In this document: positions 1 through 64,000 of the stretch, piece after piece
Layout: every line of letters begins with the position of its first letter
Position numbering within the stretch: position 1 is the stretch's first letter
Assembly: GCF_040183065.1 (NCBI RefSeq)
Contig: NC_091132.1
Span: 165,382,102 to 165,446,101, forward strand
Direction of reading: 5' to 3'
Source of the DNA: Periplaneta americana
Lineage: Eukaryota > Arthropoda > Insecta > Blattodea > Blattidae
Length of the DNA stretch: 64,000 nt
Translations under genes and position numbers: made by a program
Notes under the pieces: model-generated
Told to the model about the DNA's origin: nothing
Seen by the model: only the letters and a program-made list of their open reading frames with translations
The model's database searches: none

Positions 1-657
1 GGAAGATTAACTCCGGATATACATGAAATTATTGGGGATCACCTTTGCGGTTTTAGGCATAATAGATCGATTATTGATCAAATTTTTATATTCGACAGAT
101 ATTGAACAAAATATGGGAGTATAAGGGTACAGTACATCAGTTATTCATATATTTCAAAAAGGCATATGACTCAGTTAAGAGAAACGTTTTGTATAATATT
201 CTTATTGAATTTAGTATTCCCAAGAAACTAGTTCGATTAATTAAAATGTGTCTCAATGAAACTCAGTTTCTATCTGATACTTTTCCAATTCACTGCGGGC
301 TAAAGCAAGGAGATGCACTATCACCTTTACTTATTAACTTCACTCTAGAATATGCCACGAGGCATAACAGATAGGGTTTTGTAATTGAACAGGTTAAATC
401 AGCTTCATGTCTATGTGGATGACATGAATATGTTAGAAGAAAACGCACAAACGATTAGAAGAAACATGGAAATTTTAATAAAATAAATAAAGAGATATGT
501 TTGGAAGTAAATCCCAAAAAGACAAAGTATATGATTATGCCTCGTGACCAGAATATTGTACGAAATGAAAACATAAAAATTGGAGATTTATCATTCGAAA
601 AGGTGGAAAAATTCAAATATCTTGGAGTAACAGTAACAAATATAAATGACACTGTTT
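1..657 (+). mobile_element. LINE reverse transcriptase fragment, copy 1 (cut at the window edge)
   Basis: The translation shows palm-domain landmarks of a non-LTR reverse transcriptase: [34 protein letters not shown], and a changed catalytic box read as VYVDDMNM. It aligns throughout with the longer copy at 26799-28199 but has frameshifts and stops, so it is dead. It breaks off near 657, in the YLGVTVTNIND region, without the 3' end or the AAGT tail. It was therefore deleted or interrupted there. The clade is not settled from sequence alone. Confidence 0.85.
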
Positions 658-658
658 A

Positions 659-1109
659 GTTGCTTCGTACAAACGTCTTTTCCTATTTTTAACTAGAAAA
701 TTACATTATTATTAGACTCTTATCACAACAATTATTACAAAACACACCACTTCCACCGACTTAATTATTAGCAGTTCAATTTTCGTACTAATTTACAGTC
801 TTGGAGAGTTCACAACACATTTAGAAAAATGTCGTCGTCCGCTTGAGTACACTTGGCCGCACGCTTGTGAACGGTACTCATCGCTCTATGTAACTCCACA
901 CAGCTATCTTTGTATTCCGTAGCGCTCGCGCTGGCTGCTGACTGCACGCTGACGAAGAACACCCTTTTACAGCAATGCGTTCCAATAACGAAACGTAACT
1001 CTGTAAATAATGAGAATAGGACTAATGTTGATATGACATTTTTTTTTTTTTTTTTTTGCTCAGAATGTCTTCAGAATTAAGTATGTGGAGGACAGTAAAT
1101 CCTCGTAAA
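659..1109. other. Intronic stretch with no recognised gene
   Basis: No coding region is supported here. It holds a run of about 20 T near 1037-1057. Its position suggests it is intron of ZNF-A, upstream of the zinc-finger exon. Confidence 0.4.
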
Positions 1110-1377
1110 TCACTCTGTATATCACAAGAATAAGGGATAGAAAAAGTTATAGCACATTTGCAATACCGAATTTCAAAATAATCGCAGAATATAGCACGCT
1201 CGTGTCGAGAAAAAGATGAAGCAAAGGCAGGTGATTCTGGACAGAAATGTTTATTAAAACTAAAAACCAACTAAGAATTGACTAACGTTGTGTAATCCTT
1301 ATAGAATTTATTGTACAGGTCAAGTCCAAATTATTGAGGATTTTCATAGGTCTCCTTGCAACATTAGTCCTAAATTA
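1110..1377 (+). repeat. Intron segment shared with ZNF-B (duplicate of 19405-19670)
   Basis: From the shared words tatatcacaa and taagggatag to gtccaaatt and acattagtc, this stretch runs in the same order and orientation as 19405-19670, with scattered substitutions and small indels. Both copies lie in the intron just upstream of a zinc-finger exon. This shows that the ZNF-A and ZNF-B loci descend from one duplicated unit that included the intron. Confidence 0.8.
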
Positions 1378-1378
1378 T

Positions 1379-2025
1379 TTTATGCTCGACCATGCCGAAA
1401 TGTAGTAATTATACACCTGGTAGTAGCCCTTTAATTCATATCATTAAAGTACACCTATTCATTAAAGTACAGGTGCACACCCAATGACAAATCACCTTTG
1501 TGGCATTATAAAACTGCAAGTATCGATTGTTCTCGGATATGCAATCGAATGACAATTAGCGAAAAGTCACGGAGGCTGGAAGTCCAATACTGTCGCAGAA
1601 GGTAATTTACTGTTACTATAATAATTAGCGTTAATTGTAAATAATATTCAAATAAATTCAGTTTGTCATCTCGTTTTCCAATTCTAAATCAATTTCCAGG
1701 TTATTTCAAGCCTAATGGTCATCTTATTCTCTACGTTATATCAAGGTCAATGACATTCGGCCTCGGAAAAAGTCAATACCTTCGCGTGTGCGCACATCTC
1801 ACAAATTACGTCAGTTCGCTACTCACATAACCATAACATGACCTACTTTTCAATAATTTCATGTTAGAAATATGGTCGAGCATAAAAAGTCGAATGAAAC
1901 TTGCCTATAATGGTAATTAAGACGCTCGTATGAAAATTATGAAACTCGCTTGCGCTCGTTTAATAAACAAACATACTTTCGTCTTAATTACTACCTTTAT
2001 AGCCTCGTTGCATAATGTACTATAC
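1379..2025 (-). mobile_element. Fold-back repeat, copy A
   Basis: It is bounded by inverted copies of TTTATGCTCGACCAT (about 1379-1394 and 1872-1886). A palindromic extension follows, with reversed blocks of the type tataatggtaattaag. The same composite occurs at 45035-45700 and, interrupted, at 55425-58500. No coding capacity is seen. It inserted into the ZNF-A intron: the flanking intron matches ZNF-B up to the left edge. Confidence 0.7.
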
Positions 2026-2148
2026 AAGGATGCATCTCTCATGACAATATACCTGCTGGTGAAATGCGTTTGTTTTGATATGAATATGCTATAATTCTAT
2101 GTATATATGTTGCAACTATTATATAGACTGATAGCATATTTCCTTCAG

Positions 2149-3016
2149 GATTGCAGCTACAATTGAGAGGACTGTTTCAACAGTATTGGACGGTACTGCA
2201 CTTGAAGAGAATGACACTGCGTGTGAGATTTCCAAGAATTCAGGTTCCTCAGGCAAACCTTTGCGGACTCGTGAAGGTGAGGAGCAGATGGAATTTAAAT
2301 TGCCTAAATCATGTTTCTCGAAATTGGCAAAACTGAAGAAGAAAACTTTCAAATGCGATGTTTGTGGTAAGTGTTTCTTTGTATTCAGTACTTTAAAAAT
2401 CCATCTAATCCGGCATACAGGCGAGAAACCTTTCAAGTGTGGTTTTTGTGGTAAGTGTTTCTCGTATTCGAGTAGTCTAAGAAATCATAAACGCGTACAC
2501 ACAAGCGAAAAACCTTTCAAATGTAATGTTTGTGGTAAGTGTTTCGTAGTGTCGACTAGCCTAAAAATCCATGAACGCCGGCACACTGGCGAGAAACCTT
2601 TCAAGTGTGTTGTTTGTGGTAAGTGCTTCTCGATTTCGAGTAATCTAAGAAACCATGAACGACGGCACACAGGCGAGAAACGATTCAAATGTAAGGATTG
2701 TGGGAAGTGCTTCACGGTGTCGAGTAACCTAAAAAGACATGAACGCATTCACACAGGCGACAGGCCTTTCAAATGTGGTTTTTGTGGTAAATGCTTCTCG
2801 ATTTCGAGTAGCCTAAAAAACCATGAACGGCAGCACACAAGCGAGAAACCTTACGCGTGTGATGTTTGTGGTAAGAGCTTCTCGGTATCTGGTAGCCTAA
2901 AGAACCATGAACGCCGTCACACAGGCGAGAGACCTTTTAAGTGTTGTTTTTGTGGTAAGTGTTTCTCGTATTCGAGTAGCTTAAGGAATCATAAACGCCT
3001 ACACAGAGGCGACTAG
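2149..3016 (+). CDS. ZNF-A: terminal exon with eight C2H2 zinc fingers
   Basis: Terminal exon of a probable nuclear DNA-binding C2H2 protein. A pyrimidine-rich acceptor ends in ttccttcag at 2148. The exon opens with one base completing a split codon, then IAATIERTVS, as ZNF-B does at 21730. A linker resembling that of ZNF-B (KNSGSSGKP, FSKLAKLKKK) precedes eight fingers of form FKCxxCGKCFxxxxxLxxHxxxH joined by TGEKP-type linkers. Fingers 2 and 8 are near-identical (SYSSSLRNHKR), which points to duplication inside the array. The reading frame ends at TAG (3014-3016) inside a finger linker, reading HRGD then stop, and recognisable finger sequence continues beyond. The array was therefore once longer. 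The earlier exons lie left of the window. The specificity residues vary between fingers; the target is unknown. Confidence 0.9.
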
Positions 3017-3180
3017 CATTTCAAACGTGATGTTTGTGGTGTTATCTGGATTTGAGGTGGTTAAGGAAACACGAACCCCGGCATACAGACGAGAAACATT
3101 TCAAATATGCTGACTGTGGTGTTTCTCGGATTTAGGAACCTAAGGATTCATGAACGCCGGCTTACAGGCGAGATACCTTT
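3017..3180 (+). pseudogene. Decayed zinc fingers beyond the ZNF-A stop
   Basis: After the linker stop, translation in shifting frames still gives finger remains: HFKRDVCGV, then NLRIHERRLTGEIP near 3135-3175, with stops and small deletions. These are the lost C-terminal fingers of ZNF-A. They are not translated in the intact frame. Confidence 0.8.
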
Positions 3181-3479
3181 AATAATGATAAAAAGAAAAG
3201 CGCACAATGTGCAACATTTATCGTGTAGGGACAAGACAGTCCGATTCTGTCACCGTTGCAAAATTTTGTCAATGACACAACTCTGCGTTTGCACGTCATT
3301 ACGTGATATCGGTCACACAATTCGCTGCAAAGTTCACACTCACAGCCGGCGTCTGTTTGGTGGAATTTCTTGTTCTGGCAAATCATGTACTGCTAGCCGG
3401 GTCATTATATGACGCAGATCGTATCATCCCTGCATCCATTCTGTTGTAGACATGGCGTCAGTAAAATCACAGCCTAAAG
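3181..3479 (-). other. Unassigned stretch with a cysteine-rich reading frame
   Basis: On the minus strand a short open frame (3162-3386) includes GCECELCSELCDRYHVMTC, with spaced cysteines and a histidine. This could be a relic of a zinc-binding domain from a transposon, or chance. I do not recognise it and see no splice or start context that would make it a gene. Confidence 0.25.
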
Positions 3480-4500
3480 CTTAATACTTACTAAATCTGC
3501 AAACATAGACAGTTGAAATGTGCATCCATAGATAGTTACTCACCACCAGGATCGCTACTACCGCCTCATCACAGACTCTTTCCCTAGCAGACCATAAAAT
3601 GTATTGTACTTTCGATATCGTGTTCTTTTGAAAATATTAACACCTTCCTTCCACTATTGTAATATGAAATACATAAGGTTTATATATTATTTTCATAAAA
3701 TATATATTATATTCTATAAACTCACCTTTCTGGATCTTTCAGAAGAAGGATAATTCTAACCTATTTTTCTTACAACTTATAGTACTAAAAACGTCTCCTT
3801 GGCCCATATTATTATTCAGATTATTGTATTTTAGCCATTTACAGTTATTACAAACGATAACGAACATTTCACAGTTTACATAGCTTTTCACAAAATTGCG
3901 AAATACGGCACAGTCAATGCTTTTTCGATCTAGACCAGGCCGTAATGTTTGTTCGTGTTTTCTATTTAAGTCTATTTATTTATTTTTTGGGTTATTTTAC
4001 GACGCTGTATCAACATCTATTTAGCGTCTCAATGATATGAAGGTGATAATGCCGGTGAAATGAGTCCGGGGTCCAGCACCGAAAGTTACCCAGCATTTGC
4101 TCCTATTGGGTTGAGGGAAAACTCCGGAGAAAACCTCAACCAGGTAACTTGCCCCGACCGGGATTCGAACCCGGGCCACCTCTATTTCAGTGTATGGAGC
4201 TCAGTGAAATATTATATTATAACTTTATTGCTTATCATTGCTAAGCTTTATTTAGTATAATGTGTCCGTAAGTTCCGTTTACTTCTTGTTGCATAATATG
4301 TTGCAGAAATAATTACAATACTGTGTTATTTTAATGTGAAGAGAATGTTACATGTTAACATAATCTGTTCGCGTCAACATTTCAAGTTTAGAATGGAAGC
4401 TATTTTGAGGTTTAATAAAAAAGAATTTATATTGTGATTTCAATTTAGCACATGTATCTTCCTTAATTTTAGACGAAACTTTTACTGTACCACTCCTATG
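3480..4500 (-). repeat. Inverted copy of the ZNF-C promoter and 5' UTR region
   Basis: Read on the minus strand, this matches 36040-36780 on the plus strand. Shared blocks include ggcctggtctagatcgaaaa, gtgaaatgttcgttatcg, taactgtaaatggctaaaat and the donor context ccag(g/a)aaggtgagttta. In ZNF-C this region is the 5' flank and first untranslated exon. Here it points away from ZNF-B, abuts the ZNF-A tail, and no coding exon 1 follows. It is therefore an orphan promoter fragment left by an inversion or inverted duplication. A SINE interrupts it at 3978-4180. Confidence 0.75.
3978..4180 (-). mobile_element. tRNA-headed SINE, family 1
   Basis: On the minus strand it starts with a tRNA-like B-box (gggttcgaatcccgg) and continues with the family body (caagttacctggttgaggtt, gtgctggaccccgg, tttcaccggcattatcacct) to a short A/T-rich tail. 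It is flanked by the direct repeat tctattt (3971-3977 and 4181-4187), a plausible target-site duplication. Other copies of the family are at 17578, 25905 and, degenerate, at 16690 and 52190. Confidence 0.85.
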
Positions 4501-5357
4501 GAATTAGTGTACGTACAATATTGCATTACTTCGTCTCTTAAGTAGTAGATAAATACAATAATTCAGTACTCAATTGTAGTATTGACATATTGACATATTG
4601 ATTTATTGATATAGTTCACAAGTACAAAACTTAATAATATAACAAAAGATCTATAAACAAATGTAGTTCTACATACTAAATATACAATTTCCTAGACTCA
4701 TTATTTTATTGCAAATCTCAATAATTTATTGGTTCAAACTTGCACTTACGTCTGGTTTTAGTGCCAATTGTAGTATTAAAATACAGAAAAATTGAATGTC
4801 CGGGGTATCATACATGACATTATGCATAATTATAATGTATGATTGCGAATTTAGGAATATAAGTTAAATATAGTAAACATAACCTATAATTTTCGTATGA
4901 ATGGCAAGGCATTGGATATCACTAAATTTAGACAGAAATGGACGACTGGCACAGTAAACATAATCAGTAATTTCAACATATCTAAATATCCGTGCGGTGC
5001 AATTGAAAATTATTGAATCATGCATAAATGAATGTATAAGAATTTCGCAAAATTTAATCGAAATTACATATACGAACAACGTAATTTTCACACATTAAAC
5101 AATATTACACCTTAAGTCGCAAGTGAATTATGTCTGAAGTGTCTCATAATCACTGTTTTAAATTTTATTAATGGAATTACAATACATGTTAGAGAAACAT
5201 ATGTTACTGTATATGCATTCCAACTAATTTATATGGTTGAAACGCCGCCCTTCGTGATCGGGTTAAGTGAGTTACATGGTCTGCCTTACGACCTGTATTA
5301 GATCACGATGGCTGTGGCACAGTCTATTGTTCCTAGTACTCACAGCGCTCCAAGCGG
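4501..5357. other. AT-rich spacer, no gene recognised
   Basis: Only short, low-complexity reading frames are present and no domain, repeat family or splice-linked exon is evident. There is a short ttgacata direct repeat near 4585-4605. Confidence 0.4.
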
Positions 5358-5359
5358 CT

Positions 5360-6135
5360 AGCAACTATCGCGAGATTTGCAAAAAATCATCCCAAGCTTC
5401 GTGACTATATAATAGACTGTGGTAGAATAGAAGCCGCTCCATATGTGCCTCTTCTTGTCTCTCAGCTCCACTACATGTTGTAGTGGGCTGTGGATGGCAG
5501 CACCAGTTGATGTCTGAGATCTTCTATATAGATGGTCTGTTTGGCAAGCTCGTATACCAACCGCGATAAAGTATATTTTGAGAGACGTGGCTTTCTTTAG
5601 GAACATCGATTTTATTCTCTCTAGCTCCATAAGGTCTCATTTTTTTAAATGCTCCCATATTATCCCTATGCCGTAAGTGGCGATGGGGGTGATTTTCAGC
5701 CTGAGGAGGTCTATTAATGTTTGCATAGCCATCGTGTTCAGGAGCTTGATGTCGTTCATTGCGATGATAGCTGCTGACGACTTTTCTTTGACATGTTCCA
5801 TATATATGTTTCCTTTAGTTTGGAGGGTCACCCCTAGGTATTTGAAGCTGTTTACTACTTTTAAGGTGGTGGTGTTGTATGTTATGCCAGTGTTACTTGG
5901 TAATCTTCCGCCCTTTCGAAACACCATCATGACCGTTTCCTTGTCATTTAACTGTAGGTCATTTTCATTAGCCCATTCCGTCAGACGGTCGAAAGCAATT
6001 TGAAGTTCTTCTTGTGATCTGGATGTCAGCACCGCGTACATATATATCTGGTTGGCTGCTCTGACTACGTCCATCGTTGCTATGTTAAAGAGGAGTGGGC
6101 TCAGGGGATCCCCTTGGAGTACCCCATTTGTTTGC
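5360..6135 (-). pseudogene. LINE reverse transcriptase fragment lacking its catalytic aspartates (Jockey/R1 type)
   Basis: The minus strand reads GVLQGDPLSPLLFN (6075-6115), MDVVRAANQIYMYA, LTSRSQEELQIAFDRLTEWA and FKYLGVTL, the usual order of palm and thumb motifs in non-LTR reverse transcriptases. Where the family has Y-A-D-D-(L/I)-V-L-T-S, this copy reads MYAVLTSRS. The two catalytic aspartates and the next residue are missing as a clean 9-base deletion. A later segment (5358-5630) keeps the C-terminal region after frame changes. It is 5'-truncated and cannot be active. Confidence 0.8.
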
Positions 6136-8218
6136 GCCAGCGGTCAGGAATGCATTTCCGATCACAGGTTCCTGATGTCAAAATACTCAGTTTAAAGTCT
6201 TCTATCATCTGTATAATTTAAACGCTAAAGGTTGGAGACACTCTGTATATAAAATGACATGTTTCTGGAATGATTTTTCCAATGCATATGGAGAGATGAC
6301 TGCAGAAAATTTTAAATGTTCCAATGGACGGCCAGTTGCTAAATATCTTAACGTCACTACTAATCCTTCACGCACATTGATTGCATTTCTTATTATTGTA
6401 TTTTTTCTCTCAATATAAGATTTGATCATTTTCAATAATTTTCCAAAACATTATTTATCCATTCTTAAATATTTTCTTCAAATCTCCACTGCTAGTATTT
6501 TGCAGACATTCCAGAATCCATATGTGATGAACTTTCACGATTTAACAACCACTCTTTTCTCCACAGCCGTTTTCGATTTACTTTTGAGGTTAAGAGCGGC
6601 AACATTAGAAACAATGCAGTCTTCATTCTGGTCTTTTGTGATCGTACGCGCCATTTTCACAATGGAATGGAACTCCAACTTTTCACTTTCACGTGCTTTC
6701 GTGTGAACCGACAGTCGAACTAAACTCCTAGGACTGTTCGATCACACTGTCAGTTGACAACTGTCAGCACGGATTGAATAATGTGTGGCTTGCTTCAGTT
6801 TTGATCTGCCGTGCTGAACTGACAGTCCCAGAGTTACAGGCCACTTGTAAGTGTATGGAGACCATAACTCTAATGTTTTCTGAGAGATGGCGCTAATGCT
6901 TGTAATCAGAGGTACAAATTAAAATCTCACAGCTTTCCAACTGCAGCAAAGAAATAAGATTGTCGCATACTATTGTAAGTGCTAGGGTACCTACTGAAAA
7001 TATAATTATATCTGAAAAATAAAAATGTATGGTTTAAACCTACAAAATAGGTTATAGGTAATAATATTAGGATGTTGAACCAACATATGTATGATAAGAC
7101 TATATCTTCCACTTCAAGGGATTCACCTGGGGAGGATTATGATTAACTTTAATATTGCCTGCATAAAAACATGTTACAGTGGAGTATCGATTATCGGGCC
7201 TTCAGTGTTACCCGGTTAGTTTTTTCTTTTATTAATTACAGTAGTGTGGTACGTATATACAGTACTGAACAATAACAAAGTCTTTTTAAGTAAATTGCAT
7301 AAGGTAATGTACTGTATCATGAATAAAAACACTTTAATATGTGCATGTGAGTATAGTGTCTTTTTACATTACTGAGTTCGATCTTTGTCCCTTTAATTTT
7401 ACAGGATCAAAAACCACATAACGCTCTCATCCTCCGTATTACCCGGATTTTTTCTTATCCCGATTCCCCTTGGCTCACATAGTCCAAGATGCACTGATGA
7501 CATTAAAAAAGTTTTAACAACCAGTTCTCTCATGTTTACATGTGTTAAACATATACGATATAATTATGTACATGGTAAATGCAAGTCCGAATATCACCAC
7601 TGCCAAGATCCATAACCTTATTACGATTGTTTCAGCTGTGTAGCTGTTTCAGTTCATATCCGAGAACTGACAATATTTCTATCGCTTTTACGACGGTTAA
7701 ATACGCCGCAAATGTAAGTATGAAAAAAATTGTCCAAAAGTAGTCAAACTCCATAAATATCCCACATTGGAAGCCCTCATAATGCGGTATAATTTGCCCA
7801 GAACTCGTATCGTTTCTGATGGGTGGTTAGCCTATTGAAATGTGGACAGAAATTAGAATGGAATGTAGGCTTACATTCATTCAGTTATGATCCATGAACA
7901 TAATTTTGTTGTTCCAAGTGATCCACAAATTCACACACGAAATATTCAAAATGTATGGATGCATGCAAAGTGCAAGTTAAAACGTAAATTTGGAACATCA
8001 CGACAATTGTTTCCGTCTTATAGGAATTCTGTGCGCGGACAAAATGCAGGCATGTTTGAAACATTTCTTATTACATTGCATGCAAACTACCCTTTGTAGA
8101 AACTAAGTAAATTTGTAAGTAAAAGCATTACTATTAATAAAGTATCATTGTATTAGCATTATTAATTAAAGTTATTTTATTCTCCTTTAAGGACAACTGA
8201 ACATAATATATGTCTATG
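6136..8218. other. Spacer without a supported gene
   Basis: Several frames of 60-95 codons exist on both strands, but none has a recognisable domain, splice context or compositional bias. Around 7175-7470 there are words such as cgattatcggg and ttacccgga that recall pogo/Tigger-type ends, but no matching pair of ends could be established. Confidence 0.35.
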
Positions 8219-9751
8219 CCGTTGCTTACGAGATTACACAAGCTGGAGCATAGCGCTTGAAAAACGAGTCTGAAGTGGTTACCTCGTAATACCAATTCCG
8301 CCGCTCGGAGCGCTGTTCTGCCCTAAATATTCATAGCAGAACACTTAAATGACATTGGCATTTGGGACATTTAAAGGAATCACCATTGCTTATTAAATGC
8401 TTCATACAATATTTTATGGACAATAGATGTAATTTCCAAACTTCTACTCCCCTATTATATTACAATAAAGGGCTGTCATTCTTGATATTAAAACATAATA
8501 CACATAAACTGAGGGAATGTCTGCCCTGTACTTCAGTTCATACACCAAACATTACCGGAAATAAATTAACTTGACATCTTACATATACGCACTATAGCCT
8601 ACCCTTTTCACCTAATATTATTAATATTGTTATTAAATAAGATATTGCAACTAATTAAGATACTGCATTATCTTTAATTTCCTTGAATTCATAATTAAGC
8701 ATTTGCAAGAAGCCCTAACCTTTCCCTCTCTTTTTTTAAAAAAATACGAACGTTACAATAACTGAGAAGTATAATTATTGCGCGATTTTTTCTTGCAGTG
8801 GTGAAAACATTTCTATAGGCCTACTGATTAATCTATTGAGCATAGTAATAGTAAACGCTGTAGTATTTTAGTGCGTGTAAATATATTTTGAATTAGCATT
8901 TATTAAATTAGGAAGTTAGCCTGTAATTTGTGTGATTGAAATGGTTTACTGCTGTGTGCCATTGTGCAAATCGAACCAGAATAAAGAACCAGAATGTGAT
9001 TTTTCGTTTCATTGTTTTCCACAAGATGAAGGACTAATAAAGAAGTGGTGTGTAGCCATTTCTCGAGAAGGGGACAAACCAAGGACTCTTTGGACGCCAA
9101 ACAAGAAATCGCGTGTTTGCAGGAGACATTTCAAAGAAGCTGATTTCAGCATTAGCACAACATTAAAACGTTTGCTTCCTAATGTGGTACCATCCGTCTT
9201 TGATGATTTTCCAAAACATAAACAAAATGTTTCAAACATAAGTAGACGCAACAAAAGAAGGATAACAGAAGTGGTGAATAACATCCATCCTGCTAATAAA
9301 AATAAACCCAATGTTGAACATAGTACATCAGCTTTCAATGAAGCAAATGTTTCAATTGAAGAAATCTATGAAGCACATAAAAAAACTATAGCCACACAGT
9401 GCTTAATTGAAAGTAAAAACAACGTAAAAAAAATACTAGGACAATTCGGAAACAAAATCAGCTTATTGGAAAACTAAGACAGACAATATGTAATTTAAAA
9501 AGCAAATTATAAAGATAGCTTAACAAACTTCAAATAACACTGTAATATGCTTGGCATATTTATATTACTCGTACTCAATCAGTAATGCACAATTAATCGA
9601 ACTATTTTCACGATACACAATGCTTTGTAATGATACTATTCATCATTTCTTAGGGCAGCGAGGCGAACCTAGCGGCAGAAATTGTCATGACTCACAGAGA
9701 CCTACTCTCGATCGTGCTATGCGCCAGCTTGTGTAATCTCGTAAGCAACGG
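8219..9751 (+). mobile_element. DNA transposon with 28-bp perfect terminal inverted repeats carrying a THAP gene
   Basis: The left end, CCGTTGCTTACGAGATTACA (first 20 bases), has its perfect reverse complement at the right end: 28 of 28 bases match between 8219-8246 and 9724-9751, and similarity continues inward (GCATAGC). The element is 1,533 bp. The only intact frame inside is the THAP protein at 8941-9477. THAP plus TIRs is typical of P-element relatives, but no catalytic transposase region is present, so this is probably an internally deleted P-like element. The flanks share only tctat, so the target duplication is uncertain. Confidence 0.8.
8941..9477 (+). CDS. THAP-domain protein inside a P-like element
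   Basis: A probable DNA-binding protein of 178 residues. The THAP zinc-binding signature (C2CH) is complete: C and C in MVYCCVPLCKSN at the N-terminus, then C and H in CRRHF about residue 59, followed by the AVPTIF-like box LLPNVVPSVF. The conserved W is present (IKKWCVAI). The basic tail contains RRNKRR. The start at 8941 is chosen because THAP proteins begin right before the first Cys and aaATGg is a good context; the in-frame codon at 8932 is GTG. P-element transposases carry THAP at the N-terminus followed by a long catalytic region, which is absent here; the frame ends normally at NKISLLEN. It could be a captured DNA-binding repressor or simply an undecayed truncated transposase. Confidence 0.75.
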   Translation: MVYCCVPLCKSNQNKEPECDFSFHCFPQDEGLIKKWCVAISREGDKPRTLWTPNKKSRVCRRHFKEADFSISTTLKRLLPNVVPSVFDDFPKHKQNVSNISRRNKRRITEVVNNIHPANKNKPNVEHSTSAFNEANVSIEEIYEAHKKTIATQCLIESKNNVKKILGQFGNKISLLEN

Positions 9752-9757
9752 TCTATT

Positions 9758-9804
9758 CCAACGAGTTAGAAAGAGAAGACTACTTTCTCTTTCTAACTCG
9801 TTGG
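9758..9804. repeat. Perfect 20-bp hairpin next to the THAP element
   Basis: The arms ccaacgagttagaaagagaa (9758-9777) and its exact reverse complement (9785-9804) are separated by 7 bases. It begins six bases outside the right TIR of the THAP element. The perfect pairing suggests recent origin or selection. Confidence 0.85.
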
Positions 9805-10172
9805 CCTATGGACTGCTTTTTCTTGTTAGTGTCACTGCCACTTAGATCTGAGTGAACACTCCAACTCGACTGTGTATCTTAATTTGGAACGCTGATATAC
9901 ATTTCCTGGAAGTGTATAATTATATTGTAAGTAAACAAGGGCTTTGATCATGAATATATTATTATTCTAGATTGAATAAGGTAAATGTATTACTTCAGTA
10001 TAAGTGGTTTCTGATTACAGCGGGACATACTTTCCGCGAGAGTATCAATATTCATAGCCTATGTGGTCCATATTCGGGGTAAAAAATCTCAGATTGTAAC
10101 AACGAGTAAAGACGTTTTCCCAACAGATAAGATCTGCAAATGGATGTCAGTTTGTTAATTCTTTCAGTTACG

Positions 10173-10265
10173 ATGGATGTGATCAAGGCGGAACTCGAGG
10201 TCGACCCACTGTCTCTAGAAACAGGTGACGACACAGATGAGGATGAGAAGAAACCTTTATTAGAG
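10173..10265 (+). CDS. ZNF-B coding exon 1
   Basis: A polypyrimidine tract and ctttcag acceptor end at 10167, then ttacgATGG starts a 31-codon acidic exon beginning MDVIKAELEVDPL and ending KKPLLE before the donor gtatatt. The same exon, with the same acceptor, start context and length, opens ZNF-C at 36848. It contains IKAE, a SUMO-consensus motif. A non-coding 5' exon must lie upstream; I could not place it for this gene. Confidence 0.9.
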
Positions 10266-10946
10266 GTATATTATAAGCCATTACTATCTGCTTTTTTATA
10301 TGCGACATTTATATAAATATAAATTTACTTTACAACATAAAGTGTTCATCTCTGAAATTATATTCAATGGACTTAATAAAAAAAATCTTGCAGATTCTCG
10401 TTTTCCTTGTCACCATAGCACATCTTGTACATATTTTTACGGGTAAACCATTTGAGAATTGATCAGAGTTCTTAATTTAGAATAAAGTTTACAGGAAGCT
10501 TTATTGAAACTTTTTTTCATAAACCATTCTCACTTTTTAATATTTTACAACATGTCTGATGCAACACTTGTTATAAACTAGGCCATATTGACATCTGTAG
10601 CATCCATATGTTGCAGCACATATGCCTTCAACTTCTACTTGCGACCTCTTTAGTTACCTAACATACGAGTATGTATAATCTTTTTCTTTATAGTTTTTCT
10701 AAAATAAATCGTATTTTGTAAACTATGTATAGGATCGGCACTTAATACGCTGGCTTGCAATGTAACTTATGAGATTAAAATGTGATTACCTGGGTTGATT
10801 TTTTTTTTTTTTTTTTTTTGTGGTTGATCATTTGCGATGCATGTGTAAAATATAATTAAATGTTTCACAACGCATTTAGTTTTCAAGTAGTTGCAGAAGG
10901 ATAGTATAGAAGGTCCAGCAGCTTAGCAGTGTATTAATTATTAGCG

Positions 10947-10991
<45 letters not shown>

Positions 10992-11159
10992 TCCTACCAA
11001 TTTTTGTTATTGTCTAAGTAACATTTAACTAACTTCCATTATTCACTTTCATGCTTTTTACGGTCTAAATATTAATGTAATAACTATAACAATGTAAGCC
11101 AGTTGTATTCATTAACTTAGTGAGCATGATGAAAATTGTTCACATTGTCAATTAATATA
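10266..11159. other. ZNF-B intron 1, first part, with a (TTA)n microsatellite
   Basis: No coding sequence is seen. It contains a T run at 10799-10820 and a pure TTA/ATT microsatellite at about 10947-10991. Confidence 0.6.
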
Positions 11160-11868
11160 GATAAATACAATATAATATTTGTTACTCAGTCAAATGACAA
11201 ATCAATGTAAATAATGACTTATATTATATGATCATTAAGTTTTATACACATAAATTACATATTGCAAACGTTTTCGCCCATTCAGGCATCTTCAGGTACA
11301 ATTATACAATATCTCAATATCAAACTGTATAGTCATTACATTGGTGGTAGGTAAACTATTTAAAATTGATGATGTACAACATCTCCATAATTAAAATTTA
11401 ATGTTACAGGTCATAAAATTAAAATAATATTAAAATTAGAAACAACGTAGTGTTATGATTTAAACTTCATAATATTCTGTGGAACTGTTGTTCAGTAGAG
11501 TTCAATGATTGATGGGTTATTCTGAAATATATAAATATAAAATAGAGGTGGCAAATTATCAAATTTAAAAGTACGATTGGAATGGATAAAGAAAGTACTC
11601 ACGTCGTTTGAACGTGGCAACTGAAACATCCTACATTTGAAGTAGTTATCTGTAAAGAAATAATAAATCAAAATTTTGAAGAATTTGAAAATGATTATAA
11701 ATGTTAATTTATAAGCGTACTTACGAAGATGTGAGACGTCCTGCTGCTATCGGACCTGTAGCTAATATGACGTGGGCGAAGTGAGTGTTCGTGTAAACAA
11801 CTATAGCGGAAGGATATTGCGTTGTCATTTGACTGAGTAACAAATATTATAGGCCTATTGTATTTATC
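11160..11868. mobile_element. MITE with about 40-bp inverted ends and TA target site
   Basis: The ends GATAAATACAATA ... TATTGTATTTATC are inverted, and the inner parts ATATTTGTTACTCAGTCAAA also match in inverse (right arm with a small insertion). TA flanks both sides (11158-11159, 11869-11870), as expected for Tc1/mariner-type elements. There is no transposase frame in its 709 bp. Confidence 0.7.
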
Positions 11869-12007
11869 TACAGTTGTATTCAGTTAGAATATTAGACTCT
11901 CGCTGGGCGGAAAGAAGGCCTATTGGCCTTAGCTCTGCCAGATGAAGTAAATAAATTATTATTATTACTTACTTCATCATATGTTTCTGTTCTTCGAGAA
12001 GTTCATT

Positions 12008-12275
12008 GAAGCCACTCGCATGCCTCAGTTGGCTAAGACGCTTGCCTGCCAATCCAGAGTTGCGCGGGTTCGATTCACGCTTGGCCTGATTCCCTGGTTT
12101 GATTTGTCCGTGGCTTTCCCGAACCATAATGTGAGTGTTACATAATCTGTGTCGAGAGCTCTGCCTCATGTCTCCAAATACCATCTCTCTATCACCAATC
12201 CCATCGACGGAAAATAATCTAGTAGTTGTTGCACCATCATTAAATAATCAAGTAAAAACATTTAATTCATTAAAA
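12008..12275 (+). mobile_element. tRNA-headed SINE, family 3
   Basis: A tRNA-like head (gcctcagttggctaagacgc, B-box gggttcgatt) is followed by the family body (ccaaataccatctctctatc, ccatcgac, aataatctagtagttg) and an A-rich tail. Other copies are at 31690 and 62452. It lies in ZNF-B intron 1. Confidence 0.85.
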
Positions 12276-12350
12276 CTGCATATGAGTAATGTTTTTGCAC
12301 AGGTTATATACATTTTCATATGAATCCTGACCCTATTCGTCATAGTGTAA

Positions 12351-13408
12351 GGCCAGTAACTCACTTGTAGAGTTTTCGCCAGTGAGAAATGTATTCCGAG
12401 AAATTAAAAAAATTGATAGCATGGATTCAAATGGACGTCTACACACTGGAAGAGATTCTCGCTCAAGGCAAAAACCTCGCGCGAGTTTCTCGCTGGAATC
12501 GGCAGCTCAGCTAATTGTCTTGACTCATTTATCAAAGATGTTTTACATTTATACTCTTTATGACGATTGAATGTAGAAAAAGATATCATAGGTGGCGATA
12601 AATTGCATTGTTTTTATTTCAAAATGAGGAAAGATGGCTGATAATTGCAGTCAAACAATTATAGAACTTGTACGATGTCACCCATAGGCCTATTTATATG
12701 ATACACGGGATGAAAACTATAAAAACACGAAACTTAAAGAAGAAATCTGGAGACAAATATCAGATATTCTCAAAATAAATAGGGCTATATTTTATTTTGA
12801 TGAGATTTAATAGTATTGATTAAACATTTGAAATAATGCATCTGTGTATCTTAACAGTTTACGTAATTTTAAGTAATCAGAATATAGCAAAGATTTCTCT
12901 ATCATATCATGAATGGCAACAAAAAAAAAACTGTGTTCAATTGAACCTGAAATAACGCCCAAACTTATCATCATTCAAATGGAAACCATTGTCCAAAACT
13001 CGCCCTTATTTTCGTAAGATACAATGTGATTTTCAGATATTTCTGTGTTTAATTTTAGGCCTACTTCATCTTTTCAAGAACAAAATATTTTCATGTAACT
13101 CCATTTCATCATCATCTGAATACTCAGATTCAACTTAGCGTTCGTACGTAATTTGTAAAGTACGGCAATATACTTACAGGTTATATATTTAAGTACGACA
13201 ATATACGTAGATACATAACGTATAATATTTCCCCCGAGTGATTACTATAATCAGATAATTGCTTTGTGCATGAAGGCAGTGCATAGATGATCATAGCGAG
13301 ATGTGATCTGTGATAGCGAGAACTCGCCAAGTGTGTGGAGGAGGCTCTTCGCCTCTTTCTCGCAACACATTTCTCGCTGGCGAAAACTCTGCAAGTGTGT
13401 TACGGGCC
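12351..13408 (+). mobile_element. PIF/Harbinger-like transposon, copy 1, with MADF remnant
   Basis: The terminal repeats start GGCC(A/C)GTAACNCACTTG and read inverted to GTGTTACGGGCC, about 50 bp each. TAA flanks both sides (12348-12350, 13409-13411), the trinucleotide target duplication typical of PIF/Harbinger. Inside at about 12656-12780 the plus strand reads IIELVRCHP, stop, AYLYDTRDENYKNTKLKEEI. This is a MADF/Myb-SANT-like DNA-binding domain with one in-frame stop, matching the second ORF of Harbinger elements. There is no DDE transposase frame. Copies 2 and 3 (28490, 40013) are in the opposite orientation. Confidence 0.8.
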
Positions 13409-13538
13409 TAAAGCACGTGTTTTGGTTTTTATTGAGGCTGAGGCGTATCAACAAATAGGGAGCAGCTTATAACAATAGTAGTCGTCTTCTAACACCCTGT
13501 AATAAATTGTTCATTCTATATATCTGTTTGTACTGCAG

Positions 13539-13676
13539 GAACGGAATCTTTTGCATCAGCCTATGACAGATATAAAGGAGGAATATGAGGACCAGTGCCA
13601 TGATCTCACATCTGAGATAAAATTTGAGGAAGATCCGGTGCCAGTTTCGTTCCCTGTGGTGAAAGATGAACCTGAG
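13539..13676 (+). CDS. ZNF-B coding exon 2 (SUMO-motif cassette)
   Basis: The acceptor tttgtactgcag ends at 13538 and the donor gtgagtgga starts at 13677. The exon is 46 codons, phase 0 at both ends. The acidic peptide starts ERNLLHQPMTDIKEEYED and ends PVVKDEPE. It holds three SUMO-consensus sites: IKEE, IKFE and VKDE. The last, in FPVVKDEPE with a proline on each side, fits the synergy-control form. It is homologous to ZNF-C exon 3 (44704). Confidence 0.88.
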
Positions 13677-14489
13677 GTGAGTGGAGCACAAGGAATGCAC
13701 TGTGCGTTCTACTTCCAGTTTTTATCTTGCATTTTGATTCTAACAGACACTACCTATTTACAACAGTACTTGTAGTGCCTTTTACTCTATGCTACAGACA
13801 AAAAACTTAAAACAATTTTTTATTACAAGTGATGTCATGTTGCAGAGAACTAATGTTGGAATTTTATCACTGTTTATGTTTCAAATACGAAAAAGAAATT
13901 GCTTGTCACGCTAACTCTTCATTGTTGAAAAGCAAGACATTCCCACAGCGTGTTTGAAAAAATGTTGTTATTAAGGGCATGACTTCTTCTTGTCTTCTCT
14001 GTGTCTTTGTCCAAAATTCTTAATACTTTTTACCATTTCCAAATAATTGATTTTGCTTAAATTTATCTACAAACATTATCTTCTGGCTTAGTCTGTTTAT
14101 GACCTCTTGTTTTTAAACATTTTTTTTTTTTTTTTTGCAGTTTATATTCTTTGTAGAACATGATGTTATCCGTAGAGAAAAGATATTTTAAAACTTTACG
14201 ATAAAATATGTAGCTGATTTTGAGTGAATTCCAGAATACGTTCTAAATTCTGCAATATGTTCTGATACATACGTGCAGGTACAGCATGCAAGGAACTGTT
14301 TACTCTTATTCTGTCAGTGAATTGCGTTTATTTTTAATACAAGTGGACAAACGTAAAATTAGAAACATCAATTTACCAATTTTAAAATGACTAGAAATAA
14401 AATATGAATTTCAATTTTCTTGTTCTTCTTATGAGTAGACACCAAATTAGTTGAAATTCTCGGGAAAGTTATCAATTGTATTGTTTTGT
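13677..14489. other. ZNF-B intron 2, first part
   Basis: No gene or clear repeat is recognised. A T run lies near 14122-14138. Confidence 0.5.
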
Positions 14490-15440
14490 ATTGTATTTAT
14501 TAACAGTCCATGGAATTCATACATTGCTTTACAGCTAGGATATGGAACAAGTAAAAAAACTTAATACTATTATAAAGTCTTACTTTATAGTCACAGTCTA
14601 GATAAAATATATACGGACGAGATTTACAATATAGTCTACTAGTACAACACAAAAGTTTTAGTATCAATATCAGGAAGTGTTATTGAATGTCATGAATTCA
14701 CCTACAGATTAGAAGGTGTGAGAAATTAGATACTTCTTTAATTTGGCCCTAAATAATCTTATGTTTTGAGTTTCATTTTGTATATCGATATGGAGGCTAT
14801 TAAAAATTTTTACTGCCATCTAACGCACTCCTTTTTGATAGCATGATAGTCTTGCCGATGGAGTATGAAAGTAATTTTTTGACGTGTATTTATGCTGTGA
14901 ACTGTTGAATTAGTTACAAAGTTTTCACGATTACATACGAGGAAGATTATTAATGAAAAGATATACTGACAAGCCATTGGCATTATTTGTAGTTTTTTAA
15001 AATAGTCCTACACGATTCCCTAGACTTGGCACATACATTATCCTAATTACTCTTTTTTGTAATAGAAATTATTGTTACTATCTGTGGAATTTCCCCAGAA
15101 TATTATTCCTAAACTCATTATCGAGTGGATGTATGCAAAGTATATTGTTTTTAAGGTATTGATATTTACTGTCTTTTGCATAGATCTAATAGCAAAACAA
15201 GCTGAATTTAGTTTGGGGTAATTTCTTTAATATGATTTTTCCAATTTAACACATTATCGATTTTTAAGCCAAGAAATTTGGTTGTTGTTGTTTCTAATAG
15301 GGATCTATTGTTAATTATTGCGCAATAAATTTGCGAGGTTGAATTTGGACAGTATTTAAATTGAATTATGTTAGTTTTGTTACAATTTAATACCAATTTA
15401 TTGACTGAGAACCAGTCATTACAGTCATTAAATGGTTGAA
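14490..15440 (-). mobile_element. LINE reverse transcriptase C-terminal fragment
   Basis: The minus strand reads MVLNCNKTNIIQFKY, FLGLKIDNVLNWKNHI, then (frame kept with stops) NTLKTIYFAYIHSIM and IIFWGNS. This is the thumb region that follows the catalytic domain in CR1/Jockey-type LINEs. It has many stops towards its 3' end and is dead and 5'-truncated. Confidence 0.7.
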
Positions 15441-15985
15441 CTTTTTTTTTTTACCTTGGGATTTCATTGAAGTGGATTTTTATGGCAGGCAGAGTAACTA
15501 TCTCATGCCTCCATGTTTAAATTGCTTTCAGTGCACTTCATTAGAATCAGGTACCCAGCTTCGAAGCCGTTAGCCCTGTGAACTTACAGTATATTTATTT
15601 TCCCCTATTATCATAGTACAGGTTATCTAAGAAATTAACAAGTTCTTTGTGATAGTACAAGAGAAAGAGTGGGGAAGTGGTCCGTGGCCCATTTCTTTTA
15701 GGGCTCATCCCGACATTTGTCTATTGCTCAAGGGAAACCACGGAAGAACCTTGAGCAGGATGAGGTGTCGTGCTGACGACAAGCCAGTTGGCTACAATGG
15801 GGTTATGAATATTGTGTGGTGGGAGGGTGTCATTTAATCATCATTTAAAGTGCTGCAACATTAAAATACATATTAATTATTTACAAAGAATAAAAAGCAT
15901 CTATGCAGCCAATAGCGTGATGACCCTGAAACAGAGAAATTACATTATTAGTGCATTTATAGATTATGTCTGTCCATAGAGTCAA
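15441..15985. other. Unassigned, probably repeat-derived
   Basis: A plus-strand frame near 15649-15837 includes SFRAHPDICLLLKGNHGRT and DDKPVGYNGVMNIVWWEG but has no domain I can name. Its composition (GC-richer than neighbours, lying between LINE pieces) suggests repeat origin. Confidence 0.3.
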
Positions 15986-16650
15986 GTGGTTGTCTAGTGT
16001 TCAAGTTGCTATTCGTCTTGTACGTTGTCGTTCCAAGCTAAATGGTGGAGTACGTTCTTAGGTCGTTTGTGCTTATCTAAAGCAGGGTTGTAGTTACCGA
16101 GGGAGGAAACTAGTGGGTTGTTGCTGCTGTACGACTTGGTGTACGTGCAGAAGGCTTGATGTGAGATAAATTCTTGAATTGTACAAATTTCTAGTTCCGT
16201 ATGAATCAATCTAACTGGTGTAACTCTAGGTAGGCCTGTAACGAATCTTAAAAGTTTGTTTTGGAAAACCTGTAATTTTTTAAGAACTGTAATAAATGCG
16301 TGTCCCCAAGTGGCACAAGCATATAATATTACTGATCTGATTAAAGTTTTATACAAAATCAAGGCTGTATGTATGTTTAAATGTCTGCTTTTATTTAAAA
16401 TTGGGTACAGCTCCACCATTCTAGAATTGGCAAGTCTGAGTTTCTGTTGTACGTGTTCAAGAAACGTAAGCCGTCTGTCCAGTGTCACTCCGAGATATTT
16501 TACTGAAGTTTTCCATTGGATTTGTGATCCATTTTGTGTGATTTATTCCCGGTCTATTGAATTTATTTCTTCTGGTTGAATTTCTTTTCTGAACCAGACC
16601 AGTATATACCTGGTAATGTAAAAATGTTAAGCAATACAAAGACATAGTTT
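15986..16650 (-). mobile_element. Jockey-like LINE C-terminal fragment
   Basis: The minus-strand frame 16009-16488 reads TLDRRLTFLEHVQ, then NIHTALILYKTLIRSVILYA, CATWGHA and LQVFQNKLLRFVTGLPRVT. This is the characteristic region after the reverse transcriptase of Jockey elements. The upstream part lies in another frame (16457-16645), so there is at least one frameshift. It is 5'-truncated. Confidence 0.8.
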
Positions 16651-16689
16651 AGACAATGTTACAAAAAGGGGAGTTCTACGAATTTCTTG

Positions 16690-16920
16690 TCCAAAGGTGT
16701 GGTGTTATGATTACCATGTCTGACCGCAAAATTGGTGCACCTGTGTCCAGATACTGGTGGGAACAAGTTACCTATTTCAAATTTTTTCTGAGGTTATTTC
16801 TTATACTTTTCAGAGCAAATGCTGGGTAACTTGCGGCAATGGACAATGAAATCGTTGTGCTGGCATTATGACTTTAATTTCACTAAGACATTAGATAGCT
16901 AAAGTGTCGTAAAATAAAGC
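16690..16920 (+). mobile_element. Degenerate SINE, family 1
   Basis: Family words survive in order: caagttacctat, gcaaatgctgggtaact, ctggcattatgac, gtcgtaaaataaa. The tRNA-like head is barely recognisable. This is an old copy. Confidence 0.65.
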
Positions 16921-17577
16921 TTTTACAAAATCCACCAAATTCGTCACTTGAAATTGAATCATTCGTCCATAAATAACTTCTGCTATTATACAGTAGTTAA
17001 AATAGTTATTCTAGAACAATCATTATCCTCCAGTTTGCCACGGCACACGTGAAAGTTCCGCTGGTGTGCGGAAGACTTCCGAATGCGGCTCAACTCAGCC
17101 TCCAGTAAACACAGTGTAGGTGTGTGAGCAGCAGAGAAGGAATGACTGACACACATCTAGGGTAGCCAGATTAGTAAAATTGGGATGTCGTGCCAATCTT
17201 TAAAAATATCGTCTTCTACTTGGCTTTATGAAAGACAATGTCTCGTGGATTAAATGCCTTAGGAACACATGTAATGGTATTGTATGTTCTCAAATTTCCC
17301 AAATAAAGAAATTTCCACGCTGATATTGAGTTGTAATAATTTTCTGTCATTCAGGTTTGCGTTTCTATCATGGACATTAAATAAAGTTACAAAAATTGTG
17401 TTATTTTTATTTGTGAATAATATGTTTTTTTTTTCTTTCTTTTGCACCAGGCACCTTTTCACCATTCTCGATCTGTTGACTTATAAATAAATCATATGAA
17501 ATCGAAAATGTATTTAATATATTAATGCATATACATATACCTCATTTATTTGTATTTTATAGTATATTCATTTGTCC
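16921..17577. other. ZNF-B intron 2, no gene recognised
   Basis: Only low-complexity short frames occur, including an F-rich one. Confidence 0.4.
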
Positions 17578-17825
17578 ACACATATGGAGTAACGGTTAGG
17601 TCATCTGGCTGCGAATCCAGATGGCACAGGTTCGATTCCCAGCCGGGACAAGTTACCTGGTTGAAGTTTTTCTGGGGTTTTCCCTCAACCCAATAAGTGC
17701 TAATGCTGTGTAACTTTCCGTGCTGGACTCCAGAATCGTTTCACCGGCATTATCACCTTCATCTCATTCAGAGGCGAAATATCTTAAGATGTTGATAAAG
17801 CGTCCTAAAATAACCTACTTAAAAT
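17578..17825 (+). mobile_element. tRNA-headed SINE, family 1
   Basis: The head is tggagtaacggttaggtcat with B-box ggttcgattcc, followed by the shared body (caagttacctggttga, tttcaccggcattatcacct, gtcctaaaataacc). It lies in ZNF-B intron 2. It is not a tRNA gene: only the head resembles one and the body is the SINE family. Confidence 0.85.
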
Positions 17826-18131
17826 GAAGTATACTCATTTCCTCGCAAAACCCTCGACATTCCGCTTGGTAACAACCGATTATATAAGTGTGTTACAGCA
17901 TTTTAAACTAGTAGTACATCTTTAGTGTGGAACATGTTAAAAGATGTAAGAAAAAAAAGAAAGCTGTTCTACAAGAAAAAGATGTGCCCCATGAATTGTA
18001 TGTCCCAAGAATTGTCTTTTATTAGCTAGATTCTACTAGGCCTAATAAGACTTAAGTGCAGTTGTGTGGCAACTAAAATCGATGCGCTTTTATTGATGCA
18101 ATCTTTTTGTTTTTTTGCTCTGTATTTGTAG

Positions 18132-18205
18132 GAAGAGCAGAGGGACTTCAATGAGGAGCCAGGGGTGGAAGTGACGGCAGAGAAAACCGAAGTTTACGCT
18201 GTAAC
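18132..18205 (+). CDS. ZNF-B coding exon 3
   Basis: The acceptor gtatttgtag ends at 18131 and the donor gtgagtg starts at 18206. The 74-nt exon reads EEQRDFNEEPGVEVTAEKTE and VYAV and ends with two bases of a split codon. These join the first base of the zinc-finger exon at 21730 to give T, and the frame stays open. The peptide is acidic and has no known domain. Confidence 0.85.
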
Positions 18206-18764
18206 GTGAGTGTTTTATATTAGTCCTCACGTAGTGAGTTCATTGTGTCTGAAATGTCCGTTTTCTTGACTGTTCATAAACACCATAATACATTCAATAG
18301 GAGCTTATGCAAGTCCTAAATCTCCTACAGACATATGAAATACTTCTCTCATTTGAGTCACTGAATGCTTTAATGTCGTTGAGTACGACTGTACTTACGT
18401 GTAAAGCAAAGAAAAAGAAGTTTGGTAAGGCCATATACTTTTATAGTTGTAAATTACATTCTTGCAGATCTTTGAAAGCATTATTACTGGTTTAACCTTT
18501 GCAAAACAACAACATACCAAGTTAGAGATAATACAAATACAAATTCTCCCTTGACTGTTAGACTTTAAAAAAGGAATAGCTATGTTAAACTCGAAGTTAA
18601 ATATGCATTTATATATGGATTTGTTCAATGTTGGCCATAGCCATAGCCATAGCCTATCTTTCTCGTTGACCAATTAAACGATACGAAAGGACGTGTTTCA
18701 ACCAATCATGTCTGATTATCGCTACAATTTTACCACTTTCCTAGAGTTTGTTTCTTTTTATCAG

Positions 18765-19250
18765 GTCCCTAGCATTCCTTTCTTTGTTTGCCAACATTTC
18801 AAACTGCAGATTCTTTACGGCACTATAAAACATACTTCGCAATCGTTTACCGGTAGACAATCAATTGAAAATGGCAGCTTTCTTCAAACGTTTTGGTGAA
18901 ACTAACATTAGTGTACCAGTAATATAATTTTACTAAGTCAGTTAATATCTATTTAATTGTATTAGAGTACTTTATTTCTTCTAATCTTTATACACTTTCT
19001 TCTGTTTTTGATACCTCCCTACCATTTGTTTCTTTGGTTGCCAACATTTCAAACTGCAATTACTTTACGGTACTATAAAACATACTTTGTGATCGTTATT
19101 TATTTACCGCATACATAGTCAACTGAAAATGGCGACTCTGTTTAAACATTTTAGTGAAGCTGGCATTAGTCAAATAGAATTTTAGAAGTCAATTAATATC
19201 TTATTGTATTAGAGTTCTGTATTTCTTCTAATCTTCATATACTTTCACGT
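18765..19250 (+). repeat. Two-unit direct tandem duplication of about 245 bp
   Basis: Unit 1 (about 18765-19010) and unit 2 (about 19015-19250) share ccaacatttcaaactgca, ttacgg(c/t)actataaaaca, tgaaaatggc and gtattagagt in the same order. They have diverged by scattered substitutions and indels. The duplication lies in ZNF-B intron 3. Confidence 0.8.
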
Positions 19251-19404
19251 AGTCGTGTAATAGTCAATTAAATCTCACTCAAGTTTTTCTTTTCTCTACA
19301 TAAATCAAAAATTTCTGTGAGATTACTGTTGATAATACTTAATACAAACGGGACTCAGAAATGTTCCAGTGCCAAATTTTAAAGTGACCAACTTAACAAT
19401 ATAT

Positions 19405-19670
19405 AAACAATTTGTATATCACAATAATAAGGGATAGAAAAGTTATGACATATTTGCAATACCGAATATCAAAACAATAGCAAAAAATAACATGCTTATG
19501 TCGTAATAAAAAAGTAAAGCAAGCCAGGTGACTTTGGGCAGAGATGTTTGTTAAAAATAAGTCCTACCTAAGAGTTCAGTAACGTTCTGTAATCCTTACG
19601 AAATTTGTTATACAAGTGAAGTCCAAATTGTTGAGAATTTTGATACTTGGAACATTAGTCTTATATTATT
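19405..19670 (+). repeat. Intron segment shared with ZNF-A (duplicate of 1110-1377)
   Basis: Colinear with 1110-1377 in the same position relative to the zinc-finger exon. Just downstream, ZNF-A has the fold-back repeat while ZNF-B has a LINE, so different elements entered near the same point after duplication. Confidence 0.8.
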
Positions 19671-19671
19671 T

Positions 19672-21545
19672 CTTCTTTTTCTTCTTATTCTTCTTAAGGC
19701 ACTACAGCTTCATTGAAGTTTAGGTCTTCTCAACTATCTGATTCCGTTTCTCTCTATCTTGTACAATTTTGGGCTAATTCTGAATCCTTAATAATTTTAT
19801 ATGTTTCCATCTATTTTTTGGTCTTCCTGTTGCTCTTGTTGTTAGAGGTTGCCACTGGTAGATCTTATTCACCAATCTATCATTTTGCATTCGGTTTACA
19901 TGTCCAAACTATCCTAGCCTCTGAGTTTTTATAAAATGTATTACTTTTTTATTTTTAATTGTCTTATTTAATTCCATGTAGGTTTGGATCCTCTGTGTCC
20001 CATCTTTTTCTTTGATTGGTCGCATTATCCTACGCAAAATTTTCCTTTCAAAAATCAAAAGCTTTTGTTTTATCGTTTCCTTGAACACCTAGGTTTGCAT
20101 GAATACGTCACAATTGGTCTTATAGTTGTTTTATATAGTTTGAATTTTGCTGATTTCGATATTAATTTACTTTTGAACAACATTTTGTTCTCAAATTATG
20201 CTTTATTGCCCGGGCAATTCTCTCATTTATTTCTTCTTCTATACTATTATTTTGGTATATAATGGAATCTAAATATTTAAACGAATGTACTCTGTCATAA
20301 CTATTATTTTATATTTTTAAGATCTTTTGTTGCTCTGTTTTTTGTGTTATTGTTTAAATATTTAGTTCTAGCAATACAGGATTACAAAATGTTTATTGCA
20401 AGCAAAAGTTACATACATTAACAAAGATTTTACAATATTATTGTAATACTGGTATATGAATATTCTTCAAAATTCGAAATTGATTACAAATATCATAGTC
20501 AAATAGTCTACATATTACAAATTATTGTATAAATAATTTATTATGTGTTATTAACTGTCAATCCTTATTTGCCTGATTTTTCTTTCAATAATTTGAAAGT
20601 TTCAACTAGTGCTGACATATTTCTTGTTCTTATTACTATACCATCTGCGTATGCCATGCATTCTTTTAGTCTGGTACTTACGTTACCTTTTAGTTCTACT
20701 TGCTTTATTATTTACTCAATTACAATGCTAAATAAACTTGTTGCTAATGGATCACCTTGTTTGACGCCAATGTTTATTTCAAATTCTTCACTGAATTTAT
20801 AGTTTATTTTAATTTTGACTCTAGTATTTTGAACTGTCAGTGTTACTAATCTTATTAATTTGTCTGGTATTTGATAGTGTGTTAAACATTCTATAATCTT
20901 CTTTCTAGTTACTCAGTCAAAAGCTCGTTCATAGTCAATGATTATATTATGTAATTCAATTTTATATTCATGACATTTTTCGAATATTTGTCTTATTATA
21001 AATGTATTAATAATAGTCGATCTGTTCGAACGAAAGCCCATTTGACAGACGTCCAGAATTTCTTCAGTTTTCTCTGTTAATCTTTGATTTAAAATAGCGG
21101 CAAATATTTTATATGCAATATTTAGTAAAGTAATTGGTCTATAATTATCACAATTTAATTTAACACCCTTATATATATATTAGAGTTATTATACCTTCAT
21201 TCCATTGTTTTGGTAACTGTTCTTCATTCCATATTTCAACCATTAGACTAAATAACTCTTGTTGTAATGTTCTTCATCCATATTTAATTAATTCAGGATA
21301 TATGTTATCTGACCCTCTGCCTTATTTCTTTTGAGATTGTTAATTATATAACAAATTTCATTAAAAGATGGGATTGCGCCTTTCTCCATATTAGTGGTGT
21401 TTGGTATTTCACTTGGAGGTCTCTTTTGATTTGCTAGTTCAATTGAATTTAATAATTTGCAGAAGTAATTTTTCCATTCATTTAGTACTTGTCCTATTTG
21501 CGTGACTAGGTTTCCTTCTTTGTCTCTACACATGATAAGAAAAGT
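19672..21545 (-). mobile_element. LINE, second reverse-transcriptase family
   Basis: Read on the minus strand, it starts upstream with NEWKNYFCKLLNSIE, then palm motifs (NYRPITLLNI-type region, VCQMGFRSNRSTI, GVKQGDPLATSLF, AYADGIVI in place of AYADD) and the C-terminal KFKLYKTTIRPIVTY and GHVNRMQNDRLVN. The catalytic YADD reads YADG and there are many stops. It is dead but nearly complete for the RT half. A 192-bp insertion (20352-20543) splits it. Confidence 0.8.
20352..20543. mobile_element. Short insertion inside the LINE with 9-bp target duplication
   Basis: The direct repeat tgtgttatt (20343-20351 and 20544-20552) flanks 192 bp that interrupt the LINE reading frame; LINE protein homology resumes on both sides. 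Its sequence (caatacaggattacaaaatg) resembles LINE 3' ends but is unassigned. Confidence 0.6.
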
Positions 21546-21729
21546 TGTTGGTTACGTTTTTTTTCAATATCTTTAAAAAAATATTCTTCACTCATTCTTT
21601 TTCTGCATAAATTATTTACAAGAATGAATCCCTAATGGTAATATATGGATTAGTTTTGATTTGAATATTCAATAATTGAATGTATATTTGTTGTGACTAT
21701 TTAATAGATTTATACTATATTTACTTCAG

Positions 21730-23704
21730 GATTGAAGCTACCGATGACAGGAAAGTGTCATCAGATTTCGACAGTTTTTCAGTTGAAGAGAACGAGACTG
21801 TGTGTCAGATTCCCAAGAATTCAGGTTCCTCGGGAAAACCTGTGCGGTCTCGTGACGATGAAAAGCAACTGGAATTTGAATTGCCTAATATTTGTTTCTC
21901 TAAGTCGGCAAAACTGAAGAAGAAACCTTTCACATGCGATATTTGTCATAAGTGTTTTTCAAACACAAGAAACTTAAAAGCTCATGAACGTGTGCACACA
22001 CACGAAAAACCTTTTAAATGCAATGTTTGTAATAAGTGTTTCTCTCAGTTGTCTAGCCTAAGAAGTCATGAACGACTGCACACAGGCGAGAAACCTTTTA
22101 AATGTGATGTTTGTGGCAAGTGTTTCCGTCGTTCCAATACCCTCAATAACCACAAACTTACCCATTCAGGCGAAAAACCTTTCATGTGCGCGTTTTGTGG
22201 TAAGTTTTTTTCGTTATTGGACACTTTAAGAAACCATGAACGCATACACACGGGCGACAAACGCTTCAAATGTGACGTTTGTGGCATGCATTTCTCGCAA
22301 TTGAGTAAATTAAGATCCCATCAACGTTGCCGTCACACAAACGAGAAACCTTTCAAATGCGAATTTTGTGATTTGTGTTTCTTCGAGTCTAGGAACCTAA
22401 AAATCCATATTCGACGCCACACAGGTGAGAAACCTTTCGTGTGTGATGTTTGCGGTAAGTGTTTTCATGAGTCGCGCAATTTAAGAATACACGGACGTAT
22501 CCACACGGCCGACAAGCCATTCAGGTGTGATGTTTGCGGTAAGTGTTTTCATGAGTCGCGCAATTTAAAAATACACGAACGTTCGCACACGGCCGAGAAA
22601 CCTTTCAGGTGTGATGTTTGTGGTAAATGTTTCTCGGACCCTAGTTACGTAAGAACACATGAACGCTCGCACACTGGCGAGAAGCTGTTTAAATGCGATA
22701 TCTGTGGTGTGAGATTTTCCGTCTTATCCAGCTTGAAAAGACATCTTATCCGGCACACTGGTGAGAAACCTTTCAAGTGTGGTCTATGTGGTAAGTGTTT
22801 CACATTTTCTCGTAGCCTAAGAAATCATGACCGCGTGCATACAGGCGAGAAAGCTTTCAAGTGTGATGAGTGTGGTAAGTGTTTGTCGAATCCGAGGAAG
22901 TTGAGGGACCATCAACGCGTGCACACAGGAGAGAAACCCTTCAAATGTGGTGTTTGTGGTAAGTGTTTCTCGCATTGGGATAGCCTGAAGAGCCATAAAA
23001 ACTTGCACTCTGAAAACAAATCTTTCAAATGTGATATTTGTGGGAAGTGTCTCTCGGATTCCAGGTGCCTCAGGAACCATAAACTCCAACACACAGGCGA
23101 GAAACCTTTCAAGTGTGATGTTTGTGGTAAGTGCTTCTCGGTTGCAAAGGTGCTAAGAGACCATAAACGCCAACACGAGAGGGCTTTCAAATGTGAAGTT
23201 TGTGGTAAGTGCCTCTCGGATTCTAGGAGCCTGAAAGACCATGAAGGCCAGCACACAGGTGAAAAACCTTTCAAGTGTGATGTGTGTGGTAAGTGTTTCT
23301 CGGTGCCAAGAGGCCTTAAAAAGCACGAACGCAGACACTCAAGCGGAAAGCCTTTCAAGTGTGATGTTTGTGGTAAGTGTTTCTCGGAATCTTCGAGCCT
23401 AGGATTGCATCAGCGCCGACACTCAGGGGAGAAGCCTTTCTTGTGTGATGTTTGTGGTAAGTCTTTCTCGGTTTCGGCAAACCTTAGAAACCATGAACGC
23501 CAACACACAGGTGAGAAGCCTTTTACGTGTGATGTGTGTGGTAAGTGTTTCTCGCAGTCGAGGGGCCTAAAAAAACATGCAAGACTGCACACAGGCGAAA
23601 AGCCTTTCAAGTGTAATGTATGTGGTAGGTGTTTTTCGGATCCGAGTAGCCGAAGAAGACATGAACTCCGGCACACGGGCGAGAAACCTTTGAAATGCAC
23701 CTAA
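21730..23704 (+). CDS. ZNF-B terminal exon: 21 tandem C2H2 zinc fingers
   Basis: Main domain of a predicted 759-residue nuclear DNA-binding protein. The acceptor ttacttcag ends at 21729 and the one-base phase fits exon 3. A linker (VCQIPKNSGSSGKPVRS, FSKSAKLKKK) precedes fingers from about residue 169 to the end, each C-x2-C-x12-H-x3-H. Finger 5 has H-x4-H (HQRCRH). Most linkers are TGEKP; that between fingers 15 and 16 is shortened (QHERAFKC). Nearly all fingers read CGKCF, with an extra Cys two residues past GK's G. Fingers 7 and 8 are near-copies (FHESRNL). It ends EKPLKCT then TAA, and remnants of one more finger follow. Tandem TGEKP arrays of this length bind long DNA sites. With the acidic SUMO-motif N-terminus I infer a transcriptional repressor; targets are unknown. 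Confidence 0.93.
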
Positions 23705-23955
23705 AATTCCGTGAACTCAACTCAAAACCGAATAGTCTCAAAAACCTTGATCTTTGTGATACGAGTTTCTTTTTAAAGGCTATGTAAAGTATGTTTTCAA
23801 AAATGCTGACGAAAATTTTTGGTAATGCGGTGAAAGTGGGCTGTCTTCCTCTCACTCTTGTAACTTAAAACTTCATGGACGCTAGAACACAGTAGGAAAC
23901 TTTTAGGCTTGGTGCACAATAAACCTGGAATGCAAAAAAAAAAAAAAAAAAAAAT
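23705..23955 (+). other. ZNF-B 3' region with finger remnant, AATAAA and A21 tract
   Basis: At 23851-23913 a finger remnant is readable (SHSCNLKLHGR, stop, NTVGNF), so the array was longer. AATAAA at 23918-23923 is followed ten bases later by a run of 21 A (23934-23954). This may be the real poly(A) signal beside an A-rich tract, or the scar of reverse-transcribed mRNA. Confidence 0.6.
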
Positions 23956-24559
23956 GAGAACGCCTATATAGTTAAAATACATACTTTGAAGTTGAGCATT
24001 CACAACTAACAAGAAACTTGCTCGGTAGGAAGTTGATTCTGTGTGTTGCCATCATAAAACTCTTTTCTCATCGTATTTTTTGTGGCATAAAGGCCGTAAC
24101 GTGATATCTCTTCATCATGTCTAATACAGAAATTCAATACAATTGCTTTCACTATTATTCTACGTATGTCTGACCAGTCTACCTCGTCACTTCAATTCTT
24201 AAATATTCTGTGTCATAAATTTTGTAGTTTATTAACCAACTGTTGTTTGTGTTAACTGGCTTGCACTCTTGAAAGTACGCAATTCTTCAAATATGCACAA
24301 GTAACATCAGAATAGGTAGTATCTACTTCACATATCGTTATTCACATGCATTGTCTTTTCTTCTCTTAGTTTATTGTAAATAAAAAAGGACTTGTATTCA
24401 TACAATGTAGTTGTCAAATTTTTACATGTTTGTCATCTTACTTATGTGTACTCATTCATGACTATAAAAATATGTAAAGAAATATCTAACAGGGTGAAAT
24501 GAAGTTTTGCGCTACTAAAACTATGAAATATAACGGGATTTATGAATTATAGTGTACTA
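23956..24559. other. Intergenic, no gene recognised
   Basis: No supported coding sequence. A second AATAAA lies near 24377. Confidence 0.4.
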
Positions 24560-25170
24560 GAGTCCACGACAAATCGGAAGGCGGGTTGTCTGCTAGCGTT
24601 TGCGTCGAGAGAGACAGATGGAGAGAGCAAGGTAGCGTACAACATTCCCACATCGTACTTCACGCACGTGCAATACAAATAGCGCAGGAGAGAATTTAAA
24701 TTATCAAAAGACAATAATGACCTTAGCCGTTGATTACTGTAAGCATGACACCAAACAAACCCTCTTTCCTTCACTAACAATATTCTTTGCACGTTTCTCA
24801 ATCCCACACCACATGCTTCTGCAGTCGTTTCTTGCACGTTGGCAACGTTGCTGCCAGCATCAAGATGGCCGGCAGCGTTCTGCTCGTTAACGTTTTTATA
24901 ATAATCATACACCTTAAACACTATTTTCCGCGCCTGCTTGTGTAATACTTGTGTTTTTACAGTCTCTTGTTCCATTTATTTACCTTACATACACATAGTA
25001 AATGTTAGTTTTACTTATTCAATGTATTGAAACACTCGCACGTGAACAAACGAACTCAGGAACTGCTTGTTATAGACTGATTCTGATTGGTTCTACTGTA
25101 CAAGCTTGTGACGTCACATACCAGAAATGCTACGGCGCATATAGGAGCTAACCGCCTTCCGAAATGACGT
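24560..25170 (-). mobile_element. Non-autonomous TIR transposon encoding a helix-turn-helix stub, copy 1
   Basis: The ends contain inverted CGGAAGGCGG(T)T blocks and are flanked by CTA (24557-24559 and 25171-25173). The minus strand encodes MEQETVKTQVLHKQARKIVF, GHLDAGSNVANVQETTAEAC and GVGLRNVQRILLVKERGF. The latter part has the look of a transposase N-terminal helix-turn-helix. The frame then diverges with no catalytic domain. A second copy in the opposite orientation is at 59597-60190. Confidence 0.75.
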
Positions 25171-25904
25171 CTAGTCTAACTATATTGAGTAGAATAAAGT
25201 GAATCATTATGAATATGGAGACATTACTTCTTTCAACTATTACATACAAAAATTAGTCCTGTAATATTCAATGAAGAATAAATTTTTCGTAAAATAATAA
25301 TAATCATTAATTACTTGTTGTAAAGTTTTTATGATGATCCATTATTCTGTCAAATATCTTACGTTTGAAATAATATCGTATGATCATTTTGTAAAAAGGT
25401 TTATTTTCATCCTATATATAAATAATCCATCATATCTCACAAGCCCCTCTCTTTCTGGCTAGAAGATCTAATGGTACCTGACAGTTGCACTTAAGCTTGC
25501 GGATCTCGTTTTCTACAAAATACGGTTCTGAAACAAGGTATTTTTGGCCATCTTCATCAATAACTCTCTAAGCTATGAGATAACCCATAAGAATAATAGC
25601 AACCCACTTCATTCATCTTGCTTACACAATTTCAACTATATTAACGTTTGTCAAGTCTGTTAAATGTACAATTTCTTCTATTAAAGGAAACTATTATGGT
25701 ATAGTAACTTATTCACTCCAGATTGTTAATTCAAGTTTGAACGGAATGAATAATATCTTTGTATTCTTTAACTGACATACAATTTTTTTTTTCGGAGGAG
25801 ATTGCATAGAACCTTGTCCTATCTTCCTCTTGTTTCATTACAATATAACCATTATCGTTTATGTTGTAACAATGTCATGATAAAAAAAGAAGCGTTCACA
25901 CCTG
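25171..25904. other. Intergenic, no gene recognised
   Basis: AT-rich; only short frames. No repeat family identified. Confidence 0.4.
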
Positions 25905-26140
25905 TGGAGTAACGGTTAACGCGTCTGGCCGCGAAACCAGGTGGTCCCGGTTCGATTCCCGGTCGGAGCAAGTTACATGGTTGAGTTTTTTCCGGGATTT
26001 TCCCTCAACCCAAGATGAGAAAATGCTGAGTAACTTTCGATGCTGGACCCCGGACTCATTTCACCGGCATTATCTCCTTCATTTCATTCTGACGGTAAAT
26101 AATCTAAGATGTAAGCGTCGTAAAATAACCTACTAAAGAA
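25905..26140 (+). mobile_element. tRNA-headed SINE, family 1
   Basis: The head is tggagtaacggttaacgcgt with B-box ggttcgattcccgg, followed by the family body to gtcgtaaaataacctacta. It is well preserved. Confidence 0.88.
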
Positions 26141-26550
26141 ATAGAAAATGAGCTGTAATGTTGACAAAAATCATGAGACTGTCAATGAAAACATTGCTTG
26201 GTAACAGCACATAGATCAATATATCTGGAAACAGGTAAGTTCCTTTCTATGGCTTGGGATGAGATTTAGGATTACTTTCAGGTCCCGTTTTGTTTCGCCT
26301 TGCTGTATTAAAATAGCTCTTGTTTCAAAAAATTAACTTACTTCATGGCAAAGAGACTCAAGGTTTTTGTAACTTGGCCCATTATATATACTGGTAACTT
26401 ATATATTTAAACTCAAGTGATCCCATTGGAAGAGTCCACTGCATGAATGATGGATGTCACATTCTTGTCGAAAATGAACCAAGGCTGTAAATGCATAGCT
26501 TAAGACATATAAAATGTACATAGAGAGTTAAATGGCATTAACACTGATAG

Positions 26551-26781
26551 AGTCGACCTGGTTGGCAAGTTGGTATAGCGCTGGCCTTCTATGCCCAGCG
26601 TTGCGGGTTCGATCCCGGGCCAGGTCGATGGCATATAAGTGTGCTTAAATGCGACAGGCTCATGTCAGTAGAATTACTGGCATGTGAAAGAACTCCTGCG
26701 GGACAAAATTCCGGCACATCCGGCGACGCTGATATAACCTCTGCAGTTGCGAGCGTCGTTAAATAAAACATAAGAAAAAAA
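26551..26781 (+). mobile_element. tRNA-headed SINE, family 2
   Basis: The element begins agtcgacctggttggc, has B-box gggttcgatcccgg, a distinctive body (gtgcttaaatgcgacaggct, ccggcacatccggcgacgct) and an A-rich tail. The 11-bp direct repeat aacactgatag flanks it (26540-26550, 26782-26792). A second copy at 40909-41136 is nearly identical, indicating recent activity. Confidence 0.92.
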
Positions 26782-26798
26782 AACACTGATAGTCATTG

Positions 26799-28199
26799 GC
26801 CAATGAACAATGGAAGGAGTCCATAATTGTACCCATTTTTAAGAAGGGGGACAAAACTAACTGTGGTAACTTTAGACGAATATCACTTTTGTTGACGTCG
26901 TACAAAATTTTGTCCAATATTCTTTTGAGAAGATTAACTCCGTACGTACATGAAATTATTGGGGATCATCAATGCGGTTTTAGGCGTAATAGATCCACTA
27001 TTGATCAGATTTTTTGTATTCGACAGATAATGGAGAAAAAATGGGAGTATTAGGGTTACAGTACATCAGTTATTCATGGATTTCAAAAAGGCATATGACT
27101 CGGTGAAGAGGGAAGTATTATATGATATTCTTATTGAATTTGGTATTCCCAAGAAACTAGTTCGATTAATTAAAATGTGTCTCAGTGAAACATACAGCAG
27201 AGTCCGTATAGGTCAGTTTCTATCTGATGCTTTTCCAATTCACTGCGGGCTAAAGCAGGGAGATGCACTATCATCTTTACTTTTTAACTTCTGTTTAGAA
27301 TATGCCATTAGGAAAGTTCAGGATAACAGGCAGGGTTTGGAATTGAACGGGTTACATCAGCTTCTTGTCTATGCGGATGCCGTGAATATATTAGGAGAAA
27401 ATCCACAAACGATTAGGGAAAACACGGAAATTTTACTTGAAGCAAGATAAGCGATCGATTTGGAAGTAAATCCCGAAAAGACAAAGTATATGATTATGTC
27501 TCGTGACCAGAATACTGTACGAAATGGAAATATAAAAATTGGAAATTTATCCTTCGAAGGGGTAGAAAAATTCAAATATCTTGGAGCAACAGTAACAAAC
27601 ATAAATGACATTTGGGAGGAAATTAAACGCAGAATAAATATGGGAAATGCGTGTTATTATTCGGTTGAGAAGGTTTATCATCTAGTCTGATGTCAAAAAA
27701 TCTTAAAGTTAGAATTTATAACACATTTATATTACTGGTTGTTCTGTATGGTTGTGAAACTTGAACTCTCACTCTGAGAGAGGAACGTAGGCTAAGGGTG
27801 TTTGAGAATAAGGTGCTTAGGAAAATATTTGGGGCTAAGCGGGATGAAGTTACAGGAGAATGGAGAAAGTTCACGACGCAGAACTGCACGCATTGTATTC
27901 TTCACCTGACATAATTAGGAACATTAAATCCAGACGTGTGAGATGGGCAGGGCATGTAGCACGCATGGGCGAATCCAGAAATGCATATAGAGTGTTAGTT
28001 GGGAGACCAGAGGGGAAAAAGACCTTTGGGGTGGCCGAGACGTAGATGGAAGGATAATATTAAAATGGATTTGAGGGAGGTGGGATATGATGATAGAGAC
28101 TGGATTAATCTTGCACAGGATAGCGACCAATGGCGGGCTTATGTGAGGGCGGCAATGAACCTTCGGGTTCCTTAAAAGCCATTTGTAAGTAAGTAAGTA
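26799..28199 (+). mobile_element. LINE, (AAGT)n-tail family, copy 2, 5'-truncated
   Basis: It encodes most of a reverse transcriptase and the C-terminal region: [73 protein letters not shown], then [11 protein letters not shown] where relatives have [11 protein letters not shown]. The second catalytic Asp is Ala. Frameshifts follow, and the end reads RVRWAGHVARMGESRNAYRV and AMNLRVP. It ends in (AAGT)n and is flanked by agtcattg (26791-26798, 28200-28207). It is 5'-truncated and inactive. Other copies are at 1, 37663 and 52357. Confidence 0.9.
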
Positions 28200-28489
28200 A
28201 GTCATTGTCCAGTAATGATCGGAAAATCACAGTTAAGCTTTGAGCGCTAAGCATTTCAAATTTTCAATTGCTTCTCCTGCAAAATGTATTCCAAATGACA
28301 TCCATCATTCTTGCATTTGGAAAGTCTTGTCATGCCAGGCAAACATCAAATTTGCACTTTTTTCTTTCAACTACACGAAAATAGTCTGGTTCACAAACAT
28401 GCCAAAGTGACAAATCATTTTTAAATGCATTCTCTTCGACACTAGACAATAATCAAAATTGTATGTATATTAGTTACAGTACCCTGTAA

Positions 28490-29528
28490 GGCACGTAACA
28501 CACTTGAAGAGTTTTCGCTAGCGAGAAATGTGTTGCGAGAAAGAGGCGAAGGGCCTCCTCCACACACATGGCGAGTTCTCGCTATCACAGATCACATCTC
28601 GCTATGATCATCTATGCACCGCCTTCATGCAGAAAGCATTTTGCTGATTATAGTAATCACTTGTTGGGGGAAATATTATAGGTTATGTATTTACGTATAT
28701 TGCCGTACTTAAATATATAACCTATATAAGTATATTGTCGTACTGTACTTTACAAAGTACGTATGAACGTTATGTTGAATCTGAGAATTCAGATGATGAA
28801 ATGGAGTTACATGAACATATTTTGTTCATGAAAAAAAAAGTAGGCCTAAAATTAAAGCCAGAAATCTCTGAAAATCACAGGCCGAATTTTTGGACACAGG
28901 TTTCGATATGAATGATGATACGTCTAGCATTATTTCAGGTTCAATGGACCACAGTTTTTTGCCATTCATGATACGATACACGATTCTTTACTATGCATAT
29001 GGTCTGATTAAAATTATGTAAACTGATAAAACATACAGATACATTATTTCAAATGTTTAATTAATACTATTAAGTCTCATCAAAATAAAATATAGCCCTA
29101 TTTATTTTCAGATAATCTGATATTTGTCTCCAGATTTCTTCTTTAAGTGTCGTGTTTTTATAGTTTTCATCCCGTGTATCATATAAATAGGCCTATGGGT
29201 GATATCGTACAAGTTCGATAAGTTTCTGACTGCAATTATCAGCCATCTTACCTCATTTTCAAATAAAAGCAATACAATTCATCGCCACCTGTGATATCTT
29301 TTTTACATTCAATCGTCATAAAGAGTATAAATGTCAAACATCTTTGATAAATGTGTCAAGAAAATTCGCTGAGCTACCGGTCCCAGCGAGAAACTCGCGC
29401 GAGTTTTTTGCCTCGAACGAGAATCTCTTCCAGTGTGTGGACGTCCATTTGAATCCATGTTATCAATTTTTTAATTTTCTCGCAACATATTTCTCCCTAG
29501 CGAATAATCTGCAAGTGTGTTACGGGCC
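28490..29528 (-). mobile_element. PIF/Harbinger-like transposon, copy 2
   Basis: It has the same terminal repeats as copy 1 (GGCACGTAACACACTTG ... GTGTTACGGGCC) with TAA on both sides (28487-28489, 29529-29531). The decayed MADF coding region is on the minus strand around 29100-29220. No transposase. Its 29330-29360 region is the empty site for the SINE found in copy 3. Confidence 0.85.
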
Positions 29529-29531
29529 TAA

Positions 29532-30860
29532 GACGGTGTTACACGTTTCGGACAATATATTTTTTTTTTAAGAAAGCCATGAACTTCCTATCGATATGGC
29601 GATAGTTTGTTTTTTTCATAAAGCATTTACTAGATCCATTTAATCATCGTACATATTTCAATCTTTTAATACTCTGTTTCAATTCGTTGGGATGTGAAGA
29701 ATGTTTATGTAGCTGAGTTAATACATATTACGCTTTGCTTACTCCCACTCATTCTTGAAATTGAGGATTACTAAATGTTCTTAAATGTTATATAGGCTAA
29801 TTGTTAACTATTTTTAGTTACAGAGCATCTGCAGTTAATAGGTTGACGGATAAGCGCGGGAAAAAAATTCAACCAGTAGCTGTCCCAACTAGTAAATAGT
29901 TGAAACCAGGTCCATTCATTTACCGTGAGACATCACTGTGACGGATGAATTTGCTGACATTCACTTTATTTTGATAACGTCTAATACTGTTTCATTGAAT
30001 GGATAGAAATTTTAACATTACCATGTATTTAATAACCCAGTCTGCCAGGCAAAATTATAACTTACGCTATGACTAAAGCTACAGAGCATAGAGATTCCTT
30101 TCTCTTTCAGGATAATGATAATAATTAATATTTCTTTCTTTCCAATTGTGAACGGTCTGTAAATGTCAGCTTTGTTTTCCTGATAGTTTCAGTGAGAGGT
30201 TTTGAGTTAAGAGTTTCTCTGTAAAATTACAGATAATATCAATACAGATTTTGTCATGATAATGCTTACCAGATACCCCGATTTTCATATAAAATACCCG
30301 AGACCCGCTTCGATTAGAGGCGGAACGTAAAAAGTCCCTCTTTTGGAAAATTAACGTCACTTCTATAATTATATAGTTACCTAGTAACTTTTTTGTCCTA
30401 GGCCTAAATAATTACATAAAAATTTAAATTACTTTTCTTAACAATTTAGGTTTTCATAAAAAAAAATGAATATTTTGGCAAGTGTAAGGTTTGTAACAGC
30501 TAATTCACTGGTGAATATGATATTTCTAAACCTTTAAAAAGAGACGTTCATCCGAAATGCATGCCAAAGAGAATGGAAAGAAGCTTGTTGAAAATGCTGA
30601 AGTCCAGTAATAAATGTGTAGGAAGCTCTGAAAATGTATATTACACAGTAGGTTAAATTATGCGTTTCGGGCAGTAATATGGTAAGTCCAAAGACGTTGT
30701 AGTTATATATCTAGACACACAATTGGCGCTGGTGTCGTGTACAAATTTGAAACCTCTCGCGCAGGTTCGCGCGACGCCATGTTTGGGGAGTACGAATGAT
30801 TGTTTCTATAAAGCATTCGGAATTTAGAAAATACAATTGAGTATATAGGCGTTTTCGTAG
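29532..30860. other. Intergenic, no gene recognised
   Basis: No domain-bearing frame. A short stretch near 30535-30630 (plus) reads KPLKRDVHPKCMPKRMERSL but cannot be assigned. Confidence 0.35.
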
Positions 30861-31133
30861 TGGATTTCCTCCTTCACTGTAATATACAGTAACTAAACTT
30901 ATTTACATATTTTCTAACGTATAATATAAAATAACAGAAGTAAATCTAAATATTGTAACTAAGCATTGTTTTAAATACAAACGCCTTATATTGCTCATAA
31001 ATAGACTACTTATTAGTTTATTTCTATTTCCTATGACCGAATACATGGAATATTTTTACTTATGTTATTTTATATACGTTAGAAAATACGCAAATAATTT
31101 ATTTAAATTGTATTACAAAGAGAGGGATGTCCG
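30861..31133. mobile_element. Fold-back MITE
   Basis: The left arm (about 30861-30957) and right arm (about 31044-31133) are imperfect reverse complements, including ttttctaacgtata against tatacgttagaaaa and taaaataacagaagtaaa against tttacttatgttatttta. No coding capacity. Confidence 0.65.
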
Positions 31134-31689
31134 TTAAAAATGTCTATATACCCAATGGTATTTTCCAAACACCTAACTCACTGTAATAATAATCCTCAGT
31201 GTTTTGAGAATCAGAGGCGATATGACTCTTCTACTGCAGACATTGATTGCAATTCCCCCATTCTTACATCATTCTCAATAACACAGTATTGTCAAAATGT
31301 GATTGTATGCATTGCTGCCTTAGTTGTTAAATCATTAATAAAAATATGGTGTAATAAATCTAAAGACTCAATTTAGGGTACGTAGCCTACCAGCAGTAAA
31401 CAAAATCTCTCTCTCTTTTTTTTTTTAACGAAAGAATAATGGGAGTCTTGTCATACCATCATCTGAGATTATAGAAATATGCCGCTTAAGTGAAAGAGCG
31501 ATTATACAGATGTTGACAGTTCAATGGCATATTACCACCCACTCTTACATCGTATGAAAACAATGTGATCTAACAATAGAACACTTGTATAATCTTTCTA
31601 CACTTATAGGGACATATTTTAAAAAATGGATCCCGGATTCCTTCCGAGAATCATATTTTAAACTTGTTAAACTGACACAGAAGTACATA
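31134..31689. other. Intergenic, no gene recognised
   Basis: It contains a 78-codon frame (31140-31376) without recognisable features. Confidence 0.35.
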
Positions 31690-31948
31690 AAGAGCTACTG
31701 GCGTAGCTCAATGGGCTGAGGCCTGTCGATAAGGAGTCGCGCTCGGGCGCGGGTTCGATTCCAGCTTGGGCTTATTATCTGGTTGGGCTTTTTCCGATAT
31801 CCCCAACCGTAAGGGAAATGTCAGGATAATCTATGGCGAATCCTTGGCCTCGTGTCGCCAAATACCATCTCTCTATCATCAATACCATCGATGTTAAATA
31901 ATATAGTAGTTGATACAGCGTCGTTAAATAATCAACTAAAAAAAAGTA
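31690..31948 (+). mobile_element. tRNA-headed SINE, family 3
   Basis: The head is ggcgtagctcaatgggctga with B-box gggttcgattcc; the body (cgccaaataccatctctcta, ccatcgatg, gtagttgatacagcgtcgtt) matches 12008 and 62452; it ends in an A-rich tail. Confidence 0.88.
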
Positions 31949-32053
31949 TTACATAAAGAGCAGATGTCAGCACACAACTTAAAGTTACCAGTACAACACG
32001 ACTTTACATAAAAATGTTGTAAGACAATATTTAACGGAGTCAACAACAACAAG

Positions 32054-32085
<32 letters not shown>

Positions 32086-32217
32086 TAATAATGAATCAAT
32101 AAGCAAGATGTTCTGTACACTAGGCCTGAGTTCTATTATATGACTAATTCATGCATGTGACGTTTATTTCATACTACAGCTGTGATAATAAGCTAATTCA
32201 TGGTAGGCCTACTTATA

Positions 32218-33157
32218 CAGTAGAACCCCGATTATCCGTCACCCTATTAACCGATTGTTGGATTATCAGTCTGTCATTCTCTCCTCTTTTTTTGGTACAG
32301 AAAAAATATTGAGTTCTGTACAATACATTAGTACGTATTTTTTTTTTATAGAGAGTGATATTACAAGCCTTTACCCTAACACATTATGATCTACTGTTCG
32401 AGTGACCTGTTTAATTTCTCTGCAAAACATCTTCCAGAAGTGCCAAAAGAATACATGTTGAGCTAAGTATCGAAGAGAAGTGCATATAATTGAGTGGTTT
32501 TGGAAAAGAGGAACTGTGGTTCATCTCACATGGGAATACGAGATTGGTGTTACAACTGTGCAAGATTTAATAAAAAACAAGGATAAAGTGTATAAATTAC
32601 TTAAATCTATAACATGAGACCTATATTTTTCCTATCTTTCCACAGAAATCCATCATAGAAAGTTTCCTTGGCTCTTAGAAACCCTCATTGACATTCATTC
32701 ATTCATTCATTCATTCATTCATTCATAGTGTTATGTTACTACAAACCCAGCATTCTCCAGTCTTTCCTATTTTCTGCCTTCTTCTTAGTCTCCTCATATG
32801 ATCCATATATCTTAATGCAGTCTATTATTTGATATCTTCTTCTCCCGTTCACCATTCCTTCCACTGCATCCTTCAGTAGGCAGTTTCTTCTCAGTCAGTG
32901 ACCCAGTCAATTCCTTTTTCTCTTCCTGATCAGTTCTACCATTATTCTTTCTTCAACTACTCTTTCCAATAGACCTATTATACTTAAAAGTTATGATCCA
33001 GTACCTAATGTGTTAAAACAAGACCACAGAGAAAATTACGAAACTGCATTATGCAACACTTAATTTATGAACGTCTTCTATGGTACGGATTATCCGATTT
33101 TTTCGATTAACTGTTCAGCCCATCCCTTCACTACCACGGATAATAGAGGTTCTACTG
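32218..33157 (+). mobile_element. Tigger/pogo-like transposon remnant
   Basis: The ends CAGTAGAACC(C)CGATTATCCG and the inverted ...GGATAATAGAGGTTCTACTG are flanked by TA on both sides (32216-32217, 33158-33159). Inside, near 32545-32600, the plus strand reads WEYEIGVTTVQDLIKNKDKV. This is the psq/CENP-B-type helix-turn-helix of pogo-family transposases, with decayed sequence before it (LSIEEKC at about 32464-32484). The catalytic region is missing; a LINE 3' end has inserted at 32693. Confidence 0.8.
32693..32985 (-). mobile_element. LINE 3'-end fragment with (TTCA)n tail, nested
   Basis: The minus strand reads IMVELIRKRKRNWLGHWLRR, NCLLKDAVEGMVNGRRRYQI and GSYEETKKKAENRKDWRMLG, the extreme C-terminus of an RTE/CR1-like LINE. 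It ends in ATTC/TTCA repeats (about 32693-32727). It lies inside the Tigger-like element. Confidence 0.82.
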
Positions 33158-33896
33158 TATTTCAAACTAAAACATTAGGTACTTTACGTGTTTTTATTTT
33201 ACTGGTGTATATTACGTGATATGGAAGCGAATAAATAATAATTGTTCGTTTCTTGTCCACATCAAAGCAAACGTGTGTTTACAATATGGACCTAATGTAA
33301 TGCCTTACACAGCAGGCAGTGTTTTTTTAATAATGGTTAATACTAATGATTTTCTCTTCATCTGAATTATTACTACAATATGCATTTGTATTCCTGATCG
33401 CTCTATATGTTGTCAATTAACTACACAACGTCTTTGGTTACGGTATAAAATTATTCCAGTCTTCTTTTATTTCGTGTCAAACTAACGGTACCTAAGCTTG
33501 ATTATGTCCGTAACGTGGTCGCATTAAATGTTAATAAGATTTTTTTCATTTATCCATTCAGATTGATTTATAAGAGACATCAAACATATATATTAAACAT
33601 TCAGAATTGTATAGTACAGCCGTCTTCTAGCCTGTGCTTCTCCCAAAGCATGGCGGCGGACGCAAGCTTCAATTTGTCCCTACTCTGAACTTCTGCGCAG
33701 CCTTGGCTGTAGAGGCTCGGGTAAAAGGTAAAGGTGTGCCCGTAACATCGGGTAAGTCATATAATAAATATGAATTCAGGTTTCAGTAAATTTTATGTTA
33801 AGGCCTAATGTTATCAATTAATAAACATTGAAATTTAAATATTTTGTCACATCTGGTGCCATCTTTTAGAATTTGTGCTTTAGAATTAATAATAAC
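33158..33896. other. Intergenic, no gene recognised
   Basis: Only short frames. A repeat-like GC-richer patch lies at 33620-33760. Confidence 0.35.
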
Positions 33897-34983
33897 TAGA
33901 CATAGGATTTTTAGGCACTAAAAATTGCAGTTTTAGGCGCCTAAAATAAGCTCAAAATTTGTAAAATTAGGCTCTATTTTAATGAAAATAGGCATTTTAG
34001 GCACATCAAGGTATCATACTTATTTCTTTCACTGAAATTTTTAGTTATACACTAAAATACGCACAAAAAAGTATGTTTAAACATTAAAAAGGAATACTAT
34101 ATTATATTTATAAACAGAGCTGCACAAATTTAATATATTGAAACTAATGAAATAATGATTATTGATATCAAGATTACTCATTTTAAGTTATTGAAATTCA
34201 GTTCCATGCTCAGACTTTATTATAATTATCTGCACAGTACACCACCAGAATTTTTTCTAAATTCTCCACAGTTAACCTCTGCCTTTTGTCACCGAGAATC
34301 ATTTTGAAAGCAGGCGCAAAAATACAAAGTTCCACTTATTGTTGCATTTCCTGGTAGTGTTAACACTAGGAGGGCCATTCTTTTAAATATTTTGTAACGG
34401 TTTACCCTACTAATTCGCAGTTTTACGACTTTTCATAAATATTTCAAAAACACTCTTTCTCCAAAAATTGTGATTTTATGACACTCTGAAGGGCAGTACA
34501 GCTAATCGGTTTCAGACCGAAAACAGTCATTTTTATAGTATAGTATATCTCTGAATCGGTAGCAGCACATGTTGTGATTGTTGCCTGCTTCAAAACTAAG
34601 GTTGGTTCTTTGTCGGCATTTATGCCTCCAAACATGTTAAATTCGGTGAAATCTATTGCGAGTGTCGTGAGATTCAAAACATTTTGTTTCCTTTATCAAT
34701 GGTTTCATGGCCGGTGTGAAGCAAACTTTCCACTTTTTAAATGCCTTAAATTTCGCAGTGAATGCATGTATAAATTATAAAAAGTAAGAGTAAAATGCGA
34801 AACTTTACAGTGAGTTAGGCGTTTTTAGGCGAATATTAACAAATTAGGCTCTAATAACCATTTTAGGGCACTATAAAACTCTTTGAATACCTTTCAATTT
34901 CCATGAAACACAAATATTAATAATTATTTTTACTTTTCTCCTAAAGAAACAAAATAGGCATTTGCCCTAGAATCCGATGTCTG
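33897..34983. mobile_element. Non-autonomous hAT-like element
   Basis: The ends TAGACATAGGATTTTTAGGC and inverted CAGACATCGGATTCTAGGGC are flanked by a perfect 8-bp duplication ATAATAAC (33889-33896, 34984-34991), which fits the hAT target pattern nTnnnnAn. The subterminal regions repeat TTTTAGGC in both orientations, likely transposase-binding sites. No transposase is readable in 1,087 bp. Confidence 0.82.
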
Positions 34984-34991
34984 ATAATAAC

Positions 34992-36039
34992 CAGCTGGTT
35001 ATATCTATATGAGTATAGCTCCTTGCTGTGATCATAGCCTCGACATGTCAGAGCCCTCCTTTTCACGGCCCTTTTGATACCTGCGCTTGGCCGTTGTCTT
35101 GGGGCGTTTATCTTTTGGTTAATTGTCTCGTTCGCTGAAGTGTTATCGGTACTTTCTTGCGAAGGTGAGTTGCAACTTCTTACATATAGTAATAGAATAG
35201 AGATATCAGATCGAGATATACAATTTCGGGATAATTCAGTAATACAGATTGCTCATTGACACTTATACCCTAAAATACTAAAAAGAACAGATTCCTCTGC
35301 GTTTGTCGAATCCGCATCATCGTGCTTACGAAAGGCACTTTTAAGTGCCAATAATTTATTGTGCATACCACTGCCATCTTGTAAATAATTTTGTCGCCGA
35401 ACGACCGCGCTCTTGTACGAATACAGCATTAATGTTTTTCATTCGAGTCGCATTGCTGGCAAGACTTGTGGTATAAAAAGGGTGATCATGTTAAGGGTGG
35501 GTGAGTTAATGTCTAAAGCATTGAGGAACGTATCTAGAATCTAGGTAATTAACTAAAACCGGAGTCGTAATTTTGCAAGAAATCAAGATCAACTGTACAG
35601 ATAAATTTGTGAAGAATTTGTTCCAGAAAAATACTTCCTTTTTTGGGGGGTATGGAGTTGGTTCTATATGCAAAAATAACAACAGCCTAAACTAACCAAA
35701 TGTAACTTGTCACAGATGCCTATATGCAATGTGTATATGCGGACTACGAAGGAAACTATCGCCAGATTAGTCGGAATATATTGAATAGCCATCTATACTG
35801 ATGTTATACGTGGTTTTCCTCTCCTTTGGTTCGAGGCTTGTCACGGCACGGTTTCTAAAGCTAGAAGTATTCCCTTACCTGTATTCTAAGGGTTTAGCAA
35901 GCAGGAGTTCCCACAGTTTTTGCAGGCGCGACTCACTTAAGGGTGAGACTTTTGTTTGTGCCCCCCACCCTCATTGCCATACTGGTACTTTACCCCATTA
36001 GAAAAATACAAAACTTTATATACTCGTAATGAGACAGTT
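34992..36039. other. Intergenic upstream of ZNF-C
   Basis: No supported gene. At 35277-35370 there is a short repeat (gtttgtcgaat, gcatcatcgtgcttacgaaa, gtgccaataatttatt) also present twice at 43397-43625. Confidence 0.4.
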
Positions 36040-36842
36040 TTACTCAAGAACAATTAAGGAAGGTAGATGTGCTAAATTAAAATCACAATGAAATAGCTTC
36101 CATTCTACTGTAAACTTAACAGATTCTGTTAACACGTAAAGTTCTCTTCACATTAAAATAACAGTTTTGTAATTATTTCTGCAACATATTATGCAACAAG
36201 ACGTAAACGGAAGTTATGGACACATTACACTATATAAAACTTAGCAATGATGTGCAATAAAGTTATAATACACTGAAATTGAAAATCCGAACATACATTA
36301 CGGCCTGGTCTAGATCGAAAAGGCATTCACTGTGCTCTATTTCTCTTTGTTGTGACATGTTGTGTAAACTGTGAAATGTTCGTTATCGGTTGTAATAACT
36401 GTAAATGGCTAAAATACAATAATTTGAATAATAATGTGGGACAAGGAGATGTTTTTGGTGCTATAAATATTGTAAGAAAAAGAGGTCAGAGTTATCCTTC
36501 TTCCGAAAGATCCAGGAAGGTGAGTTTATAAAATATAATATATATGTACTTTACGAAAATAATATATAAACCTTTTGTATTTCATATTTCAATAGCGGAA
36601 GGACAGTGTTAATTTTTTCAAAAGAACACGATATCGAAAGTACAATGCATTTTATCGTCTGCTTGGGAGAGGGTCTCTGATGAGGCGATCCTGGTGGTTA
36701 GCAACTATCTATGAATGCATATTTTAACTGTCTATGTATGCATATTTAGTAAGTATTGAGCTTCGTCACTGTACATACTAGACTGTGATTATACGTTTTC
36801 CGAACGTTCTGCAAATGAATGTCAATTTCTTAATTCTTTCAG
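36040..36842 (+). promoter_or_regulatory. ZNF-C 5' flank, probable untranslated first exon and uORF
   Basis: The region is the counterpart of the inverted copy at 3480-4500. A donor context, gatccaggaag followed by gtgagttta, ends a likely 5' exon at 36519, and the acceptor ctttcag ends at 36842. An upstream ATG at 36376 opens 48 codons to the donor (MFVIGCNNCKWLKY...). If the exons are joined, that frame reads on and stops at a TGA overlapping codons 3-4 of the main frame. The core promoter could not be placed. Confidence 0.6.
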
Positions 36843-36847
36843 TTACG

Positions 36848-36940
36848 ATGGATGTGATCAAGGCGGAACTCGAAGTCGATCCACTGGCTCTAGAAACAAG
36901 TGACGACTCAGATGAGAAGGAGAAGAAATGTATATTAGAG
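36848..36940 (+). CDS. ZNF-C coding exon 1
   Basis: 31 codons, MDVIKAELEVDPLALETSDD to KKCILE, with acceptor ctttcag and leader ttacgATGG identical to ZNF-B exon 1, and donor gtatatt. It is acidic and contains the SUMO-consensus motif IKAE. The first 13 residues are identical to ZNF-B, which suggests constraint on the N-terminus. Confidence 0.9.
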
Positions 36941-37662
36941 GTATATTATAAGCTATTCTATCTATTTTGTTCATGCGACATGTGTCATTTAGCTACCTTA
37001 TGACAGAAGATATACACCTATCAAATTATAATTAACAGACTTAGCCAGACTGAAAAAAAAAAATGGCCTGGAGATCCTATTCTCCTTTGTCATCATATCG
37101 CATAGTTTTCTATATGTTTGACGTATATAAGCAATTGAGAGTTGATCAAATCGTGTAATTTAACGTACAGTTAACAGTTAGATTTATTGTATGTTTATTT
37201 TATAAACCATACATACTTTCTAATTTTTCACATGTCTAATGGAATATGTTAGTAATAAACTAGGTCATCTTTTAAGTAAAAGTTCACACTTACGAGTACA
37301 TATGTAGTAGAATGCATAAGGTGCAGCAGATGCGGCGTGAACTTCAAGTTGAGACTGTTTAGCTCAGACCTGCAGAACTGTAGCTCCTCAGAGCGACCGC
37401 CTTACTACCCATTCTGCCCTACCAACCTTTTCTAGCAGTGTAATCATAGTGTTCTAGTTATGCTCGGCTGCATCAACATTCTCATGGCGGCAGGTACACA
37501 GTACACTATCTAGAATTATAAATGAACAGATAATAAAATCCTTGGTAACATACCTTTGGAAAGTAAGAGACAAACGAATGAGGGAAATATATGAGTTAAA
37601 AGACATGTAAATTAAATTTTAAGGTGTATGTGTGCACATATAGTGAGAAGGTCTTACATACT
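36941..37662. other. ZNF-C intron 1, first part
   Basis: No gene or recognised repeat. Confidence 0.45.
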
Positions 37663-38755
37663 TACTTACTTACTTACTTACTTAGAAATGGCTTTTAAGG
37701 AACCCGAAGGTTCATTGCCGCCCTCACATAAGCCCGCCATCAGTCCCTATCCTGTGCAAAATTAATCCAGTCTCTATCATCACTCCCCACCTCCCTCAAA
37801 TCCATTTTAATATTATCCTCCCTTCTACGTCTCGGCCTCCCCAAAGGTCTTTTTCCCCTCCGGTCTCCCAACTAACACTCTATATGCATTTCTGGATTCG
37901 CCCATACGTGCTACATGTCCTGCCCATCTCACACGTCTGGATTTAATGTTCCTAATTATGTTAGGTGAAGAATACAATGCATGCAGTTCTGTGTTGTGTA
38001 ACTTTCTCCATTCTCCTGTAACTTCATCCCTCTTAGCCCCAAATATTTTCCCAAGAACCTTATTCTCAAACACCTTTAACCTATGTTCCTCTCTCAGAGT
38101 CAGAGTCCAAGTTTCACAACCATACAGAAGAACCGGTAATATAACTGTTTTATAAATTCTAACTTTCAGATTTTTGGACAGCAAACTGGATGATAAGAGC
38201 TTCTCAACCGAATAATAACACGCATTTCCCATATTTATTCAGCGTTTAATTTCCTCCCGAGTGTCATTTATATTTGTTACTGTTGCTCCAAGATATTTGA
38301 ATTTTTCCACCTCTTCGAAGGATAAATCTCCAATTTTTATATTTCCATTTCGTACAATATTCTGATCACGAGACATAATCATATACTTTGTCTTTTCGGG
38401 ATTTACTTACAAACCAATCGCTTTACTTGCTTCAAGTAAAATTTCCGTGTTTTCCCTAATCGTTTGTGTATTTTCTCCTAACATATTCACGTCATCTGCA
38501 TAGACAAGAAGCTGATGTAACCCGTTCAATTCCAAACCCTGCCTGTTATCCTGAACTTTCCTAATGGCATATTCTAGAGCGAAGTTAAAAAGTAAAGGTG
38601 ATAGTGCATCTCCCTGCTTTAGCCCGCAGTGAATTGGAAAAGCAATCAGATAGAAACTGACCTATACAGACTCTGCTGTATGTTTCACTGAGACACATTT
38701 TAATTAATCGAACTAGTTTCTTGGGAATACCAAATTCAGTAAGAATGTCTACTAT
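37663..38755 (-). mobile_element. LINE, (AAGT)n-tail family, copy 3
   Basis: On the minus strand the reading includes [10 protein letters not shown] (catalytic box intact here), [53 protein letters not shown] and WAGHVARMGESRNAYR. A stop replaces Glu in the V-NPEKTKY region and frame changes follow. The 3' end carries a clear (CTTA)n, that is (TAAG)n, tail. It is 5'-truncated near 38755. Confidence 0.88.
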
Positions 38756-39066
38756 GTATATATCGCCCTATTTCTAGTAAAATCGATTAAGTCCACTTTT
38801 TGTGTAAAATAGGTTAAGCACAGTCCCTGACTTGTCTTTCCGTGCATTAATATAAAGTTTTAGTTCCTGCTTTTACAAAATTTGCATTACTGGACTTAAC
38901 TGGTTTTACTAGTAATTGGACGATATATAAATTGTATGTTGATAAGTGAGTGATAGCTATATGACTGGAGGTCAGTGCTGTCATTAAAAATTGTAACGCA
39001 TTGCAGCCAAATAGATAAATAAATAAGTACACAATAGGCGTACTGCAGTTTGAAGAGAACTGGAAA

Positions 39067-39252
39067 ATGGCAAAATATAAACCCGTGAAGAAGTGATACC
39101 TTCAAAGGAAAGGGGATTATGATTATTTTGTTGTTGAAGAAGATGAAAGAATTGCTTGTTTACTGTGTATCATCCAATTTATTTCTACTCGTCATTTCAA
39201 TATTAAACAACATTTCAACAAAGCCCATATTATGGAATGGACGAACTTTCGG
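39067..39252 (+). pseudogene. BED-finger (ZBED/hAT-derived) exon with nonsense codon
   Basis: From ATG 39067 it reads MAKYKPVKK, TGA stop, then YLQRKGDYDYFVVEEDERIA and CLLCIIQFISTRHFNIKQHF-NKAH. This gives a C-x2-C ... H-x4-H BED-type finger as found at the N-terminus of hAT-derived GTF2I/ZBED-like proteins. A strong donor, cggGTAAGT, ends the frame at 39252. Further related sequence (ERRKVF-like, KNLKQAECKEIMKKLPAGNL) follows at about 39405-39490. A TGA at codon 10, likely from CGA, makes it a pseudogene unless a downstream start is used. Confidence 0.65.
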
Positions 39253-39499
39253 GTAAGTTCAGTATTAGGAACTGTATATTGATTATTTATTTATATAGCG
39301 TTAAATTAAGGACATCATGCGGTGTGTTCATTTTGAATTGAAATTAATAGTAACTTTCAAGGTTCATTACTTAAAATACTATAAATTTATGTTTCCGTAG
39401 GTGATGATAGGAGGAAAGTTTTCAAAAATCTAAAGCAGGCTGAGTGCAAAGAAATCATGAAGAAACTGCCGGCAGGAAATCTAGAATAATTGTAAACCT

Positions 39500-40012
39500 T
39501 GAAACGACATAACGCATTATAAATACAATAACTTTATTACAATCCTTTTTGAAAATTACAATGCCGCCACTGATAGAGCTTGCACGCGCAAAGAATGTAA
39601 ACAACCTACGCAGAAGTCGATCATCCCCAGTACAAGTGGAGTGAGGATAACGTCATATTTCCCCTACTTACGATTTCTGCAAGCCTGGTTCAGCTACTAA
39701 ATGTATTTTCTTTTGCTCTTGTTACACCAAATGAATTTTGTAAACTGTTTACAGGATGGACACTGCAACTTAAAACATTATTATGTGATTGAATACCTGA
39801 CTATTCTATGAATGTCTGTGATTTTATTGACGATCATTTCTAGTGTGTGTGGAAAATTTAATTACACGTTTGACTGCAGATTTACATTTTAAGTAATTGC
39901 AACAGTGTAATATATAAGCAATATAGGAGTAGGCCTATATTAATTATAGGTGGTAACTTCTGCTTGTGGTGTTCCTGAATTCGTGTGGACTACCATGCCG
40001 TTGTCTTGGTAA
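39500..40012. other. ZNF-C intron 1, no gene recognised
   Basis: No supported feature. Confidence 0.4.
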
Positions 40013-41322
40013 GGCCCATAACACACTTGAAGAGTTTTCACTAGCAAGAAATGTGTTGCAAGAAAGAGGCGAAGAGCCTTCCTCCACACACTTGGCGAGT
40101 TCTCGCTATCACAGATCACACCTCGCTATAATCATCTATGCACTGCCTTCAGGCAGAAAGCATTTATCTGATTATAGTAATGACTCGTTCGGGGAAATAT
40201 TATAGGTTATGTATTTTCGTATATTGTCGTACTTAAATATATAACCTGTAAGTATATTGTCGTATTTTACAAATTATGTACGAACGCTATGTTGAATTCT
40301 TAGAATTCAGATGATGAGGAAATGGAGTTACTTGAACATATTTTGTTCATGAAAAGAAGAAGTAGGCGTAAAATTAAAGCCAGAAATATCTGAAAATCAC
40401 ATTGTATCTTACGAAAATAAGGGCGAGTTTTGGACACTGGTTTCGATTTGAATGATGATACGTTTAGGCGTTATTTCAAGTTCATTGGACCACAGTTTTT
40501 TTTTTTTTTTTTTTTTTTCCATTCGTGATATGATAGAGAATTCTTTGCTATATTCTGATTAAAATTACGTAAACTGTTAAGACATATAGATACATTATTT
40601 CAAATGTTTACTCAATACTATTAAATCTCATGAAAATAAATAAATATAGCCCTATTTATTTTCAGATAATCTGATATTTGTCTCCATATTTCTTCTTTAA
40701 GTGTCGTGTTTTTATAGTTTTCATCCCATGTATCATATGAATAGGCCTACGGGTGACATCGTACAAGTTTGGTAAGTTTCTGACTGCAATTATAAGCCAT
40801 CTTTCCTCATTTTTCAAAATAAAAACAATGCAATTCATCGCCACCTGTGATATCTTTTTCTACATTCAATCGTCATAAAGAGTATAAATGTCAAACGTCT
40901 TTGATAAAAAAGTCGACCTGGTTGGCGAGTTGGTATAGCGCTGGCCTTCTATGCCCAAGGTTGCGGGTTCGATCCCGGGCCAGGTCGATGGCGTTTAAGT
41001 GTGCTTAAATGCGACAGGCTCATGTCAGTAGATTTACTGGCATGTAAAAGAACCCCAGTGGGACAAAATTCCGGCACATCCGGCGATGCTGATATAACCT
41101 CTGCAGTTGCGAGCGTCGTTAAATAAATCATAATATTCTTTGATAAATGTGTCAAGAAAATTCGCTGAGCTACCGATTCCAGCGAGAAACTCGCGCGAAG
41201 TTTTTGCCTCGAACGAGAATCTCTTCCAGTGTGTGGACGTCATTTGAATCCATGTTATCAATTTTTAATTTTCTCGCAACATATTTCTCACTGGCGAAAA
41301 CTCTTCAAGAGTGTTACGGGCC
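40013..41322 (-). mobile_element. PIF/Harbinger-like transposon, copy 3, with a nested SINE
   Basis: The ends GGCCCATAACACACTTG ... GTGTTACGGGCC are flanked by TAA (40010-40012, 41323-41325). The minus strand shows the decayed MADF region around 40660-40790. A poly(T) run (about 40495-40518) is an added low-complexity expansion. A SINE occupies 40909-41136; without it the length is close to the other two copies. Confidence 0.85.
40909..41136 (+). mobile_element. tRNA-headed SINE, family 2, nested in Harbinger copy 3
   Basis: It is nearly identical to 26551-26781. It is flanked by the 11-bp duplication tctttgataaa (40898-40908, 41137-41147). The homologous place in Harbinger copy 2 (about 29340-29352) holds that word once, giving a clean empty site. 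Confidence 0.93.
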
Positions 41323-41325
41323 TAA

Positions 41326-42679
41326 GGCATGAGATCTTGGCTGGGTTGAATTTCGTAATGTTTTGTGTTCAGTGCTTTTCTCTTTAGGCCGGTTACACAC
41401 TACAGTGAGAGGTATGAACTATGTAATGTGAGGAAACGGCTTAGCTTAGCCTAAGTCTCTATTTACACTAGCTCAGGGCCGTATTCATAAAGGGGACTTT
41501 GGATGAAGACTTCCCAAAGTCGACTTTCGTAGTAAAGTTTAACTTTGTGAAAAGTCCTATTCATAGACAATACTTCTGAGACTTTGAATTTGACTTCGCT
41601 AAGTCGAGATTCGACGATCTTGTTCTAATGTTGGCAATCAAAATCACTGCCCTCTAAACGAATTAAATTAATAGACATTTGAAATAGAGTAGGCATTGCC
41701 ACAATCAAAGCCATCTTTTGAGTCACAAATCAATGAAACAATTGAACATCAGTACATGTTAAATAATTGTTAATAGTTCTTGCAGCTTTACATAATAAAA
41801 ATAATATTACTCGAGGGTTTATTGTGAAACTAACGTAAGTACAAAAATTGACATTTTTAAGTCTTTACACCAATCGATAATAATTTGTTTTTCTACTTGG
41901 CCACAAAAAATCGTAACTCAGTTCGAACAGTCTTGTATATAACACAATTCATAACTACAAAACATGATGGTATAGTTTATCTGAAATAGTATTGCCTGTT
42001 AAGAATTTTGTTGTGAAAATATGAAAGATAAGATTCCACCAATGACAGACTATGAAAGAGACATATTATCCTGCTGACAGTTGGCAGAGTTATTCCCTGC
42101 ATGTCTGCAGAATCTACTTAAAAACTATCTGAAATCAATATGCAGAAAACATTATTAAGACGACCGCAGGATTATAAATGAACTGCATTTCCAACTGTAT
42201 AACCTATCCTCTATAGAATTAAATAGTAAGAATCAATATTAAGCTATTAATCCCTACCTACAGCGTAAAATCGCGATGAAATAAGTTGTATTTTTTATTA
42301 GTGGAACAGATAATCCTCTTTGATTATTCATCAATGAAAGTTGAAACATGACGAGGATATTTAATACTGTCTATCAAGTCTGTACCTTGATTTGAATTTA
42401 TAACATATAATAATACGCTAAGGAACTTGAGCAGCTTTAGTAATCTCCTAGATGTCTTCAATATTCTCGGAAAACTTACACTATGTGTGTAAAAAGCTTT
42501 TCACAATCATTGTATACAGCTGTTAAGATCCTGGACTCCCTGTAATCCGCATTCTTTTTATAATTTCTCTCCTGTGCGTGACATTATGGCCAAACACTGA
42601 TCTGGAGAACAGTTAAAATCAAGTTAAAAGTGGGTACCTACTAAAAATTACTCATTTATGATATCTCTTTCCTCCCCAG
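41326..42679. other. ZNF-C intron 1, last part
   Basis: No gene recognised. At 41484 the word gggccgtattcataaa resembles one end of a MITE family but no partner end was found. Confidence 0.4.
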
Positions 42680-42763
42680 AGTGTGCAAATATCCACTCAG
42701 ATAAAGATTGAAGGCGAAGACAACATCTATGATCTCTCATCAGAGATGAAATATGAGTCTCAG
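42680..42763 (+). CDS. ZNF-C coding exon 2 (extra cassette)
   Basis: The acceptor tcctccccag ends at 42679 and the donor gtgagtgga starts at 42764. The 28 codons, phase 0-0, begin SVQISTQIKIEGEDNI and end EMKYESQ. It contains IKIE, a SUMO-consensus motif. ZNF-B has no separate counterpart, so this looks like a cassette gained by ZNF-C or lost by ZNF-B. Confidence 0.75.
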
Positions 42764-42821
42764 GTGAGTGGAGCTTATTGGTTATAGTCCGGGTCAGCTT
42801 ACTTCATACCCAAATAGCCGT

Positions 42822-44350
42822 GTGCACCATTCTCGATCTTTTAGCCCATTTATCTACAATCACGGAAACATGGTTAATTCTTGACAATGATCAGGTTACA
42901 GGTGCGGTGCACCGACATTTTCCCTCGATCAACTCAGTACCGTCTGCTGAAGGTACGCTTGCTTGAGAAGAATCATCTGAGCGCTAGGTTACCGCGTATA
43001 AAACAGCGAACGGACACACTCTGTCAATTATCGCTTCGTTTTTGTTTGTCGGACTGTTTCAAACATCCTCGCAGTTTTCAAATAACAAGTTTCAATAATC
43101 ATGGAAGAAAAAAAGAAAAGAGCACCGAACTTCTCACACTTCGAATTGGGAATTCTTTTAGAACTCTTCAGCAATTCTGTTCTGCATCCATATTAGAGAA
43201 TAAAAGTACTGACGGAAGTTCTCTAAGAGAAAACCTGACTACCTGGTTGGATTTAACCTCACAATTCAACATGAGTTATACGTGTTTACATAATTCCACA
43301 TAATTTGTAACGTAATTTATACAGTGGTTATTTCATATTATTGATAATAATTGGAAAATTTTCAGTATACAGATACCTCACTGACAATTATCTTGAAATA
43401 TGCTACTAAAAAGAGCAGATTTGTATGTGTTTGTCGAATGCTCATCATCTTGCTTACGAAAAGACACATTTCGGTGCCAATAATTTATTTGGGAAAATTT
43501 CAGTATACGGATACCTCGCTAACAATTATTAGAAAAAAAAAACAATTCGTCTGTGTATGTCGAATACGCATCATCATGCATACGAAAAGGAAGTTTTTAG
43601 TGCCAATTTATTTTGTATGCACATGGTTGGAATTTTGGAGTAAGAGGGAAAGGAAAGTACAGTATCCTTGTTCTGAAATTTATCCATTTATTTTGTGTTC
43701 ACAAGGTTGGAATTTTGGAGTAAGAGGGAAAGGAAGGTATCCGTGTCATTTCTCTTAATTCAAGCGTAAATAGCCTAATTGTCCAAAACGTCATGTCGGT
43801 CCTAATAGTTTCAAACGACAAATCTATAGCTAATAACTGATAATCTCGCATTCTACAAAATGGTAATTTAGTTTTACTATATTATTACCGGCATAGAATA
43901 ACTACTTTATCATTATATTAACAAAATTGGACAGTTAGCCCTAAATAATATTTTGTCCTCAAGTAAAGTCCCGATCTTCGAAAGCAGAAACATATAAAAA
44001 AAACATTAGTCCATTTTGAGAAAAAAAAAAACATTTTTATTATTCATCTGCAAACTTACTCTTTCTACAATAACACAATTTCTGTTATTTCCGCAGTGAT
44101 TTGCGTGTTAAAAATACATCATTTCATCTTCAATTCCACCAAGTACGTTAAATCGTGCCGCCATTTTGGTTTTCTCGACTTGACCATGTTCAATTCAAGA
44201 TAATCGGTCCCACACCCATGATCAAATTTGATCATCATCAACTCGCTTGTTTAACTTTGATTGAGATTGATACTCCGCAAATTGGGGTTGAAGATGGTCA
44301 AGTGCCGACTTAACCTTGGTCAAATTTTAATCGAGAATGGTGCACACGGA
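42822..44350 (+). mobile_element. TIR transposon remnant with Myb/SANT-like reading frame
   Basis: The left end CCGTGTGCACCATTCTCGAT has its exact reverse complement at 44331-44350. From ATG 43101 one frame reads MEEKKKRAPNFSHFELGILL-ELF and, after a frameshift, a second reads ILENKSTDGSSLRENLTTWL-DLTSQFN. Together these give the layout of a Myb/SANT-like domain typical of Harbinger accessory proteins. The target duplication is unclear. It lies in ZNF-C intron 2, 58 bases after the exon. Confidence 0.65.
43359..43740 (+). repeat. Two consecutive short tandem duplications
   Basis: Units at 43359-43494 and 43497-43625 share agtata(c/t)(a/g)gatacctc, tcatcat(c/g) and acgaaaag. Then ggttggaattttggagtaag occurs twice (about 43624 and 43705), each followed by agggaaaggaa. 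Confidence 0.75.
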
Positions 44351-44703
44351 CATAAGGGTAAAAGCTAACCATTTTTCCCCCATTACTACATATGCTACTG
44401 GATTGTGGTGACTTTCTAGTTTGCAGGTTGAATTCCCTTTTGCAAACTTCGTTTCGAATTCCAAACATGATGTAGAATATAAATCAGATTCTGTTACACA
44501 TATTACAGTATGCAAATTGTTTTCAGATGGAACACCTGGTCTATTATTTCTGCTTTAAGATCTCAATTCTATTCTGCCTTAAATTTTCTTCTCTAATTTG
44601 TTGCCTGATTTGAGGGAGTTAGCCAATGACTGTCGCTTTTACACATGAAGTCAACTTTAAAATAGCTAAATAGATGTATTCACGATGTCTTTATGTTCTG
44701 TAG

Positions 44704-44844
44704 GAAGGGAATTTATCGCATCTGGAAGTGACGGACATGAAGACAGAATGCAGGGACAACAATCATGTTATAAAAACAGAGATAAAAGTTGAAGACACTA
44801 CTCCAGTGCGTACTAGCTTTCCTATGGTGAAATCTGAAGTTGAT
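44704..44844 (+). CDS. ZNF-C coding exon 3 (SUMO-motif cassette)
   Basis: The acceptor gttctgtag ends at 44703 and the donor gtaagtgg starts at 44845. The 47 codons, phase 0-0, begin EGNLSHLEVTDMKTECRD and end PMVKSEVD. Four consensus sites are present: MKTE, IKTE, IKVE (adjacent pair) and VKSE. It is homologous to ZNF-B exon 2, and the lysine motifs are retained although the surrounding residues differ. Confidence 0.88.
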
Positions 44845-45034
44845 GTAAGTGGTTCTTTATCATTTTATATATTTATAGCAGCAGCGCATTCTACTTATAT
44901 CGGATCTATTAAGGGGTTACAGGAGTAAAATTTTTGGAAATATTCACCATTTTTTCCCTCCATTATTGTATGTTGTATAATAATGAAAATTGGTAGATAT
45001 AAAATACTGTCTTTCTAATATATGAAATAATAGT

Positions 45035-45700
45035 ACATTATGCAACGAGCCTATAATGAAGGTAATTAAGAAGCGAGTATGGATATTTATGAAACGAACG
45101 CAAGCGAGTTTCATAATTTTCATAAGAGCTTCTTCATTACCATTATAGGCGAGTTTCATACGACTTTTTATGCTCGACCATATTTCTAACTTGATATTAT
45201 TAATTTTCTTTGTATCTGACCTTGGCCAATGTCCCGTATGTTGTGAGATGTGCGCAGACGCGAAAGTATTGATTTTTTCCGAGGATCAGATGTTCACAAT
45301 GACCTTGCTAGGCCATAAGAACCTACAGAGATAACATTAAAAATAAATTAGACATTGAAGAACGAGATGACAAATTGAATTTATTTGAATATTAATTACA
45401 ATTAACGCTAATTATTATAGTAACAGTACATAACCTTCTGCGACAGTTGGATTTCCAGCCTCCATGACTTTTCGCTAATTCTCTTTCGATTGCATATCCG
45501 AGAATAATCGATACTTGCGGTTTTATAACGGTACAAAGCTGACCTGTCATTGGCTGAACAGTTGTAACCTGAGTCGTCATTGGCTGAAAGAACTGACCTT
45601 TAATGAGTAGGTGTACTTTAATGAGGTCCATTAAAAGTCTGCTACCAGGTGTATAATTCCTACATTTCGGCATGGTCGAGCATAAATATTTTTACGATTT
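45035..45700 (+). mobile_element. Fold-back repeat, copy B
   Basis: A palindromic block (tataatg(a)aggtaattaag ... cattaccattatagg) is followed by TTTATGCTCGACCAT and, 500 bases on, its inverse ATGGTCGAGCATAAA. Same family as 1379-2025 and 55425-58500. It serves as the empty-site reference for the insertion in copy C. Confidence 0.75.
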
Positions 45701-46284
45701 GTTTTTTCAAAATTGTGACATTTCACCGTGCAGTGATGAAGCATTTCCCTCATAACTCATAAACTTATTAACTTTTTGATGTTCTCTTTTATTTTATTGT
45801 TGAGACGCATGTTTACAACATCATTTTCTTTGAAATACATTGCTTAATAAATAGTATTTTCTTTTATTTTGTATTAGAAGGAAATACTGATATTTGATAA
45901 TTTTTTAAAAAGAATTTATTTTTTATCAGACAATCTATCAAAGATAATATTGTAGATTTGACATGCATTAATACAAACAAAAAATTTTATCATATAATGT
46001 TGGATAGTTTTTAGTTATGAGGGAAACGCTTCATCACTGCACAGTGAATTTGGAAAAAAAAAATATATATGTAAATAGTTTTTTTTAATCGCCAAAATAT
46101 TTTTTTCATATACAGAAGAACAGTGTTTTACACATACTAATTTTCATTATTGTACAAGATACAGCAATGAAGGAAAAAATGTTGAATATTTCCAAATATT
46201 TATTGCTGTAAGCTGTACCTAACACCTTAACAATCTTGACTATGTTTAACTGTTACCTCTTTTTTTCAGTATTCTTTAAACTAA
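45701..46284. other. ZNF-C intron 3, AT-rich, no gene recognised
   Basis: The word catcactgcacagtga recurs inverted (45728, 46031), hinting at a further fold-back, but nothing is coded. Confidence 0.4.
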
Positions 46285-46674
46285 AAGGCCCATTCACAAT
46301 GAAAATTAAACATAACCGTAACATAAACACAGAAGTTTGCTCCCAGGCTACCAAATGGGATCATTCACAATGATTCACATAAGCATTGACATTAACATTA
46401 CCGTAAGATGTTAACATGAAAGTTTGCGAAATCCAAACTTTCATGCTTATGCTTACATGATTTGCAAACAGAACACAATCATGGAGTGCTGAAGTATACG
46501 ACAGAATATGAGGAAATGGCGTCGTTGTTATGTTTCCATGGTTACCAAGTATGTTTGCGGTTATGTTTTGTGTTCCCATCGTGAATGATGATATGATTTC
46601 TTGATTTGACCGTAACGTTTATATTCTTAAGTTAACGCTTATGTTATGTTTATTTTTCATTGTGAATGAGCCTT
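46285..46674. mobile_element. MITE, first of a tandem pair
   Basis: The ends AAGGCCCATTCACAATGAAA and inverted ...CATTGTGAATGAGCCTT have TAA on both sides (46282-46284, 46675-46677). The inside is also palindromic (aagcattgacattaac against ttatgcttacatg). No coding. Confidence 0.8.
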
Positions 46675-46677
46675 TAA

Positions 46678-46988
46678 GATCCATTCACAATGAAAATTAA
46701 ACATAACCTTAACATAAACACAGAAGTTTGCGCCCAGGCTACCAAATGGGATCATTCACAATGATGCTTGCATGATTTTCAAACAGAACACAATCGTGGA
46801 GCGCTGAAGTATACGACAGAATATGAGGAATTGGCGTCGTTATCTTTCCATGGTTACCAAGTATGTTTGCGGTTATGTTTATGTTCCCATCTTGAAGGAT
46901 GGTATGAATTCTTGATTTTACCGTAACATTTATATTCTTAAGTTAACGCTTACGTTATGTTCAATTGTCATTGTGAATGAGCTTTTAC
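46678..46988. mobile_element. MITE, second of a tandem pair
   Basis: It follows the first directly, sharing its TAA, with the same ends (CCATTCACAATGAAAATTAA ... CATTGTGAATGAGCTTT) and the same interior order but an 80-bp internal deletion. Confidence 0.8.
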
Positions 46989-47710
46989 ACTCCTTTAATT
47001 TTTAGATCTGAAATGCAATAAATATAATAACAATAATAATAATAATAATAATAATTCACAGACATACGTATCTGGTAGTTAACAGAATTATCTCGAATCC
47101 CTGGAGGAAATTCTTGTGCCTAGAACAGAATTTAAATTTAACTTCACAAAATTTATGTTTTGTTGTTATTGGTCCAGCAATTACATTTCTAGCCACTGAA
47201 GAACATGTTCAAACTGATATAAAGGTTTTTTTCAAAACTTACGAAAAATTTTTAAATCGTCCAGATTTGTTGAGAAGTAAGTTTATAGAAATAAGTGATG
47301 ATTAACTTTTGTTTATAAAAATTGTTTTTGCTGTTATAAACTAATCCGTGAATTATGCCACTATGTTGAGTAGCTCATCTGCTGCTCCCGGCTTTTTTTT
47401 TTTTTTAATTCCTTGAATTTCAGTTACAAAATCAGCATTTACACTGTTTCCTATAGACTTTCATCTGCTGTAACTTTTCTTATCTGCCATGTAACCTGTC
47501 TCTTCATATGCTTTACATGATTTCACAAAGACGACAAATTTCAGGTTCTATACCTCAGCCCGTTTGGAGTTATGTATCTCAACATTCTGTGTTACATATA
47601 ATTTTGTAGTAACACTCAATTAGGCCAATTTGGATATGTGGAGGTAAAACCTTTGAAATGAAACCTTCAACAATAGCATATACAAGGAAATGTATTAATG
47701 CTTCAATATA
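46989..47710. other. ZNF-C intron 3, with (AAT)n microsatellite
   Basis: An AAT repeat lies at about 47025-47055. A 60-codon frame after 47114 has no ATG start and no recognised domain. Confidence 0.4.
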
Positions 47711-49010
47711 CGAGGGTGGACCCAAAAGTAACAGGAACCGAGCTGTTGCGCAAGCATGCTTTGTAGTTACGAGTTGTGCTGTTAGGTGGTGTTAGTTTGG
47801 GGTCTCCCGCGACCGTTAATGAGCTGCAATCTGCCTGAGTTAAGTGGTTTGTTTGTGGTGCTGTGTTGTTTGCGTTCCTGTTTCAACCGTTTGGCGATTA
47901 GTGAGATCGCCGACCACAAGGAACAAAGAGTGTGTGTGAAATTTTGTTTTCTGTTTGGGAAAACTGCAGCCGAGACCGTTAATGATGGTGCCTTGGGCAA
48001 TGACAGGTCTACGAGTGGTTTTCCCGTTTCAAATCGGGCAACATACCAACTGAAGACATGCCACGCCCCGGGCATCTTTCGACAGGAAGAAATGACGAAA
48101 ACATTGCCAAAATCAAACGTGCAATTGATGAAAATCGTCTAAAGACCATTGACGAACTTTCTGAGCAAACGAACCTGTCATGGAGCATGGTCCAGCGAAT
48201 TTTAACCAAAGATTTGTACATGAGACGGGTGTCTGCAAAATTTGCTCTTCGCTTGCTCACAGATGACCAAAGAGAAAACCTCGTGAGAGTTTACCGTAAC
48301 TTGAACAATGAAGTGCAGAACGATCCAAATTTCCTTAAAAGAATTGTTACTGGGGATGAGTCTTGGTGCTATGGGTACGATCCAGAATCAAAGCAAGCAT
48401 CGAGCCAGATGAAAATTCCAAATTCACCATGACTCAAGAAAGCGCGTCAAGTGCGATCCAATGTGATTTGTTTTTTTGATTGGAATGGCATAATCCACAA
48501 AGAGTTCGTTCCGCCAGGAGAAACAGTGAACCAACATTACTATTTGGATGGTTTACGAAGATTACGAGAGAGTGTGCGACGAAAACGGCCCGAAATGTGG
48601 AGAAATGGGAACTGGTTGCTACACCACGACAATGCTCCAGCCCACACAGCTCTGACGGTCCGACAGTTTTTGACACACAACAACATGGTGCTTGTGCCTC
48701 ACCCACCCTACTCACCCGATCTGGCTCCGTCGGATATTTTTTGTTTCCACGGATGAAGAAATGTCTGAAAGGAAAGCGATTCAGTGATGTGGATGACTTC
48801 AAAGAAAACACGCTAACGGCTTTGATTAGTATCCTGCCTCAATAGTTCCAGCACTGTTTTCAGCAGTGGCAAAAGCGTTGGTACAAGTGCATTAATGCAC
48901 ATGGACAGTACTTTGAAGGGGACTAAAGTACTGTGAATGTAGGGTTCAGTAAAAATGCAAACAAACCGAAAAAAAAAAAAGCATCCCGGTTATTTTTGTG
49001 TCCCGCATCG
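47711..49010 (+). mobile_element. Mariner-family transposon (decayed)
   Basis: The left end CGAGGGTGGACCCAAAAGTA and inverted right end (GGTTATTTTTGTGTCCCGCA then TCG) are flanked by TA (47709-47710, 49011-49012). It is 1,300 bp, the usual mariner length. It carries the transposase pseudogene below and lies in ZNF-C intron 3. Confidence 0.88.
47918..48926 (+). pseudogene. Mariner transposase pseudogene
   Basis: It is readable almost end to end: KEQRVCVKFCFLFGKTAAET (start ATG changed to AAG), QVYEWFSRFKSG, then 48058-48432 with IDELSEQTNLSWSMVQRILT (helix-turn-helix) and RIVTGDESWCYGYDP. The catalytic triad D, D34D is still visible (VTGDESW, HHDNAPAH, SPDLAPSD; 34 residues between the last two aspartates). 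Lesions: an indel near 47975, TGA at 48430-48432 where the family has Arg (probable CGA to TGA), a one-base frameshift in the T run near 48737, and TAG at 48843-48845. It ends AHGQYFEGD. Not functional. Confidence 0.9.
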
Positions 49011-49166
49011 TATAACCTTTTACTATTTCTTTGCACGAAATATTGTATTAAATTCTATTTAGTATTTTTGAGGACCTATATACATCACATGCAGATATTT
49101 TCAAGGCTGAAACTTGATTACAAATGTTCATCTAAATCCCTATTCATTATCTACTCACTTTTGCAG

Positions 49167-49249
49167 GAAGATTCGTCCGATCTGGACAGAGTTCACCAGG
49201 AACAGAAAATGGAAGCGTCTACAGAGGACAATGAAATGTTCTCTGAGAG
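49167..49249 (+). CDS. ZNF-C coding exon 4
   Basis: The acceptor cttttgcag ends at 49166 and the donor gtgagtgt starts at 49250. The 83-nt exon reads EDSSDLDRVHQEQKMEASTE then DNEMFSE and ends with two bases that join the first base of the zinc-finger exon to give Ser. It is acidic and occupies the place of ZNF-B exon 3. Confidence 0.82.
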
Positions 49250-49479
49250 GTGAGTGTACTGTGCTGGTTTTAGTTTATCCACTCTGATATCCTGGTTGGG
49301 ATATAATAATAGTAATAATAACCAAGTATTATTCGAAATTTTGGTACAGATATTGACAAGTTAACCACCACTAATTTACTAAAACCTGATAAAAACTGAA
49401 TATTATGAATCAGTATATATGGCCTAAGATCATTTTTTCGCTCCAAAGTTGTTGTTGTTGTTGTTGATGTTGTTGTTTT

Positions 49480-50625
49480 CTAATGCCAGGTGTTTGACAA
49501 GAAAGTCATTTGACCTCTTGCACTCCAATATTTTTCAAAGATATTATAATGGCCAGCCAATGAAGCACAGATTTTCAGGTGTTCCGAATCCATTTCTTGG
49601 TTTGAGTTGCACAATGGACAGTAAGGGGACTGATATATTCCAATTCTATGCAGGTGTTTGGCCAAACAATCATGGCCTGTTGCCAATCTAAATGCAGCTA
49701 CAGACGATTTTTGTGGTAAATCGGGAATTAACTGTGTATTTTGGTGCAAACAGTTCCATTTTTTCCCTTGAGATTCTGTTATCAAATTTTGTTTGTTGAA
49801 GTCTAAGTATGTAGATTTAATAAATCTTTTCACAGAGTAATACATAGATTTAGTAACAGGTCTGTAAGTAGCAGTGCTGCCCTTCTTTGCTAAAGCATCC
49901 GCATTCTCGTTTCCCAGGATTCCACAATGGGATGGTATCCATTGGAATACAATTCTTTTATTGAGTGATATTAATTGAGAGAGCATTTTAGTTATTTCTG
50001 CTTTTTGAGATGAAGGTGTGTGTTTAGAGACTATTGATAGAATAGCTGCTTTGGAGTCTGAAAATATAACTGCATTCTTAAATTTATTGTTGTGGCATAG
50101 AAGATTCCTGAGACTTTCACTTATTGCAATGATTTCACCATCAAAACTTGTTGTTCCATATCCAAGAGATCTATAGAGTGAGAAGAGACAGCACGTAACA
50201 CCTGCACCGGCACCTTGTTCTCTGGAGATGAAGGATCCGTCGGTGTATTAATGAAGCCAGTTTTGTGGAGGGTACCTAATATTAATTGTCTCTAAAGACA
50301 ATTGTTTCAGTATTTTATTGTTTACTTTTGATTTCAGTATTTCTTCTGTTAAATTTAGATTATATTCTATATTTAATAGAGTTACAGGGTTTGGCTTAAT
50401 TTGTAAGTTTTCTTTTAAATTCGGGATATTGATTTTCTGTTTTAATTCTTGAACCATGGATATGAAGCTTTTTTGAGTTTTCAATCTACAGAGAGGACTG
50501 TATGAATGCCAATTGTTTCCTGGTAATCTCATAAGTTTTTCATATTGAATCAGTGCTTTTTCTTCTATTGTCATTTTGATGATGTTAATATTAGTGAGGA
50601 ATCTCATAGAATCTATTGGAGTTGT
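49480..50625 (-). mobile_element. LINE fragment with RNase H and CCHC-like end
   Basis: The minus strand reads MRFLTNINIIKMTIEEKALI at its start, then YTDGSF, FDGEIIAISESL, FSDSKAAILSI and WIPSHCGILGNENADALAKK. These are the four RNase H catalytic positions in order (D, E, D, then D of NADALA), followed by CPLCNSNQEMDSEHLKIC. One TAA (near 50248) separates the connection region from RNase H, which is otherwise uninterrupted. A LINE of the I/Jockey superclade with RNase H is most likely. Confidence 0.8.
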
Positions 50626-50629
50626 ACAC

Positions 50630-51680
50630 CACTGAATAAGATTTCAAAATCTTTCTTACACGATATTGATGAAATTGTCCGGACAGGTGCTAAGGAAATT
50701 GTGGGTTTACCGCACGATTGTCGGAATGACATGCTGTATGCTCCGAATAATCTTCGTGGCCTTGGTTTATTTAATGCTAAATGGGAAGTAGACCTCCAAC
50801 ACTATAACATTGACAGAAGTCTTTTAAAAATAAATGACGAACATCTCCATTGCTGCAGGAATCTTGAAACTGAAAAACAAGAAGCTCTTTCACAATTAAA
50901 CCTTCCCAACAATGCAGAAGCACATTCAATGACAAGCCGAAGTTTAAAATCTGAGTTACGGCAGAAGTCGTTTAATAATTGGTGTCGTCTTCAACAAAAA
51001 GACAAAGGAGTGGTAACTTACAGTGAAGATCAAAAAACAACTCTTGGATTAGTAATAGAAGAGGGTTATCATCCTCAGAGTGGACCAATGCCTTAAAGAT
51101 ATCCACAAACGTTGCAGCAGTACGAACAGTGCCAGGTCGTTCCTTTCAAGATCAAAACTGTCGTCATCCAGGATGCAGTGAAGTAGAAACTCTTGGTCTT
51201 GTTTTGGGTTATGCCCTAAAGGAGGACTACTGAGGAATAATCGCCACCATAAAGTGAGAAGCTCCATAGCAACCACTCTTTGGAAACCAATGTGGGAGAT
51301 TTACGAAGAAGTGCTTGGCTGAGAATGGGTCAACGAGAAGAGCAGACATTATAGCCATCGATCGCCGGAATCAAAGAAGCCTCATTCTTGACCCCACAGT
51401 CTGCTTTGAGAGGGATGATCAACAAGCAATTAATGTTAACGATGAAAAGAAGTCTATTTATATCCCATGTATTTCTCACTTAAGTGAGAGATACAAAATG
51501 AATATTAATACATGGGAAGTGAAAGGAATTCTTTTTCGCGCTAGAGGAACTTCATATAAGTTAACCAAAACCATTCTCGTTTCTCTTAAATTTTCTAATG
51601 AGGACATTAACACAATTGATCTAATGGTGTTCAGAGATTCATTATCCATTTTATGCAATCACTTGTATAATACGATGTAA
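50630..51680 (+). mobile_element. R2-like LINE fragment with restriction-like endonuclease
   Basis: Plus-strand frames read NKISKSFLHDIDEIVRTGAK, GLPHDCRNDMLYAPNNLRGL and GLFNAKWEVDLQH (the thumb of R2-type proteins), then after frame changes MAENGSTRRADIIAIDRRNQ and RSLILDPTVCFERDD. The latter is the C-terminal PD-(D/E)XK-type endonuclease core of R2/NeSL-like elements. It ends SILCNHLYNTM. Probable 3' UTR continues to about 51950. It abuts the RNase H LINE head to head. No 28S target sequence is visible, so it is not at the canonical R2 site. Confidence 0.75.
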
Positions 51681-52189
51681 TTGTTTTTTACTTCATTTCA
51701 TTACTCTTCTATGTATTTTCATCTCACGTTTCTCCGAAATCAAATTGTACTTTATCTTTAAATTTATCATTGATCCGTATTCTCTCCGCAATCTTATTGT
51801 ATTTTTCATTTAACCTCTGCTTTTTATTCTCGAGCCTAGTGGTCAGCCGTAGATGTCGGCCAGATGTCCCAAATTGTGGAATTTGTTGTTGTAACATCTA
51901 ATCTTCCTCAACTTGTTGAGGTGCCAAAGGCAAAGAATGTGAAACAATAACATTTAAGGTCTTACAAGAAATTTTTGGAACAAAAAATTGAAATTTACAG
52001 TAGATAATGTTTTAGAATAATTAAAATTTGCAGTAAAACAAATATAGACAATAAATGAAATAGAGGAGAAAATTAAACTGTAATTACTATTGAAGGAAAA
52101 GTGTCGCCGTCAAATCTGTAGAGAGTCCTTCAAAGCCATCATAGAAATTTCTTTTATTCTTGTTGTAGGAAAGTATTGTAAATATTTAT
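51681..52189. other. Probable 3' UTR of the R2-like LINE, then intron
   Basis: GC-richer words such as gtcggccagatgtcccaaat and caacttgttgaggtgcc are typical of LINE 3' UTRs; nothing is coded. Confidence 0.4.
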
Positions 52190-52345
52190 TGTTTGAAGAA
52201 TTTTCCGGTGTTCTCCCTTAACTCATTAAGAGCAAATACTGGATAACTTTAGGTGCTAGACCCTGTATTCATCTTACTAGTATCATCTTTATATCACTCA
52301 GATGTTAGAAATCCATAGCTCTTGAAAGAGCGACGTAAAATAGAT
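52190..52345 (+). mobile_element. Degenerate SINE, family 1 (3' half)
   Basis: It retains ttttccggtgttctccctta, gcaaatactggataactt, gtgctagaccc and gacgtaaaatag in family order. The tRNA-like head is lost. Confidence 0.65.
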
Positions 52346-52356
52346 AACTAAAGAAC

Positions 52357-53550
52357 TTACTTACTTACTGGCTTTTAAGGAACCCGGAGGTTCATTGCCG
52401 CCCTCACATAAGCCTGCCATTGATTCCTATCCTGAGCAAGATTAATCCAGTCTCTACCGTCATATCCTACCTCCCTCAAATCCATTTTAATATTATCTTC
52501 CCATCTACGTCTCGGTCTCCCCAAAGGTCTTTTTCCCGCCGGCCTCCCAACAGTCTATATAGATTTCTGGATTCGCCGATACGTGCTACATGCCCTGTCC
52601 ATCTCAAACGTATGGATTTAATGTTCCTAATTATGTCAGGTGAAGAATACAATTCGTCCAGTTCTGCGTTGTGTAACTTTCTCCATTCTCCTGTAACTTC
52701 ATCCCTCTTAGCCCCAAATATTTTCCTAAGAAACTTATTCTCAAACACCCTTAATCTCTGTTCCTCTCTCAAAGTGAGAGTCCAAGTTTCACAACCATAC
52801 AGAACAACTGGTAATATAACTGTTTTATAAATTCTAACTTTCAGATTTTTTGACAGCAGACAGGATGACAAAACTTTTTCAACTGAATAGTAACAGGCAT
52901 TTCCCATATTTATTCTGCGTTTAATTTACTCCCGAGTGTCATTTATATTTGTTACTGTCGCTAATTTTTATAGTTCAATTTCGTACAATATTCTGGTCAC
53001 GAGACATAATCATATACTTAGTCTTTTCAGGATTTACTTCCAACCCTATCACTTTACTTGCTTCAAGTAGAATTCCCGTGTTTTCCCTAATCGTTTGTGA
53101 ATTTTTCTGCTAACATATTCACGTCATCCGCATAGACAAGAACCTGATGTAACCTGTTCATTTCCAAACCCTCTGTGTTATCCTGAACTTTCCTAATGGC
53201 ATATTCTAAAACGGAATTAAAAAGTAGAGGTGACAATGCATCTCCCTGCTTTAGCCCACAGTGAATTGCAAACACAACAGATAGAAACTGGCCAATATGA
53301 ACTCTGCTGTAAGTTTCACTAAGACACATTTTAATTAATCGAACTATTTTCTTGGGAATACCAAATTCAATAAGAATATTAAATAAAACGTCTCTCTTTT
53401 CCGAATCATACGCCTTTTTCAAATCTATGAGTAACTGATGTACTGTACCCTTATACTCCCATTTTTTCTCCAATAACTGTCGAATACAAAAAAATCTGAT
53501 CAATAGTCAATCTATTATGCCTAAAACCACACAGATGATCCCCAATAATT
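52357..53550 (-). mobile_element. LINE, (AAGT)n-tail family, copy 4
   Basis: The minus strand reads [52 protein letters not shown] and [13 protein letters not shown] (catalytic YADD intact). After a frame change it reads MGNACYYSVEKVLSSCLLSK to the C-terminus. The tail is a short (TTAC)n. It is flanked by the 11-bp duplication aactaaagaac (52346-52356, 53551-53561). Because it carries full duplications, its 5' truncation happened at insertion. Confidence 0.92.
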
Positions 53551-53725
53551 AACTAAAGAACAATTTATGAAAATTAATTTCAGTAGAATTTTATACTTCG
53601 AAATATTTTTGTCATTACTTAGTATTTACTAAGTTTCATGTATGTGTTTTGGATATAGTTTTTTTTTTCATGATTTGTTCGGATTTAGTGTTTATTGCAT
53701 GATCTAAGAGCACATTTTTTTACAG

Positions 53726-54467
53726 CATTGGAGTGAATTCATGCGACAGTATTACAAAAGAAGATGAATGCCTGGAGTTAGGTGAGAAGACATACAAATG
53801 TGATGTTTGTGGAAAGTGGTTTTTAAACTCGAGAACACTCAAAAGCCATGCTGTTCTGCACGAGCACAAGAGCCCGCAGAAATCCTCAAGTTCTGATTTA
53901 TTTAGAAATAAATTTTCTAAATCGAACGATCTAGATAATCATTCGCGTTTACATACAACCGAGAAGCCATTCGATTGTGATACATGTGGAAAGAAATTTT
54001 CAAGATTTCGTAGTCTCAAAATACACTCACTGATTCATACAGGGGAAAAACCATTCAGTTGTAAAAAATGTGGAAAAAATTTTGCGGATCCTAGTGCCTT
54101 GAGAAGACATGCACTCGTACACAAAGGTGACAAGCCATTTATTTGTGAAATATGTGGAGAGACATTTTCGCTCTCTACTACTCTAAAAACTCATGTACTC
54201 TTACACACAGAGGCGAACGTATTTGGTTGTGAATCATGTGGAAAAAAATTTATGCAATCTTGGACTTTGAAAGAGCATGCAAGGGTACACACAGGAGAGA
54301 AGCCATTCAGTTGTAATATATGTGGAAAGAAAGTTTCTTCTTCTGGTTCTCTAAAAAGACATGCAGTGCTACACACAAGGGAGAAGGCATTCAGTTGCGA
54401 TATATGTGGAAAAATTTTTTCGGCATTTCATATTATGAAAGAGCATGCAAGGATACATACAGGGTAG
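53726..54467 (+). CDS. ZNF-C terminal exon: truncated zinc-finger array
   Basis: DNA-binding part of a predicted 380-residue nuclear C2H2 protein. The acceptor ttttttacag ends at 53725; the joined frame gives SIGVNSCDSITKEDECLELG before the fingers (from about residue 157). There are eight finger units. Finger 2 has lost both zinc cysteines by single-base changes (DLFRNKF where relatives have CDxCGKKF); the other seven keep C2H2. Fingers read CGKKF rather than the CGKCF of ZNF-A and ZNF-B, so the array belongs to another subfamily. The frame ends at TAG (54465-54467), the Glu codon of a TGEKP linker, and recognisable fingers continue for nearly 900 bases. It may still make a shorter protein or be a pseudogene in decay. 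Confidence 0.85.
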
Positions 54468-55375
54468 AAGCCATTCATTTGTGTCTTATGTGCAAAGAAA
54501 TTTTCGCAATCTCGTACTCTGAAAAGACATGCAGTCATGCACACAATGTAGAAGGCATTCAGTTGCAATATTTGTGGGAAGAAATTTTCGGAATCTGATA
54601 GTCTAAATAATCATGCATTCATACACACAGGCGATAAACTAAAAAATCACGTACTCTTACACACAGGAGCCCAGGCATTTAGTTGTGAATTATGTGGAAT
54701 CTCGTACCTTAATATAGCATGGAAGAGTACACCAAGGCGAGAAGCCATTCAGGTGTGATGTATGTGGAAAGAAATTTTCTCATTGCGGTTCTCTAAAATA
54801 ACATACAGTCGTACACACAGGAGAGAAGGCATTCAGTTGTGATATATGTGGAAATAAATTTTCTGATCCTAGTACTTTAAGAAAACATGCATTCGTACAC
54901 AAAGGTGAGAAAGCATTTATTTGTGAAATATGTGGAAACAAATTTTCGGATGCTGCTAGTCTAAAAACACATACACTTACGGGAGAAGGCATTCAGTTGT
55001 GATGTAAGTGCAAAAACGTTTTCTGAATCTCATATTGTAGAAAAGCATACTTTGCTACACACAGAAGTGAACGCATTGACTTGTCATATATGAGGTAAAA
55101 AAATTACCTGATTGTCTTAATCTAAAAAAGCATGGTTTTTTACACACAGGAGACAAGGTTATTCAGTTGTTACTTATACGAAAAATGAATCGGTATCTCG
55201 TAGTCTCAAAAAATATGTACTCATACACACACATGGGAGTAGGTTTAATGTTGTGTTATAAATGGAAAAAAATGTTCGCAAACCGGTAATTGTAAAAGGG
55301 TAGTTCTGATATATGTTCATAGAAATTTTCAGAATCTGGTAATCTAAAAAAATTCATGTACTGGGTCAATCTAGG
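54468..55375 (+). pseudogene. Decayed zinc-finger tail of ZNF-C
   Basis: Directly after the stop the same frame reads KPFICVLCAKKFSQSRTLKR-HAVMHTM, stop, KAFSCNICGKKFSESDSLNN-HAFIHTG. Finger remnants then continue through stops and frameshifts (CELCGIS, KKFSHCGSLK, NKFSDPSTLRKH, NKFSDAASLKTH, NLKKHGFLHTGDK, KFSESGNLKK) to about 55375. I can trace at least eight further units. Confidence 0.88.
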
Positions 55376-55812
55376 GGGGGGGGAGGAATTGAAATATGCC
55401 ATATCCGGAATAGAACATGATGCAACGAGCCTACAATGGTAGTAATTAAAACGCGAGTATGTTTCATAATTTTCATACTAGCGTCTTAATTACCATTATA
55501 GGCAAGTTTCATACGACTTTTTATGCTCGAACATATTTCTAACTTGAAATTATTCATAAGTATTCATGTTATTCCTTCCTGAGTTTGGAGTGGAACTGAC
55601 CTTGTGCAATATCTCGTAAATTGTGAGATGTGCGCAGACGCGAAAGTATTGATTTTTTCCGTGAAACAAATGAGGGGCTTAGAACAAAAAGCAGGTAAGT
55701 GACGGAAACATAGTTGTGAGAAAATTACAGTTAAAGTTCTACATGCAATGAAATATTATACACTAGTTTGGTGAAATGATTCCCATACAGCAGCACTGCA
55801 CAGTGTGATCAC

Positions 55813-58009
<2,197 letters not shown>

Positions 58010-58524
58010 GTGATCACTTACCTGATTTTATCCCAAAGAAACATCCTTTTGGGCTATCACAACACGCAGTTATCTCAATTTTTTAATAATGTCACTTACC
58101 TCCTTTTTGTTCCAAGTCCCTTAAATGTCATTGACCTTTATATAATCTAGAGAGTAAAATAAAAATTAATCTTGATATAACCTTGAAATTAATTTAGACA
58201 TTGAAAAACTAGATAACAAATTGAATTTATTTGAATATTATTTGCAATTAACGCTAATTATTATAGCAACAGAACATAATCTTGTGCGACAGTATTGGAT
58301 ATCCAGCCTCCGGGACGTTTCGCTAGTTGGCTTTCGATTGCATATCCGAGAATAATCGATACTTGCGCTTTTGATACTTGGTGTTTTCTGATTGGTGGAA
58401 CACCTGAACTTTAATGAATAGGTGTACTTTAATGAGGTCCATTAAAGGGCTGCTACCAGGTGTATAATTACTACATTTCGGCATGGTCGAGCATAAAGAT
58501 ATTTCCGTTATCTATCCATAAGAA

Positions 58525-58660
58525 AAAATATGAAGTCTACACGTGAGAAGAAGGCAATTTAGTTGAGATACGTATGAAAATAAATTTTGGTAATGGAGTA
58601 TTATTTAGGGCTTGGACGAGTGCATACGCGACAATCTACTTCGATGAGAAATATGTGAAA
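58525..58660 (+). pseudogene. Last remnant of the ZNF-C finger array beyond the insertions
   Basis: The words ctacacgtgagaagaaggca, tttagttgaga and tatgaaaataaattttgg match the linker-plus-Cys pattern of the decayed array (acacaggagagaaggcattc, agttgtgatatatgtg, gaaataaattttc). The array therefore continued before the transposon stack split it. Confidence 0.65.
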
Positions 58661-59181
58661 AAGAGTTCTCACAATCTAATAATCAATAAAATTATGAACG
58701 CACACAACCTGAATGCATATTACTGCTGTTTGTGTGATACAAAGGGTTGGGGTTCATGAAGTCTGATATTTCAAACAAACATCTTAAACCTGGCACACAC
58801 AATCATGCTTCTCGATAATTTTGCTTCTAAAATCGTAAGTTGTGATGCAATATGAAACCCGATTGAGATCCCAGACATTCAGTTTATGACTTACGGTGAG
58901 TTATAAAAGTTAAACATGGCTGAATCACAGAAATGATCGCTGCTGGATTGATTTTGCTTATAATATAATGAAGAGGATGTGGAAGTAAATTGTTAGAAAA
59001 ACTGTTGTAACAGCGGTTGTTGAAGGGAACGGTGCTAGTAACATTAAAATGGTGACTCCACATATTGAAAGGCATGAAACTGGAATGAGTGAACCAGTAA
59101 CACCGTATGAATATCTTAGTGCTACAGTACGGTTTTTATATAATGAAACATGTTACAAGATTAAAAATATTGAGTTACATT
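58661..59181. other. Intergenic, no gene recognised
   Basis: Short frames only. Confidence 0.4.
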
Positions 59182-59421
59182 CTAGATCATATATGTAACA
59201 TATGTCGGGGTTATAGGCTTTGAGGTTAACAACTTTTGTCAGGTTTACTACGCTGCCATCTAGTTGTTATATAAGGAGTCACGTCATAATACCTATTTGA
59301 ATTGCATTAGCGACTGTGCTGCCATCTCGTGTTCGTTTACGGCGGACGGGTGGCGATCCTGGCGGTTGTTCTCTTCAAAATGCTGCCGATTTTGGAGTTA
59401 TCTGTTACATATATGATCTAG
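59182..59421. mobile_element. Short MITE with perfect 19-bp ends
   Basis: CTAGATCATATATGTAACA at the left and its exact inverse at the right. Flanks gttacatt and gttacatc suggest an 8-bp duplication, off by one base on the right. GC-rich interior without coding. Confidence 0.75.
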
Positions 59422-59509
59422 GGTTACATCCGCCCTACCTTTGGTAGAAGTTATACCAGACATTTTTGCCTCTGATTCAGATTCTGACTGATATGTACAT
59501 GTATTATCA

Positions 59510-60855
59510 GGCTGTACATGTGACTTGATGATAGATGGAAAGGAATTGTTTGTATAGGGTCTATATTTGAAGTCTGATTAGTCAAATATGTTACTACACC
59601 AGATGGCATTTCGGAAGGCGGTTAGCTTTTATATGCGCCGTAGCATTTCTGGTATGTGACATCTCAAGCTTGTACAGTAGAACCAATCAGAATCAGTCTA
59701 TAACAAGCACTTCCTGAGTTAGTTTGTTCACGTGCGAGTGTTTCAATACATTGAATAAGTAAAACTCACAATTACTGTGTGTATGTAAGGTAAATAAATG
59801 GAAGAAGAGACTGTAATAAGACAAGTATTACGCAAGCATTCGCGGAAAATAGTGTTTAAGGTGTATAATTATTTTAAAAACGTTAACGAGCAGAACGCTG
59901 CCGGCCATCTTGATGCTGGCCGCAACGTTGCCAACATGCAAGAAACGACTGCAGAAGCATGTGGTGTGGGATTGAGAACCGTGCAAAGAATATTGTTATT
60001 GAAGGAAAGAGGGTTTGTTTGGGCTAAGGTCTTTATTGTCTTTTGATAATTTAAATTCTCTCCTGCGCTATTTGTATTGCACGTGCTCGTGAAGTACGAT
60101 TTGGCAATGTTGTACGCTGCCTTGCTCTCTCTATCTGTCTCCCTCGACGCAAACGCTAGCATATAACCGCCCTCCGAATTGCCGTCGACTCTAGGCAGTG
60201 ATGTATGTAATGGATTAGGAAAGGAATTGCCCACTCTGATTATGGAAATAAATATAAAAGTTGTAAGAAAATCATTTTGCCGTTTCATGTGTAATAAAAG
60301 GGGTAAAAAACTGATAGAAGCAGAAGTTGACAACAGTAGTGAATATATTGGGAAATTAATAGCAACAACGAAATGTATCGAAACACCAAGGATCAGTTTG
60401 CTGTATAAATAGCGTTGGCGATGTCTGGCGCAAACCTACAAAAGTTGAAGACAAAGGTATACTAATTTTAAACTAGACAGAAGAGCAGAAGTGGATATAT
60501 GTTCTTTTACGTGTAAGTAGTAAAAATAATTTGAAGAAATCTATTATTATCTCTAGAATATGTGGAAATTTCAGGCTTATAATTTTGTAACAATAATATA
60601 AAAATGGTAAGAATTTGTAATTGTAACTACTAAAACAAAGCTGGTACTTTTTTTTGGTTCATGAATTCAATTGTAGTTGATGGTTTGTGTGTTCTTCATG
60701 AAAAATATCTTTCAGATGAAAAGGAAAATTGTATTAAAACAAAGACGTATATTTAAGATTCGGTAATTTCAAAGATAAAGTAAATATGCATTAAAGGAAT
60801 GGTCATTCCAGTGGCTAGACAATCTACAAGAGTTTCATTGCCAATTAGAACACAT
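59510..60855 (+). repeat. Long repeat, copy 1 (interrupted), duplicated at 63040-63815
   Basis: Both copies share acttgatgatagatggaaa, ttgtttgtatagggtct, gtaatggattaggaaagga, gtaagaaaatcatttt, aaatagcgttgg and acaatct(a/g)ca in the same order. Copy 1 is split by the TIR element at 59597-60190; copy 2 is not. Copy 1 homology ends at about 60857. Function is unknown. Confidence 0.85.
59597..60190 (+). mobile_element. Non-autonomous TIR transposon encoding a helix-turn-helix stub, copy 2
   Basis: CTA flanks both sides (59594-59596, 60191-60193) and the uninterrupted duplicate at 63117-63124 reads ttactaggcagtg with CTA once. The ends contain inverted TTCGG(A)AGGGCGGTTA-like blocks. From ATG 59798 it encodes MEEETVIRQVLRKHSRKIVF, GHLDAGRNVANMQETTAEAC and GVGLRTVQRILLLKERGF, then loses homology to any transposase. 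Same family as 24560-25170. Confidence 0.85.
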
Positions 60856-61163
60856 TCTGAGCTGTTTCTTTGCGGGGCGAGATGCAGAAAGGGAAAGTGG
60901 GCTGTCCTGGGTACCGCATGTGCCTACTACCCTATGTTCAAAACATCGACCTTCTCAGGATTGCTTTCGTCAGCTATGGAGCAAGATCAGCCATGGACAA
61001 GCGAATTTATAGGCTGTCCCCTCACAAGACAAATTATGTCCTCATCAATTCCTGTAACTAAACACTGATACCAGTGGTAGACTACAGTCTCTGCTTGAGA
61101 TTATCGACCTAATCGCGATTACGGTTATCACGTGTACACATCAATAAACTCTTTTCTCTATGG
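60856..61163. other. Unassigned stretch
   Basis: GC-richer than its surroundings; a short frame without ATG (60870-61061) carries no known domain. Confidence 0.35.
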
Positions 61164-61545
61164 CAGTGTTTCTCAAACTTTTTCCACTGCGAAACCCCTT
61201 TTAATCTAAAGTATAACTGCGGAATCCTTGTAATATTTTGTTAGTAATTAATAATTAATAGACAAGTGAAAGCTAGTATCTCAATAATTGTTCAGTGGGA
61301 CGAATGTATTTGCTTTTTAAGCCTGCAATCTGGTTTTATGGCGGAGAGTTGTAGTCTCATTTCTACTGTACTTCTGCATTTTGTCTTTTCGGTATTTTGT
61401 TTTAGTCAAGAGGGCTTAGATCTAAGCCCTCTTGGTTTTAGTGAACATACATGCAGAGAATCCAGTGATGAAAGTGATAAGTATTATGGGTATTTTCCGT
61501 TTTAGATGTTCATCAAACATATTGTCATTAGGCATATTATTGGAA

Positions 61546-61546
<1 letters not shown>

Positions 61547-61620
<74 letters not shown>

Positions 61621-61621
61621 T
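61547..61621. repeat. (TTA)n(TCA)n compound microsatellite
   Basis: A pure ATT/TTA run passes directly into a pure ATC/TCA run, about 75 bp in all. Confidence 0.97.
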
Positions 61622-61703
61622 ATCGGTGGTTTCATGATATTATGGATTCATACTTTCGTAATATTTATATATTTTTATGGTAACCACTAACGGTAGTATA
61701 AAA

Positions 61704-62439
61704 TAGAGTTGGGCAACACGATTCTTTTTCAGAAGTCGATTCCAACGATTCAATCACACATTACGAATCGATTCTAACGATTCGTTCACGATTCTTCTCA
61801 GTCTGCGATTCCAACTATTCTTTTGAATCGTCAACGAGTTCACGATTCTTCCCAGTCTGCGATTCCAACTATTCTTTTGAATCGTCGCAAGACACTTTCC
61901 TTTGCAAACCACGCGTAGAACAAAAACGTTCTACATCTCTCTCATAGATGGCATAAGAGGCGAGACATTGGATTGTCTCTTTCTCATTGGCTGGAACCAT
62001 TCAGTATGGACTCCATTAGTCTACAAAATTACCCAAGATAATGTCTCTAAATTATAATTTATCAACTGAACCTTATTATGAAGTACATTTTTTGCATTAC
62101 ATCTCTATTTAACTATGCAAATTTCAGGTTTGTGTTCATTATCTTCCATACTTAACAAATGCAGTACATATTTTGATTTCACTCTCGCTCGGGAGCATTC
62201 GACACGGTTCGGAAATGTCCGTTGACAGGTTACATCAAACAACGAATAGAATCGTGGGTTACGATACCATGCCGATTCCTTCATATTCTTTTGAATGACG
62301 ATTCGTTACGATTCGTTTGAACGACGATTCGTTACGATTCTTTTGAACGACGATTCGTTGATACCACGAATCGATTCTTACGATTCTTTATTATTAGTCG
62401 TTCGAATGAACGATTCGTTCACGAATCGACCCAACTCTA
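61704..62439. mobile_element. hAT-like MITE packed with ACGATTC repeats
   Basis: The ends TAGAGTTGGG and inverted CCCAACTCTA are flanked by the perfect 8-bp duplication GTATAAAA (61696-61703, 62440-62447), fitting nTnnnnAn. Both subterminal regions are arrays of (A)CGATTC(G/T)TT in both orientations, including a tandem block gttcacgattctt(c)c(t/c)cagtctgcg present twice near 61785-61890. No coding. Confidence 0.85.
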
Positions 62440-62451
62440 GTATAAAATAGC

Positions 62452-62706
62452 CACCGGAGCAGCTCAGTTGGCTAAGGCGCTTGCCTATCGATCCAGGGTT
62501 GCGCTTGGGCACGGGTTCGATTCCCGCTAGGCTGATTACCTAGTTGGATTTCTTCCCGAGGTTTTCCCCAACCGTAAGGCAAATGTCATGTAATGTTTGG
62601 CGAATCCCTGACCTCATCTCGCCAAATACCATTTCGCTATCATCAATCCCATCGATGCAAAATAACGTAGTAGTTGATACAATGTTGTTAAATAACCAAG
62701 TAAAAA
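62452..62706 (+). mobile_element. tRNA-headed SINE, family 3
   Basis: The head is gcagctcagttggctaaggc with B-box gggttcgattccc, then the family body to aaataaccaagtaaaaaa. It lies about 12 bases after the MITE, inside the outer hAT-like element. Confidence 0.9.
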
Positions 62707-63039
62707 AACGTATGGAATGAAATTTAAAATCATACCGGGATCACGGAACCCCGGAACATACTTTGAGAAATACTGCTCTATGGTAATTCAGCAGTTGTCC
62801 AGACTGAACGAAGAGTGGCCTTGTGTGTACATACATTTTCGGAAATCGTCATCAGAGATAATAGCGATAGTGGTAACCACGATTAGAGTATCCAGTATTA
62901 TAAAGAGTAAAAACCCCTGTACTGGCATAGGATAATGTTTTCAGCACATGTAATATGCTGCCGTGCCGCTCCGAGCAGACCTAAGAGGCGTGGTTATAAG
63001 CACTAGGGAGCTCTCGGTTCAGGACGTGAGACACGGGCA

Positions 63040-63815
63040 GTACATCTAACTTGATGATAGATGGAAAGCAATTGTTTGTATAGGGTCTACATTTGGAGTC
63101 TGATTAGTGAAATATGTTACTAGGCAGTGATGGATGTAATGGATTAGGAAAGGAATTTGCCACACTGCTTATGAAAATAAATATAGAAGTTGTAAGAAAA
63201 TCATTTTCGGGTTCTTGTGTGATAAAAGGGTTAAAAAAAACTGATGGAAGCAGGATGTGGTGACAACAGTAGTGAAAATACTGGAGAATTAGTAGCAACA
63301 GCGAAATGTATCGAAATACAAAGGAGCAGTTGTGCTGTATAAATAGCGTTGGAGATGTCTGGCGCAAGACTACAAAAGTTCAAAACAAAGATACTAATTT
63401 TATACTAGACAGAAGAGTAGAAGTGAATATATGTTCTTTTACGTGTAAGTAGTAAAAATAATTTGAAGAAATCTATTATCTCTAGAATATGTGGAAATTT
63501 CAGGCTCTTGTGAGTTGGTTTTATCAGCTTATAATTTTATAAAAATAATATAAAAATGGTAAGAATTTGTAATTGTAACTACTAAAACAAAGCTGGTACT
63601 GTGGATTGGTTCATGAATTGAATTGCAGCTGATGGTTTGTGTGTTCTTCATGAGAAATATATCTTTGAGATGAAAAGCAAAATTGTATTAAAACAATAAC
63701 GTATATTTAAAATTCGATCATTTCAAAGATAAAGTAAATATGCATTAAAGGAATGATCATTCCAGTGGCTAGACAATCTGCAAAAGTTCCGTTGCCTATT
63801 AGAACACATTCTAAC
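63040..63815 (+). repeat. Long repeat, copy 2 (uninterrupted)
   Basis: Colinear with 59510-60855. It provides the empty site for the TIR element of copy 1. No coding function is evident on either strand. Confidence 0.85.
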
Positions 63816-64000
63816 AAAAACTCTGTGAAATATGAATAATAGAAAATCTTAACGATCCGTCAGATTGGGTTGGCATGTTCGTAAATGTAGACAAATGTGA
63901 TAAATTGCTGTCATATTGATGCCTTACTGACACTCTGTAACTATAATTACTACTATTATATTCTAAAACAATGATGAGGAATAAAATACGAACATAACCA
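63816..64000. other. Window end, nothing recognised
   Basis: AT-rich, no supported feature. Confidence 0.4.

What the first reader, a model, noticed from the sequence alone, without database searches (positions are those of the whole stretch)
10173..44844. Zinc-finger N-terminal exons are cassettes of SUMO-consensus motifs
The spliced N-termini of ZNF-B and ZNF-C have no KRAB, ZAD or BTB, but repeat psi-K-x-E: IKAE, IKEE, IKFE, VKDE in ZNF-B; IKAE, IKIE, MKTE, IKTE, IKVE, VKSE in ZNF-C. The lysine motifs survive where neighbouring residues have diverged, and VKDEP with flanking proline fits the synergy-control form. Exons 2 and 3 are phase 0-0, so they can be added or lost as units (ZNF-C has one more). 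I infer a multi-SUMO effector tail recruiting co-repressors, a possible insect counterpart of the KRAB system.
Basis: partly seen in the sequence, partly recalled or inferred. Interest (0 to 1): 0.8.

Follow-up and report, generated by a model that had tools for sequence, protein, structure and literature searches.

The report
Conserved SUMO-type tails on zinc fingers
A large family of insect zinc-finger genes carries short front-end exons built around repeated, strongly conserved lysine motifs of the kind that accept the protein tag SUMO, which suggests, but does not yet prove, a gene-silencing tail different from the one mammals use.

Summary
No KRAB, ZAD or BTB was listed. The window's own genome has 265 matches to a first-exon pattern (controls 3) and 1513 and 1045 first-look cassette candidates, 150 of each scored, all matching. 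With the motif left free in the search, exon 1 keeps psi-K-x-E in 136 of 148 places. In 103 cassettes the six motif K/E columns are six of the seven least variable of 46, while one x column is the most variable; K/E changed about five times less often than other columns. K to R and E to D are rare. Of 257 groups of scored cassettes, 36 hold two to five close together. SUMO-like genes exist in this genome. SUMO attachment and repression remain inferences.

The parts
10173..10265 (+). ZNF-B exon 1, coding part (MDVIKAELEVDPL...LLE), one psi-K-x-E (IKAE); donor GTATAT, phase 0
   Evidence: 265 pattern matches to such starts in the genome, control 3
13539..13676 (+). ZNF-B exon 2, cassette with IKEE, IKFE, VKDE(P); phase 0-0
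   Evidence: 1513 first-look candidates in the genome, 150 scored, 150 matching
18132..18205 (+).
   Evidence: acceptor/donor scan with length, pyrimidine and acidity filters gave this one candidate; like stretches near other cassettes, e.g. L015, L019, L023; spliced frame checked
21730..23704 (+). ZNF-B exon 4: charged spacer and C2H2 finger array (21 by pattern)
36848..36940 (+). ZNF-C exon 1, coding part (MDVIKAELEVDPL...ILE), IKAE
42680..42763 (+). ZNF-C exon 2, short cassette with IKIE and MKYE, homologous to B exon 2; phase 0-0
44704..44844 (+). ZNF-C exon 3, cassette with MKTE, IKTE, IKVE, VKSE; phase 0-0
   Evidence: 1045 first-look candidates in the genome, 150 scored, 150 matching
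49167..49249 (+). ZNF-C exon 4, acidic linker, phase 0 to 2 (QKME, no psi-K-x-E)
53726..54467 (+). ZNF-C exon 5: C2H2 fingers (7 by pattern) up to the first in-frame TAG; further finger sequence beyond with a second TAG and frame changes
2149..3016 (+). ZNF-A finger exon with a spacer like ZNF-B's (61% identical over 72 aa); no cassette exon for it was seen inside the window
   Evidence: a B-type cassette lies at G000:C16:165365104, about 17 kb before the window start (the link to ZNF-A is inferred)

Best explanation
These are members of a very large, lineage-amplified C2H2 zinc-finger family whose N-terminus is a short, acidic, probably disordered tail assembled from phase-0 exons. Each of these exons presents psi-K-x-E lysines (1 in exon 1, mostly 3 to 4 per cassette). 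The most likely working: the finger array picks a DNA target; Ubc9 and a PIAS-type ligase put SUMO on several tail lysines; the SUMO cluster then holds co-repressors with SUMO-interacting motifs (of the SetDB1 kind), so the protein silences its target. Adding or losing cassettes changes the number of SUMO sites without breaking the frame. Shown: exon anatomy, motif excess, protein-level constraint on K and E with free x, neighbouring multiple cassettes, SUMO-like genes in the genome. Inferred: that neighbouring cassettes are spliced together, SUMO attachment, co-repressor binding, direction (repression), and what DNA is targeted.
For: Motif excess over shuffles in the window and in 103 cassettes: 2.88, 3.70 and 2.29 per exon for B, C and divergent types against 0.15-0.16 shuffled. 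Exon 1 with positions 3-8 not imposed: K 142/148, E 138/148, psi-K-x-E 136/148; the x between is M 44, T 40, K 22, A 22. Cassettes: six K/E columns mean entropy 0.43 against 1.91 for 40 others; x of the third motif is the most variable column. Tree-based residue changes in 89 B and C exons: 2.3 per K/E column against 12.0. In the window itself, B exon 2 against C exon 3: K/E 6 of 6 identical, other columns (psi left out) 14 of 37. K to R: 2 of 309 cassette cells and 0 of 148 exon-1 places; E to D: 2 of 309 and 1 of 148. In the 103 exons psi-K-x-E occurs 321 times, psi-R-x-E 5, psi-K-x-D 2. Net charge -25 over 102 aa (B) and -23 over 133 aa (C), on the disordered side of the charge-hydropathy line. 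SUMO-2/3-like and SUMO-1-like exons are in the genome (named by reading). Precedent: Drosophila Bonus is SUMOylated at one N-terminal site (LKND and IKQE being the predicted ones there), needs this to silence when tethered, and SUMO-deficient Bonus binds SetDB1 less (PMC10672805, passages).
Against: No SUMO, expression or reporter data for any member. psi-K-x-E is short; in Drosophila such sites are not significantly more frequent in repressive domains than in other tested fragments (PMC9890238, passage). Silent codon change is plain at only three of the six motif columns (K12, K27, E29); at E14, K47 and E49 it is rare (0 to 2 inferred steps), and the mean over the six is below that of other columns (2.7 against 4.8 steps, the latter including four-fold codons). 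Cassette sets B and C were ranked by similarity to window exons that hold the motif, and set D was found with a motif-bearing profile. Only one genome, paralogues only. For Bonus, Mi-2 and Rpd3 binding did not depend on SUMO, and SetDB1 was found mainly with the unmodified, more abundant form. Nothing tested says repression rather than activation.
Confidence: 0.6

Rival explanations
1. The psi-K-x-E repeats are a docking motif for a dedicated adaptor protein (as KRAB docks KAP1), read without any SUMO. Repetition gives avidity.
For: Constraint is on K and E with psi mostly hydrophobic, which a binding groove could also impose; some other columns are also well kept (D17 0.86, F43 0.86), and the EVDP block serves as a search anchor in 265 places.
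Against: Rarity of K to R and E to D is what lysine modification by Ubc9 predicts; x is free in all motifs.
Confidence: 0.2
2. The tail is an acidic activation region; the motifs are by-products of an acidic, hydrophobic-dotted composition.
For: Strong net negative charge.
Against: Shuffles of the same composition give 0.15-0.41 motifs; acidic columns outside the motif swap E and D (E30 0.44/D 0.42; E51 0.53/D 0.29) while motif E hardly does; an acidic region would not need the lysines.
Confidence: 0.08
3. The tail lysines are ubiquitin or acetylation targets that set protein half-life or activity, the glutamate being incidental.
For: Lysines are among the most kept residues.
Against: Neither modification requires psi and E at fixed places (established knowledge); here E is as fixed as K.
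Confidence: 0.07
4. No selection on the motif: it looks conserved because the copies are recent duplicates, or because of codon or splicing constraint.
For: Exon 1 of B and C are similar into the intron (74% over about 495 aligned bases) with dN/dS near 1 on 10 changes; some exon arrays are near identical; silent change is rare at three of six motif columns.
Against: Between B and C types mean identity is 46%, within the divergent set 36%, while K/E stay; silent change at K12, K27 and E29 is high (0.25, 0.39, 0.47 of pairs) with residues kept, and over all six columns it is 0.21 of same-residue pairs against 0.12 at other two-fold codons.
Confidence: 0.05

Closest known systems
KRAB zinc-finger proteins with KAP1/TRIM28 (tetrapods)
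   Same: Large, clustered, duplicated C2H2 family with an N-terminal effector encoded before one finger exon (recalled); KAP1 has several SUMO sites in its C-terminal part (passage in PMC10672805).
   Different: No KRAB match listed; the proposed SUMO sites are on the finger protein itself and not on a shared adaptor.
FiNZ zinc-finger genes of cyprinid fish (Wells et al. 2023, PMC10547256; passages read)
   Same: Lineage-amplified family (684 in zebrafish) with a short (28 aa), glutamate-rich N-terminal sequence, encoded in an exon before the finger exon; whether it recruits silencing complexes is stated to be unknown.
   Different: Cyprinid fish, single N-terminal exon; the text holds no word beginning 'sumo', 'insect' or 'cockroach'. 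That fish FiNZ peptides also look rich in psi-K-x-E is my recollection and was not tested.
ZAD zinc-finger genes of flies
   Same: Large insect C2H2 family with an N-terminal non-finger module (PMC8022714 and others, listing only).
   Different: ZAD is a zinc-binding domain (recalled); no ZAD match listed here.
SUMO-dependent silencers of Drosophila: Bonus (PMC10672805, passages) and Panoramix (PMC13195609, abstract)
   Same: SUMO needed for transcriptional silencing in tethering tests; Bonus is modified near its N-terminus, where LKND and IKQE are the predicted sites.
   Different: Silencing cofactors, not an amplified DNA-binding family (recalled); Bonus uses a single site.
Synergy-control motifs (psi-K-x-E between prolines; recalled)
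   Same: B-type third motif of the PVVKxEP kind fits in 34 of 49 exons.
   Different: Absent from C-type (0 of 40) and divergent (0 of 14) cassettes.

Membership tests
KRAB-ZNF | KRAB box in the N-terminus | tested here: not met
   Pfam scan to E 1: none among 6 of 6 rows for ZNF-B (first 201 aa) and the best 25 of 30 rows for ZNF-C
ZAD-ZNF | ZAD zinc-binding domain | tested here: not met
   none among the same rows
BTB-ZNF | BTB domain | tested here: not met
   none among the same rows
FiNZ-ZNF | 28-aa FiNZ sequence in one exon before the finger exon | not testable with these tools
   FiNZ sequence was not at hand; exon layout here differs (exon 1, one or more cassettes, linker, fingers)
C2H2 zinc-finger family | tandem C2H2 fingers downstream in the same gene | tested here: met
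   window genes. Elsewhere only partly checked: 1 of 2 downstream stretches of 9 kb holds a finger frame (L160 yes, L161 no); none in 30 short loci around B-type cassettes nor in L149, whose flanks are too short to expect one
SUMO-consensus tail | psi-K-x-E in excess of chance | tested here: met
SUMO-consensus tail | K and E constrained, x free, K seldom replaced by R | tested here: met
SUMO-consensus tail | SUMO conjugation in cells | not testable with these tools
   needs an experiment
Synergy-control motif | prolines on both sides of [IV]-K-x-[ED] | tested here: inconclusive
   34 of 49 B-type exons, 0 of 40 C-type, 0 of 14 divergent

The most novel reading that the evidence does not exclude
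Cockroach-type insects evolved a KRAB-independent silencing system of hundreds of genes in which the DNA-binding protein itself carries a modular, countable array of SUMO acceptor sites. Exon cassettes are duplicated to tune the SUMO number, and the same solution may have arisen separately in fish FiNZ genes.
Probability: 0.35. Interest if true: 0.88.

Novelty: new variant of a known kind. Interest (0 to 1): 0.72.

Why it matters
Large lineage-specific zinc-finger families recur across animals, but how their N-termini act is often unknown. Here the sequence itself points to a simple, testable answer (direct multi-site SUMO modification), with a possible dose series made by nature in the number of cassettes. 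If true it gives an insect counterpart to KRAB silencing that needs no dedicated adaptor, and a hypothesis to test on FiNZ proteins, whose repressive mechanism is stated to be unknown (PMC10547256, passage).

Tried and rejected
Relatives in viral contigs and in prokaryote genome contigs: none confirmed. Solved structures: none at E 1 for the ZNF-B N-terminus. Literature listings seen: MDVIK (3 of 3, unrelated), cockroach/KRAB (4 of 4), SUMO and zinc-finger repression (15 of 352), C2H2/ZAD/Blattella/termite (15 of 269), FiNZ (10 of 19), SUMO/Panoramix (10 of 195), a recalled fish string, Periplaneta/C2H2 expansion (12 of 53), SUMO and repressor domains (2 of 2), SUMO consensus/FAX (8 of 57). 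Among the titles and abstract starts shown, none describes this cassette family; the unlisted papers were not seen. I read passages of PMC10547256, PMC9890238, PMC10672805, PMC12513265 and PMC4592553 and the abstract of PMC13195609; the Panoramix paper (10.1038/s41594-022-00721-x) is not held. Structure prediction was not run: a single short exon would say little and spliced peptides do not seem to be accepted. PF11976 as a probe for SUMO also hits ubiquitin; SUMO exons were told apart by reading translations. Exon-1 dN/dS of B against C rests on 10 changes. The shifted exon-1 subfamily (C2:29.10-29.40 Mb) was considered as proof of motif relocation; because the last E was imposed by the search and the seven copies are near each other and alike, it is only suggestive.

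Spliced from the DNA it is T, so there is no such motif. The peptides used (rows beyond exons 1+2; charge of B) carry that one wrong residue; shuffles and charge were redone with the right one. The exons 1+2 figures are not touched.

Rows left out before counts: L009 (the window's own exon 2) and L010 (acceptor not resolved) from the B set; window exon C2 (too short) from the cassette alignment; in set D 14 of the 58 exon-1-anchored loci (57 places, as L008 and L060 are one) gave a cassette I used, and the weak hit L008/L060 (it does hold IKRE and MKIE) was not used. Exon-1 counts use the first 100 of 217 places and 48 of 48.
Full report
WHAT IS THERE. The window lies at G000:C16:165382102-165446101 of an unnamed 3.23-Gb genome (that it is a cockroach is inference). 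It holds three C2H2 genes on the + strand: the finger exon of ZNF-A (2149-3016), ZNF-B (10173-23704) and ZNF-C (36848 to 54467, with decayed fingers beyond). Pfam to E 1 lists no KRAB, ZAD or BTB for either N-terminus (6 of 6 rows for B, best 25 of 30 for C; one sub-threshold DUF6076 match on C), and no solved structure resembles the ZNF-B one at E 1.

CORRECTIONS TO THE GENE MODELS. Exon 2 of ZNF-B ends in phase 0 but its finger exon starts in phase 2; joined directly they stop at once. A scan for an open acidic exon of phase 0 to 2 between them, with filters on length and pyrimidines, gave one candidate, 18132-18205. It and ZNF-C's linker exon (49167-49249) match the same stretches near other cassettes. 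With it ZNF-B reads through in one frame of 759 residues and 21 pattern-matched fingers. ZNF-C spliced likewise gives 380 residues and 7 pattern-matched fingers, ending at TAG 54465-54467; a second TAG follows at 54549-54551 and the frame is lost beyond. Its N-terminal tail is intact. Whether ZNF-C works with a shortened array or is decaying cannot be told.

MORE THAN CHANCE. In residue shuffles of the same peptides, ZNF-B exons 1+2 reach 4 motifs in 8 of 200,000 and ZNF-C exons 1-3 reach 7 in 0 of 200,000 (expected 0.32 and 0.41). Adding the linker and spacer to ZNF-B leaves 4 against 0.66 (268 of 100,000). The spacer alone has none, and neither linker exon has one.

THE FAMILY IN THE SAME GENOME. 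The start ATGGATGTNATNAARNNNGARNNNGAR occurs 223 times against 4 for the reversed control. A start in which residues 3 to 8 are left free occurs 217 and 48 times in two spellings (controls 0 and 3). ZNF-B exon 2 has 1513 first-look candidates, of which 150 were scored and 150 matched, the weakest at E 2.3e-11. ZNF-C exon 3 has 1045, 150 scored and 150 matched, the weakest at E 3.6e-9. Of these 300 scored hits 204 lie on contig C16 and 88 on C17. The end of C16 and the start of C17 carry look-alike rows, so some counts may be assembly duplicates.

CONSTRAINT ON THE MOTIF. Exon 1, 148 places (100 of 217 and 48 of 48) with the motif not imposed: psi-K-x-E 136, K 142, E 138; the residue between is at most 44 of 148 of one kind, the one before psi 86, the one after E 85 (120 of 132 if identical DNA is counted once). 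Of the 12 exceptions seven belong to one subfamily (C2:29.10-29.40 Mb, MDDIKVKPEVDPL and the like). There the usual E is K and the usual K is K in 4, E in 2 and N in 1, but psi-K-x-E (VKPE, LKLE, MKPE, VKSE, LKSE) stands two residues on in 7 of 7, its last E being imposed by the search. Cassettes: 49 B-type, 40 C-type and 14 divergent exons were aligned. Of 46 columns the six motif K/E columns are six of the seven with least entropy (0.23-0.68; mean 0.43 against 1.91 for the 40 others; Mann-Whitney p 7.5e-7, columns taken as independent). The x columns have entropy 2.72, 2.22 and 2.94, the last being the highest of all. On a tree of the 89 B and C exons, K/E columns changed residue 0 to 4 times (mean 2.3) against a mean of 12.0 elsewhere. 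K is R in 2 of 309 cells and E is D in 2 of 309; psi-K-x-E occurs 321 times in the 103 exons, psi-R-x-E 5 times and psi-K-x-D twice. Acidic columns outside the motif swap E and D. Cassettes hold 2.88 (B), 3.70 (C) and 2.29 (divergent) motifs each against 0.15-0.16 in shuffles.

THE SILENT-SITE CONTROL IS MIXED. Among pairs with the same residue, silent differences are 0.21 at motif K/E codons and 0.12 at other two-fold codons, but they come mainly from K12, K27 and E29; at E14, K47 and E49 they are rare. Inferred silent steps per K/E column are 3, 1, 4, 6, 2 and 0, mean 2.7, against 4.8 elsewhere, where four-fold codons are included. So protein-level constraint is plain for three columns; for the other three a further constraint on the DNA is not excluded. 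The reversed motif E-x-K-psi is also frequent (41 in 49 B, 36 in 40 C, 4 in 14 divergent exons); by reading, it overlaps the second motif, where E stands two places before K (EIKF, EIKV).

CASSETTES AS UNITS. B exon 2, C exon 2 and C exon 3 are homologous, all of phase 0-0. Of 257 groups formed from the 300 scored cassette hits (same strand, under 6 kb apart), 36 hold two or more: 20 C-then-B, 8 BB, 4 CC, 2 BBB, 1 BBBB, 1 CCCCB. The BBBB row repeats every 0.85-0.86 kb (L109) and the next 9 kb (L160) hold a frame with 17 pattern-matched fingers; a second downstream stretch (L161, another gene) shows no finger frame within 9 kb, and none of 30 short loci around B-type cassettes nor L149 holds one. 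The CCCCB row repeats every 3.3 kb (three of its four C exons and the B exon were read in L149). Whether neighbouring copies belong to one transcript is unknown.

HOW IT MOST LIKELY WORKS. The tail is acidic and falls on the disordered side of the charge-hydropathy line. psi-K-x-E is the site read directly by the SUMO enzyme Ubc9 (established knowledge). SUMO-like exons of two kinds, 2/3-like on C8 and 1-like on C1, are in this genome (named by reading the translations). In Drosophila, Bonus is SUMOylated at one N-terminal site, needs this to silence in a tethering test, and binds SetDB1 less without it, though Mi-2 and Rpd3 binding is SUMO-independent and SetDB1 is found mainly with unmodified Bonus (PMC10672805, passages). 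SUMO fusion restores silencing to a SUMO-defective Panoramix (PMC13195609, abstract). I therefore read the tail as a multi-SUMO acceptor that gathers co-repressors at the finger target. Against this stands that SUMO sites were not significantly more frequent in tested Drosophila repressive domains (PMC9890238, passage), and that no functional datum exists here for any member of this family.

COMPARISON. Not KRAB, ZAD or BTB by the Pfam rows seen. In layout it resembles FiNZ genes of cyprinid fish, whose short glutamate-rich N-terminus has no known mechanism; that paper's text has no word beginning 'sumo' or 'insect' (PMC10547256, passages). The prolines of the synergy-control form are found in 34 of 49 B-type cassettes and in none of the 54 others.

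LIMITS. One genome; paralogues only; sets B and C ranked by likeness to window exons; set D selected with a motif-bearing profile. The exon-1 test is the one freest of that bias.

Noticed in passing
window 8920-9477 (+): Open frame with a complete THAP domain (Pfam E 3.3e-17) upstream of ZNF-B exon 1.
   Followed up: partly
window 54465-55170 (+): ZNF-C finger sequence continues past two in-frame TAG codons and then out of frame, so the gene is truncated or decaying.
   Followed up: partly
L109 (G000:C16:182961900-182965500): Four near-identical B-type cassette exons in a row every 0.85-0.86 kb, followed within 9 kb by a 17-finger frame in L160.
   Followed up: partly
L149 and G000:C16:180273257-180285315 (-): Four C-type cassettes every 3.3 kb before a B-type one, perhaps in one gene.
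   Followed up: partly
L079-L085 (G000:C2:29.10-29.40 Mb): Exon-1 subfamily (MDDIKVKPEVDPL and the like) in which the usual motif is gone and psi-K-x-E stands two residues downstream in 7 of 7 copies, the last E being a search anchor.
   Followed up: partly
L073 (G000:C11:139925970): Exon 1 runs straight into cassette-like sequence without an intron, as in a retrocopy; two of its three cassette motifs are lost.
   Followed up: no
G000:C16 end (about 180-181.3 Mb) and C17 start (0-1 Mb): Look-alike rows of cassette hits with equal scores and spacings on both contigs, perhaps uncollapsed haplotype copies in the assembly.
   Followed up: no
window 47786-48838 (+) and 56051-57643 (-): Transposase-like open frames (by eye mariner-like, in pieces, and hAT-like, 530 aa); reverse-transcriptase-like fragments elsewhere, e.g. 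26793-27450 and 53087-53506 (names recalled, not searched).
   Followed up: no
window 24547-24975 (-) and 59798-60046 (+): Two similar open frames starting MEQETVKTQVL and MEEETVIRQVL, probably a repeated element.
   Followed up: no
G000:C5:86376809-86403895: A row of separate ubiquitin-like frames (two read: L150, L159), besides a row of matches every 228 bases at C4:99.65 Mb that looks like polyubiquitin.
   Followed up: no
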